A stretch of 46,273 nt of DNA. Source: an uncultured bacterium (lineage in GTDB: Bacteria; Bacteroidota; Bacteroidia; Bacteroidales; CAIWKO01). The notes under the pieces are model-generated. The model saw only the letters and a program-made list of their open reading frames with translations, was not told where the DNA came from and searched no databases. Both the position numbers and the translations under genes were made by a program. This document shows, in pieces, positions 1-46,273 of the stretch. How positions within the stretch are numbered: the first letter of the stretch is position 1; each line of letters opens with the position of its first letter. The DNA is taken from positions 1 to 46,273 of the forward strand of contig CAIOYH010000120.1 in the NCBI GenBank assembly GCA_903862465.1, given 5' to 3'.

Positions 1-2
1 CA

Positions 3-47
3 CATCGGTTTGAATTAAAAGGAGAATCATTAAGAAAGAAAATGTAA
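3..47 (+). pseudogene. C-terminal tail of IstB-like IS21 helper ATPase (partial at window edge)
   Basis: Fourteen codons and a TAA are visible, ending HRFELKGESLRKKM. This basic tail resembles the C-terminus of IstB ATP-binding proteins encoded by Bacteroidota IS21 elements. The position fits, because IstB is the promoter-distal gene of IS21 and sits just inside the right end. Only the tail is in the window, so whether the gene is intact cannot be told. Confidence 0.5.
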
Positions 48-57
48 AAAAATATAG

Positions 58-65
58 TATCTTTG
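58..65 (+). promoter_or_regulatory. TAnnTTTG -7 box in the IS right end, pointing outward
   Basis: TATCTTTG lies between the IstB-like stop codon and the terminal repeats and reads outward toward the truncated nuclease frame. It matches the Bacteroidota -7 consensus. It could drive transcription of flanking DNA. Confidence 0.35.
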
Positions 66-146
66 CAGTCCAATTGTCCTTTGAAAAAGTGGCACACTTT
101 GCTCCGGAATCACTGGCATGGTTTGAGCGGAATAGTTAATTATTAA

Positions 147-770
147 AGCTCAGGATATGACAGAGGTCATCTCTGCCCTGCCGCAGATAGGCATTTTAGT
201 TGTGATGCAATGTCAGAAACGTTTTACATGTCAAACATGTCTCCACAAGCTCCATCTTTTAATAGAGTTATATGGGGAAAACTTGAAGAAAAAGTTCGGT
301 CATGGGCAAATTTGTATAGCCAAGTTTTTATTGTAACAGGAGGCGTGTTAGACGGTCAGAAATTGGGAACTATTGGGGCAAATAAAGTAACAATACCGAA
401 ATACTACTATAAAACTGTATTACGAGCTGATGGTAACAGTTTCACTTGTATAGCACTTGTGTTGCCAAACGAAGCAGGAAGCATGGGTTGGAGTAATTAT
501 GTAATATCGGTAGATTCCTTAGAGAAACTTACATTAATTGATTTCTATGCCGGATTGCCGGATAACATAGAAAAGGTTATTTAATCAAAAACCAATATCG
601 GGAAGTGGGATTTGACAGGTTCTTCTTCAAGCAGCTATTATAGTACTGGCAGCTCAACCAAGACTGGCTTGGCTGCCAAACAATGTATAGCCATAACCCA
701 GATGGGAACAAGATTTAAAAGAATGACGAAAAGTCCAAACGGCTTCTGCTGGCAGCATGGGGGCGATTAA
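147..770 (+). pseudogene. DNA/RNA non-specific endonuclease (NUC family), truncated by IS insertion and with an internal stop
   Basis: In one frame from 147 the translation reads SSGYDRGHLCPAADRHFS, then ETFYMSNMSPQ and FNRVIWGKLEE. These are hallmarks of Serratia-nuclease-type enzymes: the DRGH motif (codons 159-170) carries the general-base His, and FNR..W..LE supplies the metal-binding Asn and the conserved Glu. The N-terminal part, normally a signal peptide and over 100 residues, is missing because the IS21 end abuts the frame. An in-frame TAA at 582-584 is followed, in the same frame, by IGKWDLTG, a Ser-rich linker and a small tail ending FKRMTKSPNGFCWQH, stop at 768-770. That tail resembles a C-terminal mini-domain seen in Bacteroidota nucleases of this type, but one expected Cys is Phe. 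The first ATG inside the fragment is at 210, after the catalytic motif. The gene is therefore dead, although the active-site region is still readable. Confidence 0.85.
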
Positions 771-955
771 TAACTATTGTAAGGGTATTGTATGGCAGTA
801 AATGATTTGTGCACTATAAGAATGGATAAAAGATAGCGTAAACCTGAAATATGAACCATCACATTGAGTTTTGCTTAGTCATATTGTATTACTTCAATGT
901 GTTGCAACTAATATTATTAATCACCACATTGACTATCTTCTTCTCCCTCACCAAC

Positions 956-1204
956 TTAACTCTTAACTAAAGTCTTGAACGGCTCATCCATATCAGAGTA
1001 CCAATAAGTATGTCTCCATCTTCTTACACCATCATGATTGCTACATGCTCCTTCCCCTGTTGCATTACTTATTGTTCCATCACAACATTCTGCTCCAATT
1101 CTTTTTTTAGATGCACATGTAGCAAGGTTTCCAACCATCACATACAATACTAAAAGGGTTAGTGGAACTCCTAAAAGTATATTTATAAATTTCTCTTTAG
1201 TCAT
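956..1204 (-). CDS. Small membrane-anchored or secreted protein, DUF3761-like
   Basis: 82 residues. An N-terminal hydrophobic segment (about residues 6-27) is followed by a Cys-rich stretch with CCDGTISNATGEGACSNHDGV. This resembles the DUF3761 pattern (C.DGT.S....G.CS.H.GV) found in short exported proteins of unknown function. The ATG at 1204 is supported by a -7 box at 1243-1250 on the same strand, about 40 nt upstream. It could be a lipoprotein-like or signal-peptide-bearing protein, since a Cys lies at the end of the hydrophobic segment. The function is unknown. It lies in the accessory patch beside the interrupted nuclease. Confidence 0.6.
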   Translation of the reverse strand: MTKEKFINILLGVPLTLLVLYVMVGNLATCASKKRIGAECCDGTISNATGEGACSNHDGVRRWRHTYWYSDMDEPFKTLVKS

Positions 1205-1242
1205 GTTTTTATATTTTTTCGGACAGGTTACTATTTTTTCGT

Positions 1243-1250
1243 CAAAGCTA
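1243..1250 (-). promoter_or_regulatory. -7 box TAnnTTTG for the DUF3761-like gene
   Basis: On the minus strand the sequence reads TAGCTTTG, about 38 nt before the ATG at 1204. No clear -33 element was identified. Confidence 0.4.
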
Positions 1251-1466
1251 GCTTAGGTTCTTAATTTCGTTTTTTTTGCCTTAAACTGTTTTTTAATCAT
1301 TTGGTTGAGGTATTTTTCTTTTAGGTGTTCATTTTTGAATGCCTGTTTGGTTTACCAATATTGACAAAACAAATAAAAATCTATTCATGGTAGAGGAATT
1401 AAAAAAACAAAAATAATAAATTATTCAATTCAATAATAATATTATTCATAAATCAATTTTTATATG

Positions 1467-1474
1467 TAATTTTG
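1467..1474 (+). promoter_or_regulatory. -7 box TAnnTTTG for the small membrane / zinc-ribbon gene
   Basis: TAATTTTG lies 21 nt before the ATG at 1496. That leaves room for only a short leader that contains a GGAGG-type ribosome-binding site. Confidence 0.4.
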
Positions 1475-1495
1475 ATGCCTAAAAAGGAGGGGGAA

Positions 1496-1759
1496 ATGGA
1501 TAGTCAAATGGTTATTTTAAGTAGTGTAATAAGTGTTGTTACATTAATTGTGTTTTTTGTTATGGCAAGTAATATCAAATCTATATTGTCGAGGTTAAAG
1601 AATATTGAAAACCTTATGATGTTACAGGCAGAAAAAAACGGTGTAATTAATAAAAATTAAATTACTTGCCCAAATGGACACGAATTTCTTACTTATAAAA
1701 CAGATGAAGTAAGATGCCCCCAGTGTGACAAGAAAATAATAATTGCCGAAAAGGATTAA
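1496..1759 (+). pseudogene. Small membrane protein with C-terminal zinc ribbon, interrupted by an in-frame TAA
   Basis: The ATG at 1496 follows an unusually good Shine-Dalgarno (AAAAGGAGGGGGAA, 1482-1495), so upstream TTG/ATG codons at 1472 and 1475 are less likely starts. Fifty-four codons encode one transmembrane helix (about residues 5-26) and a short coiled tail, ending at TAA 1658-1660. The same frame then stays open for 32 more codons that spell TCPNGHEF, then VRCPQCDKK, stop at 1757-1759. CPxGH plus CPxC is a plausible one-zinc ribbon, which argues that the gene once ran through and the TAA is a nonsense change or sequencing error. If the TAA is real, only a 54-residue membrane peptide is made. 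The family is not recognised. Confidence 0.5.
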
Positions 1760-1791
1760 TTTAATTGATACATAATTTAAAAACATCTACA

Positions 1792-2133
1792 ATGAAAAAA
1801 CAAATTTTAGCAATAAGTGTAATATGTTTTATGCTTATTGGAGTATGTTCAAATGTAACCGCCCAGAGCGATACAACAAACTATAAGTATTGTGAAGTGG
1901 TAGGAACACAGGGACTTTTTACCAGAAAAGTTAGTATTGTTATTGACTACGGTGAAGAGACATCTTTTTGGGCGGATAGAAGATTAAAGGATCAATCTGG
2001 TAATGTTATTAAATTTAATAGTATGATTGATGTTGTTAATTATATGTCCTCTAATGGCTGGGAGTGGGATAAAGCATTTCCTGTTTCAACAAATAACTCA
2101 CTTGTATATCATTTCTATTTTAAGAAAAAATAA
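1792..2133 (+). CDS. Small secreted protein, unknown function
   Basis: 113 residues starting at ATG 1792. A signal peptide is evident: MKKQ, a hydrophobic stretch to about residue 20, then a VTAQS cleavage-like site. Upstream in-frame codons at 1765 would bury the signal peptide and lack a start ATG. The mature part contains YKYCEVVGTQGLF, KVSIVIDYGEE and a C-terminal WEWDKAFPVS / YHFYFKK block. This architecture is familiar from small Bacteroidota periplasmic proteins of unknown role. It lies 32 nt after the interrupted zinc-ribbon gene and ends before a strong terminator at 2252-2288. Confidence 0.65.
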   Translation: MKKQILAISVICFMLIGVCSNVTAQSDTTNYKYCEVVGTQGLFTRKVSIVIDYGEETSFWADRRLKDQSGNVIKFNSMIDVVNYMSSNGWEWDKAFPVSTNNSLVYHFYFKKK

Positions 2134-2251
2134 ATATGAGCACAATTAAAAGGGTATTAAATTTTATACCATACCAAAGACATTGGATATGCTATTTAAT
2201 TCAAGAGTTAAACATTGTTTTTGTGTGTATAAATGTGTGTAGATAAAAAAC

Positions 2252-2288
2252 AAGCCTTGTAAGAAATTGACTTACAAGGCTTTTATAT
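2252..2288 (+). terminator. Rho-independent terminator
   Basis: A perfect 12-bp stem AAGCCTTGTAAG (2252-2263) and CTTACAAGGCTT (2271-2282) with a 7-nt loop is followed by a T-rich run. It closes the accessory patch. It also lies just downstream of the minus-strand tRNA-Ala and may terminate both. Confidence 0.8.
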
Positions 2289-2297
2289 TTCTTCAAG

Positions 2298-2371
2298 TGG
2301 AGCGTACGGGAGTCGAACCCGTGACCTTCAGACTGCCAGTCTGACACTCTAGCCAACTGAGCTAACGCCCC
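2298..2371 (-). tRNA. tRNA-Ala (anticodon GGC)
   Basis: On the minus strand the cloverleaf starts GGGGCGT, pairing with ACGCTCC (one G-U pair) and discriminator A. It has a TAGCTCAGTTGG D-arm and a GGTTCGACTCC T-arm. The anticodon stem TCAGA/TCTGA encloses loop CTGGCAG, so the anticodon is GGC, decoding Ala GCC/GCU. CCA is not encoded. A -7 box lies at 2388-2395. Confidence 0.93.
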
Positions 2372-2387
2372 TGAAAAGATTTGACTG

Positions 2388-2395
2388 CAAAATTA
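2388..2395 (-). promoter_or_regulatory. -7 box TAnnTTTG for tRNA-Ala
   Basis: The minus strand reads TAATTTTG 16 nt before the tRNA 5' end. This is the usual distance for a tRNA promoter in this phylum. Confidence 0.5.
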
Positions 2396-2438
2396 GAAAT
2401 AAATTTCATACTTTTACAAAGTTTTTATTCAGAATTTT

Positions 2439-2999
2439 ATGAAACGTATTTTTGCCGCAGTCAAAATAGAGCTGCAACCCGCCATACATCAGCTTTTTCA
2501 GCAATTGAAACAGCATTTGTCTGCCGATAAAATAAAATGGGTGGAGGAAGAAAATTTGCACATCACCCTGAAATTTTTCGGCGAAACGCCCGAAGATAAG
2601 GTGGAGGCTATTGCCGTAGCCTTAAAACAAATCACCACACAGCTGCCTTTTGAGATAGCATTTGGGCAGTTGGGCATCTTTGGCAGCAGCTATAATCCTC
2701 GTGTCGTATGGCTTGGCATTGAGGATGGCGGCAACCTGAGCAACTTGTCGGAACTCATCAAAGAAATCGTTGTTCCCTTGGGTTTTCCCAACGATAGGCA
2801 GAATTTCGTTCCGCATCTAACGCTAGGGAGAATTAATACCTTGACAGATAAAACCCATTTTCAACGCGTAATAGATTGTTATCGGACCAATCCCTTTGAA
2901 AAACAAGAAATAGATAAATTTATGCTCTATGAAAGTATTCTCACCCCATCGGGACCAAAATATGAAATAATTGAAACCTATAATTGCTACCCATTTTGA
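2439..2999 (+). CDS. thpR: RNA 2',3'-cyclic phosphodiesterase (2H family)
   Basis: 186 residues, the usual size for ThpR/LigT-like enzymes, which open 2',3'-cyclic phosphate ends of RNA. Both signature H-x-T motifs are present: HITLKFFG at residues 41-48 and HLTLGRI at 126-132. They supply the two catalytic His/Thr pairs. The N-terminus MKRIFAAVKI is the typical first strand, so the ATG at 2439 is a good start. The gene stands alone between two tRNA genes. Confidence 0.88.
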   Translation: MKRIFAAVKIELQPAIHQLFQQLKQHLSADKIKWVEEENLHITLKFFGETPEDKVEAIAVALKQITTQLPFEIAFGQLGIFGSSYNPRVVWLGIEDGGNLSNLSELIKEIVVPLGFPNDRQNFVPHLTLGRINTLTDKTHFQRVIDCYRTNPFEKQEIDKFMLYESILTPSGPKYEIIETYNCYPF

Positions 3000-3202
3000 A
3001 ATAAACAAGCAAACTAACGGACTAATGCACTAGAAAACAAAGATGCATGAGATTTTGTTATGATGAATAAGAGAATGTGTAACACTTTGTATTCCTTAGT
3101 ATATTAATATCTTTTAGCCACAAAAAACATTTCGAGTAGCACAAAAAGTTATGTTTTTTCAATAAAAAAGAACAAAAAAGTTTTTTTAATCGAAATATTT
3201 TG

Positions 3203-3210
3203 TACTTTTG
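3203..3210 (+). promoter_or_regulatory. -7 box TAnnTTTG for tRNA-Gln and probably the rimP operon
   Basis: TACTTTTG lies 10 nt before tRNA-Gln. No other promoter-like box is visible between the tRNA and rimP, so this is the best candidate for the whole tRNA-rimP-nusA-infB unit. Confidence 0.55.
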
Positions 3211-3220
3211 CAGCCTCGAT

Positions 3221-3293
3221 TGTCCGATGGTGTAATTGGCAACACGTCTGATTTTGGTTCAGAAGAGTCCAGGTTCGATTCCTGGTCGGACAA
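3221..3293 (+). tRNA. tRNA-Gln (anticodon TTG)
   Basis: The cloverleaf starts TGTCCGA, pairing with TCGGACA at 3286-3292, with discriminator A at 3293. The anticodon stem TCTGA/TCAGA encloses loop TTTTGGT, so the anticodon is TTG, reading CAA/CAG. The T-arm is AGGTTCGATTCCT. The U1-A72 closing pair is typical of tRNA-Gln. Confidence 0.95.
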
Positions 3294-3315
3294 CAGGTAA
3301 AAGGGTAATGATGTG

Positions 3316-3342
3316 GAGGGGACGTGAGTCCCCTCTTTTTTT
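3316..3342 (+). terminator. Intrinsic terminator or attenuator between tRNA-Gln and rimP
   Basis: A perfect 8-bp stem GAGGGGAC / GTCCCCTC with a GTGA loop is followed by seven T. It ends only 7 nt before the rimP ATG, so no promoter fits downstream. Transcription of rimP-nusA-infB must therefore read through this hairpin, or start upstream and be partly terminated here. Confidence 0.75.
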
Positions 3343-3349
3343 AAAATAT

Positions 3350-3805
3350 ATGATAACGTCAGAAAAAATATTAACACTTGTAAATGAACGGCTTCAGGGC
3401 ACAGATGTGTTTTTGGTGGAGGTGCGAGTGCGCAGTGGAAATCGTATCAATGTGTATATAGATTCCGATACACAAGTGAACATTCAGGATTGCGCAAAGC
3501 TGAGTCGTTTCATAGAATCGAACTTCGACCGCGAAACGGAAGACTTCGAATTGGAGGTTTCTTCGGCAGGATTAGACCAACCCTTGAAACTGCAGCGACA
3601 ATATCAAAAAAATATAGGAAACGATTTGAAGATAGTGACACAAGATGGTAAAACCCTGATAGGAACCTTGTTGAGCCTTGATGCTGCAAACCTAACATTG
3701 CTGCTGCCCGAAAACAAAAAGCTGAAGACTCCAAAACAAGAAGTTACTCTTGCTTTTTCCGATATAAAGGAAGCAAAAATTGTGATAAAGATTAATAATA
3801 AATAA
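3350..3805 (+). CDS. rimP: Ribosome maturation factor RimP
   Basis: 151 residues, normal for RimP, which assists 30S subunit assembly. The N-terminal domain contains VFLVEVRVRSGNRINVYIDSD and the family block ELEVSSAGLDQPLKLQRQY, equivalent to the conserved 'SPG..RPL' region. The C-terminal SH3-like domain follows. The ATG at 3350 was chosen because translation upstream would run through tRNA-Gln and the hairpin. It is the first protein gene of rimP-nusA-infB, 26 nt before nusA. Confidence 0.93.
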   Translation: MITSEKILTLVNERLQGTDVFLVEVRVRSGNRINVYIDSDTQVNIQDCAKLSRFIESNFDRETEDFELEVSSAGLDQPLKLQRQYQKNIGNDLKIVTQDGKTLIGTLLSLDAANLTLLLPENKKLKTPKQEVTLAFSDIKEAKIVIKINNK

Positions 3806-3831
3806 TACACATAAATTAAAGAATTTTACAG

Positions 3832-5067
3832 ATGGAACCTATCAATTTAGTTGAATCATTTTCGGAATTTAAAGAGTTCAAGAATATTGAGCGTGAAACG
3901 ATGATGCGTATTTTGGAGGATGTATTCAAACACATGCTCATAAAAAAATATGGCTCAGACGAAAATTTCGACATCATTGTGAATATAGATAAAGGCGATT
4001 TGGAAGTGTGGCGTAGAAGAACCATTATGGAAGATGGTGAAGTTACAGACGAAAACAAAGAAATTTCCTATTCGGATGCTATAAAAATTGAGCCTGATTT
4101 CGAGGTAGGTGAAGATGTTTCCGAAGAAATGAAATTAAAAGATTTCGGACGTCGCGAAATTCTCTCCATGCGTCAAAACCTTATTTCAAAGATTCTAGAA
4201 TTCGAAAAAGACAATATTTATAAAGATTATATTGAACGTGTTGGACAAATCGTCACCGGCGAAGTGTATCAAGTGTGGAAAAAAGAAATTTTAGTATTGG
4301 ATGATGATGGCACCGAATTGACACTGCCCAAGTCAGAACAAATTCCGACAGATTTTTATCGTAAAGGCGATTCTATTCGTGCCGTTGTGTTGAAAGTGGA
4401 AATGAAAAACGGCTCGCCACAGGTTATCCTCTCGCGTGTTTCTCCCATTTTTTTAGAACGTTTGTTCGAATCGGAAGTTCCCGAGGTGTTTGATGGTTTA
4501 ATCACCATTAAGAAAATCGTCAGAATCCCCGGCGAACGTGCTAAAGTAGCTGTTGAGTCCTATGACGACCGCATCGACCCTGTTGGTGCATGTGTTGGGA
4601 TGAAAGGTGCTCGTATTCATGGCATCGTTCGCGAATTGCGCAACGAAAATATTGATGTAATAAATTTCACTTCTAACTCTTCTTTGTATATCACGCGTTC
4701 GTTAAGTCCTGCAAAAGTTTCTTCCATCAAGATAGATGAAAAGGGCAAAAAAGCCGATGTATATTTGAAACCCGACCAAGTTTCGCTTGCCATTGGCAAA
4801 GGCGGATACAATATCAAATTGGCATCCAAACTAACGGGATATGAAATTGATGTCTATCGTGATGCCGATACCGATTATGAAGATGTGGATTTACAAGAGT
4901 TTTCAGATGAAATTGATCAATGGATAATTGATGAATTTAAGAAAATCGGTTGCGATACTGCAAAAACCATTCTTGAAATCCCTGTTGAAGATTTGGTGCA
5001 ACGTACCGATTTGGAAGAAGAAACTATTAAAGAGGTTGTGAAAATATTACGATCAGAATTTGAATAA
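3832..5067 (+). CDS. nusA: Transcription termination/antitermination protein NusA
   Basis: 411 residues. The N-terminal RNA-polymerase-binding domain (about 1-130) is followed by the S1 domain (about 135-200, starting near GQIVTGEVYQV). Two KH domains follow, seen as DPVGACVGMKGARIHGIVREL and SLAIGKGGYNIKLAS. A short C-terminal part contains one helix-hairpin-helix-like segment (IGCDTAKTILEIPVEDLVQRT). It lacks the two long acidic repeats of E. coli NusA, as is usual in Bacteroidota. Its role is pausing, termination and antitermination together with NusB/G. NusA is a classical regulator of its own operon, which matters given the hairpin before rimP. Confidence 0.96.
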   Translation: MEPINLVESFSEFKEFKNIERETMMRILEDVFKHMLIKKYGSDENFDIIVNIDKGDLEVWRRRTIMEDGEVTDENKEISYSDAIKIEPDFEVGEDVSEEMKLKDFGRREILSMRQNLISKILEFEKDNIYKDYIERVGQIVTGEVYQVWKKEILVLDDDGTELTLPKSEQIPTDFYRKGDSIRAVVLKVEMKNGSPQVILSRVSPIFLERLFESEVPEVFDGLITIKKIVRIPGERAKVAVESYDDRIDPVGACVGMKGARIHGIVRELRNENIDVINFTSNSSLYITRSLSPAKVSSIKIDEKGKKADVYLKPDQVSLAIGKGGYNIKLASKLTGYEIDVYRDADTDYEDVDLQEFSDEIDQWIIDEFKKIGCDTAKTILEIPVEDLVQRTDLEEETIKEVVKILRSEFE

Positions 5068-5134
5068 TTTTTATCCACAAAATTGGATGTCAAAATAATT
5101 TAGAATATAACAAAACTGGTTCAACAGGCAAAAT

Positions 5135-8100
5135 ATGGAAGAAACCGCAAAAACACACCGATTAAGTAAGGTAGCCATCGAGTTCAATATAAAGGTGGAT
5201 ACTGTGGTTAAATTTCTTAGTAATAAAGGAATTAAGATCGAAAGTAATCCGAACGGGAAGATTACCGACCAGATGTATGCAATGTTGCAAAAGGAATTTC
5301 AATCAGAAAAACAACTGAAAGAAACTTCCAAGAAGCTTGATATAGGTATTCCTCGTCAAGAACCTGTTGTTACGATCAAGCCTAAGGAACGTGATAAAGA
5401 TTTAGATGAAGACCTCGATAAGGATTTGTTCATAAAAAATGTTCCTGCACCGTTTATCAAAGAAGCGGAAAGACCCGTTAAAAAGCATATTGAAGAACCC
5501 AAACCTATAGCAGAGCCTGAACAGAAAAAAGTTGTTGAGGAAAAACCAAAGATTATTGAAGCTCCCGAAACCATTCTTGTTCCTGAACCTCCTGTAGTTG
5601 TTCCTGAACCTCCTCAAATTGTTGTTCCCGAACCTCCCAAAAAGGTGGAACCGATAATTGAAGAAGTGGTTAAGCCTATTGTTGAAGCAATACCAATAGA
5701 AACTGAAGATACTTTGGATCAGTTAGGACCTAAAGTCATTCGTATCATTGATTTAGATAAGGTGAATGACAAGAAACCTACTAAGAAAACCCCTGAAGAA
5801 AAGAAAAAAGCGGAAAAGCATAAGAAAGAAGCTATTGCAGATGCACTTAAAATTGTTGAAGATACACCCAAAGAAATTAGTGTCGGTGTTGAAACAACGC
5901 AAGTAAAAAAAGAAGTAAGCATACCGAAAGTGGAAACGCCAAATTTGCCTGAGGTTGCGCATGTTGAACAAGAAGTTGTTCCTTCAAAAGAGAAACCTAT
6001 TGTTGCGGAAGAAAAAACAGATGCCAATTTCCATACCACCCAATATACCAAACTGACGGGTCCCACAATTCTTAGAACTATTGTGTTACCGACTGCATCA
6101 CCTAAGAAGTCGCCTGTGGCAACTTCAGCCGAGGATAAAAATTCAAAAAAGAAAAAACGTAAGCGGATTAAGAACGAGACCAAACAACAAGTTCCTAGCA
6201 CGAGTACGCCTGTTCCGAGACCAATCGTGCCTGCTACTCCACATCCGGGTGCTGCGTCTAAATCTAACGTAAAGAAGCAAAAAGCTAAACCCGTATTACG
6301 CACAGAGGTTACGGACGAAGATATACAAAAACAAATTCGTGAGACACTTGCTCGATTGAGTGCTCCTTCAAAATCAAAAGCTTCTAAATATCGCCGTCAG
6401 AAACGTGATGCATTCCAACTTCAAGCAGAAGAGGAAATGCTAAAACAGGAAGAAGACAAAAAAACACTGATGGTAACAGAGTTTGTTACGGTTAGCGAAC
6501 TGTCAAAATTGATGGGCGTCACGGTCAACGAAATTATTTCCACTTGTATGAGTTTGGGGTTGTTTGTTTCCATCAATCAGCGTCTCGATGCTGAGGTTTT
6601 GACTATTGTTGCCGAGGAGTTTGGGTTTAAAACAGAATTTGTCAGCACAGAAGTACAGGAAACTGTTCAGAGCGAGGATGATAATCCCGATGATTTGGAA
6701 GAACGTCCTCCTATCGTAACGGTTATGGGACACGTAGATCACGGGAAAACTTCACTACTCGATTACATCCGAAATGCAAATGTTATTGCAGGTGAAGCAG
6801 GAGGTATCACGCAACATATAGGTGCCTATGAAGTAACACTAGAAAATGATAAAAAAATAACCTTTCTCGACACACCTGGTCACGAAGCGTTCACCGCTAT
6901 GCGTGCTCGTGGAGCAAAAGTTACCGACATTGCTATTATTGTGATAGCTGCCGACGACAGTGTGATGCCTCAAACTGTTGAAGCCATCAATCATGCTCAA
7001 GCGGCTAAGGTTCCTATCATATTTGCCATCAATAAAATTGATAAACCCGGTGCAAACCCCGAAAAGATTAAAGAAGCTCTTGCAGCAATGAATTTGTTGG
7101 TGGAAGATTGGGGTGGAAAATATCAATGTCAGGAAATATCGGCAAAGAAAGGTGTCAACATTGATAAACTGCTCGAGAAAGTATTGCTCGAATCAGAAAT
7201 GCTCGAATTGAAAGCAAATCCAAAACGCAATGCCATTGGCACCGTCCTCGAATCATCCCTCGAAAAAGGTAGAGGATATGTGGCGAAACTATTAATGTTG
7301 AACGGCTCGCTACGTGTTGGTGACATGGTGTTGGCTGGTCATAGTCATGGTAGGGTAAAAGCCATGTATAACGAACGTAATATCCCTATAGATTATGCCG
7401 GACCTTCAACACCTGTACTGCTATTAGGTTTAAACGGAGCTCCGCAAGCGGGAGACGGATTTAATGTGTTGAGTGATGAACGCGAAGCAAGAGAGATTGC
7501 GAATAAGAGATTCCAATTACAACGCGAACAAAGTATCCGTACCCATAAACATATTACCCTTGACGAAATTGGGCGCCGTATTGCTATTGGTGACTTCAAG
7601 GAGTTGAATGTTATCATCAAAGGAGATGTGGATGGCTCAATAGAAGCTTTGTCGGATTCCTTGTTGAAACTTTCTTACGAAGAAGTTCAGGTTAACGTGA
7701 TTCATAAGTCCGTTGGGCAAATCACCGAATCGGATGTATTGTTGGCTTCTGCTTCCAATGCTATCATCATCGGTTTTCAAGTGCGTCCTTCGCTGAGTGC
7801 TCGCAAGCTTGCGGAACAAGAGCAAATAGATATTCGATTGTATTCTATCATTTATAATGCCATCAATGAGCTTAAATCAGCTATTGAAGGCATGTTGTCG
7901 CCTGAGATTGAAGAGAAAATTGTTTGTAATCTCGAAGTACGCGAAGTCTTCAAAATTAACAAAGTGGGTACTATTGCAGGCTGTCAATGTCTTGATGGAA
8001 AGATTGCACGGGCTACGTTGGTGCGTCTGATCCGCAACGGTATTGTGGTTTATTCAGGCAAATTAGGCTCTCTAAAGCGTTTTAAAGACGATGTGAAGGA

Positions 8101-8212
8101 AGTTTTTGCCGGACAAGAGTGCGGACTCAATATCGAAAATTTCAACGATATAAAGGTGGATGATATTATCGAAGGTTACGAACAAACTGAAGTGAAGAGG
8201 AAGTTGGTGTAA
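5135..8212 (+). CDS. infB: Translation initiation factor IF-2
   Basis: 1025 residues. A long Lys/Glu/Pro-rich disordered region (about 60-430) separates the N-terminal IF2_N helix (residues 5-60) from a second IF2_N-like segment (about 440-510). The GTPase domain starts with P-loop GHVDHGKTS at 532-540 and continues with DTPGHEAF and NKIDKPGAN, followed by the C-terminal beta-barrel domains. It delivers initiator tRNA to the 30S subunit. The extended N-terminus with [14 protein letters not shown] repeats is typical of Bacteroidota IF-2. It follows nusA by 67 nt. Confidence 0.97.
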
Positions 8213-8215
8213 GGA

Positions 8216-8246
8216 GTTTGATTTAGTCTTGTTTGGACTATCAAAC
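8216..8246. terminator. Hairpin between convergent infB and ansA
   Basis: GTTTGAT plus AGTC pairs with GACT plus ATCAAAC, with a 2-nt bulge. The hairpin overlaps the ansA stop codon at 8241. There is no clear T-tract on either strand, so terminator activity is only inferred from its position between convergent genes. Confidence 0.35.
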
Positions 8247-9269
8247 CGTCATCTCTCCTCGCATCGAAGTTTGTAAAAGCTTACAAATAGATTCTTTTGA
8301 TTCAACATTACCTAGTAGAAACATCATTTTAGTTATGGCTGCTTCAGTGGTGATATCGTAACCACTGATAACACCTATGCGCCCTAAGTCGCGACTAGTT
8401 TCATATTTACCAATCTCAACAGAACCTCCATTGCATTGTGTCACTACAAAAACAATGATACCCTTGTTGATAGTTTGTTCCATAGCCGCTATAAACCACG
8501 TATCTGTTGGTGCATTGCCCGAACCGAAAGTTTCCAAAACCATGGCTTTGAGTTCCTTTGTTTGCAACACAGCGTGGACAAGATGCTCGGAAATACCCGG
8601 GTAGAGTTTCAGTAAAGCAACATTGCAATCAATGTTTTTATATACTTTAAGCTTCTTGAAATTGGTTTTTTGGATAAAGGGGGAATTGTATTTTATTTTC
8701 ACGCCCACCTCGGCAAGCAAGGGATAATTCACCGAAAGAAAGGCTTTGAAGTTCTCTGAATTAAATTTGGTGGTTCGGTTGCCTCTGAAGAGTTTGTTGT
8801 CGAAATACACGCATACTTCGGGCACCAAAGGCATGTCGTCTTCATAGGAGGCGGCAATCTCTATGGCATTGATAAAATTATCACGCCCATCGGTACGGAT
8901 AACACCCATAGGCAACTGCGAACCTGTGAAGACAATTGGCTTGTTGAGATTTTCGAGCATGAAACTCAACATCGCCGCACTGAAACTCATGGTGTCGGTG
9001 CCATGCAAAACCACAAATCCATCGTAGGATTCATAGCGATTTTCTATCACTTCCGCAAGTTGTATCCAAAAAGCAGGGCTCACGTTCGACGAATCTATCA
9101 GCGTGTCGAACACATGGAAATCTATGGTGTAATTAAAGTTCTTTAATATCGGAATATATTGATAGAGGTTCTCGAAATTGAAGGGCGATAAGCTGCCCGA
9201 TTCCGAATCCTGCACCATGCCAATAGTTCCACCCGTGTAGATGACTAATAAGGAACGATTTTGGTTCAT
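8241..9269 (-). CDS. ansA: Type I L-asparaginase
   Basis: 342 residues, full length for cytosolic type I asparaginases, which hydrolyse Asn to Asp and ammonia. The two catalytic signatures are present: YTGGTIG (residues 11-17, first Thr) and HGTDT (89-93, second Thr/Asp). No signal peptide is visible, so it is cytoplasmic. The C-terminal domain carries the allosteric-type region (GSGNAPTD). It lies downstream of the cold-shock gene on the same strand with a strong hairpin between them. Confidence 0.9.
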   Translation of the reverse strand: MNQNRSLLVIYTGGTIGMVQDSESGSLSPFNFENLYQYIPILKNFNYTIDFHVFDTLIDSSNVSPAFWIQLAEVIENRYESYDGFVVLHGTDTMSFSAAMLSFMLENLNKPIVFTGSQLPMGVIRTDGRDNFINAIEIAASYEDDMPLVPEVCVYFDNKLFRGNRTTKFNSENFKAFLSVNYPLLAEVGVKIKYNSPFIQKTNFKKLKVYKNIDCNVALLKLYPGISEHLVHAVLQTKELKAMVLETFGSGNAPTDTWFIAAMEQTINKGIIVFVVTQCNGGSVEIGKYETSRDLGRIGVISGYDITTEAAITKMMFLLGNVESKESICKLLQTSMRGEMTV

Positions 9270-9300
9270 TCTAGTATGAAAATATATTGATAGGTTGTAG

Positions 9301-9334
9301 GAATAGGTTGCTGTCCCTGAACACTAACCTATTC
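9301..9334. terminator. Perfect 9-bp hairpin between csp and ansA
   Basis: GAATAGGTT (9301-9309) pairs perfectly with AACCTATTC (9326-9334). The right arm overlaps the csp stop codon at 9329. No U-run follows on the minus strand, so it may act as a stabilising 3' structure or a partial terminator before ansA. Confidence 0.4.
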
Positions 9335-9553
9335 TTCTTCTGTTGGCAATGTTGCGGATTCAATCTTTTTGACAGAGCGTGCTTGAGTGCCTTCCCGTCC
9401 TTCGCCGGTTTCATACTCCACGGTGTCATTATCAGCTACTTTTTCACCAATAATATCTGTTGCATGAAAAAATAGTTCAACACCACCGTCCGATGGAATG
9501 ATGAAGCCATAGCCTCGCAATCTGTTGTAAAATTTTATTGTACCTATGTTCAT
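9329..9553 (-). CDS. Cold-shock domain protein (CspA family)
   Basis: 74 residues. The single cold-shock OB-fold starts MNIGTIKFYN, with RGYGFI as RNP1-like and ELFFHATDI as RNP2-like. The acidic tail ends TLPTEEE. It is a single-stranded nucleic-acid-binding RNA chaperone. The RNP1 lead-in NRLRGYGFI differs from the canonical KGFGFI, so it is a divergent paralogue rather than the main CspA. The leader from the -7 box to the ATG is about 70 nt, which could fold, as known for cold-shock mRNAs. Confidence 0.9.
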   Translation of the reverse strand: MNIGTIKFYNRLRGYGFIIPSDGGVELFFHATDIIGEKVADNDTVEYETGEGREGTQARSVKKIESATLPTEEE

Positions 9554-9626
9554 ATCATTTATTTTTTTATGTTTAGTTTTGCTTTTCTATTTGTATTAAT
9601 TGACCGTAACGAGCAAAAACATAGTG

Positions 9627-9634
9627 CAAAATTA
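9627..9634 (-). promoter_or_regulatory. -7 box TAnnTTTG for the cold-shock gene
   Basis: The minus strand reads TAATTTTG about 74 nt before the ATG at 9553, implying an untranslated leader of about 65-70 nt. Confidence 0.4.
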
Positions 9635-9746
9635 CAATTTATTCTTTTATATCTGTAAAATTGATAAACTTTTTTTGAGCTCAAACTCTTTTAGAGCTGC
9701 ATTTTGAACTCCTTGCATCTTCAAGTACCAGGACCAATTCTAAATA

Positions 9747-10526
9747 CTATAAGATTCCAATTCCAAACAATTCCATCGCATTCTCTCTCGTTATTTCTGC
9801 CACTTCTGCCACTTCGCAATGTTTCAATCCTGCTATACATGCTGCTATCAGGGGGATGTTGCCACTATCGTTGCGTTTGCCACGCAAGGGTGTCGGGCTG
9901 AGGTAGGGGGAATCGGTTTCTAGGACGATATATTCCAAATCGAAATGCTTCACCACTTCTGCCATTCCCGCATTTTTGTAAGTCACCACGCCGCCAATGC
10001 CCAACAGAAATCCCAAATCTATCACGTGTTGCGCCCCTTGTATGTTGCCCGGGAAACAATGGAAAATACCTTTCAAACCTTTGTTTCTATAGGGATGCAA
10101 AGCCGAAAAGATTTCGTTGAGCGACTTTCTTGCATGAATCACTAAAGGTAAATCGCGCTTCAATGCTAGTTCCACCTGATAGGTAAAGGAATCTATCTGC
10201 TGAGGCAAAAAAGTCTTGTCCCAATACAAATCTATGCCTGTTTCGCCAATGCCGCAAAAAGGATGCAGGTCAATTATGCTTTCGATGGCTTCCAACTCCT
10301 CGCGATAATTTGCTTTCACGGAGGTGGGATGCAGCCCTATCATCATCGGGCATTGCTCGGGATAGCGCGTATGCAGCGCAATCATCGCACCGCGCGTCTC
10401 ATTGTCAATATCCGGCAGGATAAGTTTTATCACTTTATTCTCTAGGGCATGAGCTACCACTTGGTCAATATCCTCGCGAAATTCTTCCGCATATAGGTGC
10501 GTATGAGTATCTATAAATTGCATCAT
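9747..10526 (-). CDS. TatD family metal-dependent hydrolase / DNase
   Basis: 259 residues. The TIM-barrel metallohydrolase motifs are all present: IDTHTHLYAEEF at the N-terminus, GIGETGIDLYWD with the bridging Glu, PLVIHARKS, GIFHCFPG and LETDSPYLSPTPLRGKRN. Members are 3'-5' DNA/RNA exonucleases in repair. The start is set to MMQFIDTHTH (10526). Fifteen-odd further upstream codons exist, but they would run through a -7 box at 10528-10535 and add a non-conserved extension. The message is therefore nearly leaderless. Confidence 0.9.
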   Translation of the reverse strand: MMQFIDTHTHLYAEEFREDIDQVVAHALENKVIKLILPDIDNETRGAMIALHTRYPEQCPMMIGLHPTSVKANYREELEAIESIIDLHPFCGIGETGIDLYWDKTFLPQQIDSFTYQVELALKRDLPLVIHARKSLNEIFSALHPYRNKGLKGIFHCFPGNIQGAQHVIDLGFLLGIGGVVTYKNAGMAEVVKHFDLEYIVLETDSPYLSPTPLRGKRNDSGNIPLIAACIAGLKHCEVAEVAEITRENAMELFGIGIL

Positions 10527-10527
10527 G

Positions 10528-10535
10528 CAAAGATA
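10528..10535 (-). promoter_or_regulatory. -7 box TAnnTTTG directly abutting the tatD start
   Basis: The minus strand reads TATCTTTGC and then ATGATG. If this box is used, transcription starts at or within a few bases of the first ATG, giving a leaderless mRNA, or initiation at the second ATG. Confidence 0.4.
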
Positions 10536-10662
10536 ATAAGAATATTGATGCAAAGAAGAAGGTGGCATGAACTTTTTTCAAACCAAAAAACTATTACACG
10601 AATCTAGCATCCCCCAACCAATAATATTTCGAAAAGAAAAGCTCTATTCCCAAAGTTTTTAG

Positions 10663-10670
10663 TAATTTTG
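10663..10670 (+). promoter_or_regulatory. -7 box TAnnTTTG for the GT9 gene
   Basis: TAATTTTG lies 6 nt before the ATG at 10677. It decides against the in-frame TTG at 10668, which lies inside the box. Confidence 0.45.
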
Positions 10671-10676
10671 CTTGCT

Positions 10677-11672
10677 ATGCAACGCACCATCAAAAAAGTA
10701 TTAATAATCCGATTCAGTTCTATAGGTGACATAGTGCTCTCTACGCCTGTGATTCGATGCGTTAAACAGCAGATTCCGGATGTGGAGGTGCATTATCTCA
10801 CCAAGCAACAATATCTGCCTTTGGTGGCAAGCAATCCTTTTATTGATAAAATATTTACCATCCAAAAGAAAACGAGTGAAGTTATCGCCGAACTTAAATC
10901 CGAGAACTACGATTTTATTATTGATTTGCACAAAAATCTGCGTTCTTCCCAAGTGTTGATGCACTTGGGTGTTGCTTCGGCGTCCTTTCATAAACTCAAC
11001 AAGGAGAAATGGCTCTTGACCAATTTGGGGATGAATCTTTTGCCGAAGATTCATATTGTGGATCGGTATTTTCTTGCCGCGAAAAAGCTACACGTGAAGA
11101 ATGATGACCAAGGTCTTGACTTTTTTATCCCCGAATCGGAGAATATAATCCTGAAAGATTTCTTTCCTGAGACGTTTCAGCAGGGCTATGTGGCATTGGT
11201 GATAGGAAGCAAACAACAAACGAAGCAAATTCCTGTGGAGAAGATGCTCGCTATTATTGCAAAGCTCAACAGAGCCGTTGTTTTGCTTGGAGGAAAAGAA
11301 GATTTCGTGAAGGCGAAGCAAGTGGCGGATGCTGCTGGGAGCAATGTGTTTAATGCTTGTGGAATGCTTTCCCTAAATCAATCGGCTTCCGTGTTGCAGC
11401 AGGCTTCCTGCGTCATCACGCCCGATACAGGTTTGATGCACATAGCCGCCGCTTTGCGCAAGAAAGTTGTTTCGGTTTGGGGCAACACCATTCCCGCTTT
11501 TGGCATGTATCCTTACTATCCCAAGGATGCACAAAACTTCACCATCGTGGAAGTGAACCATCTGAGATGTCGTCCATGCAGCAAATTGGGCTATGATGTC
11601 TGTCCGAAAAAACATTTTCGTTGCATGATGGATATTGATGTGGACAAAATTATTGAAGCAGTTGGATCGTAG
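10677..11672 (+). CDS. Glycosyltransferase family 9 (heptosyltransferase-like)
   Basis: 331 residues with the GT-B fold of ADP-heptose:LPS heptosyltransferases. The N-terminus KKVLIIRFSSIGDIVLSTPVI is the classical GT9 start. DLHKNLRSS and the C-terminal nucleotide-sugar block PDTGLMHIAAALRKKVVSVWG are also present. A Cys-rich tail (CRPCSKLGYDVCPKKHFRCM) is common in Bacteroidota GT9 proteins. It probably acts on the cytoplasmic face in LPS core assembly; the exact sugar is not predictable. It is divergently arranged with tatD. Confidence 0.9.
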   Translation: MQRTIKKVLIIRFSSIGDIVLSTPVIRCVKQQIPDVEVHYLTKQQYLPLVASNPFIDKIFTIQKKTSEVIAELKSENYDFIIDLHKNLRSSQVLMHLGVASASFHKLNKEKWLLTNLGMNLLPKIHIVDRYFLAAKKLHVKNDDQGLDFFIPESENIILKDFFPETFQQGYVALVIGSKQQTKQIPVEKMLAIIAKLNRAVVLLGGKEDFVKAKQVADAAGSNVFNACGMLSLNQSASVLQQASCVITPDTGLMHIAAALRKKVVSVWGNTIPAFGMYPYYPKDAQNFTIVEVNHLRCRPCSKLGYDVCPKKHFRCMMDIDVDKIIEAVGS

Positions 11673-11685
11673 GAGGAATGGCTTT

Positions 11686-12123
11686 TTATTTCATTTTTGA
11701 GAGATAAGCCACGAAGACAAGAATAAAAAACACGGTAAAAATAAGCGACACCGCTTGTACCAAAACAAGATAAGACATTCCCAAACTTCTGAGAAAAAGC
11801 AAAGGAAGAATCTGCAAGATTACTTGAATTCCTAAGTAGATATAAAACCCTTTGCGTTGCATAGTGAGCAAAAGAATCAAGCCATACATGCAAGCGCCGT
11901 GGAGCGCAATCTTCAGAAGAAAATACAGAATATTTCCGTGCATACCTTCTTCAGTGATTACGTCTATCACAGGAATTTTCAACAAGAAACTATCAAGCCC
12001 GGCACCAAAAAGCAGAAAAACATTGATGATAATAGAAACCGCATTTGCCACCATGCTGAGGTTAACCATTATCATTAAAAGAACAGGCTTGGAAACTTTC
12101 GTTTCGGTCAGGAGGTCGTTCAT
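11686..12123 (-). CDS. Integral membrane protein, unknown function
   Basis: 145 residues with four predicted transmembrane helices and short loops. The start MNDLLTETKVSKP at 12123 overlaps the stop of the upstream gene by 4 nt (ATGA), indicating translational coupling. An in-frame extension to 12267 would lie inside that gene and is not hydrophobic. The opening VSKPVLLMIMVNLSMVANAVSII resembles the opening of the neighbouring 12120-12554 product, so the two may be diverged duplicates. It is the last gene of the leftward phosphate/membrane cluster. Confidence 0.7.
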   Translation of the reverse strand: MNDLLTETKVSKPVLLMIMVNLSMVANAVSIIINVFLLFGAGLDSFLLKIPVIDVITEEGMHGNILYFLLKIALHGACMYGLILLLTMQRKGFYIYLGIQVILQILPLLFLRSLGMSYLVLVQAVSLIFTVFFILVFVAYLSKMK

Positions 12124-12554
12124 GCTTTGCTTTTCAGTTGTTTGTAGGGTATCCAATACAGGAAAATGAAAACGACGCTGACGATGATGAAAAGGATGTT
12201 TATAAAATTCATCACCACAAAGAAAGACAGCAATATCATGATGGCGTTGGCGGAAAGATAAATCCAATAGCCGGAGCGTTTGAGGCGAAACATCAGCAAA
12301 GCGCCCACCAACGAACTCCCGAAAAGGACGAAAACCGAAAGGAAAAAGAATATTAAGATGTTGCTTCCAACATTATAGAAGCCTTTCACAAAGAAATTGA
12401 TGTAGTTTGCCATCCATCCCGAAAGGAATAAACCTCCGAAGGAAAAAAGTGTCATGCTGCCGCTAAAGAAAAAGGTGACAATGCAAAGGCGACTCAACAA
12501 AACCGGTCTTTTAGACGTGTTGACGATGTTGGCGTAAATATCTTCGAATTCCAT
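12120..12554 (-). CDS. Integral membrane protein, paralogue of the 15663-16094 product
   Basis: 144 residues with four predicted transmembrane segments. The segment RPVLLSRLCIVTFFFSG and the later LVGALLMFRLKRSGYWIYL block parallel RRSVLLTLLCIMTFISSG and LWGSILMFFRKKIGFILYI in the protein at 15663-16094. The two are therefore clear paralogues. It lies one base after the MgtC/DUF4010 gene and overlaps the next gene by 4 nt. The function is unknown. Confidence 0.7.
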   Translation of the reverse strand: MEFEDIYANIVNTSKRPVLLSRLCIVTFFFSGSMTLFSFGGLFLSGWMANYINFFVKGFYNVGSNILIFFFLSVFVLFGSSLVGALLMFRLKRSGYWIYLSANAIMILLSFFVVMNFINILFIIVSVVFIFLYWIPYKQLKSKA

Positions 12555-12555
12555 A

Positions 12556-13827
12556 TTAAATAAAAAATAAAAGAAGAATGTTCACAACGATGATAATAGC
12601 AAAAGCAACGGCAACGGGGATACGAATATGCTTGCCCGAAAAAAACAGCGCGTAAATCAGTTTCAACACATTGTTGCTGATGATTGCTTGGAAGGTTGCC
12701 ATCGAAATCAATTCGATAGTAACATTATGTTTTCCTTGAAACAGCGTAATCAAAAAGGGGTCAATATCCGTGACGCCTACGATGATGGACAAGAAATTCA
12801 AACCCTGATTGCCAAAATATTTCACGGCGAAATAGGTTACAAAAGTGAATGCGACGAACAGCACCATAAACAACATAGCCACTTTGAATTCGAGTGGGTT
12901 TTTGTCTTTCATCAGGTTCTCTTCGGTCACTTCTTCTTGTTTGTGTTGATAAAAATAAACGCCAATGCCCACAAGGATGGTCAACACAAACATGATGAGG
13001 AAAGTGACGAAGTTCTGTTTGAACAAATCAATGTTGAAAATCATCATCAAGATGCCAATGCGCAAATACATCATCGCGGTGGCGAGGATTATTGCCGAGG
13101 CGTAATTGTTTTTTAGGTGGGAGTCTTCCTTGCTTTTCTTGGCGAGAATGATGGTGGTGGCGGTGCTGCTATACATGCCCCCAAGTATGCCCGAAATGAT
13201 GATGCCCGATTTCTTAAACACAAATTTCTTCAACAGATAGCTGAGGTAGGAGATGGAGGAGATGACCACCACAGCTAACCATATTTTGTAGGGCGTGAGT
13301 GCTAGGAAATCAACGAGAGGTTTGTTCGGGACTATGGGCAAAATGATACCCGCAATGATGAGGAATTTCGCCAAGGTGATGAATTCTTCTTTTTCAATTT
13401 GGGCGGTCAGGGTGCCGAGGGTTTCTTTGATTTCGGTGAAGATTAAGACGGTTACAACCACTAGAATATAGAGCCATGCAGGTTGCGTGATGATTAGCGG
13501 AGCCATGCAATAGGTGATGAGGGCGATGATGACGGTTGTGAGTCCGAAATCTTTGTAATACTTAAGTTTGAAAAAATAGTTTATGCCCAAGAAAATGCTG
13601 ATGACGAATCCGCCGCCCATAAACAGAAATAAATATTCGGGGTCAATGATGTAGAGTATGTAGCCCAAAATGCCAATAAAGGTGAAGGTGCGGTCGGTGC
13701 CGAATAGGCGGATGTTTTCGGTGGCAGGATGCAATTTGCGCTGCGAAAGCCCGATAAACAACGAAAACAGAGTGACCAACAAAAAATCTATCAGTTGTTT
13801 CGGTATCAGATGAAGAATTTGTTCCAT
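12556..13827 (-). CDS. MgtC/SapB-like membrane protein with DUF4010
   Basis: 423 residues and about a dozen transmembrane helices. The N-terminal part (about 15-150) has the MgtC/SapB pattern (FSLFIGLSQRK, FTFIGILGYILY, TEIKETLGTLTAQIEKEE). The C-terminal part matches DUF4010 (GGMYSSTATTIILAKKSKED). Such proteins are conserved inner-membrane proteins, and the MgtC domain is associated with Mg2+/phosphate stress. Here it sits directly downstream of a PiT phosphate transporter, consistent with an ion or phosphate-homeostasis role. The substrate is unknown. Confidence 0.8.
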   Translation of the reverse strand: MEQILHLIPKQLIDFLLVTLFSLFIGLSQRKLHPATENIRLFGTDRTFTFIGILGYILYIIDPEYLFLFMGGGFVISIFLGINYFFKLKYYKDFGLTTVIIALITYCMAPLIITQPAWLYILVVVTVLIFTEIKETLGTLTAQIEKEEFITLAKFLIIAGIILPIVPNKPLVDFLALTPYKIWLAVVVISSISYLSYLLKKFVFKKSGIIISGILGGMYSSTATTIILAKKSKEDSHLKNNYASAIILATAMMYLRIGILMMIFNIDLFKQNFVTFLIMFVLTILVGIGVYFYQHKQEEVTEENLMKDKNPLEFKVAMLFMVLFVAFTFVTYFAVKYFGNQGLNFLSIIVGVTDIDPFLITLFQGKHNVTIELISMATFQAIISNNVLKLIYALFFSGKHIRIPVAVAFAIIIVVNILLLFFI

Positions 13828-13832
13828 GGTTG

Positions 13833-13881
13833 ATAGTGCCTAAAGTTTGAAGTACTTGAAGTGCCTAAAGTACTTTGAGTA
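13833..13881. repeat. Short direct and inverted repeats between pit and the DUF4010 gene
   Basis: The 12-mer AGTGCCTAAAGT occurs twice, interleaved with AAGTACTT palindromes. The purpose is not evident; it could act as a weak structured spacer in the transcript. Confidence 0.5.
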
Positions 13882-13884
13882 CTT

Positions 13885-14880
13885 TTATAAAAATAAATGA
13901 ACCAAAAAATAGATTAATGCCGATAGTCCTAAGGTGCAAGGTATGGTGAAAATCCATGCAATAACAATGTTTCCGGCGAGTTTCCATTTCACGGCGCTCG
14001 CACGTTTGGTAACTCCAACGCCCATGATGGCTCCCGTTATAGTATGGGTGGTGCTTACCGGAATGCCTGCAAGCGTAACGCCAAACAGCGTGAGCGCACC
14101 GGCAGTTTCGGCACAAAATCCGCCAATAGGTTTCAGATTGGTGAGTCCGGCGCCAAGGGTTCGGATGATTTTCCATGCACCTATCAATGTGCCCATGGCG
14201 ATACAGCTATGCGCTGTCAAAACCACCCACAAAGGCACGTCGGCATTGGCAGGCAGATAGCCGGTTCCGATGAGCAACATCAACACTATGCCCATGGTTT
14301 TTTGCGCATCGTTGCCGCCATGACCTAAACTGAATGCCGCAGACGACGCCAACTGCATTACGCGAAAGTAGCGGTCAATTTTCAAAGGCGGCTTTCGTCC
14401 CCAAATCATCAGGGTGAGCACCATAAAAAAGTAGCCGATGACGAATCCGAATACGGGTGCTAAAACGATAAAAATGACGATCTTGAAAAGCCCCGCAGCA
14501 AACACAGCACCTACGCCGCCTTTGATAAGGGCGGGTCCTATCAATCCGCCTATCAAGGCATGCGAAACAGAGTTGGGGATGCCGTTTAAGCCGCAAATCA
14601 GCACCCATGTGCCCGCGCCCAACAGGGAACAAAGAATAAATATGGAATCACCTTTCACGATGCTTGGCAGGATGACGCCCTTGCCTATGGTGGTGGCAAC
14701 GTGGGTGCCTAATATCAAAAAGGCAATGAAATTAAAGAATGCAGCCCAAGCGACAGCCTGTTTGGGAGTCAACACATTGGTGGCAACGATGGTGGCGATG
14801 GAGTTGCCGGCGTCGTTCATCCCGTTAAGGAAATCGTAGGCAAAAGCCACAACGATGGTGATGATTACTAGGGCTAACAT
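13885..14880 (-). CDS. pit: Inorganic phosphate transporter, PiT family
   Basis: 331 residues, about ten transmembrane segments. The duplicated PiT signatures are visible: DFLNGMNDAGNSIAT near residue 16 and SLGHGGNDAQKTMG about 190 residues later. It is a low-affinity metal-phosphate symporter in the inner membrane. The gene is immediately downstream (9 nt) of a DUF47 gene. This is the widespread DUF47-pit pair in which the PhoU-like DUF47 protein is thought to regulate the transporter. Confidence 0.93.
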   Translation of the reverse strand: MLALVIITIVVAFAYDFLNGMNDAGNSIATIVATNVLTPKQAVAWAAFFNFIAFLILGTHVATTIGKGVILPSIVKGDSIFILCSLLGAGTWVLICGLNGIPNSVSHALIGGLIGPALIKGGVGAVFAAGLFKIVIFIVLAPVFGFVIGYFFMVLTLMIWGRKPPLKIDRYFRVMQLASSAAFSLGHGGNDAQKTMGIVLMLLIGTGYLPANADVPLWVVLTAHSCIAMGTLIGAWKIIRTLGAGLTNLKPIGGFCAETAGALTLFGVTLAGIPVSTTHTITGAIMGVGVTKRASAVKWKLAGNIVIAWIFTIPCTLGLSALIYFLVHLFL

Positions 14881-14889
14881 GATGCGGAA

Positions 14890-15540
14890 TTAAGCTATTT
14901 TCACAATAATAGATTTCAACACATCCGAAACGTCCTCGGCTTTGTCGGTGGCGGTTTCGAGGGTTTTCAGGATGGCGTCTTTTTTGATGAGTTCGATGGC
15001 ATTTTTCTCGTTTTCGAACAAATCGGAAACGGACATATAGTATAAGTCATCCACTTGGTTCTCGATTTCGTTGAGGCGGATGCATGCTTTTTTGATGATT
15101 TGCGGATGTTTCAAATTGCTCAGTTCGCCTATGGCAATTTTAAGTTCGCGGGTGGCTTGCACCAAGAGTTCCGAAATCTCGATGGTGTTGATGGGCAATT
15201 CGGTCACCTTATAAAGTTGCAGGCGTTTAGCGCAGGAATGAATATAGTCCATCACGTCGTCTAAGGAGGAGGTGAGTTCTTGAATATCTTCGCGGTCGAA
15301 GGGGGTGATGAAGGTTTTGTTCAGTTCGTCGAAGATGGTGTGCGTGAGGGTGTCGCCCTTGGCTTCACATTCTTTGATTTGGATGACCAAGGTTTGCTTT
15401 TCGGCTTCGTTATGAAACAGCAGTAATAATTTGTTGAGCAAAACGGCTCCTTTTTCAACGTTTTCGACCACTTGTTCGAACAACGGAAAGAACTTTTTTT
15501 CCTTCGGAATAAAATATTGAAAAACTTTATTTAAACCCAT
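14890..15540 (-). CDS. DUF47 (PhoU-like) phosphate transport accessory protein
   Basis: 216 residues, mostly alpha-helical, cytoplasmic. It has the family's opening PKEKKFFPLFEQVVENV, the central TPFDREDIQELTSSLDDVMDYIH block (acidic, metal-binding) and the C-terminal TATDKAEDVSDVLKSIIVKIA. DUF47 proteins resemble PhoU and usually precede pit genes, as here. The first gene of the leftward operon, with a -7 box at 15563-15570 giving a leader of about 20 nt. Confidence 0.92.
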   Translation of the reverse strand: MGLNKVFQYFIPKEKKFFPLFEQVVENVEKGAVLLNKLLLLFHNEAEKQTLVIQIKECEAKGDTLTHTIFDELNKTFITPFDREDIQELTSSLDDVMDYIHSCAKRLQLYKVTELPINTIEISELLVQATRELKIAIGELSNLKHPQIIKKACIRLNEIENQVDDLYYMSVSDLFENEKNAIELIKKDAILKTLETATDKAEDVSDVLKSIIVKIA

Positions 15541-15562
15541 ATCGTAACTTTTTTTGAACGGG

Positions 15563-15570
15563 CAAATTTA
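15563..15570 (-). promoter_or_regulatory. -7 box TAnnTTTG for the DUF47-pit operon
   Basis: The minus strand reads TAAATTTG about 22 nt before the ATG at 15540. No other box is seen until DUF4010, so genes from 15540 down to 11686 may share it. Confidence 0.45.
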
Positions 15571-15603
15571 TAACAAATAATGGAAATAGCGCCAAAAAAA
15601 ATA

Positions 15604-15640
15604 AAAAAAAACAGCCATATAGGTTTGGCTGCTTTTTTTT
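15604..15640 (-). terminator. Intrinsic terminator after the membrane protein gene
   Basis: The stem CAGCCA/TGGCTG (15612-15617 and 15626-15631) is flanked by an A-run on the left and a T-run on the right, so it can work in both directions. It ends the 15663-16094 gene and insulates the DUF47 promoter. Confidence 0.65.
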
Positions 15641-15662
15641 GGAATTTATAAGTAATTAGGAG

Positions 15663-16094
15663 TTACTTCATGGTTTTGATTTGGGTGCTGTAGAGAATTA
15701 TAAATAAGATGCTTAGGGCGAGGTATCCGATGCTATAGACATTATAGGTGACGAAACAGATAAGAATGTTGAGTATCATCAACAAACCGTTGGGGATGAT
15801 ATAAAGGATGAATCCGATTTTTTTTCTGAAAAACATCAAAATGCTTCCCCACAACGAAAAACCGAACACCAATAAACTCCCAAAGGAAATGAGCAATAAT
15901 ATTTTTCCGCCTCTGCCGCCGAAGCCGGGCGTATAATGTTCCAAAAAGATGGAAAACCAATGCGACGAAAATATGCCTAAAACGGAAATCACCACAAAAA
16001 TGCCGCTCGAGATGAACGTCATGATGCATAATAAGGTGAGCAAAACGCTTCTTCGGCTATAATTTTCGGTTAATAAGATGGAATTTTCGGTCAT
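15663..16094 (-). CDS. Integral membrane protein, paralogue of the 12120-12554 product
   Basis: 143 residues, four predicted transmembrane helices. It shares the motif order RRSVLLTLLCIMTFISSG, then SLWGSILMFFRKKIGFILYI with the 12120-12554 protein on the other side of the phosphate operon. It is a monocistronic gene bounded by its own terminator. The function is unknown; the duplication on either side of DUF47-pit-DUF4010 suggests local duplication. Confidence 0.7.
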   Translation of the reverse strand: MTENSILLTENYSRRSVLLTLLCIMTFISSGIFVVISVLGIFSSHWFSIFLEHYTPGFGGRGGKILLLISFGSLLVFGFSLWGSILMFFRKKIGFILYIIPNGLLMILNILICFVTYNVYSIGYLALSILFIILYSTQIKTMK

Positions 16095-16237
16095 AAATTA
16101 TTTTCAATCGCCAAGGCTTACGTTTTTGAATAAAAAAGGTTACGTACAACGGTTTATTTTATAACGAATTACAAATGGGATGAAAATAAAGTTCGAAAAA
16201 AAGCAAAAAAAAATTGCTTCCGTGTTAGAAATGTATT

Positions 16238-16245
16238 TATCTTTG
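16238..16245 (+). promoter_or_regulatory. -7 box TAnnTTTG for the 16275 gene
   Basis: TATCTTTG lies 29 nt before the ATG at 16275. Confidence 0.45.
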
Positions 16246-16274
16246 TGCCTAGTATTCATTAAAAACAAATAATT

Positions 16275-16604
16275 ATGGAAGAACAAATCACGACACCACA
16301 AAAAACAAATCAAGAAAAATTGCCCGGCGCAGTCATTGCGTTCGTTTTTGGCATTATTGCAGTCTGCTTATTTTGGTTAGGAGCAATTTTTATTGTTCCC
16401 GGTGTAATTCCTTTAGTTTTTGGGATTCTCGCTTTCGTCAAAGGACCAAAAGCCAGAAAACTTTTCGCTGCAAATCCTACGCAATACAACAAAGCTCACA
16501 ATGTTTTTGCTTTGATTGGTATGATATTAGGAATTGTTGGCGTATGTCTTACAATTATCTACATGATTGTTGGTGTAGTTGCAATTATGGCTTATCATTT
16601 CTAA
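16275..16604 (+). CDS. Small two- to three-helix membrane protein, DUF4190/CCC-motif-like
   Basis: 109 residues. A polar N-terminus (about 18 residues) is followed by GAVIAFVFGIIAVCLFWLG, PGVIPLVFGILAFVKGPKARK and a third helix. This alternation of 'G..I...I' helices and a basic loop resembles the DUF4190 type. The 18346-18705 product has the same layout (helix, helix-KG.R., polar loop with N..Y, helix). A strong terminator follows at 16646-16673. Confidence 0.7.
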   Translation: MEEQITTPQKTNQEKLPGAVIAFVFGIIAVCLFWLGAIFIVPGVIPLVFGILAFVKGPKARKLFAANPTQYNKAHNVFALIGMILGIVGVCLTIIYMIVGVVAIMAYHF

Positions 16605-16645
16605 GATAATCCTAAAAAAGCACCAAGAAAATTTACATTTCACAG

Positions 16646-16673
16646 AAAAGCCGTCCACGGGGCGGCTTTTTTT
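16646..16673 (+). terminator. Intrinsic terminator
   Basis: The 7-bp stem GCCGTCC/GGGCGGC with a 3-nt loop is followed by seven T and ends the 16275-16604 gene. Confidence 0.85.
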
Positions 16674-16929
16674 GTGCCCTTCGCTCGCTTGTTCACTATC
16701 AAGTAAATTAGTTTTATCACATAAAAATGCGCTAATGATGATAAAAATACTCTTATTATAATCAAATATCAATATTTTAGTCAATAATATCTTCAAAAAT
16801 ATAAAGAATGATATAAAAACTATCAATATTTATCTCATAATTAAAAAAGATATTTCATGATAATAAATAAATCATTCTTTGTTATTGATGAATATATCTT
16901 CGTAGCTATAAAAGCATATTTCATCATAA

Positions 16930-17181
16930 AAAATAAAAAATAAAATCAATAACAAAGAAAGGAAAATAAGCAACGAAGAAAGGATAATATTAAACATAAA
17001 AAGGAAAGTATATAACAAAGAAAAGAAAGACTATAATCAAGAAAGGAAACTACATAGCAAAGAAACGACATGCTATAAACAAGAAAAGAATATTCATAGC
17101 ATAATATAGATAATACATAAAACAAAATGGAATGTCAATAACCAAGAAAGGAATAACAATTACGAAGAAATAAATTTCAAT
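16930..17181 (+). repeat. 21-bp-period degenerate tandem array 1
   Basis: Cutting the sequence every 21 bp from 16951 gives eleven consecutive units (16951, 16972, 16993 and so on to 17161), with a twelfth degenerate unit at 16930. Nearly all begin AAC/AAT/AGC and carry CAAAGAAAGG-like cores. No indels are needed over about 250 bp, although individual bases vary widely. There is no start codon and the frame has stops, so it is not a gene today. The array ends 30 bp before the -7 box of the 17247 gene. Nothing else was found in 16674-17207. Confidence 0.75.
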
Positions 17182-17210
17182 AAAATAGTAAGCGAAATGA
17201 AAAATATTTG

Positions 17211-17218
17211 TACCTTTG
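17211..17218 (+). promoter_or_regulatory. -7 box TAnnTTTG for the 17247 gene
   Basis: TACCTTTG lies 28 nt before the ATG at 17247 and 29 nt after the end of 21-bp array 1. It rules out the earlier in-frame TTG at 17208 as the start. Confidence 0.5.
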
Positions 17219-17246
17219 CTGTCGAAAACCAAAACAAAGGCAAAAT

Positions 17247-17981
17247 ATGGCACAAAGAAAAGTAGTGGTACGCAAATATAATATGTCTGACGGTGACCTG
17301 AGCGGTCATTGCAGAATGATTCGGATGTGTGTTCAACGCGATATCCTTGATTTCATGAATCGGGGTGTGAGTGAGGCTTTCATCGAGGCATTTCACCAAC
17401 AGCGATTGGATTGGGACAGCTTTGACGAGGATGTTGTCAAGGTTGGAGAGATTACACAAGCCACCGAATTCAAAGATGCGTCGGAGGAAAAGCTGCGGCT
17501 CGCCTTGCGAACCTATCGCACTATGGTGCACAACAAATGGGGAATCAACCATCGCAACTATCGCGTTTATAAATTCGAACGCCTGCATCACACCACCGAC
17601 GATATCCTGCATCGCTTGGCGCGAACCGTCAAACTTGTTGGTCCTCGCCATCTCGCCGACTTGGCTACCGAAGGACTCACGCAAGACATGTTGGACAATA
17701 TTGACCAACTCGACATCCAATTCGAATTGGATATGGACCTGCAACAAAATGCCCAAACCGAACGCGAAATTCAGACCCAAGAACGCATCGAAATGGGTAA
17801 CAGTTTGTATAAAGAAATGATGCGCCTGAGCAATATCGGCAAGGATTTGTATGCAACCACCAACTCCGCGCGCTATAAGGACTATATCATTTATCATGAG
17901 CCTTCCACCAAGAAACCCAAAGAGGAAAAAGCCGACCAACCGCCAAAAACTTCTAAGATTTCGAAAAAAAAATCTTCTTAA
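17247..17981 (+). CDS. Unknown alpha-helical protein with lysine-rich tail
   Basis: 244 residues starting MAQRKVVVRKYNMSDGD. There is no signal peptide or transmembrane segment. The body is helical and rich in Arg, Glu and Gln, and the last about 25 residues are Lys/Pro-rich and disordered. Around residues 100-120 NKWGINHRNYRVYKFERLHHTTDD is a basic, aromatic patch. The family is not recognised with certainty; such 200-250-residue cytoplasmic proteins are scattered in Bacteroidota. Its promoter is directly downstream of a 21-bp repeat array. Confidence 0.75.
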   Translation: MAQRKVVVRKYNMSDGDLSGHCRMIRMCVQRDILDFMNRGVSEAFIEAFHQQRLDWDSFDEDVVKVGEITQATEFKDASEEKLRLALRTYRTMVHNKWGINHRNYRVYKFERLHHTTDDILHRLARTVKLVGPRHLADLATEGLTQDMLDNIDQLDIQFELDMDLQQNAQTEREIQTQERIEMGNSLYKEMMRLSNIGKDLYATTNSARYKDYIIYHEPSTKKPKEEKADQPPKTSKISKKKSS

Positions 17982-18030
17982 ATCAAAAAAAATAACGAAC
18001 TTTGTTGTGCAAATCCAAAACTAAATTCTG

Positions 18031-18339
18031 ATGACTGCAAAAAAACAATCCTCCCTTTCGTTCATTTTCGGGCTCGCATCCCTCGTGCTGTGTTGGTATT
18101 TTTGGTATCCCGTGTGGGGTATCGTGCTCACGGTGTTCACCTTCGCTTTCGGCGTGATGGCAATCTTATGGGGCAAAAAATTCATCCGCAACCACAAACT
18201 CCAACCCGATTGGCAAAAAACCACCGCCCTCCGCAACGCAAAATTTGGCTACGTCATGGGATGGATAGGGGTGTTGCTATCGTTCATTTGCTTTTTATTG
18301 GCATTATTATTCTCTTTATATTTTCACTTTTTAAATTAA
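18031..18339 (+). CDS. Small membrane protein
   Basis: 102 residues with three hydrophobic segments (about 9-22, 25-48, 72-98) separated by a basic loop (KKFIRNHKLQPDWQK). The layout resembles the DUF4190-type proteins next to it. It lies 49 nt after the helical protein and 6 nt before the next gene, so the three genes 17247-18705 may be one operon ending at the terminator at 18723. Confidence 0.65.
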   Translation: MTAKKQSSLSFIFGLASLVLCWYFWYPVWGIVLTVFTFAFGVMAILWGKKFIRNHKLQPDWQKTTALRNAKFGYVMGWIGVLLSFICFLLALLFSLYFHFLN

Positions 18340-18345
18340 TCAATT

Positions 18346-18705
18346 ATGGAAGAAAACTATCAACAAATCGATCAAAAAGAATTCCTGCCCGAGGCGGGCA
18401 GCGCTCTCACTTTCAGCATTTGGGGCAATGCCATTAGCTTACTTTATATGATACCATTCGTAGGTATTTTATGCTGCGTTGCTGGCATCATCCTCAGTAT
18501 TGTCGGGCTCACCAAAGGTCGTCGCGGCATGGAGGTATGGAAAAACGACAAACAGCGCTATCACGGCGGCTCCTTCTCCAAAACCCTCATTGCCTTCATC
18601 TTGGGCATCATCGGCATTGTGCAAGGCGCCTTACTGTCCATTTATGGCATCTTTTTCACCATCCTCATCATGAGCGGCGGATTTCGCCACATGCACATGT
18701 TTTAA
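18346..18705 (+). CDS. Small membrane protein, DUF4190-like
   Basis: 119 residues, with two hydrophobic hairpins joined by a basic loop TKGRRGMEVWKNDKQRYHGG. It is a distant paralogue of the 16275-16604 protein, with the same position of the K-G-R loop and following N/Y-rich stretch. Codons for LPEAGSA near residue 14 coincide with a perfect GC-rich palindrome (18385-18401) of the kind seen in nearby intergenic REP-like elements. Confidence 0.7.
   Translation: MEENYQQIDQKEFLPEAGSALTFSIWGNAISLLYMIPFVGILCCVAGIILSIVGLTKGRRGMEVWKNDKQRYHGGSFSKTLIAFILGIIGIVQGALLSIYGIFFTILIMSGGFRHMHMF
18385..18401. repeat. REP-like GC palindrome inside a coding sequence
   Basis: CTGCCCG and CGGGCAG are perfect inverted 7-mers around a 3-nt loop. 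The TGCCCG...CGGGCA core recurs in the elements at 18838, 20586 and 24471. Confidence 0.5.
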
Positions 18706-18722
18706 CGCATAATTCAAAGCAT

Positions 18723-18762
18723 AAAAAAGGCTGCCTCATCCTGTGAAGCAGCCTTTTTTTTA
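18723..18762 (+). terminator. Intrinsic terminator (bidirectional)
   Basis: A-run, GGCTGC (18729-18734), 13-nt loop, GCAGCC (18748-18753), then a T-run. It ends the 18346-18705 gene. Confidence 0.85.
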
Positions 18763-18784
18763 ACCCTAATGGATTCATTTTCCC

Positions 18785-18915
18785 TTGACTCTTGGAATTT
18801 GACACTTGGAATTTGGATCTTGGGCTTGACTTTTTGGGCGTGCCCCCGACAGAAAATGTCGGGGTCGGGCTTTCCGTTCCAAGTCCTCAGTCAGCGCCGC
18901 TTAAGGCGGCGCAGC
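18785..18915. repeat. Dispersed intergenic element with two hairpins
   Basis: A TTGGAATTTG-type microrepeat (18791-18816) is followed by a perfect 8-bp hairpin CCCCGACA/TGTCGGGG (18844-18864) inside GGGCGTGCC...GGTCGGGCTTTCCG. A second hairpin follows, GCGCCGC/GCGGCGC (18894-18912). The local GC content is far above the neighbourhood. The GTCGGGCTTTCCG block is one I recall as a common dispersed Bacteroidota repeat. No gene is visible in 18763-19006. Confidence 0.6.
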
Positions 18916-19006
18916 CTTCCGGGCTTTCCTCTCCAATCCCTCACGCGGAGGCAAACAGTCTGCATCTTGCCCACTGCTTGCCCCTTCGTGAACTTCTCAA
19001 AAACTT

Positions 19007-20548
19007 TTATTCCAAACTGCCGATAGCCGTTTCCACTGCCGCCAAAATGTCGCACGACTGCACCAACGCCTTCATCGTGTTATGGTCGGGATACAACGGA
19101 CGGTCGATATCCAAATACTCCACATGCTGACGGATACAATCCTTAGCCGCTTTGGTTCCATCGCCCAATTTATATTTCTCCTCATCAAACTTCTCGCGCA
19201 AATCCAACGCCTGAGCCGCTGCCATATATTCTATGCCCAAAATGCCGTAAGCGTTGTCCATAATCTGCAGATTTTTCAACACGCCGTTCATCCCCATCGA
19301 AACAAAATCCTCTTGGTCAGCCGCTGCGGGAATACTCTGCACACACGACGGCATCGACAAAATCCTTTGCTCCACTATTTGCATATCTGCCGTATATTGG
19401 CTCAACATCAAACCCGAAAACATACCCGCGCCCTTCGTCAAAAATGGGGGCAAACCCACGCTCAAAGCGGGATTATTCAGGCGGTTCATTCTTCTTTCAG
19501 ATAGAACGCACACCATCGTCACCACAGCGCCTACCATATCCATAGGCACCGAAACCGGCGTCCCTTGGAAGTTAGCGCCCGACAATTGCAGATTTTCTTC
19601 CGCAAAGAAAATGGGGTTATCCGCCACGCCGTTCAGCTCAATTTCCACCTGCGAACGTGCCCACGCAATTTGGTCGTGCGCCGAACCTATCACCTGAGGC
19701 GTGGAACGCATTGAATACGCATCCTGCACCTTCACTTTGATTTTGCCCGTTGCCAAATCGCCGTTCTGCGTCACCTTGCGGATAGAAGCCGCACTGCGCA
19801 CACCGCCCGCGAATCCGCGAACTTCCAACAAACGATGATTGTAGGGTTTCAAATTTGCTTTCAAAGCCTCCAACGACATTGCGCAAGCGATTTCTGCCTG
19901 CTTCAAAAAGTTGTTCACATCGTGCAGAATCAAACACGAAATACCCGTGATACAATTCGACCCGTTGATAGCTGCCAAACCGTCGCGCGCCTTCAATCCG
20001 GGCACTTTGATGTCTGCTTTTTCCATCGCGATTTTGCCTTCCAACAACTCGCCCTGAAAATAAGCATGACCTTCGCCCATCAGCAACAAAGCGATTTGCG
20101 ACATCGGTGCCAAATCGCCACAAGCACCCACCGAACCTTTTTTGCACACCATCGGGGTAACGCCTTTGTTGAGCATTTCCACGTAGGTCTGTGTGATTTC
20201 GGGACGGCATCCCGAATTGCCATGAGCATGCACATTGATACGACTCAACATCGCGGCACGTACATGTTCAATCGGCATCGGTTCGCCAATGCCGGCGGCA
20301 TGATTATAGATTAAATATTTTTGGAAATCTTCCACTTGGTCGTCGTTCAAAACGATTTCCGAAAATTCGCCGATACCCGTATTGATACCGTACATAATTT
20401 CGTGATTTTCCAACTTTTTCTCGAGCATGGTGCGACATTTCTCTATCCGAACCACTGCATCGGGGTGCAATTCCACCTTTTGTCCATTACGAGCAACGTT
20501 CACCACGTCCGTTATGGTTAAATTATTTCCTGTTATAATGAGTTTCAT
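19007..20548 (-). CDS. hutH: Aromatic amino acid (probably histidine) ammonia-lyase, MIO family with Ala-Cys-Gly triad
   Basis: 513 residues, the size of histidine ammonia-lyases, which convert His to urocanate. The catalytic Tyr motif YGINTGIGEF (residues 53-62), NHAAGIGEP (82-90) and the C-terminal AADQEDFVSMG are present. The cofactor triad that self-cyclises to MIO is normally Ala-Ser-Gly; here it is Ala142-Cys143-Gly144 (GSVGACGDLAPMS), with a clear TGT codon. From memory, Cys at this position in Pseudomonas HAL can still support the cofactor, so the enzyme may be active. The Asn-His pair at 82-83 is closest to the Ser-His of HAL rather than PAL (Phe-Leu) or TAL (His-Leu). No other hut genes are nearby, so the substrate is inferred. 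Confidence 0.82.
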   Translation of the reverse strand: MKLIITGNNLTITDVVNVARNGQKVELHPDAVVRIEKCRTMLEKKLENHEIMYGINTGIGEFSEIVLNDDQVEDFQKYLIYNHAAGIGEPMPIEHVRAAMLSRINVHAHGNSGCRPEITQTYVEMLNKGVTPMVCKKGSVGACGDLAPMSQIALLLMGEGHAYFQGELLEGKIAMEKADIKVPGLKARDGLAAINGSNCITGISCLILHDVNNFLKQAEIACAMSLEALKANLKPYNHRLLEVRGFAGGVRSAASIRKVTQNGDLATGKIKVKVQDAYSMRSTPQVIGSAHDQIAWARSQVEIELNGVADNPIFFAEENLQLSGANFQGTPVSVPMDMVGAVVTMVCVLSERRMNRLNNPALSVGLPPFLTKGAGMFSGLMLSQYTADMQIVEQRILSMPSCVQSIPAAADQEDFVSMGMNGVLKNLQIMDNAYGILGIEYMAAAQALDLREKFDEEKYKLGDGTKAAKDCIRQHVEYLDIDRPLYPDHNTMKALVQSCDILAAVETAIGSLE

Positions 20549-20585
20549 TTTTATGATTTTTGATTTATGATATTAAAATTTTGAT

Positions 20586-20615
20586 TACGCCTGCCCGACT
20601 GATTTTTTCAGACGG
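20586..20615. repeat. REP-like palindromic element
   Basis: GCCTGCCCGACTGA, T-rich loop, TCAGACGGG: a 9-bp stem with one mismatch. It is nearly identical in its left half to the element at 24471, which marks it as a dispersed repeat. It sits just upstream of the lyase gene. Confidence 0.55.
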
Positions 20616-20672
20616 GAGTTGTGATTAATTATGTGTGATGTATGAATTGAGAATTCATCATGATGCCTTAGA

Positions 20673-20795
20673 AGGGGTTCTAAAAATTAGATTTTTCGAG
20701 GCGGACAAGGTTTTTAAAAGCGCAGTTTACTCAAGTAAATGAGCATTTTAAAAATCGAAGTCCAACGATGAAAAAACAATTTATAGAACTCCCGT
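20673..20795. repeat. MITE-like imperfect 120-bp palindrome
   Basis: Two arms of about 60 nt are inverted copies of each other. GGGGTTCTAAAAATT at the left matches the reverse complement of AATTTATAGAACTCCC at the right. Further paired blocks are TTTTTC, GGAC, TTTTTAAAA and TTTACT, with the centre at TTTACTCAAGTAAA. There is no coding capacity. Structure and size fit a miniature inverted-repeat element or a large structured RNA. The rest of 20549-20921 shows nothing recognisable. Confidence 0.6.
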
Positions 20796-20921
20796 TATGT
20801 AATATAAAGCAGGGGGGAGCGCCTCAGCAGAGTCCGGCGCGGTTGATTTTAATTTTAAACTTCAGAAACCAGTTATTCATTCGTTGCAAACTTTATTGAA
20901 TTGAATTCGGGAGCAAATGTA

Positions 20922-22289
20922 CTACTTTTTCAACAATGCAATTATTTCTTGTAAAGATTTTTTTTCCATTGCCCCTGTTTGCATATTTTTTAGCGTGAAA
21001 CAATTCTCCTGCATCTCAGTGCTGCCGCCCGATGCAACGTAAGGAATCTTCCGCGCATCGGCGTATGAAAATTGTTTTTTTAATTTGGCATTATCGGGAT
21101 ATAACTCCGAAGAAATGCCCGCCTGCCGAATTTCCGCCAAAGCTTTCAGCGCATAAATCATCTCCGCCTCGCCATGATTGGTGAAGAGCAGTTGGGTGGA
21201 TATTTCCGCATTCTCGGGAAACAATTTGAGTTCGTTCATCACATCACAAATCCTATCAGCCCCAAACGAAACCCCAACCCCCGAAACATCGGGCAAGCCA
21301 AATATGCCCGTCAAATCGTCATACCTGCCGCCGCCACAGATGCTTCCCATCGCCACATCATTTGCCTTCACCTCGAGAATCGCGCCCGTGTAATAGTTCA
21401 AACCGCGGGCGAGCGTTGGATCAAATTCTACTTTAGCTTTTATATTACAATTAGTCAGATATCCGAAAATAGTTGCAATTTCATTCCAACCAAGTATACC
21501 AACTTCGGAAGAAAACTGAACAATAGATTTGAAGTTATCAAACTTATTCTCTGAGCTAAAAGTATTATCAAAAAACCCAATTAATTTATTTATAGCATCT
21601 ATTGAAATTTCTTTGGATATAAGTTCTTTAATAACTCCTTCCTTACCTATCTTCTCAAATTTGTCAATAGCTGTAACAATATCTACAATTTTATTTGACT
21701 CGCCTATCACTTCGGCGATGCCGCTCAATATTTTTCTATTGTTTAATTTTATGGTGATATTCAATCCAAGTTGCTGAAAAACGGCATCAATAATCTGTAT
21801 CAACTCCACCTCATTCAACAAAGAATTGCTGCCGATTACATCCACATCGCATTGATAAAACTCCCGATAGCGTCCCTTTTGGGGACGGTCGGCGCGCCAC
21901 ACGGGCTGAATCTGATAGCGTTTAAACGGAAAGGTGATTTCGTTACGATTCTGCACCACATAGCGCGCAAAAGGCACCGTCAAATCATAGCGCAAGGCTT
22001 TCTCACACATCCGTGCCGCCAATTTTGTCGTGCTCGAATTTTGAATATCTTCATTCGAAATGCCTTCCAAATAATTCCCCGAGTTCAGTATTTTAAATAT
22101 CAGTCGGTCGCCTTCTTCGCCATATTTCCCTGTCAGCGTGCTGAGGTTTTCCATCGCAGGCGTCTCAATCGGCAAATAGCCATACAAACGAAAAACGTCT
22201 TCCACGGTTTGAAAGATATACTTCCGCCGAATCATCTCGGCGGGCGAGAAGTCGCGGGTGCCTTTGGGTATAGAAACATTTACTGCCAT
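20922..22289 (-). CDS. hisS: Histidyl-tRNA synthetase
   Basis: 455 residues, class II synthetase. It starts [12 protein letters not shown] (motif 1 region). Motif 2 is seen as [32 protein letters not shown], and the His-specific GLNYYTGAI and motif 3 [13 protein letters not shown] are present. The C-terminal anticodon-binding domain (about 365-455) has the family pattern [18 protein letters not shown]. It charges tRNA-His. It is the single leftward gene after the GDPD gene. Confidence 0.96.
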
Positions 22290-22302
22290 CTGATATTTTT
22301 TG

Positions 22303-22310
22303 CAAAAATA
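22303..22310 (-). promoter_or_regulatory. -7 box TAnnTTTG for hisS
   Basis: The minus strand reads TATTTTTG 13 nt before the ATG at 22289. Confidence 0.45.
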
Positions 22311-22322
22311 GGAAATATTCCG

Positions 22323-23141
22323 TTACTGTGCCATTAAGTCTTTCAATAATTTCGGATTATTGGTGATAATACCATCCGCACCGTTGGCAATCATTTTCTC
22401 CATACGCTCGGGATTATCCACCGTCCACACATACACTTTTTTGTGCAACGCATGAATATAATCTATCACTTTTTTACTTGCAAACATGTGAAAGATATTA
22501 ATCTCTGAGATAAAACCTATGGCTTCTTTATCCGTTTTCAACTTCGCGTAAATCGTTTTCACAAACAGCAATGCCGTACTGATTTTTGCATCAAGTTCGT
22601 GAACTTTCTTCACCGATTCATAGTTGAACGACTGCACCACGCACCACGAATACGCATCATGTTTTTGCACCAATTTTACCACATCTGCCTCAATATCGCC
22701 CGAAGCATTGTCGGGAGTTTTTATTTCAATCATCACCGAACATTGCCCATGTATCAAACTCAACACCTCATCCAAAGTCGGTATCTTTTCATCTTTAAAC
22801 TTCTCAGAGAACTTAATTCCCGCATCCACTTTCATCAAATCTGCATACAGCATCGAACTCACCAAACCCTTGCCGTTGGTGGTGCGGTCAATACTTTTAT
22901 CGTGCATCACCACCGTAACTTTATCTTTGGTTTGATGCACATCAAGCTCAATGCGGTCAACCCCGATGGCGATAGCATTTCTGAAAGCTGCCAAAGTATT
23001 TTCGGGTGCCAACAAACTGCCTCCCCGATGCGCAACCACAGCAGTTTTTGTTCGGTGCACGGCTTGATTCTCGTTCTGCGAAAAACTCGTTTTCATAAAT
23101 AAAAGTGTTGAAAGTATCAGTAGGGAATTTCTTATGTTCAT
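22323..23141 (-). CDS. Glycerophosphodiester phosphodiesterase (GDPD), exported
   Basis: 272 residues. A signal peptide (residues 1-21, ending SFSQ) is followed by the GDPD TIM barrel: VVAHRGGSLLAPENTLAAF, then RIELDVHQTKDKVTVVMHD. These supply the catalytic His pair and metal-binding Glu/Asp. The C-terminal VYVWTVDNPERMEKMIANGADGIITNNP is typical. It hydrolyses glycerophosphodiesters to glycerol-3-phosphate in the periplasm or at the surface. The start overlaps the stop of the cupin gene by 4 nt, so the two are coupled. Confidence 0.9.
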   Translation of the reverse strand: MNIRNSLLILSTLLFMKTSFSQNENQAVHRTKTAVVAHRGGSLLAPENTLAAFRNAIAIGVDRIELDVHQTKDKVTVVMHDKSIDRTTNGKGLVSSMLYADLMKVDAGIKFSEKFKDEKIPTLDEVLSLIHGQCSVMIEIKTPDNASGDIEADVVKLVQKHDAYSWCVVQSFNYESVKKVHELDAKISTALLFVKTIYAKLKTDKEAIGFISEINIFHMFASKKVIDYIHALHKKVYVWTVDNPERMEKMIANGADGIITNNPKLLKDLMAQ

Positions 23142-23608
23142 ATTCCTGTTGCTTTACGTATCATTTCCAAGTAATCGGCAACCCTATCGCTGCCTTCTTT
23201 GGGTGCCCATTCTGCAAATATCTTATCCGTTTCGTGAATGTAAGGACCTTCCTTAAACTCGAAAGCCACCGAGCCCGATTCGAGCGATAAGATGGTATGG
23301 AAACGTTGGGGCGGAATTTCCACCGCAAGTGTATCGGTATTCTTATCCAACACTACAAAATCGCAAATCGCCCCGTCATCCTCAAATTCCACCAACAAAA
23401 GCCTGCCCCTCAAAACCGTAAACACCTCATGTTTCGGAGGCGTCTCATGCTTGTGAGGTCTGATATACGTCCCGGGTTCCAAAGCATTCAACAGACGTTG
23501 CAGCAGGGCATCATCACTTGTATGTAAGTTATAATTGATACGTTTGCGCGGCGATTGCTTTGCTTGCACTATGATTTGGTCGAGGAGCTTTTGTGTAATT
23601 TTAATCAT
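23138..23608 (-). CDS. WbuC-family cupin metalloprotein
   Basis: 156 residues. The start MIKITQKLLDQII at 23608 is the family's conserved N-terminus; further upstream codons overlap the -7 box at 23643-23650. Cupin metal motifs: RPHKHETPPKHEVFTVLRG and a late FHTILSLESGS. The C-terminal DKIFAEWAPKEGSD block is characteristic of the WbuC group found near LPS/O-antigen genes. The biochemical role is not established. It is translationally coupled to the GDPD gene. Confidence 0.85.
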   Translation of the reverse strand: MIKITQKLLDQIIVQAKQSPRKRINYNLHTSDDALLQRLLNALEPGTYIRPHKHETPPKHEVFTVLRGRLLLVEFEDDGAICDFVVLDKNTDTLAVEIPPQRFHTILSLESGSVAFEFKEGPYIHETDKIFAEWAPKEGSDRVADYLEMIRKATGI

Positions 23609-23642
23609 CTTAGATGTTCCGTATATTTTTTTATTTTGTTTA

Positions 23643-23650
23643 CAAAGGTA
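23643..23650 (-). promoter_or_regulatory. -7 box TAnnTTTG for the cupin-GDPD pair
   Basis: The minus strand reads TACCTTTG 34 nt before the ATG at 23608. Confidence 0.45.
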
Positions 23651-23762
23651 TAAAATATTAGATATACACATCTATTAAATTAAAAAAACTATGACAAACC
23701 CTTCTCAAACGAAGATTTCAAACTTTATTACTTTAATAACCGGAATTATGCACCGCATCCCT

Positions 23763-23945
23763 TTACTTTATTAGTTTATGGCTGTTGGGAAAGGTAATAA
23801 AGTTTTGTTTGGTGCTTTTGATGATAAAGAGTGATAGGTAAAAGCCTATAAGGATATATAGGACTGAGGTTAGAATTTTAGCCCAACAAAGAAAAATAAT
23901 ACTAAATATACAAATAAATAAAAACTTCCAAAGCCCAATTTTCAT
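23763..23945 (-). CDS. Possible small two-helix membrane protein
   Basis: 60 residues: a basic start MKIGLWKF, one long or two short hydrophobic segments to about residue 43, and a basic tail. An AAGGCG stretch precedes the ATG. There are no homologues that I recognise and it may be spurious. It lies 48 nt from the 21-bp array 2, reading away from it. Apart from this frame and the array, 23651-24350 shows only a 27-codon frame at 23691-23774 that I cannot support. Confidence 0.35.
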   Translation of the reverse strand: MKIGLWKFLFICIFSIIFLCWAKILTSVLYILIGFYLSLFIIKSTKQNFITFPNSHKLIK

Positions 23946-23993
23946 CGCCTTAAATTTTAATCATTAATAATCCAATAAATGACTAATGATTTC

Positions 23994-24300
23994 CAACATG
24001 ATTATACCTTAACCCAAGACCATTATTTCTTAACCCAAGACCATTATACCTTAAGCCAAGACCATTATACCTTAACCCAAAACCATTATTTCTTCGTCCA
24101 AGACCATTATACCTTCAGCCAAGACCATTATTTCTTAACCCAAGACCATTATTTCTTAACCCAAGACCATTATACCTTAAGCCAAAACCATTATTTCTTA
24201 AGCCAAGACCATTATTTCTTAAGCCAAAACCATTATTTCTTAAGGCAAGACCATTATTTCTTAAGCCAAGACCATTATTTCTTAATCCAAGACCATCATG
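23994..24300. repeat. 21-bp-period tandem array 2
   Basis: Thirteen full units from 24015 onward, in exact 21-bp register, plus partial units at 23994 and 24288. Each starts CAAGACCATTAT or CAAAACCATTAT. Variation is confined to a few positions: G/A at base 4, a paired TT-to-AC change in the middle, and the last three bases. Units are directly adjacent without spacers, so this is not a CRISPR. Read rightward from ATG 23979 the array stays open and would give heptapeptides of the QDHYFLT / QDHYTLS type. Nearly every variable base changes the amino acid, so there is no sign of protein-level selection. Confidence 0.9.
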
Positions 24301-24414
24301 GACGCCTCCGGCATTGCTTAAGTAATTTATGGTGGCTATTAACTTCATAATGAATTACTTCTTAATAAAGCGAAAATTTATATTACGCTCTCGGGGAAAT
24401 GTTTTCCCTGTGTT

Positions 24415-24503
24415 TATTCTTGGCATTTGGTATGTGGAGCTTGGAATTTGGAATTTGGGGCTTAGTATTTGCCTGCCCGACTGCGTCATTCAGGCGGAGA
24501 TCT
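24415..24503. repeat. TTGGAATTTGG microrepeat plus REP-like palindrome
   Basis: An 8-bp-period run with TTGGAATTTGG (about 24420-24465) is followed by GCCTGCCCGACTG, 7-nt loop, CAGGCGG at 24473-24500. The same order, microrepeat then TGCCCG palindrome, is seen at 18785-18872. Confidence 0.5.
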
Positions 24504-24510
24504 TGCCACC

Positions 24511-25101
24511 TCAGAACCCCTTATCCTTAAAATCCTCCAACCATTTCCGCGTTTCTTTCGGCTCAAAAGTCTTCAGTTTCGCGATAAGCTCGTTTTCGTC
24601 CTCACTCACAAAAAAAAGTTCCTTATGTTCGGGGCGAATAAAACGTTCCGCCACAAAATGGTCAAGAAGCTCAAACATTTTGTTATAATACCCATCAATA
24701 TTAAAAATGCCAATGGGTTTTTTTATGATGCCCAACTGATTTAGGGTAAGCATTTCGAACAACTCGTCCAAGGTTCCATAGCCGCCCGGGAGTATCAAAT
24801 ATCCATCCGAAAGCTTATCAATAAGCATCTTGCGTTCGCTCATCGAATCCACCACGTGCGTTTGGCTGATATGCTTATGCGCCACTTCCACATCCACCAA
24901 ATGCTGCGGGATGACACCAATCACAGTACCGTTTCCTTCCAACATACTATCTGCCAAAACACCCATCAAGCCCACATTTCCCGAACCATAAATCAAAGAG
25001 AAATCGTTCTCCACAAAAAGTTTCCCCAACAGATGGGTTTTGGTTTTATAAATCGCACGATTCCCAACCGCCGAACCGCAAAAGACAGCAATATTTTTCA
25101 T
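24511..25101 (-). CDS. LOG family (Rossmann-fold) nucleoside 5'-monophosphate phosphoribohydrolase
   Basis: 196 residues. It starts MKNIAVFCGSAVGN (25101), the family N-terminus; a longer in-frame start at 25179 would cross the -7 box. Motifs: YGSGNVGLMGVLAD, SERKMLI and the active-site PGGYGTLDELFE. LOG enzymes release bases such as cytokinins or purines from their ribotides; in bacteria the real substrate is often unknown. It is divergent from the M16 peptidase gene. Confidence 0.9.
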   Translation of the reverse strand: MKNIAVFCGSAVGNRAIYKTKTHLLGKLFVENDFSLIYGSGNVGLMGVLADSMLEGNGTVIGVIPQHLVDVEVAHKHISQTHVVDSMSERKMLIDKLSDGYLILPGGYGTLDELFEMLTLNQLGIIKKPIGIFNIDGYYNKMFELLDHFVAERFIRPEHKELFFVSEDENELIAKLKTFEPKETRKWLEDFKDKGF

Positions 25102-25120
25102 ATACTTAAAATCAGTTTTG

Positions 25121-25128
25121 CAAAAGTA
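25121..25128 (-). promoter_or_regulatory. -7 box TAnnTTTG for the LOG gene
   Basis: The minus strand reads TACTTTTG 19 nt before the ATG at 25101. It is back-to-back with the box at 25153-25160. Confidence 0.45.
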
Positions 25129-25152
25129 ACTATTATCTTGAGATAATTGATG

Positions 25153-25160
25153 TACCTTTG
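25153..25160 (+). promoter_or_regulatory. -7 box TAnnTTTG for the M16 peptidase gene
   Basis: TACCTTTG lies 4 nt before the ATG at 25165, leaving essentially no leader. It rules out the in-frame start at 25147. Confidence 0.5.
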
Positions 25161-25164
25161 CACC

Positions 25165-26430
25165 ATGAAAACAAATCATGAATATAACTTTGCGGAACTA
25201 ACGAACGGCATTCGTTTGATACACAAGAGCAGCAACACTCAAATTGTGCATTTGGGTTTTTTTATCAATGTGGGCTCCCGCGACGAAACCGAACAGGAAC
25301 ATGGGTTGGCGCATTTCATCGAACATGTAGTTTTTAAAGGAACCACCAAACGCAAATCCTATCAAATTTTCAATTGTATCGAAAATGTTGGTGGCGACCT
25401 CAATGCTTTCACAACGAAGGAAGATACCTGCATACATGCCTCCTTCACCAAAGAATATTTTGAACGAGCCGCCGAACTTATCTCGGATGTGGCGTTCAAT
25501 TCCATATTTCCTGAGCAGGAATTGGCGAAAGAAAAAGATATAATTGTGGACGAAATTTTCTATTATAAAGATATCCCTGAAGAACTGATTTTTGATGAAT
25601 TTGAAGAAATGATGTTTGTCGGACATCCTTTGGGGCGCAATATACTTGGAGAGCCGTCGAGAATACAGAAGTTTACTAAAAGTGATATTGATAAATTTAT
25701 CAAGAAAAATTATACGCCCCAAAATATGCTTATCAGTGTGGTAGGGGATATAGAGTTTTCGAAAGTGGTGAAGATTATCAAGAAATATTACGAAAAAGAA
25801 TTTCTTGAAGTCGGCAAAGCACATAAACGGAAATCGTTTAAAAACTATAATCCATCGAGCAACATTGTCCCGAAAAAGATTTTTCAAAGCCATTGTGTGA
25901 TGGGCAATGTGGCATATTCTCACTTCAGTAAACATAAAGTAGGACTCACCTTGCTCAACAATCTCTTGGGTGGTTCGGCTTCCAACGCCATTTTGAATAT
26001 GGCGGTTCGCGAAAAACATGGTTTGACCTATAACATTGAATCAAATTATGCACCCTATTATGATACGGGAATTTTCAGTATTTATGTGAGTGCCGACAAT
26101 GATTCGCTTGAAAAAGCCGTACATATTATCGGCAAAGAACTAAAGAAACTTCGCGACACCAAGATGGGAAGTCTGCAATTGTCGCGAGCAAAGCATCAGT
26201 TGATAGGCAATCTTGCCTTGTCTTTCGAATCGAAAATTGCGGAAATGCTTTCGGTGGGAAAAACCTGTTTGATTTTCAATCAGGTGGATACCATCGAAGA
26301 TATAAACAAAAAGATAGAACGGATAACTGCCGAAGAATTGCTGCATATTTCAAATGAAATTTTCGATACCAATCGTTTCACCCAATTAATTTATCAATCC
26401 AATGAATCTTATAGAACAGAAGATACATGA
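25165..26430 (+). CDS. M16 family zinc peptidase
   Basis: 421 residues. The inverted zinc motif HFIEH is at residues 50-54 and the third ligand Glu130 lies exactly 77 residues after the catalytic Glu53, as expected for M16B peptidases. GGDLNAFTTKEDT follows at 76-88. The second half has the M16 C-terminal domain (REKHGLTYNIESNYAPYYDTGIFSIY). It probably degrades peptides in the cytoplasm or periplasm; no signal peptide is visible. It overlaps the next gene by 29 nt. Confidence 0.92.
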   Translation: MKTNHEYNFAELTNGIRLIHKSSNTQIVHLGFFINVGSRDETEQEHGLAHFIEHVVFKGTTKRKSYQIFNCIENVGGDLNAFTTKEDTCIHASFTKEYFERAAELISDVAFNSIFPEQELAKEKDIIVDEIFYYKDIPEELIFDEFEEMMFVGHPLGRNILGEPSRIQKFTKSDIDKFIKKNYTPQNMLISVVGDIEFSKVVKIIKKYYEKEFLEVGKAHKRKSFKNYNPSSNIVPKKIFQSHCVMGNVAYSHFSKHKVGLTLLNNLLGGSASNAILNMAVREKHGLTYNIESNYAPYYDTGIFSIYVSADNDSLEKAVHIIGKELKKLRDTKMGSLQLSRAKHQLIGNLALSFESKIAEMLSVGKTCLIFNQVDTIEDINKKIERITAEELLHISNEIFDTNRFTQLIYQSNESYRTEDT

Positions 26431-27043
26431 TTATGCTGAAGAAATTTCCTCCACGGAAAATGAAATTCTGAAGCAATTGACTCGAGAAACTCATCTCAAA
26501 GTGATGAATCCTATTATGCTTTGTGGTTTCTTGCAAGGCAGATTTCTCGAAATGATTTGCAGCATGATGCGAGCCGAAAACATACTTGAGATTGGGACTT
26601 ACACAGGCTATTCCGCCATTTGTTTGGCGCAAGGTTTACAAGAGCATGGCACATTACACACTATTGAAAAAGATCCTGAACTAGAAGAAATCTGCCGCAA
26701 GTATTTCAAACATTCAGGGCTTGAAAACAAAATTCAGTTGCACATTGGCGATGCCATGGAAGTGATTCCAAACCTTGATATGCTGTTCGACTTGGTTTAT
26801 ATTGACTGCGACAAAGAACTATATAGTGATGTGTATAAACTTGTGTTTGAAAAAGTAAAACCAAGGGGCTACATCATTGCCGACAATGTGTTGTGGCATG
26901 GAAAAATATTTGATGAGCATCAGCAAAACGATAAAGAAACCAAAGCCATCGTGGAGTTCAATCGTTATGTCAAAAACGACAAAAGGGCAGAAAATTATTT
27001 ACTACCCTTTCGTGATGGAATGATGATTATTCAGAAGAGATAG
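26402..27043 (+). CDS. SAM-dependent O-methyltransferase (family 3, catechol/caffeoyl-CoA type)
   Basis: 213 residues. SAM-binding motif I reads ILEIGTYTGYSAICLA, followed by HTIEKDPELEE, LHIGDAMEVIP and FDLVYIDCDKELY. These are typical of class I O-methyltransferases with a metal site. The C-terminal DNVLWHGKIFD and FNRYVKND complete the family pattern. The gene starts inside the end of the M16 peptidase gene, so translation is coupled. The substrate is unknown. Confidence 0.92.
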   Translation: MNLIEQKIHDYAEEISSTENEILKQLTRETHLKVMNPIMLCGFLQGRFLEMICSMMRAENILEIGTYTGYSAICLAQGLQEHGTLHTIEKDPELEEICRKYFKHSGLENKIQLHIGDAMEVIPNLDMLFDLVYIDCDKELYSDVYKLVFEKVKPRGYIIADNVLWHGKIFDEHQQNDKETKAIVEFNRYVKNDKRAENYLLPFRDGMMIIQKR

Positions 27044-27044
27044 A

Positions 27045-29927
27045 CTATCGCATCAAAGTTATTGTACCCTGCAAATGATATTCTTTTTTGTCGTCTCCGG
27101 TAGCATCTAGGATATAAAAGTAAGTCCCGTCAGCACATTTGCCTTCGCTTTTGCTAGTTCCGTCCCACACTTCTTTGGTCACTTTTTTATCTGAAAATGA
27201 TTCTCCATTATAATTATATACCTTTTTGCCCCAACGGTTATACACGTCAATATTTATGGTGACGATACCTTCTGATTCAATAGAGAACCAATCATTTTTT
27301 CCATCTCCATTCGGTGTGAAAACATTTGGAATATGCATACTTGAAGGTTGAATGGCATGAACTACCATTTGATAGGTATCAGAACAATTATTGGGAGGAC
27401 CGCTGTTGACTGTCAGTGTAACGGTATAAATTCCCATCTCAGTATAAGTATGCGTTGGATTCACAGCAGTACTTGTAGTTCCATCGCCAAAATCCCATAA
27501 GTAGGTTGTTGCACTAATAGTTCCTGTTGAATTAAAACTAATAACGAAAGGAACATATCCTTCAGGAGGGCTTGGATTTGAAGAGAAAAATGCATCAATA
27601 ATCACATTAGTAGAAACATTTGCCGATTGTATCAAAGGACAATGATATTGTGAATAAGTAACGGTAACAGTATAATCATCGGGACATAAATTTGTTGCAG
27701 TTGCCGTGCTTTGTGAAGGGAATGTACTCCAATGATATGTTATAGGAGGGTCGTAAGTGCCCGATAATGTTGCAGTCACTTGTCCGTTACAACTCATGTA
27801 GCAAAATTCATTGGCAGGTGTTAGTGTTAAGGTTGCTTGAGGAGGTGTGGTGCCCACAGTTGCCGTTTGAATCAAAGGGCAATGATATTGAGAATAAGAA
27901 GCTGTAACGGTATAGGTCCCTGCACATAAATTCGTTGCCGTTTGAGTGGTTTGTACAGGTGTTGTGCTCCATTGATAGGTAACAGGTAGATCGTAAGTTC
28001 CCCCAATTGTAGCAGCCACTTGACCATTGCAAGCCCCAAGACAAAGTTGGTCGGTGGGTGCTACGGCTAAAGTTGCTGTTATTGGCAAGGTAGAAACTGT
28101 TGCCGATTGCGTCACCGAACAATTATGGGAAGAATAGGTAACTGTCACGGTGTAATTACCCGCACATAAATTACTCGCATTTTGTGTTGTTTGTGCCGGT
28201 GTTGTGCTCCATAAATATGAAACGGGAAGCTGATAAGGTCCTATAAGTGTATTAGCAATGCTTCCATTACAGCTATTAAGGCAATATTCATCACTCGGAG
28301 CTAAAGTTATTGCTAGTTGAGGCGGATTCACGAGAGTTACTGTACTTGTACTAGTGCAACCAATAAGATCCGAAACGGTAACGGTATAGGTACCGGCTCC
28401 AAGGCCTGTAGTCATAGTGGTTGTATCATTTGTCCCCGACCAAATGTAATGATAGGGCACCAAACCGGTAGCTGCCGCAACAGTCGCTGTGCCATCGGTA
28501 TATCCGAAGCAGGTGACAGAATCCACATTGGTAATAGCAGAAGATAGATTGCTTATACTCACTCTTACGCTATCTATTCTTGATTGACCACAGGCATCAG
28601 CCGTGGTCACATAATACTCTGTCGGGGAAGGCGGATTCACCACTATAGTTGATGTGGTCCCTAAACTATCTGCCCAAACATAGGATAAAGGTGCAAAACC
28701 ACCTGCTGCATTGATAGAGATGTTGGCAGCAGCACCCGAACAAATATAAAAATCAGGAGGCATAGAAGCGGTAATAGGCGTATAATCTTTAATGAGAATC
28801 GTAATCGTATCCATAGAACCGCATACCGTATTTTGATAAACTATATAAACAGTTTCAGTAGGTTCGGGAATACTATCGGATATTGGAATAATGATAAATC
28901 CTACGGAATCTTGTCCGGGATATATAACCAAACTATCGGGTACTACAGGATAATCCACTCCTTCAGTAGCAGTTCCTGAAATGGTGTAGTGTATCACAAT
29001 AGGTGCGGTTGGAGGTTGATTCAATGAGAAATTAATCACTTCATTATTGCAGCCTTCCACAGCAATAGTATCTATGTTTGAAGTATAATGCGTACTAAAA
29101 TTAATACCATTAGTCGAAAAACTATTTTCTTCTAAAAACACACCGGAATCATACACTTGGTCTCCTGCATCACCCACGGCTAATTTAATATGATATTGTT
29201 GACAGGGTTGCACAACGCACATCGCTGTATATACATTTGTAAGTCTATCATATTGATAATATACTCCTGATGTGTTTAACCAAGAGTATGCTGCGCCGGC
29301 TCCACAAACATTATCAATAGTAACATAATTTGTTGGGTTATTCGGCATCAATGCAATATTAATAGCACCGCCTGTAAAAGAACCTGAAATGCCGGGACCA
29401 CTTATAAAGAAACCAAATACATCATTATAATTCGTGTTACAAAATTCATCAAATTCGTCTGAACCAAATACATATCTAAACTTAATAGTATCTGCAATCG
29501 GAACAAAATCAAACTCTAAAACAGCTTTATCATAAACAGTGTGAGCAGGAATTAACAATTGTAAATCGGGGTCTGATCCAGTGCCCATCGCAGTTCCAAA
29601 ACTTCCTGATGAGTTTGGTCCGATAGCACCTGTAGCATTTCCGGATGCAATTACAACTCCACCTGTAAAACCCAATTGTGTGGTAGCTACGCCCGATGTT
29701 TGAAAACTTCCAACCATATTAGAATTAATCAAGCCTGAACTACCGTTGAAAGTGGCATTACTTATCGTAACCCCTCCTCCAACTAAAACTTGTTGAACCA
29801 ATTGCAAGGGAGTCATATTAAGTCCTCCGCCTTGTACTACAGTTAATTGTGCATTCGATTTAGTAACGTAAGAAATAAAAATCACTACGCAAATGAAGAA
29901 GAAACGCAACTTGTGAAAGTTTTTCAT
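27045..29927 (-). CDS. T9SS-exported surface protein: choice-of-anchor L, SprB-like repeats, PKD, gliding-type C-terminal domain
   Basis: 960 residues from ATG 29927 (MKNFHKL, signal peptide to about residue 27, SNAQ); an in-frame start at 29963 would mask the signal. Order of domains: choice-of-anchor L (about 30-260; FRYVFGSDEFDEFCN), a Calx-beta-like segment (about 300-370; GTATEGVDYPV), a Cys-containing SprB-like repeat, and three close repeats of about 70 residues each carrying NLCAGNYTVTVTYS-type ends. A PKD domain follows (YLWDFGDGTTS), then a type B T9SS sorting domain at the C-terminus (FTPNGDGKNDWFSI, VYNRWGKKVY, GTYFYILDA). It is cargo of the type IX secretion system, attached at or released from the cell surface, possibly an adhesin. 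Confidence 0.93.
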   Translation of the reverse strand: MKNFHKLRFFFICVVIFISYVTKSNAQLTVVQGGGLNMTPLQLVQQVLVGGGVTISNATFNGSSGLINSNMVGSFQTSGVATTQLGFTGGVVIASGNATGAIGPNSSGSFGTAMGTGSDPDLQLLIPAHTVYDKAVLEFDFVPIADTIKFRYVFGSDEFDEFCNTNYNDVFGFFISGPGISGSFTGGAINIALMPNNPTNYVTIDNVCGAGAAYSWLNTSGVYYQYDRLTNVYTAMCVVQPCQQYHIKLAVGDAGDQVYDSGVFLEENSFSTNGINFSTHYTSNIDTIAVEGCNNEVINFSLNQPPTAPIVIHYTISGTATEGVDYPVVPDSLVIYPGQDSVGFIIIPISDSIPEPTETVYIVYQNTVCGSMDTITILIKDYTPITASMPPDFYICSGAAANISINAAGGFAPLSYVWADSLGTTSTIVVNPPSPTEYYVTTADACGQSRIDSVRVSISNLSSAITNVDSVTCFGYTDGTATVAAATGLVPYHYIWSGTNDTTTMTTGLGAGTYTVTVSDLIGCTSTSTVTLVNPPQLAITLAPSDEYCLNSCNGSIANTLIGPYQLPVSYLWSTTPAQTTQNASNLCAGNYTVTVTYSSHNCSVTQSATVSTLPITATLAVAPTDQLCLGACNGQVAATIGGTYDLPVTYQWSTTPVQTTQTATNLCAGTYTVTASYSQYHCPLIQTATVGTTPPQATLTLTPANEFCYMSCNGQVTATLSGTYDPPITYHWSTFPSQSTATATNLCPDDYTVTVTYSQYHCPLIQSANVSTNVIIDAFFSSNPSPPEGYVPFVISFNSTGTISATTYLWDFGDGTTSTAVNPTHTYTEMGIYTVTLTVNSGPPNNCSDTYQMVVHAIQPSSMHIPNVFTPNGDGKNDWFSIESEGIVTINIDVYNRWGKKVYNYNGESFSDKKVTKEVWDGTSKSEGKCADGTYFYILDATGDDKKEYHLQGTITLMR

Positions 29928-30024
29928 TATTTTTGTTTTTATTAGTTGTACTCTTTTAGACAAATTATTTTTACAAATGGTTGTATATGATATAAAAAAT
30001 ATATACTATCTTGCAATTTTTTTA

Positions 30025-30032
30025 CAAAGATA
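30025..30032 (-). promoter_or_regulatory. -7 box TAnnTTTG for the T9SS cargo gene
   Basis: The minus strand reads TATCTTTG about 97 nt before the ATG at 29927. The next eight bases give a second box, TAATTTTG (30033-30040). Confidence 0.35.
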
Positions 30033-30061
30033 CAAAATTATATAACTAACATAAATTAAAT

Positions 30062-31027
30062 TTGAAACTACCTGATTTTATTATTGCCTTAGCCCCGATG
30101 GAAGATATCACCGACAGTTCGTTTCGGAGCATTTGCAAATCCTTTGGAGCCGATATGCTTGTTTCGGAGTTTGTGGCTGCTGATGCCCTGATTCGTAACA
30201 TAGAGAAAAGCTTCAACAAAATGCAGTTCAATGAAGCAGAACGACCCTTGGGTATTCAACTGTTTGGGAACAAACCCGAAGCCATGGCGGCAGCAGCCAA
30301 ATTTGCTACAGCGGTGAAGCCTGATTTTATTGACCTAAACTTTGGATGTCCGGTGAAGAAAATAGTGGATAAGGGAGGAGGGGCTGCTTTGTTGAAAGAC
30401 ATTCCGAAGATGGTGCAGATAGCCGAAGCTGTTGTGAAAAGCACCAATATCCCCGTCACGGCAAAAACTAGGCTAGGATGGGATGAGAAAAATATAGTGA
30501 TACAACAAGTGGCGGAACAACTACAGGATGTGGGTGTTCAGTTGCTGACCATACATGGGCGAACCAAGTCACAGATGTATAAGGGGGTTGCCGATTGGAC
30601 TATGATAGGGGAAGTGAAAAATAACCCCAAGATACATATCCCCATCATCGGCAATGGCGATGTTGACTCCCATCTAAAGGCATTAGAAATGAAACTCGCC
30701 TATGGAGTGGATGGCATCATGATCGGACGGGCTGCCATCGGAAATCCATGGATATTTCGCGATGTTAAAGATTTTTTGTTTTCGGGCAAGCTTCCGCAGA
30801 CGCCTACCATTAACGAACGCATTGCTATCTGTTTGCAGCATTTATCCAAATCTATAAACACAAAAGGGGAGAGGCTAGCGCTACTCGAAATGCGTAAACA
30901 CTATAGCGGTATGTTTCGGGCGTTGCACGATTTCAAACCCTTTCGGATGAAACTCGTGACAGTGGATACCTACCAAGAAATATTAGATACCTTGGAAGAA
31001 GTTCGAGTTTTTTATGACGAGATGTAA
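30062..31027 (+). CDS. dus: tRNA-dihydrouridine synthase
   Basis: 321 residues, FMN enzyme that reduces uridines in the tRNA D-loop. Motifs: IALAPMEDITDSSFR (FMN contact), DLNFGCPVKKIV with the catalytic Cys, AKTRLGWDE, TIHGRTKSQMYKG, GNGDVDSH and GIMIGRAAIGNPWIF. The start is taken as TTG at 30062: no ATG occurs before the conserved APMED motif, and an in-frame stop lies five codons upstream. The next ATG would remove the FMN-binding strand. Confidence 0.93.
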   Translation: MKLPDFIIALAPMEDITDSSFRSICKSFGADMLVSEFVAADALIRNIEKSFNKMQFNEAERPLGIQLFGNKPEAMAAAAKFATAVKPDFIDLNFGCPVKKIVDKGGGAALLKDIPKMVQIAEAVVKSTNIPVTAKTRLGWDEKNIVIQQVAEQLQDVGVQLLTIHGRTKSQMYKGVADWTMIGEVKNNPKIHIPIIGNGDVDSHLKALEMKLAYGVDGIMIGRAAIGNPWIFRDVKDFLFSGKLPQTPTINERIAICLQHLSKSINTKGERLALLEMRKHYSGMFRALHDFKPFRMKLVTVDTYQEILDTLEEVRVFYDEM

Positions 31028-31036
31028 GGGCTCGGA

Positions 31037-31735
31037 TTAATTGGCATTGAAATTAGCCATATCCCGGTCGCGAATTATACCATCTTGATAGGCAAAGGGA
31101 ATAAGTTTGCCTTCGCAGAATAATTCGCTCACGTCTTTGTTTTGATTGAGCAATATCGTATTGATGCCCAGTTGACGTGCGATGGGTAAGTTTTGCTCCG
31201 AATCATCAATAAAAACAGTTTCCTGCGGATTCAGACAATTTTCATCTAGCACCATCTGGTAAAAGTGTGGATTGGGTTTGCGAAGGTGTTCTTTATAGGA
31301 AAGATAAACATTATCAAACAACTCATTCAGGCTTTTATAACCATACTTATACTCAAGTTGCGCCGTGTAGAGGTCGTAATGCAGGCTGTTGGTGTTGCTC
31401 AGCAGGAAGGTTTGATAGTTCGGACGAATTTGTTCTAACAAACGGATACGTCTTTCTGGTATGTCCAAAATAATAGCATTCCAAGCATCCACTATTTGTT
31501 GCATCGTGGTCTGTTTTGGAAACAGTCGTATCAATGCTTCACAAAAATCTTTCGGATTGATGTCGCCCGTATCCAAGTCGTCAAACACCTGCGATTGTTT
31601 GGTTTTGGAATACAATGCCTCGAAGTTTTTTACGCCCAGCGCTATGAAAGCATTGATGCTTCGCATGAAGTCTATATTGATTATGACACCTCCAAAGTCG
31701 AAGATGATATTTTTTATGGGATGTTTCGAATCCAT
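31037..31735 (-). CDS. HAD superfamily hydrolase (YihX-like phosphatase)
   Basis: 232 residues. HAD motif I is IIFDFGGVIINID (nucleophile Asp13), motif II LLSNTNSLHY, motif III with KPNPHFYQMVLDE and motif IV FIDDSEQNLPIA. The second residue of the usual DxD pair is Gly (DFGG), as in the YihX/glucose-1-phosphatase group, so sugar phosphatase activity is likely but unproven. It is convergent with dus, with only 9 nt between stop codons. Confidence 0.88.
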   Translation of the reverse strand: MDSKHPIKNIIFDFGGVIINIDFMRSINAFIALGVKNFEALYSKTKQSQVFDDLDTGDINPKDFCEALIRLFPKQTTMQQIVDAWNAIILDIPERRIRLLEQIRPNYQTFLLSNTNSLHYDLYTAQLEYKYGYKSLNELFDNVYLSYKEHLRKPNPHFYQMVLDENCLNPQETVFIDDSEQNLPIARQLGINTILLNQNKDVSELFCEGKLIPFAYQDGIIRDRDMANFNAN

Positions 31736-32020
31736 CTATTTTTGTTTTTATGCAAAATAACGACAAAAGAATTAGGTGAAGAATTATTTTTAGTTAAAAA
31801 AATATAATTTCAATTCTTATGCTAAAGATTGGATTTGACAAGGCTGCGTGTAATAGTTCGACGGAAGGTTTTTGAGGGATAAATTCTGTGCATTTTTGAT
31901 GAGTATTTACTTTTGTAAACTGTTCCTTTTCTCTTCGAAATAAAGTTTTTAGACAATGGAAATGGATTTCGGATATTTATTTTTTGCCTAGTTGGTTGTT
32001 TATACGAAGGTATAAAAATA
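31736..32020. other. Intergenic stretch without recognisable features
   Basis: AT-rich DNA between the start of the HAD gene and the terminator at 32021. No open frame, RNA gene or repeat was recognised. Confidence 0.4.
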
Positions 32021-32055
32021 AAAAACCCTTGAACAGATTTTATTCAAGGGTTTTT
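32021..32055 (-). terminator. Intrinsic terminator (bidirectional)
   Basis: The 13-bp perfect stem AAAAACCCTTGAA / TTCAAGGGTTTTT with a 9-nt loop and A/T flanks ends the leftward gene at 32093. Confidence 0.85.
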
Positions 32056-32092
32056 GCCATTCGGAACAAACTAATCATCCTATCACCTAATT

Positions 32093-32719
32093 TCACACCA
32101 CTGTAATATGGAGTGCATCCAACCAAGGTGTCATGCCATCTTTTGTGATGCCACAAACACGTACCCAAACTTTAGATTTTTCTGCATAACCATCTAAGAC
32201 GATTCTTGCTTTAGTGGTTCCGCCACCCAATAGCCAATCTTTTTCTAATACGGGCTCGTCTTCGCCAACATAATACATCCAAATATAGGCACGAGTTTTT
32301 TTCATTGCCTTACAAAATGCTAATACTTCGCCAGGGTTAGCCCCATGTTCGAGCCAAAATTCGCGATGAAGTGTTGGTAAAGCTTCTTCTGCGGTTAAAG
32401 GAAAAGCTGATGACAACATTTTAGTTTCATCGCCATCCGTAATAGTATAAATGTACAAACCAAGTTTCAACATCTCTTTTTCGAGTTTTTTCCTAGCATC
32501 GCGCATTGCTTTACGCTCCAAAGCACCACCGGTACGTGCAGCGATTTCTTTTTCGGCAAGATCATCAACTAAAAGTTTTAAACTTGCTAAAGTAGGTTGG
32601 GGGGTCACAAAATTATCATTGTCCGTCATTTTTAAAATCACGGTGCGAACTATGTCAATGAACAATAAAATTGTAAACATTACAAAGCTCCAAATTGGTC
32701 TTCTTTTTCTTTTTCCCAT
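32093..32719 (-). CDS. Unknown protein with N-terminal helix and C-terminal fibronectin-like region
   Basis: 208 residues. A basic start and one hydrophobic segment (about residues 10-30) are followed by a helical block (PTLASLKLLVDDLAEKEIAAR through KLEKEMLKLGLYIYTI) and a C-terminal beta-rich part (RAYIWMYYVGEDEP, WVRVCGITKDGMTPW). The pattern of a helical module with a per-sample 'A..G.....R....R..L' stretch followed by a fibronectin-III-like end is one I associate with uncharacterised Bacteroidota proteins. An alternative start at the second ATG (32629) would remove the hydrophobic segment. The -7 box at 32747 favours 32719. Confidence 0.65.
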   Translation of the reverse strand: MGKRKRRPIWSFVMFTILLFIDIVRTVILKMTDNDNFVTPQPTLASLKLLVDDLAEKEIAARTGGALERKAMRDARKKLEKEMLKLGLYIYTITDGDETKMLSSAFPLTAEEALPTLHREFWLEHGANPGEVLAFCKAMKKTRAYIWMYYVGEDEPVLEKDWLLGGGTTKARIVLDGYAEKSKVWVRVCGITKDGMTPWLDALHITVV

Positions 32720-32746
32720 GGCTGTATTTTTTTAAGGTTAATAATG

Positions 32747-32754
32747 CAAAGATA
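32747..32754 (-). promoter_or_regulatory. -7 box TAnnTTTG for the 32093-32719 gene
   Basis: The minus strand reads TATCTTTG 27 nt before the ATG at 32719. Confidence 0.45.
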
Positions 32755-32950
32755 CAAAAAAAAAGAAGGCTTGCAGCCACTTGAAACCCCTGAAAATACT
32801 ATGCTCCGACTATGCTCCGCCTTTATACTTCTAACCTACATTGTGTCTGTTTTCTGCAAAATAAAATTCTAAGAACGAAAAATGAAAGAAATTTTGACTT
32901 TTGTTTTAAGAATAATGAATTTTGATTGTGAAGTAAAGACCTTTAACTTT

Positions 32951-32977
32951 TCATTTTTCATTTTTCATTTTTCATTC
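32951..32977. repeat. Heptanucleotide microsatellite
   Basis: Four successive CATT-type units with period 7 (CATTTTT) lie just after the 3' end of the 32996 gene on its strand. Confidence 0.6.
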
Positions 32978-32995
32978 CAACGAGTCGCACCCGTT

Positions 32996-33886
32996 CTATC
33001 CTTTCAAACTATATTTATCCAAAAGATCTTTCGTCTTACGGAGGATTTGCATATTCAAATTGGTGTCGTGTTGTGCATCAGAAACTAGTTTGTAATAGTT
33101 TTTTCTTGTGGGAAGTTTTTCATACGGGGGTGCTTGCAAATGGGGCTGCAAGTGAAGATACAAACCGCGATTGTACATGCATTTTATTCTTTTACAGCGA
33201 TGAAGTTTATGAAAAACGGTCAAAAAAGCATGTAAATGCTCATTGGGCACTGTGATGTAGTAATCTTTTGCTTGCGGATCGAACAATAGCGCAATGGTTT
33301 TTTTGTTTTTCACTCCTGGGAATGTTGAGGTCAAATCATATATAAAGGCATCGAGCGATATGTGATTTTCTTTATCGGATGCATCAATTTGCCATACGAA
33401 ATAGGTATTAGGATTCGATGAAGAACCCGATGCTACTTTTTGCATCTTTTTGTCATGAGGCATACCGGCAAGTTCTATTTCACCCACAAAAATATAAAAG
33501 ATAAGGTCATTCCATGAAATAGTATTGGATTCGCTCTGCATCCGTTCTTTCAATATGGCGCAATACACCTGTCGCTCTATATGTGCAAAGTGAATAGCTT
33601 CCGAAATCATGGACGTGATAAAATGCATCAACATCAGCCTATCATTTTCTGAGTGAGGCGGCTGCTCTGCTGACTGCATCCATTCGTTGGCAAGAAAAAA
33701 ATAATCGTTGACTACATCCCCAAAAAGCATTGAGTGGATTTCTGTATTGATTTGCGTGGCGTGTTGAAAAAAATGATTGCTCGCCTTCTCAAAATCCGAA
33801 TACACATTATGGGTATGCAAAAGAGGAACGATGCCCTTGAGATGAGCCACTGCATTGAGCCGCGCCAAAACTGTTGCAAAGTCCAT
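32996..33886 (-). CDS. Unknown cytoplasmic protein
   Basis: 296 residues starting MDFATVLARLNAVAHLKG. There is no signal peptide or transmembrane segment. The N-terminal half is helical and rich in His, with HFIT, HFAHIER and NDRLMLMHF segments. The second half has a mixed segment KKTIALLFDPQAKDYYITVPNEHLHAFLTVFHKLH and a basic C-terminus. No family is recognised. It lies 86 nt downstream (minus strand) of 21-bp array 3. Confidence 0.7.
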   Translation of the reverse strand: MDFATVLARLNAVAHLKGIVPLLHTHNVYSDFEKASNHFFQHATQINTEIHSMLFGDVVNDYFFLANEWMQSAEQPPHSENDRLMLMHFITSMISEAIHFAHIERQVYCAILKERMQSESNTISWNDLIFYIFVGEIELAGMPHDKKMQKVASGSSSNPNTYFVWQIDASDKENHISLDAFIYDLTSTFPGVKNKKTIALLFDPQAKDYYITVPNEHLHAFLTVFHKLHRCKRIKCMYNRGLYLHLQPHLQAPPYEKLPTRKNYYKLVSDAQHDTNLNMQILRKTKDLLDKYSLKG

Positions 33887-33971
33887 TGTGATGTCATTTT
33901 AGCCCATAACACTATAACGCCGTTTCATGTCTAATGCTTAGGGCAACATGAAAATATTTTTCCGTACCATG

Positions 33972-34259
33972 ACAAATTCGAATTTTACCAACTCGAATTC
34001 GATCTTTACCAACTCGAATTCAATCCTTACAAACTTGATATCATTCTTTACAAACTCGATATCATTCTTTACAAACTCGATATCGTTTCTTACAAACTTG
34101 AATTCGATCTATACAAACTCGAATTCAATCTTTACAAACTTGATATCGTTTTTTACCAACTCGAATTCGATCTTTACAAACCCGATATCGTTTTTTACCA
34201 ACTCGAATTCATTCTTTACAAACTTGAATTCGTTTCTTACAAACTCATGTTTGAATCGG
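33972..34259. repeat. 21-bp-period tandem array 3
   Basis: Twelve full units from 33987 in exact 21-bp register, with a 15-nt first unit at 33972 and a decaying thirteenth at 34239. Each unit begins ACAAACT/ACCAACT and carries in its centre either GAATTC or GATATC, two 6-bp palindromes that interchange from unit to unit. The ends vary among GATCTTT, CATTCTTT and GTTTCTT types. Read rightward from ATG 33948 or 33969 it stays open and would give FTNSNSI-type heptapeptides, stop at 34295. No ribosome-binding site is evident. The rest of 33887-34677 shows only a 9-bp hairpin at 34277-34307. Confidence 0.9.
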
Positions 34260-34276
34260 CATAAATTGAAATTTGA

Positions 34277-34307
34277 TTTTCTTGACTTGAAATAAGAATC
34301 AAGAAAA
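34277..34307. terminator. Hairpin just after array 3
   Basis: TTTTCTTGA pairs with TCAAGAAAA around a 13-nt loop. It overlaps the stop codon of the open frame that runs through array 3. There is no strong T-tract, so its activity is uncertain. Confidence 0.3.
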
Positions 34308-34677
34308 TTGAAAGCGCATCGCCGCCATCAAAGTAATTTTTCTTACGGATACGATTCAAAATTATAAAGTGAAATTAGGGAGGATGGAAATTGGATTTTG
34401 GACTGGAATTGTTTTTATTTTCGCTTCCCAGATTTTTTTATGAATGAAAATAGACAGAAATTGCATTTATACCTTATATTATATATAACCAACAAACCAT
34501 TATTGAAAGAGTACACTATTATGGTTATAAACTATAATAAAAATAATTTTTAAAAGTGTAGTAATGCGTTGCAAAAATAATTACATATTTTCCCTGATAA
34601 ATCGAAAGACAAAACTAATAAACGATACTTTTTCTATTAAAAATTGTACTTCATAAAATAGAAATAAGGTGATGAAA

Positions 34678-35112
34678 TTATTTCTTCGTAGATGGTTCCT
34701 TGGATTTTTTATCAAAAGAAGAAAGTATCTTATGTCGCCAATCTATGGCGGTTTTTTTATTTATACGCAAGGAATTCGTAATGCTATCCAGCGACTTCTT
34801 TTTGTGCATTTGTTCAATATACGAATTGACAAGCTTTTTCTTATGAATGCCAGATAACCATGTGCCTGTGTATTCTGTGAACGTTCGCTTGCAATCTTTG
34901 CATTTAAACCTCAAACTACCTTTATCTTTCCCGTAACGATAATGATTCATGCTGCCACAATGAGGGCAGGGGAGTTGCTTACTGATTAACTTCTCCTGAC
35001 GATCTTTCAAATAATCGTGTTTCACTGATTTTGTCAAGAGATACATGATGAGTTTGTCCTGATCTTCTTCCGAAAGGGTGTGTATCGCTAATACTATTTG
35101 TTGATAATCCAT
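34678..35112 (-). CDS. IS1595-type transposase N-terminal region (zinc ribbon plus HTH) without DDE domain
   Basis: 144 residues. After a short helical start (MDYQQIVLAIHTL) comes a four-Cys zinc ribbon, CPHCGSMNHYRYGKDKGSLRF then CKDCKRTFTEYTGTWLSGIHKKK. A helix-turn-helix-like segment follows (SLDSITNSLRINKKTAIDWRHKIL). This matches the DNA-binding front half of ISXO2/IS1595 transposases. The catalytic DDE half is absent and the 3' flank to 34300 does not encode it. The gene has its own -7 box 16 nt upstream and no frameshifts, so it is either a clean truncation or a domesticated DNA-binding protein. Confidence 0.75.
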   Translation of the reverse strand: MDYQQIVLAIHTLSEEDQDKLIMYLLTKSVKHDYLKDRQEKLISKQLPCPHCGSMNHYRYGKDKGSLRFKCKDCKRTFTEYTGTWLSGIHKKKLVNSYIEQMHKKKSLDSITNSLRINKKTAIDWRHKILSSFDKKSKEPSTKK

Positions 35113-35128
35113 AGTGGTGAAATTTTTG

Positions 35129-35136
35129 CAAAAGTA
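35129..35136 (-). promoter_or_regulatory. -7 box TAnnTTTG for the zinc-ribbon gene
   Basis: The minus strand reads TACTTTTG 16 nt before the ATG at 35112. The rest of 35137-35467 is AT-rich with no recognised feature. Confidence 0.45.
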
Positions 35137-35467
35137 GTACTTTAAATTTAATAAAACAACGCAAAACTATTTTTATTATTTCAACTATTTCCTATAAATA
35201 CTTTGGGCTTTTTTCAAATGATATCTAAAACAAAAACTTGAAGCTTCCTTTTTCAAATTATAGTCCTATGCGAATTATGATTATATCGAAAGCTGATTTA
35301 AAGGAAAGAAAAACATAAAATAGTTTATGGAAGACAGGGCAAAAAACTTGGCATAATATTTTTAATAATTGAAGATGCAGGAAGAATATAAATAGCAACT
35401 GCTATTGTTGATGGAATTTTTTTTAATCATTTTTTTTAATTTTAGTTGCTATTTCAGTGCAAAGTTG

Positions 35468-35475
35468 TAAATTTG
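35468..35475 (+). promoter_or_regulatory. -7 box TAnnTTTG for tRNA(CAT)
   Basis: TAAATTTG lies 38 nt before the tRNA 5' end. Confidence 0.4.
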
Positions 35476-35513
35476 CACGATTTTTTTACTAAAAGACGGT
35501 AGAAACATCTTTA

Positions 35514-35587
35514 GGTCCTATAGCTCAGTTGGTTAGAGCACCTGACTCATAATCAGGTGGTCCCAGGTTCAAGTCCTGGTGGGACCA
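35514..35587 (+). tRNA. tRNA with anticodon CAT (probably tRNA-Ile2, lysidine-modified; otherwise elongator Met)
   Basis: GGTCCTA (35514-35520) pairs with TGGGACC (35580-35586), discriminator A at 35587. The anticodon stem CCTGA/TCAGG encloses loop CTCATAA, so the anticodon is CAT. Position 1 is paired, so it is not initiator tRNA. The C4-G69 and C5-G68 pairs recalled as TilS identity elements are present, which favours Ile2 (AUA decoding). Met cannot be excluded from sequence alone. Confidence 0.9.
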
Positions 35588-35602
35588 CAAAAAGAAAGAA
35601 AG

Positions 35603-35632
35603 CCCTGCAAACACTTTGTTTACGGGGTTTTT
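35603..35632 (+). terminator. Intrinsic terminator after tRNA(CAT)
   Basis: The stem CCCTGCAAAC / GTTTACGGGG, with one wobble and one mismatch and a 5-nt loop, is followed by five T. Confidence 0.75.
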
Positions 35633-36475
35633 ATTTTTCAAAATAGGAGTTTTGTGATGAGGCGATCCCTTTTTAAAAGACAAACATTTCAAGAAGTAAT
35701 TGTCTTTAACAAATTAAAATAAGTGCTCGGAAATAATTTTATAGTGCAGGTGGTTTTTTGTCTTTCATCAAGTACGCTTAATTAGTTTCTAGATTTGTAC
35801 GACTCTTCTAACATTGATATTATTGTTATTTTGAAGTTGTATTTTCGAAAATCAGAATTGAATTGATAGGAATATTTTTTTTTGAATAAAAATCAAAGAA
35901 ATTTTAAAACAGATGTATATTTGTACAAAATAAAAAAATGGAACATAGAATCTTTTAGTGTTTGCGAATTTATTGTAAATTTGTTTTGTTTGAAACCTTT
36001 TTGAAATTCGTAGCGTATAAAAAATGATATGATAAAAGGTGGATGTAAAAAATCTTTTTATGTTTAAAACACAAAAAGTGTGATTGCTAACTTTATGAAT
36101 TCTAAAGTGTTTTTAGTTTTTTTTAGTTGCTAAATATTTTTTTCAGATTTATAAAGAATATTGATATTTGTTATAAAAAGCTTGTTTGTTGAAAAAATGT
36201 CTTATATTTGCCGATTAGTTTATATCAAATGTGCTTTTCTAATGCGGGAATGCTTCCCTATAAAAAGTTAAACACAAAAAAAATGATTATGTAAAAAAAG
36301 TACTTTGTAAAAAAAATAGATGTTATATTTTTTGTAAAACATTGATTCTTTTTAAGAGTCTCTTTTTGATGTTTTTGCAATTCATTATTCCCCAATAATG
36401 GCGATTTAAAAAAACGGATTGTTGTTATAAATAAAAATATTTTAAAAAAAACCTTGTCAGTAAAAAAAAAAGTTC
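35633..36475. other. Long AT-rich gene-free stretch upstream of the secreted-protein pair
   Basis: No open frame above noise was found. Several TAnnTTTG-like boxes occur (for example TATATTTG near 35920 and 36205, TAAATTTG near 35970), but in DNA this AT-rich they may be chance. A small GGGAA/TTCCC hairpin lies at 36246-36258. It could be a long regulatory leader for the surface-protein genes, or decayed DNA. Confidence 0.4.
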
Positions 36476-36483
36476 TATTTTTG
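36476..36483 (+). promoter_or_regulatory. -7 box TAnnTTTG for the 36529 gene and the giant HYR gene
   Basis: TATTTTTG lies 45 nt before the ATG at 36529. No box is seen in the 68 nt before the HYR gene, so both genes may use this promoter. Confidence 0.4.
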
Positions 36484-36528
36484 TTGAATTATTAAAAATC
36501 GTAAGAAACAACTATAAAAATAAATATT

Positions 36529-37014
36529 ATGAATCAGAAATCTATGTCAAACAGAAAAAATAGTATGATGAAATCAGCTACAACATTAATTTGCATTATG
36601 GTCTTAGTAAGCCTTTCAATTCAAGAATCTTTTGCGCAAGATGTTACTCCTACTAAAGGACAGCAATCAATAAAAAAAGAAGCAGTTCTAAGCAATGACG
36701 TGAACAAAAACAATGTGAATAATGTAACTGTTGTTGCCCCGGTGGAAGAGCAATCTCCCATCACAACCTTACCCTATTATAACTATAAAGGATTGACCGA
36801 TATAAATGCGGCTCGTTTAGCATGGGCTAAAGATTATCCGGAAGCATTCGCCAAATTAAATGGACAAACCATCCAAAAGCCGACTAGCTCGCAGGTCCAA
36901 AATAAACCAACAACTGTCATAACGAAAGAAGAAAAATTACCCAATGCTGATCGCATCCTACCGGTAATCTATGATGACAGCCAAACCCGCAATGAAGGTA
37001 AAAAAATTAAATAA
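36529..37014 (+). CDS. Small secreted protein of unknown function
   Basis: 161 residues. A basic, Met-rich start (ATG at 36529, 36544 or later) is followed by a signal peptide whose hydrophobic core TTLICIMVLVSLSI ends at ESFAQ (about residue 36). The mature part is Asn/Lys/Thr-rich and disordered except for a helix ARLAWAKDYPEAFAKLNG, a motif I recall from short Bacteroidota exported proteins. There is no T9SS sorting domain. It is directly upstream of the giant HYR gene in the same direction (68 nt gap, no terminator), so the two are probably co-transcribed. Confidence 0.75.
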   Translation: MNQKSMSNRKNSMMKSATTLICIMVLVSLSIQESFAQDVTPTKGQQSIKKEAVLSNDVNKNNVNNVTVVAPVEEQSPITTLPYYNYKGLTDINAARLAWAKDYPEAFAKLNGQTIQKPTSSQVQNKPTTVITKEEKLPNADRILPVIYDDSQTRNEGKKIK

Positions 37015-37082
37015 ATCTAAACCAAGTAAATATTCTTTTATTTTATTATATTTTCCAACACAAATAATTAAAAAAAAATACT

Positions 37083-40000
37083 ATGAGAAATCTAGACACT
37101 ATTAATCGGAAATCAGTATATCGTAGTTTCTTCTTGCTTTGCTTGATGATGATTTTTGCTGTTTCAACACAGGCACAAACATTCACATTTACTTCAAGTG
37201 GTGCAAACGCAAACATAGATCTTGCACCGTTTAATGATACCTATAATGGTACTTTATCAGCAACGTCTATGATGAAGAGTCAAATACCTGTTTTGGGTGT
37301 TTCGCCAAATGCAGTAACGAGTATTGAGGTGGACATTAACCTAACTCATACTTATGTCGGTGACCTTGTTATCAAATTGCAAGCACCCAATGGTCAAATA
37401 TTAGGTTTGATGAGTCGTCCGGGGTATGCTGAAGCTGCTGACAATGGCACAGGTTCCGGTGGAGCTTATGCCGACTGGCCCGGAATAACTATTAAATTTT
37501 CTGATGCAGGCACAAGAGATGCTGAAACTTTAGGTTCTCCGGCAAATGCACCACCGCACCCAAATGCGTTGAATTGTGCCTATGGTGATTGTAATGTTTT
37601 TCCAAATCACGGTTCTATTGCTTTTCCACCTTCAACTTTTTCTCAACTGTATGCAGGTATAATGAATGGTACATGGAAATTATTTGTTGGTGATGCCCAA
37701 GCATTGGATTCAGGTGTTTTTCATTCTTGGACATTAAAGATAACGACCTGCGAAAATCCTATTTATTCTACCTTTCCTATAAATCAAACTCAAAATACAG
37801 ATTTAAATTCTTGCAATGCGGTTGTTAATTATACCGTCAATACTATCAGCACTCCTCCTGCTACTATAACACATACTTTTACAGGTGCAACAGTTGGCAC
37901 CGGAAGTGGCACCGGAAGTGGTTCTATATTTAATATAGGTATAACGAATGTTTTAGTTTCAGCCACCAACACTTGTGGGACTACTGATAGTAATTTTATC
38001 ATTACGGTAAACGATAATCAATTACCATCTATTACTTGTCCTCATGATACACTGAGAGTATCTACCAATTCCGGTTCGTGCACAGCAATTGGGGTGGATA
38101 TTGGAACCCCAATTACTTCCGATAATTGCAGTGTTATTAGTGTATCGCACACCCATTCGTCCACAACCTATGCGTTAGGAATTACGGCTGTTACATGGAC
38201 TGTCTTAGATGCTTCCGCTAACACGTCCACATGTATAGAGATAATTGTGGTTACCGATGACATTAATCCAACCATTACATGCCCTGCTGATATAATAGAA
38301 GGTACAAATACTGGGTGTACCGCGACAGGAGTTGTTTTAGGCGCTCCTATTGCAAATGATAATTGTGGTTCAATTGTTGTAACAAATAATCATGCTTCCA
38401 CTACCTATGATTTAGGTACAACAATAGTAACATGGACCGTTACGGATGATGCAGGTCATACTGCGACATGTAACCAAACAGTTACCATTAATGACCTCGT
38501 AAATCCAACCATTACATGTCCATCTGATATTACGCAAGGGAATGATTTAAACATGTGTTCTGCTGTGGTTACATATAGTACTCCGGTTGGTACGGACAAT
38601 TGTTCCGGAGCCTTCACAACACAGACCACAGGCTTAGTTTCAGGAGCAGCATACCCATTCGGAATTACTACCAATACGTTCTTAGTGACGGATGGTTCTG
38701 GTAATACCGCAAGCTGTTCCTTTACAATCACGGTAAATGATACCCAAAATCCAGCAATTATATGTCCGGCAAATATTACTCAAGGTAATGATGTTGATAT
38801 GTGCGATGCTGTTGTTACTTATGTTGCACCAACTGGTACTGACAATTGTGATGGAGCCATAACAATACAGACCGCAGGATTAGCTTCGGGAGCAACATAT
38901 CCTTTTGGAATTACCACAAATACATTCTTAGTTACAGATGCCGTTGGTAATACATCTAGTTGTTCTTTTACGGTCACAATAAATGATACGCAAAACCCAG
39001 CAATTGTATGCCCCGCAAATATTTCTCAAAACAATGATGTAGATCTCTGCACCGCTGTTGTTACTTATGTTGCCCCAATTGGTGCTGACAATTGTTCGGG
39101 AGCCTTCACAACACAGACCGCAGGCCTTGTTTCAGGGTCAGCATTCCCATTAGGAACTACCACTAATACATTCTTAGTGACAGATGCTGTTGGCAATACA
39201 TCGAGTTGTTCCTTTTCAGTTACCATAAATGATACTCAAACGCCACTAATTGCATGTCCGGTTGATATTACACAAAGCAATGATTTTAATCTCTGTACCG
39301 CTATTGTTACTTATAGCGCACCAATTGGTACCGACAATTGTGTCGGTGCAATAACAACACAGACCGCTGGTTTAGCATCAGGAGTAGCATTTCCTGTAGG
39401 GACTACTACCAATACGTTCAGAGTAACAGATGGTTCTGGTAATACAGCTACTTGTTCCTTTACTGTTACGATTAACGATACCCAAAACCCAACAATTACC
39501 TGTCCGGGAGATATAACACAAGGCAACGATTTAAATGTGTGCGATGCAGTTGTTACTTTTATTACCCCAATTGGTACTGATAATTGTACAGGAGCAATCA
39601 CAACCCAGACCGCTGGCTTAGCTTCAGGAGCAACATATCCTCTAGGAACCACTACCAATACATTCTTAGTAACAGATGCTGTAGGTAATACAGCTAGTTG
39701 TTCCTTTACTGTTACAGTAAATGATACCCAAAACCCTTCAATTATATGTCCGGCAAATATCACACAAGCTAATGATGTAGATATGTGCGATGCTGTTGTT
39801 ACGTATATTGCCCCAATTGGCACTGATAATTGTCCTGGTATAGTTACCACCATACAAACCGCAGGCTTAGCTTCAGGAGCAACATATCCACTTGGAACCA
39901 CTACCAATACATTCTTAGTAACAGATGCCGTTGGTAATACCTCAAGTTGTTCATTCACTATTACCATAAATGATACGCAAAACCCAGTAATTGCATGTTT

Positions 40001-43000
40001 AGCTAATATTACACAAAGTAATGATTTAAATCTCTGCACCGCAATTGTTACATATAGTGCACCGATTGGTACGGACAATTGTCTTGGAGCAATCACCACT
40101 CAAACCGTTGGTTTGTCTTCTGGATCAGCATTCCCTGTAGGGACTACTACTAATACGTTCTTAGTAACAGATGGTTCAGGAAATACGTCTAATTGTTCAT
40201 TTACCGTTACGATAAATGAAACTCAAAATCCAACAATTACGTGCCCGGGAGACATTACACAAAACAATGATGTAGATTTATGCACTGCGGTTGTTACTTA
40301 TATAGCCCCATTAGGTACTGACAATTGTGTAGGAGCAATCACTTCACAGACCTCGGGGTTAGCTTCAGGAGATGCATTCCCTGTTGGAACTACTACTAAT
40401 ACATTCTTAGTAACAGATGGTTCTGGTAATACCGCAAGTTGTTCCTTTATGGTTACAGTAAATGATAATCAAAATCCAACAATTGTATGTCCTGCAGATA
40501 TTACCCAAGGTAATGACGTAGATATGTGCGATGCAGTTGTAACTTATATTGCCCCAATTGGTACGGACAATTGCCTTGGAGCAATTACCACACAGACTGT
40601 AGGATTGGCCTCTGGAGTAACATACCCTCTTGGAACTACTACCAATACGTTTTTAGTAACGGATGCCTATGGTAACACTTCTAGTTGCTCCTTTACAATA
40701 ACAATAAACGATACTCAAAACCCTGCAATTTCATGTCCGGGAGATATAACCCAAGGCAATGATTTAGATATGTGCGATGCTGTTGTTACTTATATAGCCC
40801 CATTTGGCACAGACAATTGCTTAGGAGCATTTACTACACAGATTGTTGGATTAGCTTCCGGAGCAACTTATCCTCTTGGAACTACTACCAATACGTTCTT
40901 AGTAACAGATGCCGTAGGTAATACATCAAGTTGTTCCTTTACAGTAACGATAAATGATACACAAAACCCTGCAATTACATGTTTGGGAGATATTACGCAA
41001 AGCAATGATTTAAATACGTGCGATGCTGTAGTTACCTATATTGCTCCAATTGGAACGGACAATTGTCTTGGCATAGTTACTACAACACAAACTGGGGGAT
41101 TAGGCTCAGGAGACACATTCCCTCTTGGTACCACAACCAATACGTTCTTAGTAACCGATGCTGCAGGAAACACCTCTAGTTGTTCCTTTACAGTAACAAT
41201 AAATGATACCCAAAATCCTGCAATTATATGTCCTATTGATATTACACAAGGCAATGATTTCGATATGTGCGATGCTGTTGTTACATATATTACCCCAAAT
41301 GGCACTGATAATTGTTTGGGAGCAATCACAACACAAACCTCTGGATTAGCTTCTGGAGCAACATATCCTTTTGGAACGACTACCAATACGTTCTTAGTAA
41401 CAGATGCTGTTGGCAATACCTCTAGTTGTTCTTTTACAGTAACGATAAATGATACTCAAAACCCTGCAATTACCTGTATTGGAGACATTACACAAGGCAA
41501 TGATTTTAATATGTGCGATGCTGTTGTTACGTATAGTGCCCCAATCGGAACGGACAATTGTCTTGGATCAATCACAACACAGATTGCAGGATTTGCATCA
41601 GGAGCAACGTTCCCTGTTGGAACTACCACAAATACCTTCTTAGTAACAGATGGGTCTGGTAATACAGCTAGTTGTTCTTTTACTGTAACTATAAATGACC
41701 TCCAAAATCCTACAATTACATGTCTTGGAGATATTACACAAAGCAATGATTTAAACGTGTGCGATGCTGTTGTTACGTATAGTGCCCCAATCGGAACTGA
41801 CAATTGTCTTGGCTCATTCACAACACAAACTGCCGGATTAGCCTCAGGAGCAACATTTCCTTTAGGAACCACGACCAATATATTTATGGTCACAGATGTT
41901 GTTGGTAATACATCTAGTTGCACCTTCACAGTTACAATAAACGATACCCAAAGCCCTACTATCACATGTCCTGATACCGTTAATCAAACAATAGATTCTC
42001 TTTGTTTTGCGACAGGGGTGATTCTTGGTACACCATTAGTTGCATTCGATAATTGTCATATAGCGTCTTTAGTTAATAACCAGTCGACAACTTATTATCC
42101 TGTTGGTTACAACCAAGTAATATGGACGATAACAGACGATGCTGGAAATACCTCAAGTTGTATTCAAATCGTAAATGTTGTTGATGCTATTCCTCCAACA
42201 ATAACATGCCATGATACATTAATGCTATCAGATCCTTTAAATTGTTACGTAACGGGTGTAACTTTGGATACACCACCTACTAGTGACAATTGCGGCATAA
42301 CTTCGTTAACCGCAAAAGTGAATGGTAATACCATTAGCTTCCCAGCTACCTTTCATGTTGGAACAACCAACGTTGTTTGGACAGCATCGGATGCTTATGG
42401 TAATCATACAAGCTGTACATCCATTGTCCAAGTATTTGACGTAACTGTTCCTGTTGCCGCTCTAGGCACTCCTATTTATGATACATTGTTTACTGATCCG
42501 GGTACTTGTTCTGTTGATACCACTGGTGGTATTCTGAATTCGTTTCGACCTGTTTTTACTGATAATTGTACCGACGCTGCCCATTTATTTTATTATTATG
42601 ATGCGCCACCATTCTTACCGGGTGGACAAACAACGATGATTACTTGGAATGCTGTAGATTCAAGTGGCAACAAAGGTAGCTTCGATCAATATATTTATGT
42701 TAAGGATACTACGAAACCTACTATTATGTGTCCAGGAAATATTACTGTTTTAAATGAACCCGGATTATGCAGTGCAGTTGTAACGTATGCTGCTCCTAAT
42801 GTTAGTGATAATTGTCCATTACTTAAAAATGCAATTACGAATGGAAATTTTGAAACAGGTGATTTAACAGGGTGGTCAACGTCGGGCTATGGAACTACTG
42901 GTTTTTGTCAAACAGATCCAAGAGATTTTAATGTAAGTAGTAGTGGTACGGCGACAGGATGTTATACCTTGCAAGATCCAATAAATGGTAGTTATGCTGT

Positions 43001-46000
43001 TTATAATATGTTCGATGGTCCTGCTAGTACGCATTATAGGATGTATCAACCTATTCAGGTACCTTATGGAATGAATAATGCAGTTCTTAATTATAATTAT
43101 ACATTATATAGTCAATTGCCTACTGCAGCAAAAATAGTCAGTGTTAAAATTTATGATCAGTACAATACATCGGTATTAGCTACTTTAAACCAAACAGCTT
43201 ATACTAATCCAGAAAATATTTCATGGACTAATTATAATTCAAATATTACTGCCTTACTTGCCCCATTTGTTGGTCAAAATGTTATTATTGATTTTTCAGT
43301 GGATATTCCTTTAGATTGGCAGGGTGTTTCAGGTTTAGCTTTTGATAATATTTCTTTGGACATGAATTATTTGCAGGATTCATTGATAGCAGGTATTCCT
43401 TCAGGTGGTACCTTCCCAGTAGGTATAACTCCTGTGACTTTTATAACTTCTGATCCTGCTGGTAATACAGCAACATGTAGCTTCAATGTTACGGTTCAAG
43501 ATATTGAATACCCTGTTATAGATTTTTGCCCAGATCCAGTAACTGTTATTGCAGATTCATTTAATTGTTATGCTTCGAATGTCGATTTAGGAGTACTTTT
43601 AGCGCACGATAACTGTAGTATAACTATTTCTCCTGATTTTACAGGACCATTTCCTGAAGGAACAACTATAGTTACATGGTCAGTTACTGATACTTATGGT
43701 AACACAACTACGTGTCAACAGCAGGTTACTGTTCTTGATCTTATCCCTCCTACAATGACTTGTCCTCATGATACCATTTTCAATACAGATCCTGGCACGT
43801 GTCAGTTTGAAACTTATGATTTTGGTATACCTTCTACTTTTGATAATTGCCAAGCGAACGGGATGACGATAGTTAATGACGCACCGGTGGCTTTTCCTGG
43901 CGGACCTTATATATTTCCTTGGGGACCGACTACTGTAACATGGACTGTTTACGATAATGCTGTTAATTCGACAACTTGTACTCAAACGATTACTGTAATT
44001 GATGAGGAACCACCTAGTATAACGTGTAATTTTATGCCGTATGGTGTAACTCGATCTGTTAATCCGGGTTCATGTTTTGCAACGATACTCAATCCAACCC
44101 CTGTAGTTGGTGATAATTGCGGTGTCCAAACTGTTACGAATGATTTCAACGGTACTAGCGATGCTACAGGTGATTATCCTGCAGGTATCACTGTAGTTAC
44201 ATGGACAGTTACAGATATTCATGGAAACACAAATACGTGTCAAGATTATATTCATGTAGTTGATAATATTAATCCAACTGCTATAACTCAAGATGTTACG
44301 ATATATTTGAATGCACAAGGCTTTGCACCTCTTACACCTGGGCAAGTTGATGGAGGTTCTTTTGATAATTGCGGAATAATCAATATGACACTTTCACAAA
44401 ATATATTTTCCTGTATAAATGTTGGTTTACCTAACATCGTGTCCTTAACGGTAACGGATACGAATGGCAATCAAGGTAGTGCCACAGCAAATATTACAGT
44501 ACTTGATACTTTAGTTCCTACAATTATATGTCCTGACACCATCGTTACATTCTCTAACAGTGGTGCATTTGCAATTGGTGTAAATATTGGCACACCTATA
44601 ACTTCAGACAATTGTGCTGTAAATGTTACAAATGATGCTCCATTATCTTTCCCAATTGGTACTACACTTGTAACTTGGACAGTTACTGATGCTTCATTAA
44701 ACCAAGCGACCTGTCAACAATTGGTAACAGTACTTGACAATACTGTTCCAACAATACTTTGTCCTCCCAATGTAATTACAAATACAAATGATGCATGTAC
44801 AGCAACAGGTTTAGTGTTAGATCTGCCTACCGTTACAGATAACTATAGTGTTAATGATGTTTATAGTAATGCACCTTCTGCATTCCCATTAGGCAATACT
44901 ATTGTTACTTGGACGGTAACAGATGCTTCCGGAAACTTTTCATCTTGTCTGCAATTAGTAACTGTTATTGACAATGTTGCACCTAGTATAAGTTGCTCTG
45001 ATTTGATTTTAGCTACGAATACCGGTTGTTATGCTACTACAGGTTCGCTAGGGACTCCATCTACATCTGATAATTGTCAAGTTATATCAGTAACCAATAA
45101 TGCACCTGGGACTTTCCCAATTGGAAATACTACAGTAATGTGGACTGTTACTGATTTTGCTGGTAACACTAGCACATGTAATCAAGTAGTGACAGTTGTT
45201 GATAATATTCCGCCAATAATTTACTGTGGAAGTCCTATGGTTGTTAATACGAATTCAGGTTGTACGGCATCACCTGTTAATCTTCAACAACCTTTTTATT
45301 CTGACAATGCTGAACTTTGCTTTAATCCTGTATTAAGCAATGATGCACCTTCTGCATTTCAGATAGGAATTACAACTGTAACTTGGACTGTAACTGATGG
45401 GTCAGGAAATACAGCTATATGTACACAATCAGTTACTGTAGTTGACAATGTTCCTCCAACTATTACATGTGCTCCCAATGTTATAACAGCTACTGATTCT
45501 CTTTGTTATGCAACTCACGTCATATTAACTATACCCACTTATTCTGATAATTGCCACGCATCAACACCTACAAGTAATGCACCCAATATTTATGCGCTTG
45601 GCACCACTACAGTTACTTGGATAGTAACCGATGATGCTGGCAATACTACAAGTTGTAGCCAATTAGTTACCGTTACAGATAATGTAAAACCCACTATCAA
45701 TTGTTTAGATACAGTTCATGTATTTACCAACACTGGCTGTACCGCTACAGGAGTAAGCTTAGGCATCCCAGTAACAGGAGATAACTGTCATGTAGCTTCT
45801 GTAACCAACAATGGATTATTAATTTATCCATTAGGACTTACAACAGTAACATGGATAGTTACTGATGATGCGGGCAATACTGCAACGTGTACGCAGATAG
45901 TAAATGTAATAGACAATGTGCTTCCAGTAATTCATTGTGCGCCTACGATTGTTGTGTCGGCTAATACAGGCTGTTCTGCAACAGGTGTAGTATTAGACAT

Positions 46001-46273
46001 TCCGTTTAATTATGACAATTGCAGCATTAACTCATTAACCAATAATGCTCCATTAGCTTTCCCATTAGGTAATACAATCGTAATATGGACAGTAACAGAT
46101 GCAGCAGGCAATACAGCAAGTTGTACCCAATTAGTAACGGTAATAGATAATGTACTTCCTACCATTACTTGTCCTGCTAATATCACTCATAACAATGATT
46201 TAGGAAGCTGTAGTGCTGTTGTGACTTATTCCACTCCTGTAGGTACTGACAATTGTCCAATTGGAGTTACAAC
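37083..46273 (+). CDS. Giant secreted HYR-repeat protein (partial, runs off the window)
   Basis: Open from ATG 37083 to the window end: 3063 complete codons without a stop. I checked the frame at nine points along its length. Signal peptide: residues 1-32 (MIFAVSTQAQ end). Residues about 40-225 form a P/homo-B-like domain (SIEVDINLTHTYVGDLVIKL, GTWKLFVGDAQALDSG). Then about 30 HYR (Ig-like) domains follow, each with ITCP, a C.AVVTY strand, TDNC and SCSFTVTIND. Domains starting at 38490-41940 are almost identical and almost all exactly 246 bp; later ones are more divergent. A jelly-roll carbohydrate-binding-like domain (NGNFETGDLTGWSTSG) is inserted inside one HYR at residues about 1916-2100. 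Each repeat has four Cys, so disulfides are likely. The probable role is adhesion or matrix. A T9SS C-terminal domain is expected beyond the window but not seen. Confidence 0.95.
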   Translation, partial: MRNLDTINRKSVYRSFFLLCLMMIFAVSTQAQTFTFTSSGANANIDLAPFNDTYNGTLSATSMMKSQIPVLGVSPNAVTSIEVDINLTHTYVGDLVIKLQAPNGQILGLMSRPGYAEAADNGTGSGGAYADWPGITIKFSDAGTRDAETLGSPANAPPHPNALNCAYGDCNVFPNHGSIAFPPSTFSQLYAGIMNGTWKLFVGDAQALDSGVFHSWTLKITTCENPIYSTFPINQTQNTDLNSCNAVVNYTVNTISTPPATITHTFTGATVGTGSGTGSGSIFNIGITNVLVSATNTCGTTDSNFIITVNDNQLPSITCPHDTLRVSTNSGSCTAIGVDIGTPITSDNCSVISVSHTHSSTTYALGITAVTWTVLDASANTSTCIEIIVVTDDINPTITCPADIIEGTNTGCTATGVVLGAPIANDNCGSIVVTNNHASTTYDLGTTIVTWTVTDDAGHTATCNQTVTINDLVNPTITCPSDITQGNDLNMCSAVVTYSTPVGTDNCSGAFTTQTTGLVSGAAYPFGITTNTFLVTDGSGNTASCSFTITVNDTQNPAIICPANITQGNDVDMCDAVVTYVAPTGTDNCDGAITIQTAGLASGATYPFGITTNTFLVTDAVGNTSSCSFTVTINDTQNPAIVCPANISQNNDVDLCTAVVTYVAPIGADNCSGAFTTQTAGLVSGSAFPLGTTTNTFLVTDAVGNTSSCSFSVTINDTQTPLIACPVDITQSNDFNLCTAIVTYSAPIGTDNCVGAITTQTAGLASGVAFPVGTTTNTFRVTDGSGNTATCSFTVTINDTQNPTITCPGDITQGNDLNVCDAVVTFITPIGTDNCTGAITTQTAGLASGATYPLGTTTNTFLVTDAVGNTASCSFTVTVNDTQNPSIICPANITQANDVDMCDAVVTYIAPIGTDNCPGIVTTIQTAGLASGATYPLGTTTNTFLVTDAVGNTSSCSFTITINDTQNPVIACLANITQSNDLNLCTAIVTYSAPIGTDNCLGAITTQTVGLSSGSAFPVGTTTNTFLVTDGSGNTSNCSFTVTINETQNPTITCPGDITQNNDVDLCTAVVTYIAPLGTDNCVGAITSQTSGLASGDAFPVGTTTNTFLVTDGSGNTASCSFMVTVNDNQNPTIVCPADITQGNDVDMCDAVVTYIAPIGTDNCLGAITTQTVGLASGVTYPLGTTTNTFLVTDAYGNTSSCSFTITINDTQNPAISCPGDITQGNDLDMCDAVVTYIAPFGTDNCLGAFTTQIVGLASGATYPLGTTTNTFLVTDAVGNTSSCSFTVTINDTQNPAITCLGDITQSNDLNTCDAVVTYIAPIGTDNCLGIVTTTQTGGLGSGDTFPLGTTTNTFLVTDAAGNTSSCSFTVTINDTQNPAIICPIDITQGNDFDMCDAVVTYITPNGTDNCLGAITTQTSGLASGATYPFGTTTNTFLVTDAVGNTSSCSFTVTINDTQNPAITCIGDITQGNDFNMCDAVVTYSAPIGTDNCLGSITTQIAGFASGATFPVGTTTNTFLVTDGSGNTASCSFTVTINDLQNPTITCLGDITQSNDLNVCDAVVTYSAPIGTDNCLGSFTTQTAGLASGATFPLGTTTNIFMVTDVVGNTSSCTFTVTINDTQSPTITCPDTVNQTIDSLCFATGVILGTPLVAFDNCHIASLVNNQSTTYYPVGYNQVIWTITDDAGNTSSCIQIVNVVDAIPPTITCHDTLMLSDPLNCYVTGVTLDTPPTSDNCGITSLTAKVNGNTISFPATFHVGTTNVVWTASDAYGNHTSCTSIVQVFDVTVPVAALGTPIYDTLFTDPGTCSVDTTGGILNSFRPVFTDNCTDAAHLFYYYDAPPFLPGGQTTMITWNAVDSSGNKGSFDQYIYVKDTTKPTIMCPGNITVLNEPGLCSAVVTYAAPNVSDNCPLLKNAITNGNFETGDLTGWSTSGYGTTGFCQTDPRDFNVSSSGTATGCYTLQDPINGSYAVYNMFDGPASTHYRMYQPIQVPYGMNNAVLNYNYTLYSQLPTAAKIVSVKIYDQYNTSVLATLNQTAYTNPENISWTNYNSNITALLAPFVGQNVIIDFSVDIPLDWQGVSGLAFDNISLDMNYLQDSLIAGIPSGGTFPVGITPVTFITSDPAGNTATCSFNVTVQDIEYPVIDFCPDPVTVIADSFNCYASNVDLGVLLAHDNCSITISPDFTGPFPEGTTIVTWSVTDTYGNTTTCQQQVTVLDLIPPTMTCPHDTIFNTDPGTCQFETYDFGIPSTFDNCQANGMTIVNDAPVAFPGGPYIFPWGPTTVTWTVYDNAVNSTTCTQTITVIDEEPPSITCNFMPYGVTRSVNPGSCFATILNPTPVVGDNCGVQTVTNDFNGTSDATGDYPAGITVVTWTVTDIHGNTNTCQDYIHVVDNINPTAITQDVTIYLNAQGFAPLTPGQVDGGSFDNCGIINMTLSQNIFSCINVGLPNIVSLTVTDTNGNQGSATANITVLDTLVPTIICPDTIVTFSNSGAFAIGVNIGTPITSDNCAVNVTNDAPLSFPIGTTLVTWTVTDASLNQATCQQLVTVLDNTVPTILCPPNVITNTNDACTATGLVLDLPTVTDNYSVNDVYSNAPSAFPLGNTIVTWTVTDASGNFSSCLQLVTVIDNVAPSISCSDLILATNTGCYATTGSLGTPSTSDNCQVISVTNNAPGTFPIGNTTVMWTVTDFAGNTSTCNQVVTVVDNIPPIIYCGSPMVVNTNSGCTASPVNLQQPFYSDNAELCFNPVLSNDAPSAFQIGITTVTWTVTDGSGNTAICTQSVTVVDNVPPTITCAPNVITATDSLCYATHVILTIPTYSDNCHASTPTSNAPNIYALGTTTVTWIVTDDAGNTTSCSQLVTVTDNVKPTINCLDTVHVFTNTGCTATGVSLGIPVTGDNCHVASVTNNGLLIYPLGLTTVTWIVTDDAGNTATCTQIVNVIDNVLPVIHCAPTIVVSANTGCSATGVVLDIPFNYDNCSINSLTNNAPLAFPLGNTIVIWTVTDAAGNTASCTQLVTVIDNVLPTITCPANITHNNDLGSCSAVVTYSTPVGTDNCPIGVT
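38490..41939 (+). repeat. Near-identical 246-bp tandem repeats (14 units) in the HYR gene
   Basis: The NDxxNP boundary recurs at 38490, 38736, 38982, 39228, 39474, 39720, 39969, 40215, 40461, 40707, 40953, 41202, 41448, 41694 and 41940. All spacings are 246 bp except two of 249, where the unit has one extra codon in the DNC loop. Antisense frames stay open through these repeats and look like genes but are not. Confidence 0.95.

What the first reader, a model, noticed from the sequence alone, without database searches (positions are those of the whole stretch)
16930..34259. Three arrays of differing sequence but the same strict 21-bp period, each just upstream of an uncharacterised gene
Arrays at 16930-17181, 23994-24300 and 33972-34259 differ in unit sequence but all repeat every 21 bp with essentially no indels, even where bases have diverged. 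21 bp is two B-DNA turns, so every unit faces the same side of the helix. Read toward the adjacent gene, each array ends 66, 49 and 86 bp before a predicted start codon, and all three contain an AAGAAA- or AAAGA-like core once per unit. Conserved spacing with drifting sequence suggests selection on phasing (bent DNA or a cooperative DNA-binding protein), or a heptapeptide-coding origin. I know of no described family with this profile. The link to function is inference, and one of the three adjacent genes (23763-23945) is itself doubtful.
Basis: partly seen in the sequence, partly recalled or inferred. Interest (0 to 1): 0.78.

Follow-up and report, generated by a model that had tools for sequence, protein, structure and literature searches.

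The report
Unrelated DNA arrays sharing 21-bp period
An uncultured Bacteroidales lineage carries many short tandem DNA arrays between its genes that differ in sequence from place to place but nearly all repeat every 21 base pairs, two turns of the double helix, which suggests that the spacing rather than the letters is what is kept.

Summary
The three arrays are real and belong to a genome-wide class. In a 335-kb sample of this uncultured Bacteroidales genome, lag 21 gives 29 gap-free repeat segments (23 after removing heptamer repeats); lag 20 gives 3, lag 22 gives 1, lags 19 and 23 none. In 312 kb of a congener lag 21 gives 15 and lags 17-20, 22 and 23 none. Units are unrelated between loci. 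In 38 arrays, 1412 differences from consensus come with 6 indels (144 expected at the intergenic indel:substitution ratio). Array 3 has a counterpart at the same place and register in the congener, with largely different letters; the array 2 spacer of a 90%-identical relative holds a different 21-bp array. Coding, phased bending, an AAGAAA core and upstream placement are not supported as general features. Best reading: intergenic minisatellites that change in whole units while their register is held at two helical turns, most likely because something contacts the duplex once per unit. That step is inference; a 21-bp-specific expansion process is the main rival. Nine paper searches listed no class defined by period alone. 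New variant of a known kind (bacterial minisatellites).

The parts
16930..17204 (.). Array 1: about 13 units of 21 bp, core AATAACAAAGAAAGGA (read on +), strongly diverged
   Evidence: same place and core but scrambled units in G003
17211..17219 (+). TACCTTTGC, promoter-like site just after array 1 (Bacteroidetes TAnnTTTG consensus is recalled, from no call); G003 has TATCTTTGC
   Evidence: sequence read
17247..17981 (+). Gene downstream of array 1, no Pfam match (ATG at 17247, in frame with the listed TTG start 17208)
23993..24299 (.). Array 2: about 14 units of 21 bp, ATTATTTCTTAACCCAAGACC type
   Evidence: single copy in genome; G003 has a different period-21 array in this spacer
24419..24471 (.). 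Heptamer (TTGGAAT-type) repeat beside array 2, member of a separate dispersed family
33975..34246 (.). Array 3: about 13 units of 21 bp in two alternating forms (GAATTC and GATATC centres)
   Evidence: counterpart in G001 at L203 about 1844-2077
32996..33886 (-). Gene downstream of array 3, no Pfam match; orthologue in G001 at L203 894-1781

Best explanation
The arrays are members of a genome-wide class of intergenic minisatellites locked to a 21-bp period. Shown: each locus has its own unit; arrays differ between relatives by whole units and homogenised unit types; the register tolerates substitutions but hardly any indels; arrays come and go between species, and at least one (array 3) has a counterpart in the same place and register. 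Inferred: the register is kept because the array works as duplex DNA contacted once per two helical turns on one face (21.0 bp = 2 x 10.5), for example by a nucleoid-type or cooperatively binding protein that depends on spacing more than on letters, so that an indel, which rotates all later units off that face, is selected against while base changes are tolerated. The likely effect is local, on neighbouring transcription or DNA topology. The protein is not identified.
For: Lag 21 dominates in two species while lags 19, 20, 22 and 23 give 0-3 segments, also with an indel-tolerant search (31 of 41 and 15 of 21 arrays of period 15-30). Units are unrelated between loci. Stringent cyclic alignment of 38 arrays: 1412 differences, 6 indels, 144 expected at the intergenic ratio, 70 if each of 689 distinct column variants counts once. 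G000/G003 alignments: arrays 146 substitutions and 1 indel (a multiple of 3), intergenic 481 and 49, coding 4136 and 24. Two arrays hold opposite-sign indels close together. Array 3 and its G001 counterpart align ungapped from the start codon: leader 53% identity at shift 0 (at most 38% at other shifts up to 12), array 48%, best of 45 shifts. No array of 37 overlaps a called gene, array-made ORFs aside.
Against: No binding data; uncultured organism. No 10.5-bp compositional signal, no shared motif, no preference for promoter-proximal sites. Most loci are not conserved: array 2 is replaced in G003 and its spacer in G001 is too short to hold an array. The arrays were found by a gap-free scan, so indel-rich arrays are under-sampled; unit exchange inflates substitutions: per aligned site, intergenic DNA predicts only about 6 indels in the 749 aligned array bases against 1 seen. 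The array 3/G001 unit similarity is modest (mean score p 0.013, best score p 0.25, consensus p 0.45). Three arrays of 20 bp exist.
Confidence: 0.42

Rival explanations
1. A mutational ruler: a copying or recombination process of this lineage creates or extends tandem duplications in 21-bp steps regardless of sequence, and the arrays have no function.
For: Explains one period with unrelated units, restriction to intergenic DNA, rapid replacement (array 2 spacer; L029:12030) and whole-unit changes without selection. Arrays are richer in G+C (0.396) than other intergenic DNA (0.296) and most so when homogeneous (0.496 at identity 0.90 or more, n=11; Spearman 0.31, p 0.05), as if active amplification left its own bias.
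Against: Strongly diverged arrays (array 1: 71 differences from consensus; no indel in the stringent test) should have collected indels. Register to the gene is kept for array 3. No known bacterial process with a 21-bp step comes to mind (recalled).
Confidence: 0.28
2. Ordinary minisatellites of common descent: one or a few ancestral 21-bp arrays spread by duplication and diverged in sequence; the period is inherited, with no function and no special machinery.
For: Some arrays share families across loci: the L021 type is found at several loci in G000 and G003 and travels with a duplicated gene end; a 42-bp array sits at different loci in G000 and G003.
Against: Unit similarity between loci equals shuffled, apart from orthologues, neighbours and one pair at 15 of 21; drift far enough to erase similarity should also have changed the period, given one indel per ten substitutions in intergenic DNA. 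Flanks share no common ends.
Confidence: 0.15
3. Heptapeptide-repeat coding sequences: 21 bp is seven codons and the arrays are small or decayed genes.
For: Indel:substitution ratio like coding DNA; GC 0.396 against coding 0.409 and similar dinucleotide bias (AG 0.74, TA 0.74); arrays 2 and 3 lie in ORFs 23979-24350 and 33948-34295; open frames exceed a simple column shuffle (86 against 71.2, sd 5.4, 0 of 200).
Against: No period-3 signal in units (k=7 z -0.6; coding 21-mers +2.2, sd 1.0). No 3-periodic variability in any of 40 arrays (smallest p 0.15). Array 3 against G001: codon position 2 differs least (19 against 39 and 39), but permuting unit columns gives p 0.22, and both species have a stop in that frame. 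5 of 40 arrays have no open frame. The excess falls to 86 against 76.4 (sd 5.7, p 0.07) when dinucleotides are kept. No Pfam match for the two array ORFs.
Confidence: 0.08

Closest known systems
BrickBuilt minisatellite/MITE of Porphyromonas gingivalis (PMC4596501; abstract and found passages seen)
   Same: Bacteroidales; intergenic tandem array without spacers; about two helical turns per unit (23 nt); gain and loss of whole units between strains
   Different: One unit sequence in 19 copies with leader, tail and terminal inverted repeats; here units are locus-specific, 21 bp, with no shared flanks or inverted ends
TAACTGA heptanucleotide repeats of Beggiatoaceae, Cyanobacteria and a few Bacteroidetes (PMC4679880; abstract and passages seen)
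   Same: Many intergenic direct repeats per genome
   Different: One 7-bp sequence; here the period is 21 and sequences differ. The TTGGAAT and TTTTCAT heptamer repeats of this genome are closer to that kind
[quoted passage not shown] outline and abstract seen)
   Same: Tandem repeats, some dyad symmetry, dispersal within genomes
   Different: They encode a 25-residue motif in ORFs; here units are 21 bp, without coding signature and with only weak, non-universal dyad symmetry
Plasmid iterons and partition-site arrays (recalled, from no call)
   Same: Direct repeats phased to helical turns and bound cooperatively, the way these arrays are proposed to work
   Different: Those share one motif recognised by one protein; here there is no shared motif and no known binder

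Membership tests
BrickBuilt-type MITE minisatellite | One conserved unit sequence at many loci | tested here: not met
   Pairwise unit similarity equals shuffled except orthologues, neighbours and one pair at 15 of 21
BrickBuilt-type MITE minisatellite | Common leader/tail with terminal inverted repeats | tested here: not met
   70 flanks of 200 bp: cross-locus hits are between neighbouring arrays, heptamer repeats and a few single pairs; own left/right flanks no more inverted than mismatched ones (5.9 against 6.0, n=33)
BrickBuilt-type MITE minisatellite | Intergenic tandem array changing in whole units | tested here: met
   0 of 37 in a called gene, array-made ORFs aside; 42-bp difference between G000 and G003 at L014:17588
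Heptanucleotide repeats | Period 7 | tested here: not met
   Lag-7 match 0.24-0.44 in the window arrays against 0.61-0.75 at lag 21; sampled G001 DNA has no lag-7 segment
CRISPR or other spacer arrays | Constant repeats separated by unique spacers | tested here: not met
   Units are contiguous 21-mers without spacers (print-out)
Coding heptapeptide repeats / PARCEL | Coding signature (period 3, frame-specific constraint) | tested here: not met
Iteron or partition-type binding array | Direct repeats in helical phase | tested here: met
   Period 21 with strong indel avoidance
Iteron or partition-type binding array | Shared motif across sites | tested here: not met
Iteron or partition-type binding array | A cognate protein that binds the repeats | not testable with these tools
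   No binding data

The most novel reading that the evidence does not exclude
A lineage-specific system that builds or maintains sequence-independent 21-bp register marks between genes: hundreds of loci (23 in 335 kb would scale to about 290 in this genome) whose letters are free but whose two-turn spacing is enforced, either by an array-reading protein that recognises repetition and helical phase rather than sequence, or by a copying enzyme with a 21-bp step.
Probability: 0.25. Interest if true: 0.85.

Novelty: new variant of a known kind. Interest (0 to 1): 0.62.

Why it matters
The bacterial tandem repeats I found described are families of one sequence. Here the shared property is the period alone, held across unrelated sequences and against indels at a level like that of coding DNA. 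If it holds in culture, it gives a direct test of whether helical phasing of non-coding bacterial DNA can be under selection independent of sequence, or it points to an unknown expansion process with a fixed step.

Tried and rejected
Dyad symmetry / RNA hairpins: over 45 arrays the best dyad in the unit consensus averages 4.07 against 3.61 (sd of the mean 0.125; above all 500 shuffles), a real but modest excess carried by a minority (7 of 45 at p below 0.05, for example L031:2249, L027:10239, L156, L110); within-unit covariation stands out only in L110 and the extended G003 array. Not the common feature.

Phased bending: no 10.5-bp signal. Coding: see rivals. Shared AAGAAA core: 5 of 40 against 4.0. 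Mobile cassette: the L021-type array looked mobile at first, but by my reading of the sequences the shared 640 bp is a duplicated gene end, a terminator-like hairpin and the array, and flanks in general share no ends. Heptamer origin (21 = 3 x 7): sampled G001 DNA has no lag-7 segment but 15 period-21 arrays. A lenient cyclic alignment ran into flanks (234 indels per 2245 substitutions) and was replaced by a stringent one. Origin of units in coding DNA, suggested by GC and dinucleotides, is not backed by period 3 and stays unexplained. Remnants of decayed arrays in other intergenic DNA: lag 21 is the top lag in G000 (0.316 against a median of 0.290) but not in G001.

Samples and dropped rows: 20 stretches of G000 were taken besides the window. 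Nine come from contigs with chance-level matches to array 2; counted they hold 10 arrays in 170 kb against 10 in 119 kb for the other ten that carry sequence. L030 is all N and was dropped (335,273 of 338,052 bases kept). L020 fell below the length limit, so later tests use 40 arrays (22 G000, 15 G001, 3 G003) of 45; 5 from other Bacteroidales were left out of most of them. The stringent indel test skipped two neighbours (38). G002 (63 kb) gave no non-heptamer array and G003 (59 kb) gave 5. Gene calls are a home-made codon-usage caller, not a standard annotation. The G003 searches scored 40 candidates each (of 148), and G003 is 81% complete, so absence there is not proven.

Literature: nine of ten searches used. 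None listed a bacterial class with one period and unrelated units; only open-licence papers are held, so absence in print is not shown.
Full report
WHAT WAS CHECKED. The window is a whole contig (46,273 bp) of a 4.23-Mb, 230-contig genome. Its closest held relatives are three congeners, G001, G002 and G003. G001 appears to be the public assembly CAIWKO01, an uncultured Bacteroidales bacterium (AlinenLipids_bin-7433): contig 35 has the same length (105,131) and mirror-image matches. The three arrays are present as described, with period 21 and no gaps. Local shuffles give none. They share no unit sequence, and arrays 2 and 3 exist once in the genome.

A GENOME-WIDE CLASS. I sampled 20 further stretches of the genome and scanned for gap-free self-similarity. 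With windows of 84 bp and at least 62% match, lag 21 gives 29 segments in 335 kb, lag 20 gives 3, lag 22 gives 1, and lags 17, 19, 23, 25 and 26 give none; lags 7 and 14 give 12 each, from a separate heptamer family. Removing 6 heptamer cases leaves 23 period-21 arrays (6.9 per 100 kb). In 312 kb of G001 lag 21 gives 15, and lags 17 to 20, 22 and 23 give zero. An indel-tolerant tandem repeat search agrees: 31 of 41 and 15 of 21 arrays of period 15-30 are 21. The enrichment is concentrated in this genus. 80 loci of other Bacteroidales and of G001 itself (1.34 Mb) have 12 lag-21 segments, of which 8 are heptamers, one (L088) lies in a long open frame and three are array-like (L110, L126, L145). 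511 kb from other families of the order have 2. G002 gave no non-heptamer array in 63 kb, so the density may vary within the genus.

WHERE THEY LIE. In G000 and G001 none of 37 arrays overlaps a called gene, once ORFs formed by the arrays themselves are set aside; about 85% of that DNA is called coding. Array 1 does sit just upstream of a promoter-like TACCTTTGC (consensus recalled) and a gene, and array 3 lies 86-89 bp upstream of a gene; array 2 is far from any supported start. Four sampled G000 contigs (L014, L020, L025, L027) begin or end inside such an array or within 15 bp of one, and two places in G003 do so too (L170 end, L231/L232), so arrays probably break the assembly.

HOW THEY EVOLVE. 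G003 is about 85-94% identical to G000 over the window's middle. Array 1 is at the same place with the same unit core but scrambled units. At the array 2 spacer G003 has another, more diverged 21-bp array of unrelated sequence, and no array 2 copy was found elsewhere in G003 (40 of 148 candidates scored). The L014:17588 array is kept and is two units (42 bp) longer in G003. At the L029:12030 locus G003 carries runs of identical units with a different consensus. At L014:9281 a 42-bp array is replaced in G003 by an array of the L021 type, while the 42-bp array lies elsewhere in G003; the L021 type travels with a duplicated gene end. A heptamer array at L029:7752 is cleanly absent in G003. These are dynamic minisatellites: whole-unit changes, homogenisation, gain, loss and replacement.

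REGISTER IS HELD. In aligned G000/G003 DNA, intergenic sequence has 49 indel events per 481 substitutions, coding 24 per 4136, arrays 1 per 146. Arrays differ at 19% of aligned sites against 8% for intergenic DNA, so unit exchange inflates their substitutions; per aligned site one would expect about 6 indels in the 749 array bases, against 1. In a stringent cyclic alignment of 38 arrays there are 1412 differences from consensus and 6 indels; 144 would be expected at the intergenic ratio, or 70 if each of the 689 column variants counted in 40 arrays counts once. Two arrays contain opposite-sign indels close together. Ascertainment by a gap-free seed of about 105 bp weakens this test but does not remove a difference of this size. 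Array 3 adds an independent observation: in G001 (neighbouring DNA blocks 68-79% identical) an array lies upstream of the orthologous gene; leader and array align ungapped from the start codon (leader 53% at shift 0, at most 38% elsewhere; array 48%, the best of 45 shifts, next 47% at one unit's shift), so GATAT in both species sits at phase 9 modulo 21 from the ATG although about half of the positions differ. The unit relationship itself is only modestly supported (mean score p 0.013; best score p 0.25; consensus p 0.45).

WHAT IT IS NOT. Coding: no period-3 composition, no 3-periodic variability, no open frame in 5 of 40 arrays, open-frame excess p 0.07. Bent DNA: no 10.5-bp signal. Hairpins: a modest excess of dyads, not universal. 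MITE: no shared ends. Spacer arrays: units are contiguous. No Rfam family other than tRNA matches the window.

MECHANISM. The best-supported reading is that the arrays are read or bound as duplex DNA once every two helical turns. Shown: one period, unrelated units, indel avoidance, whole-unit dynamics, one register kept between species. Inferred: the contact, the protein, and an effect on neighbouring DNA. The main rival is a mutational process with a 21-bp step. An unexplained observation bears on both: arrays are richer in G+C (0.396) than other intergenic DNA (0.296), and most so when homogeneous (0.496 at identity 0.90 or more), as if units came from elsewhere or active homogenisation favours G+C.

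COMPARISON WITH WHAT IS KNOWN. BrickBuilt of P. gingivalis (PMC4596501, abstract and passages) is the nearest described thing: intergenic, 23-nt unit, expansion in whole units, but one sequence family inside a MITE. TAACTGA repeats (PMC4679880, abstract and passages) are one heptamer. PARCELs (PMC2996958, outline and abstract) are coding. The nine paper searches (listed in Tried and rejected) showed no class defined by period alone. I therefore call it a new variant of a known kind.

Noticed in passing
arrays of G000 and G001: Array DNA has coding-like G+C and dinucleotide bias without any period-3 signal, and G+C is highest in the most homogeneous arrays.
   Followed up: partly
window 38511-41971: Fourteen copies of a 246-bp repeat (78% matches), probably part of a large repeat protein running off the contig end; not analysed.
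   Followed up: no
window 32948-32976 (TTTTCAT x4) and 24419-24471 (TTGGAAT type): Heptamer repeats of a separate dispersed kind: 33 of 35 reported matches of window 31000-36000 in G003 fall on the TTTTCAT repeat, and most G003 matches of the array 2 spacer fall on the TTGGAAT repeat.
   Followed up: partly
L029:7752-7853 against L231 near 6850: A heptamer array in G000 is cleanly absent at the orthologous place in G003, with a short sequence present on both sides of it in G000.
   Followed up: partly
L070:9524-9870 (G001): A 43-bp-period array lies between hisS and the GDPD gene in G001; in the window these genes are 33 bp apart with no array.
   Followed up: no
L014:9281-9878, L201:2365-2790, L202, L021:1378-1686: Arrays appear swapped between loci of G000 and G003: a 42-bp array and an L021-type array sit at exchanged or different places.
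   Followed up: partly
window 27045-29963: Large protein with SprB repeat, PKD and CHU_C type IX secretion domains.
   Followed up: no
L145:5246-5481 (Culturomica MAG) and L110:6598-7135 (Prevotellaceae MAG): Period-21 arrays outside the genus; both titles are metagenome assemblies. L110 has 25 units with the clearest dyad covariation.
   Followed up: no
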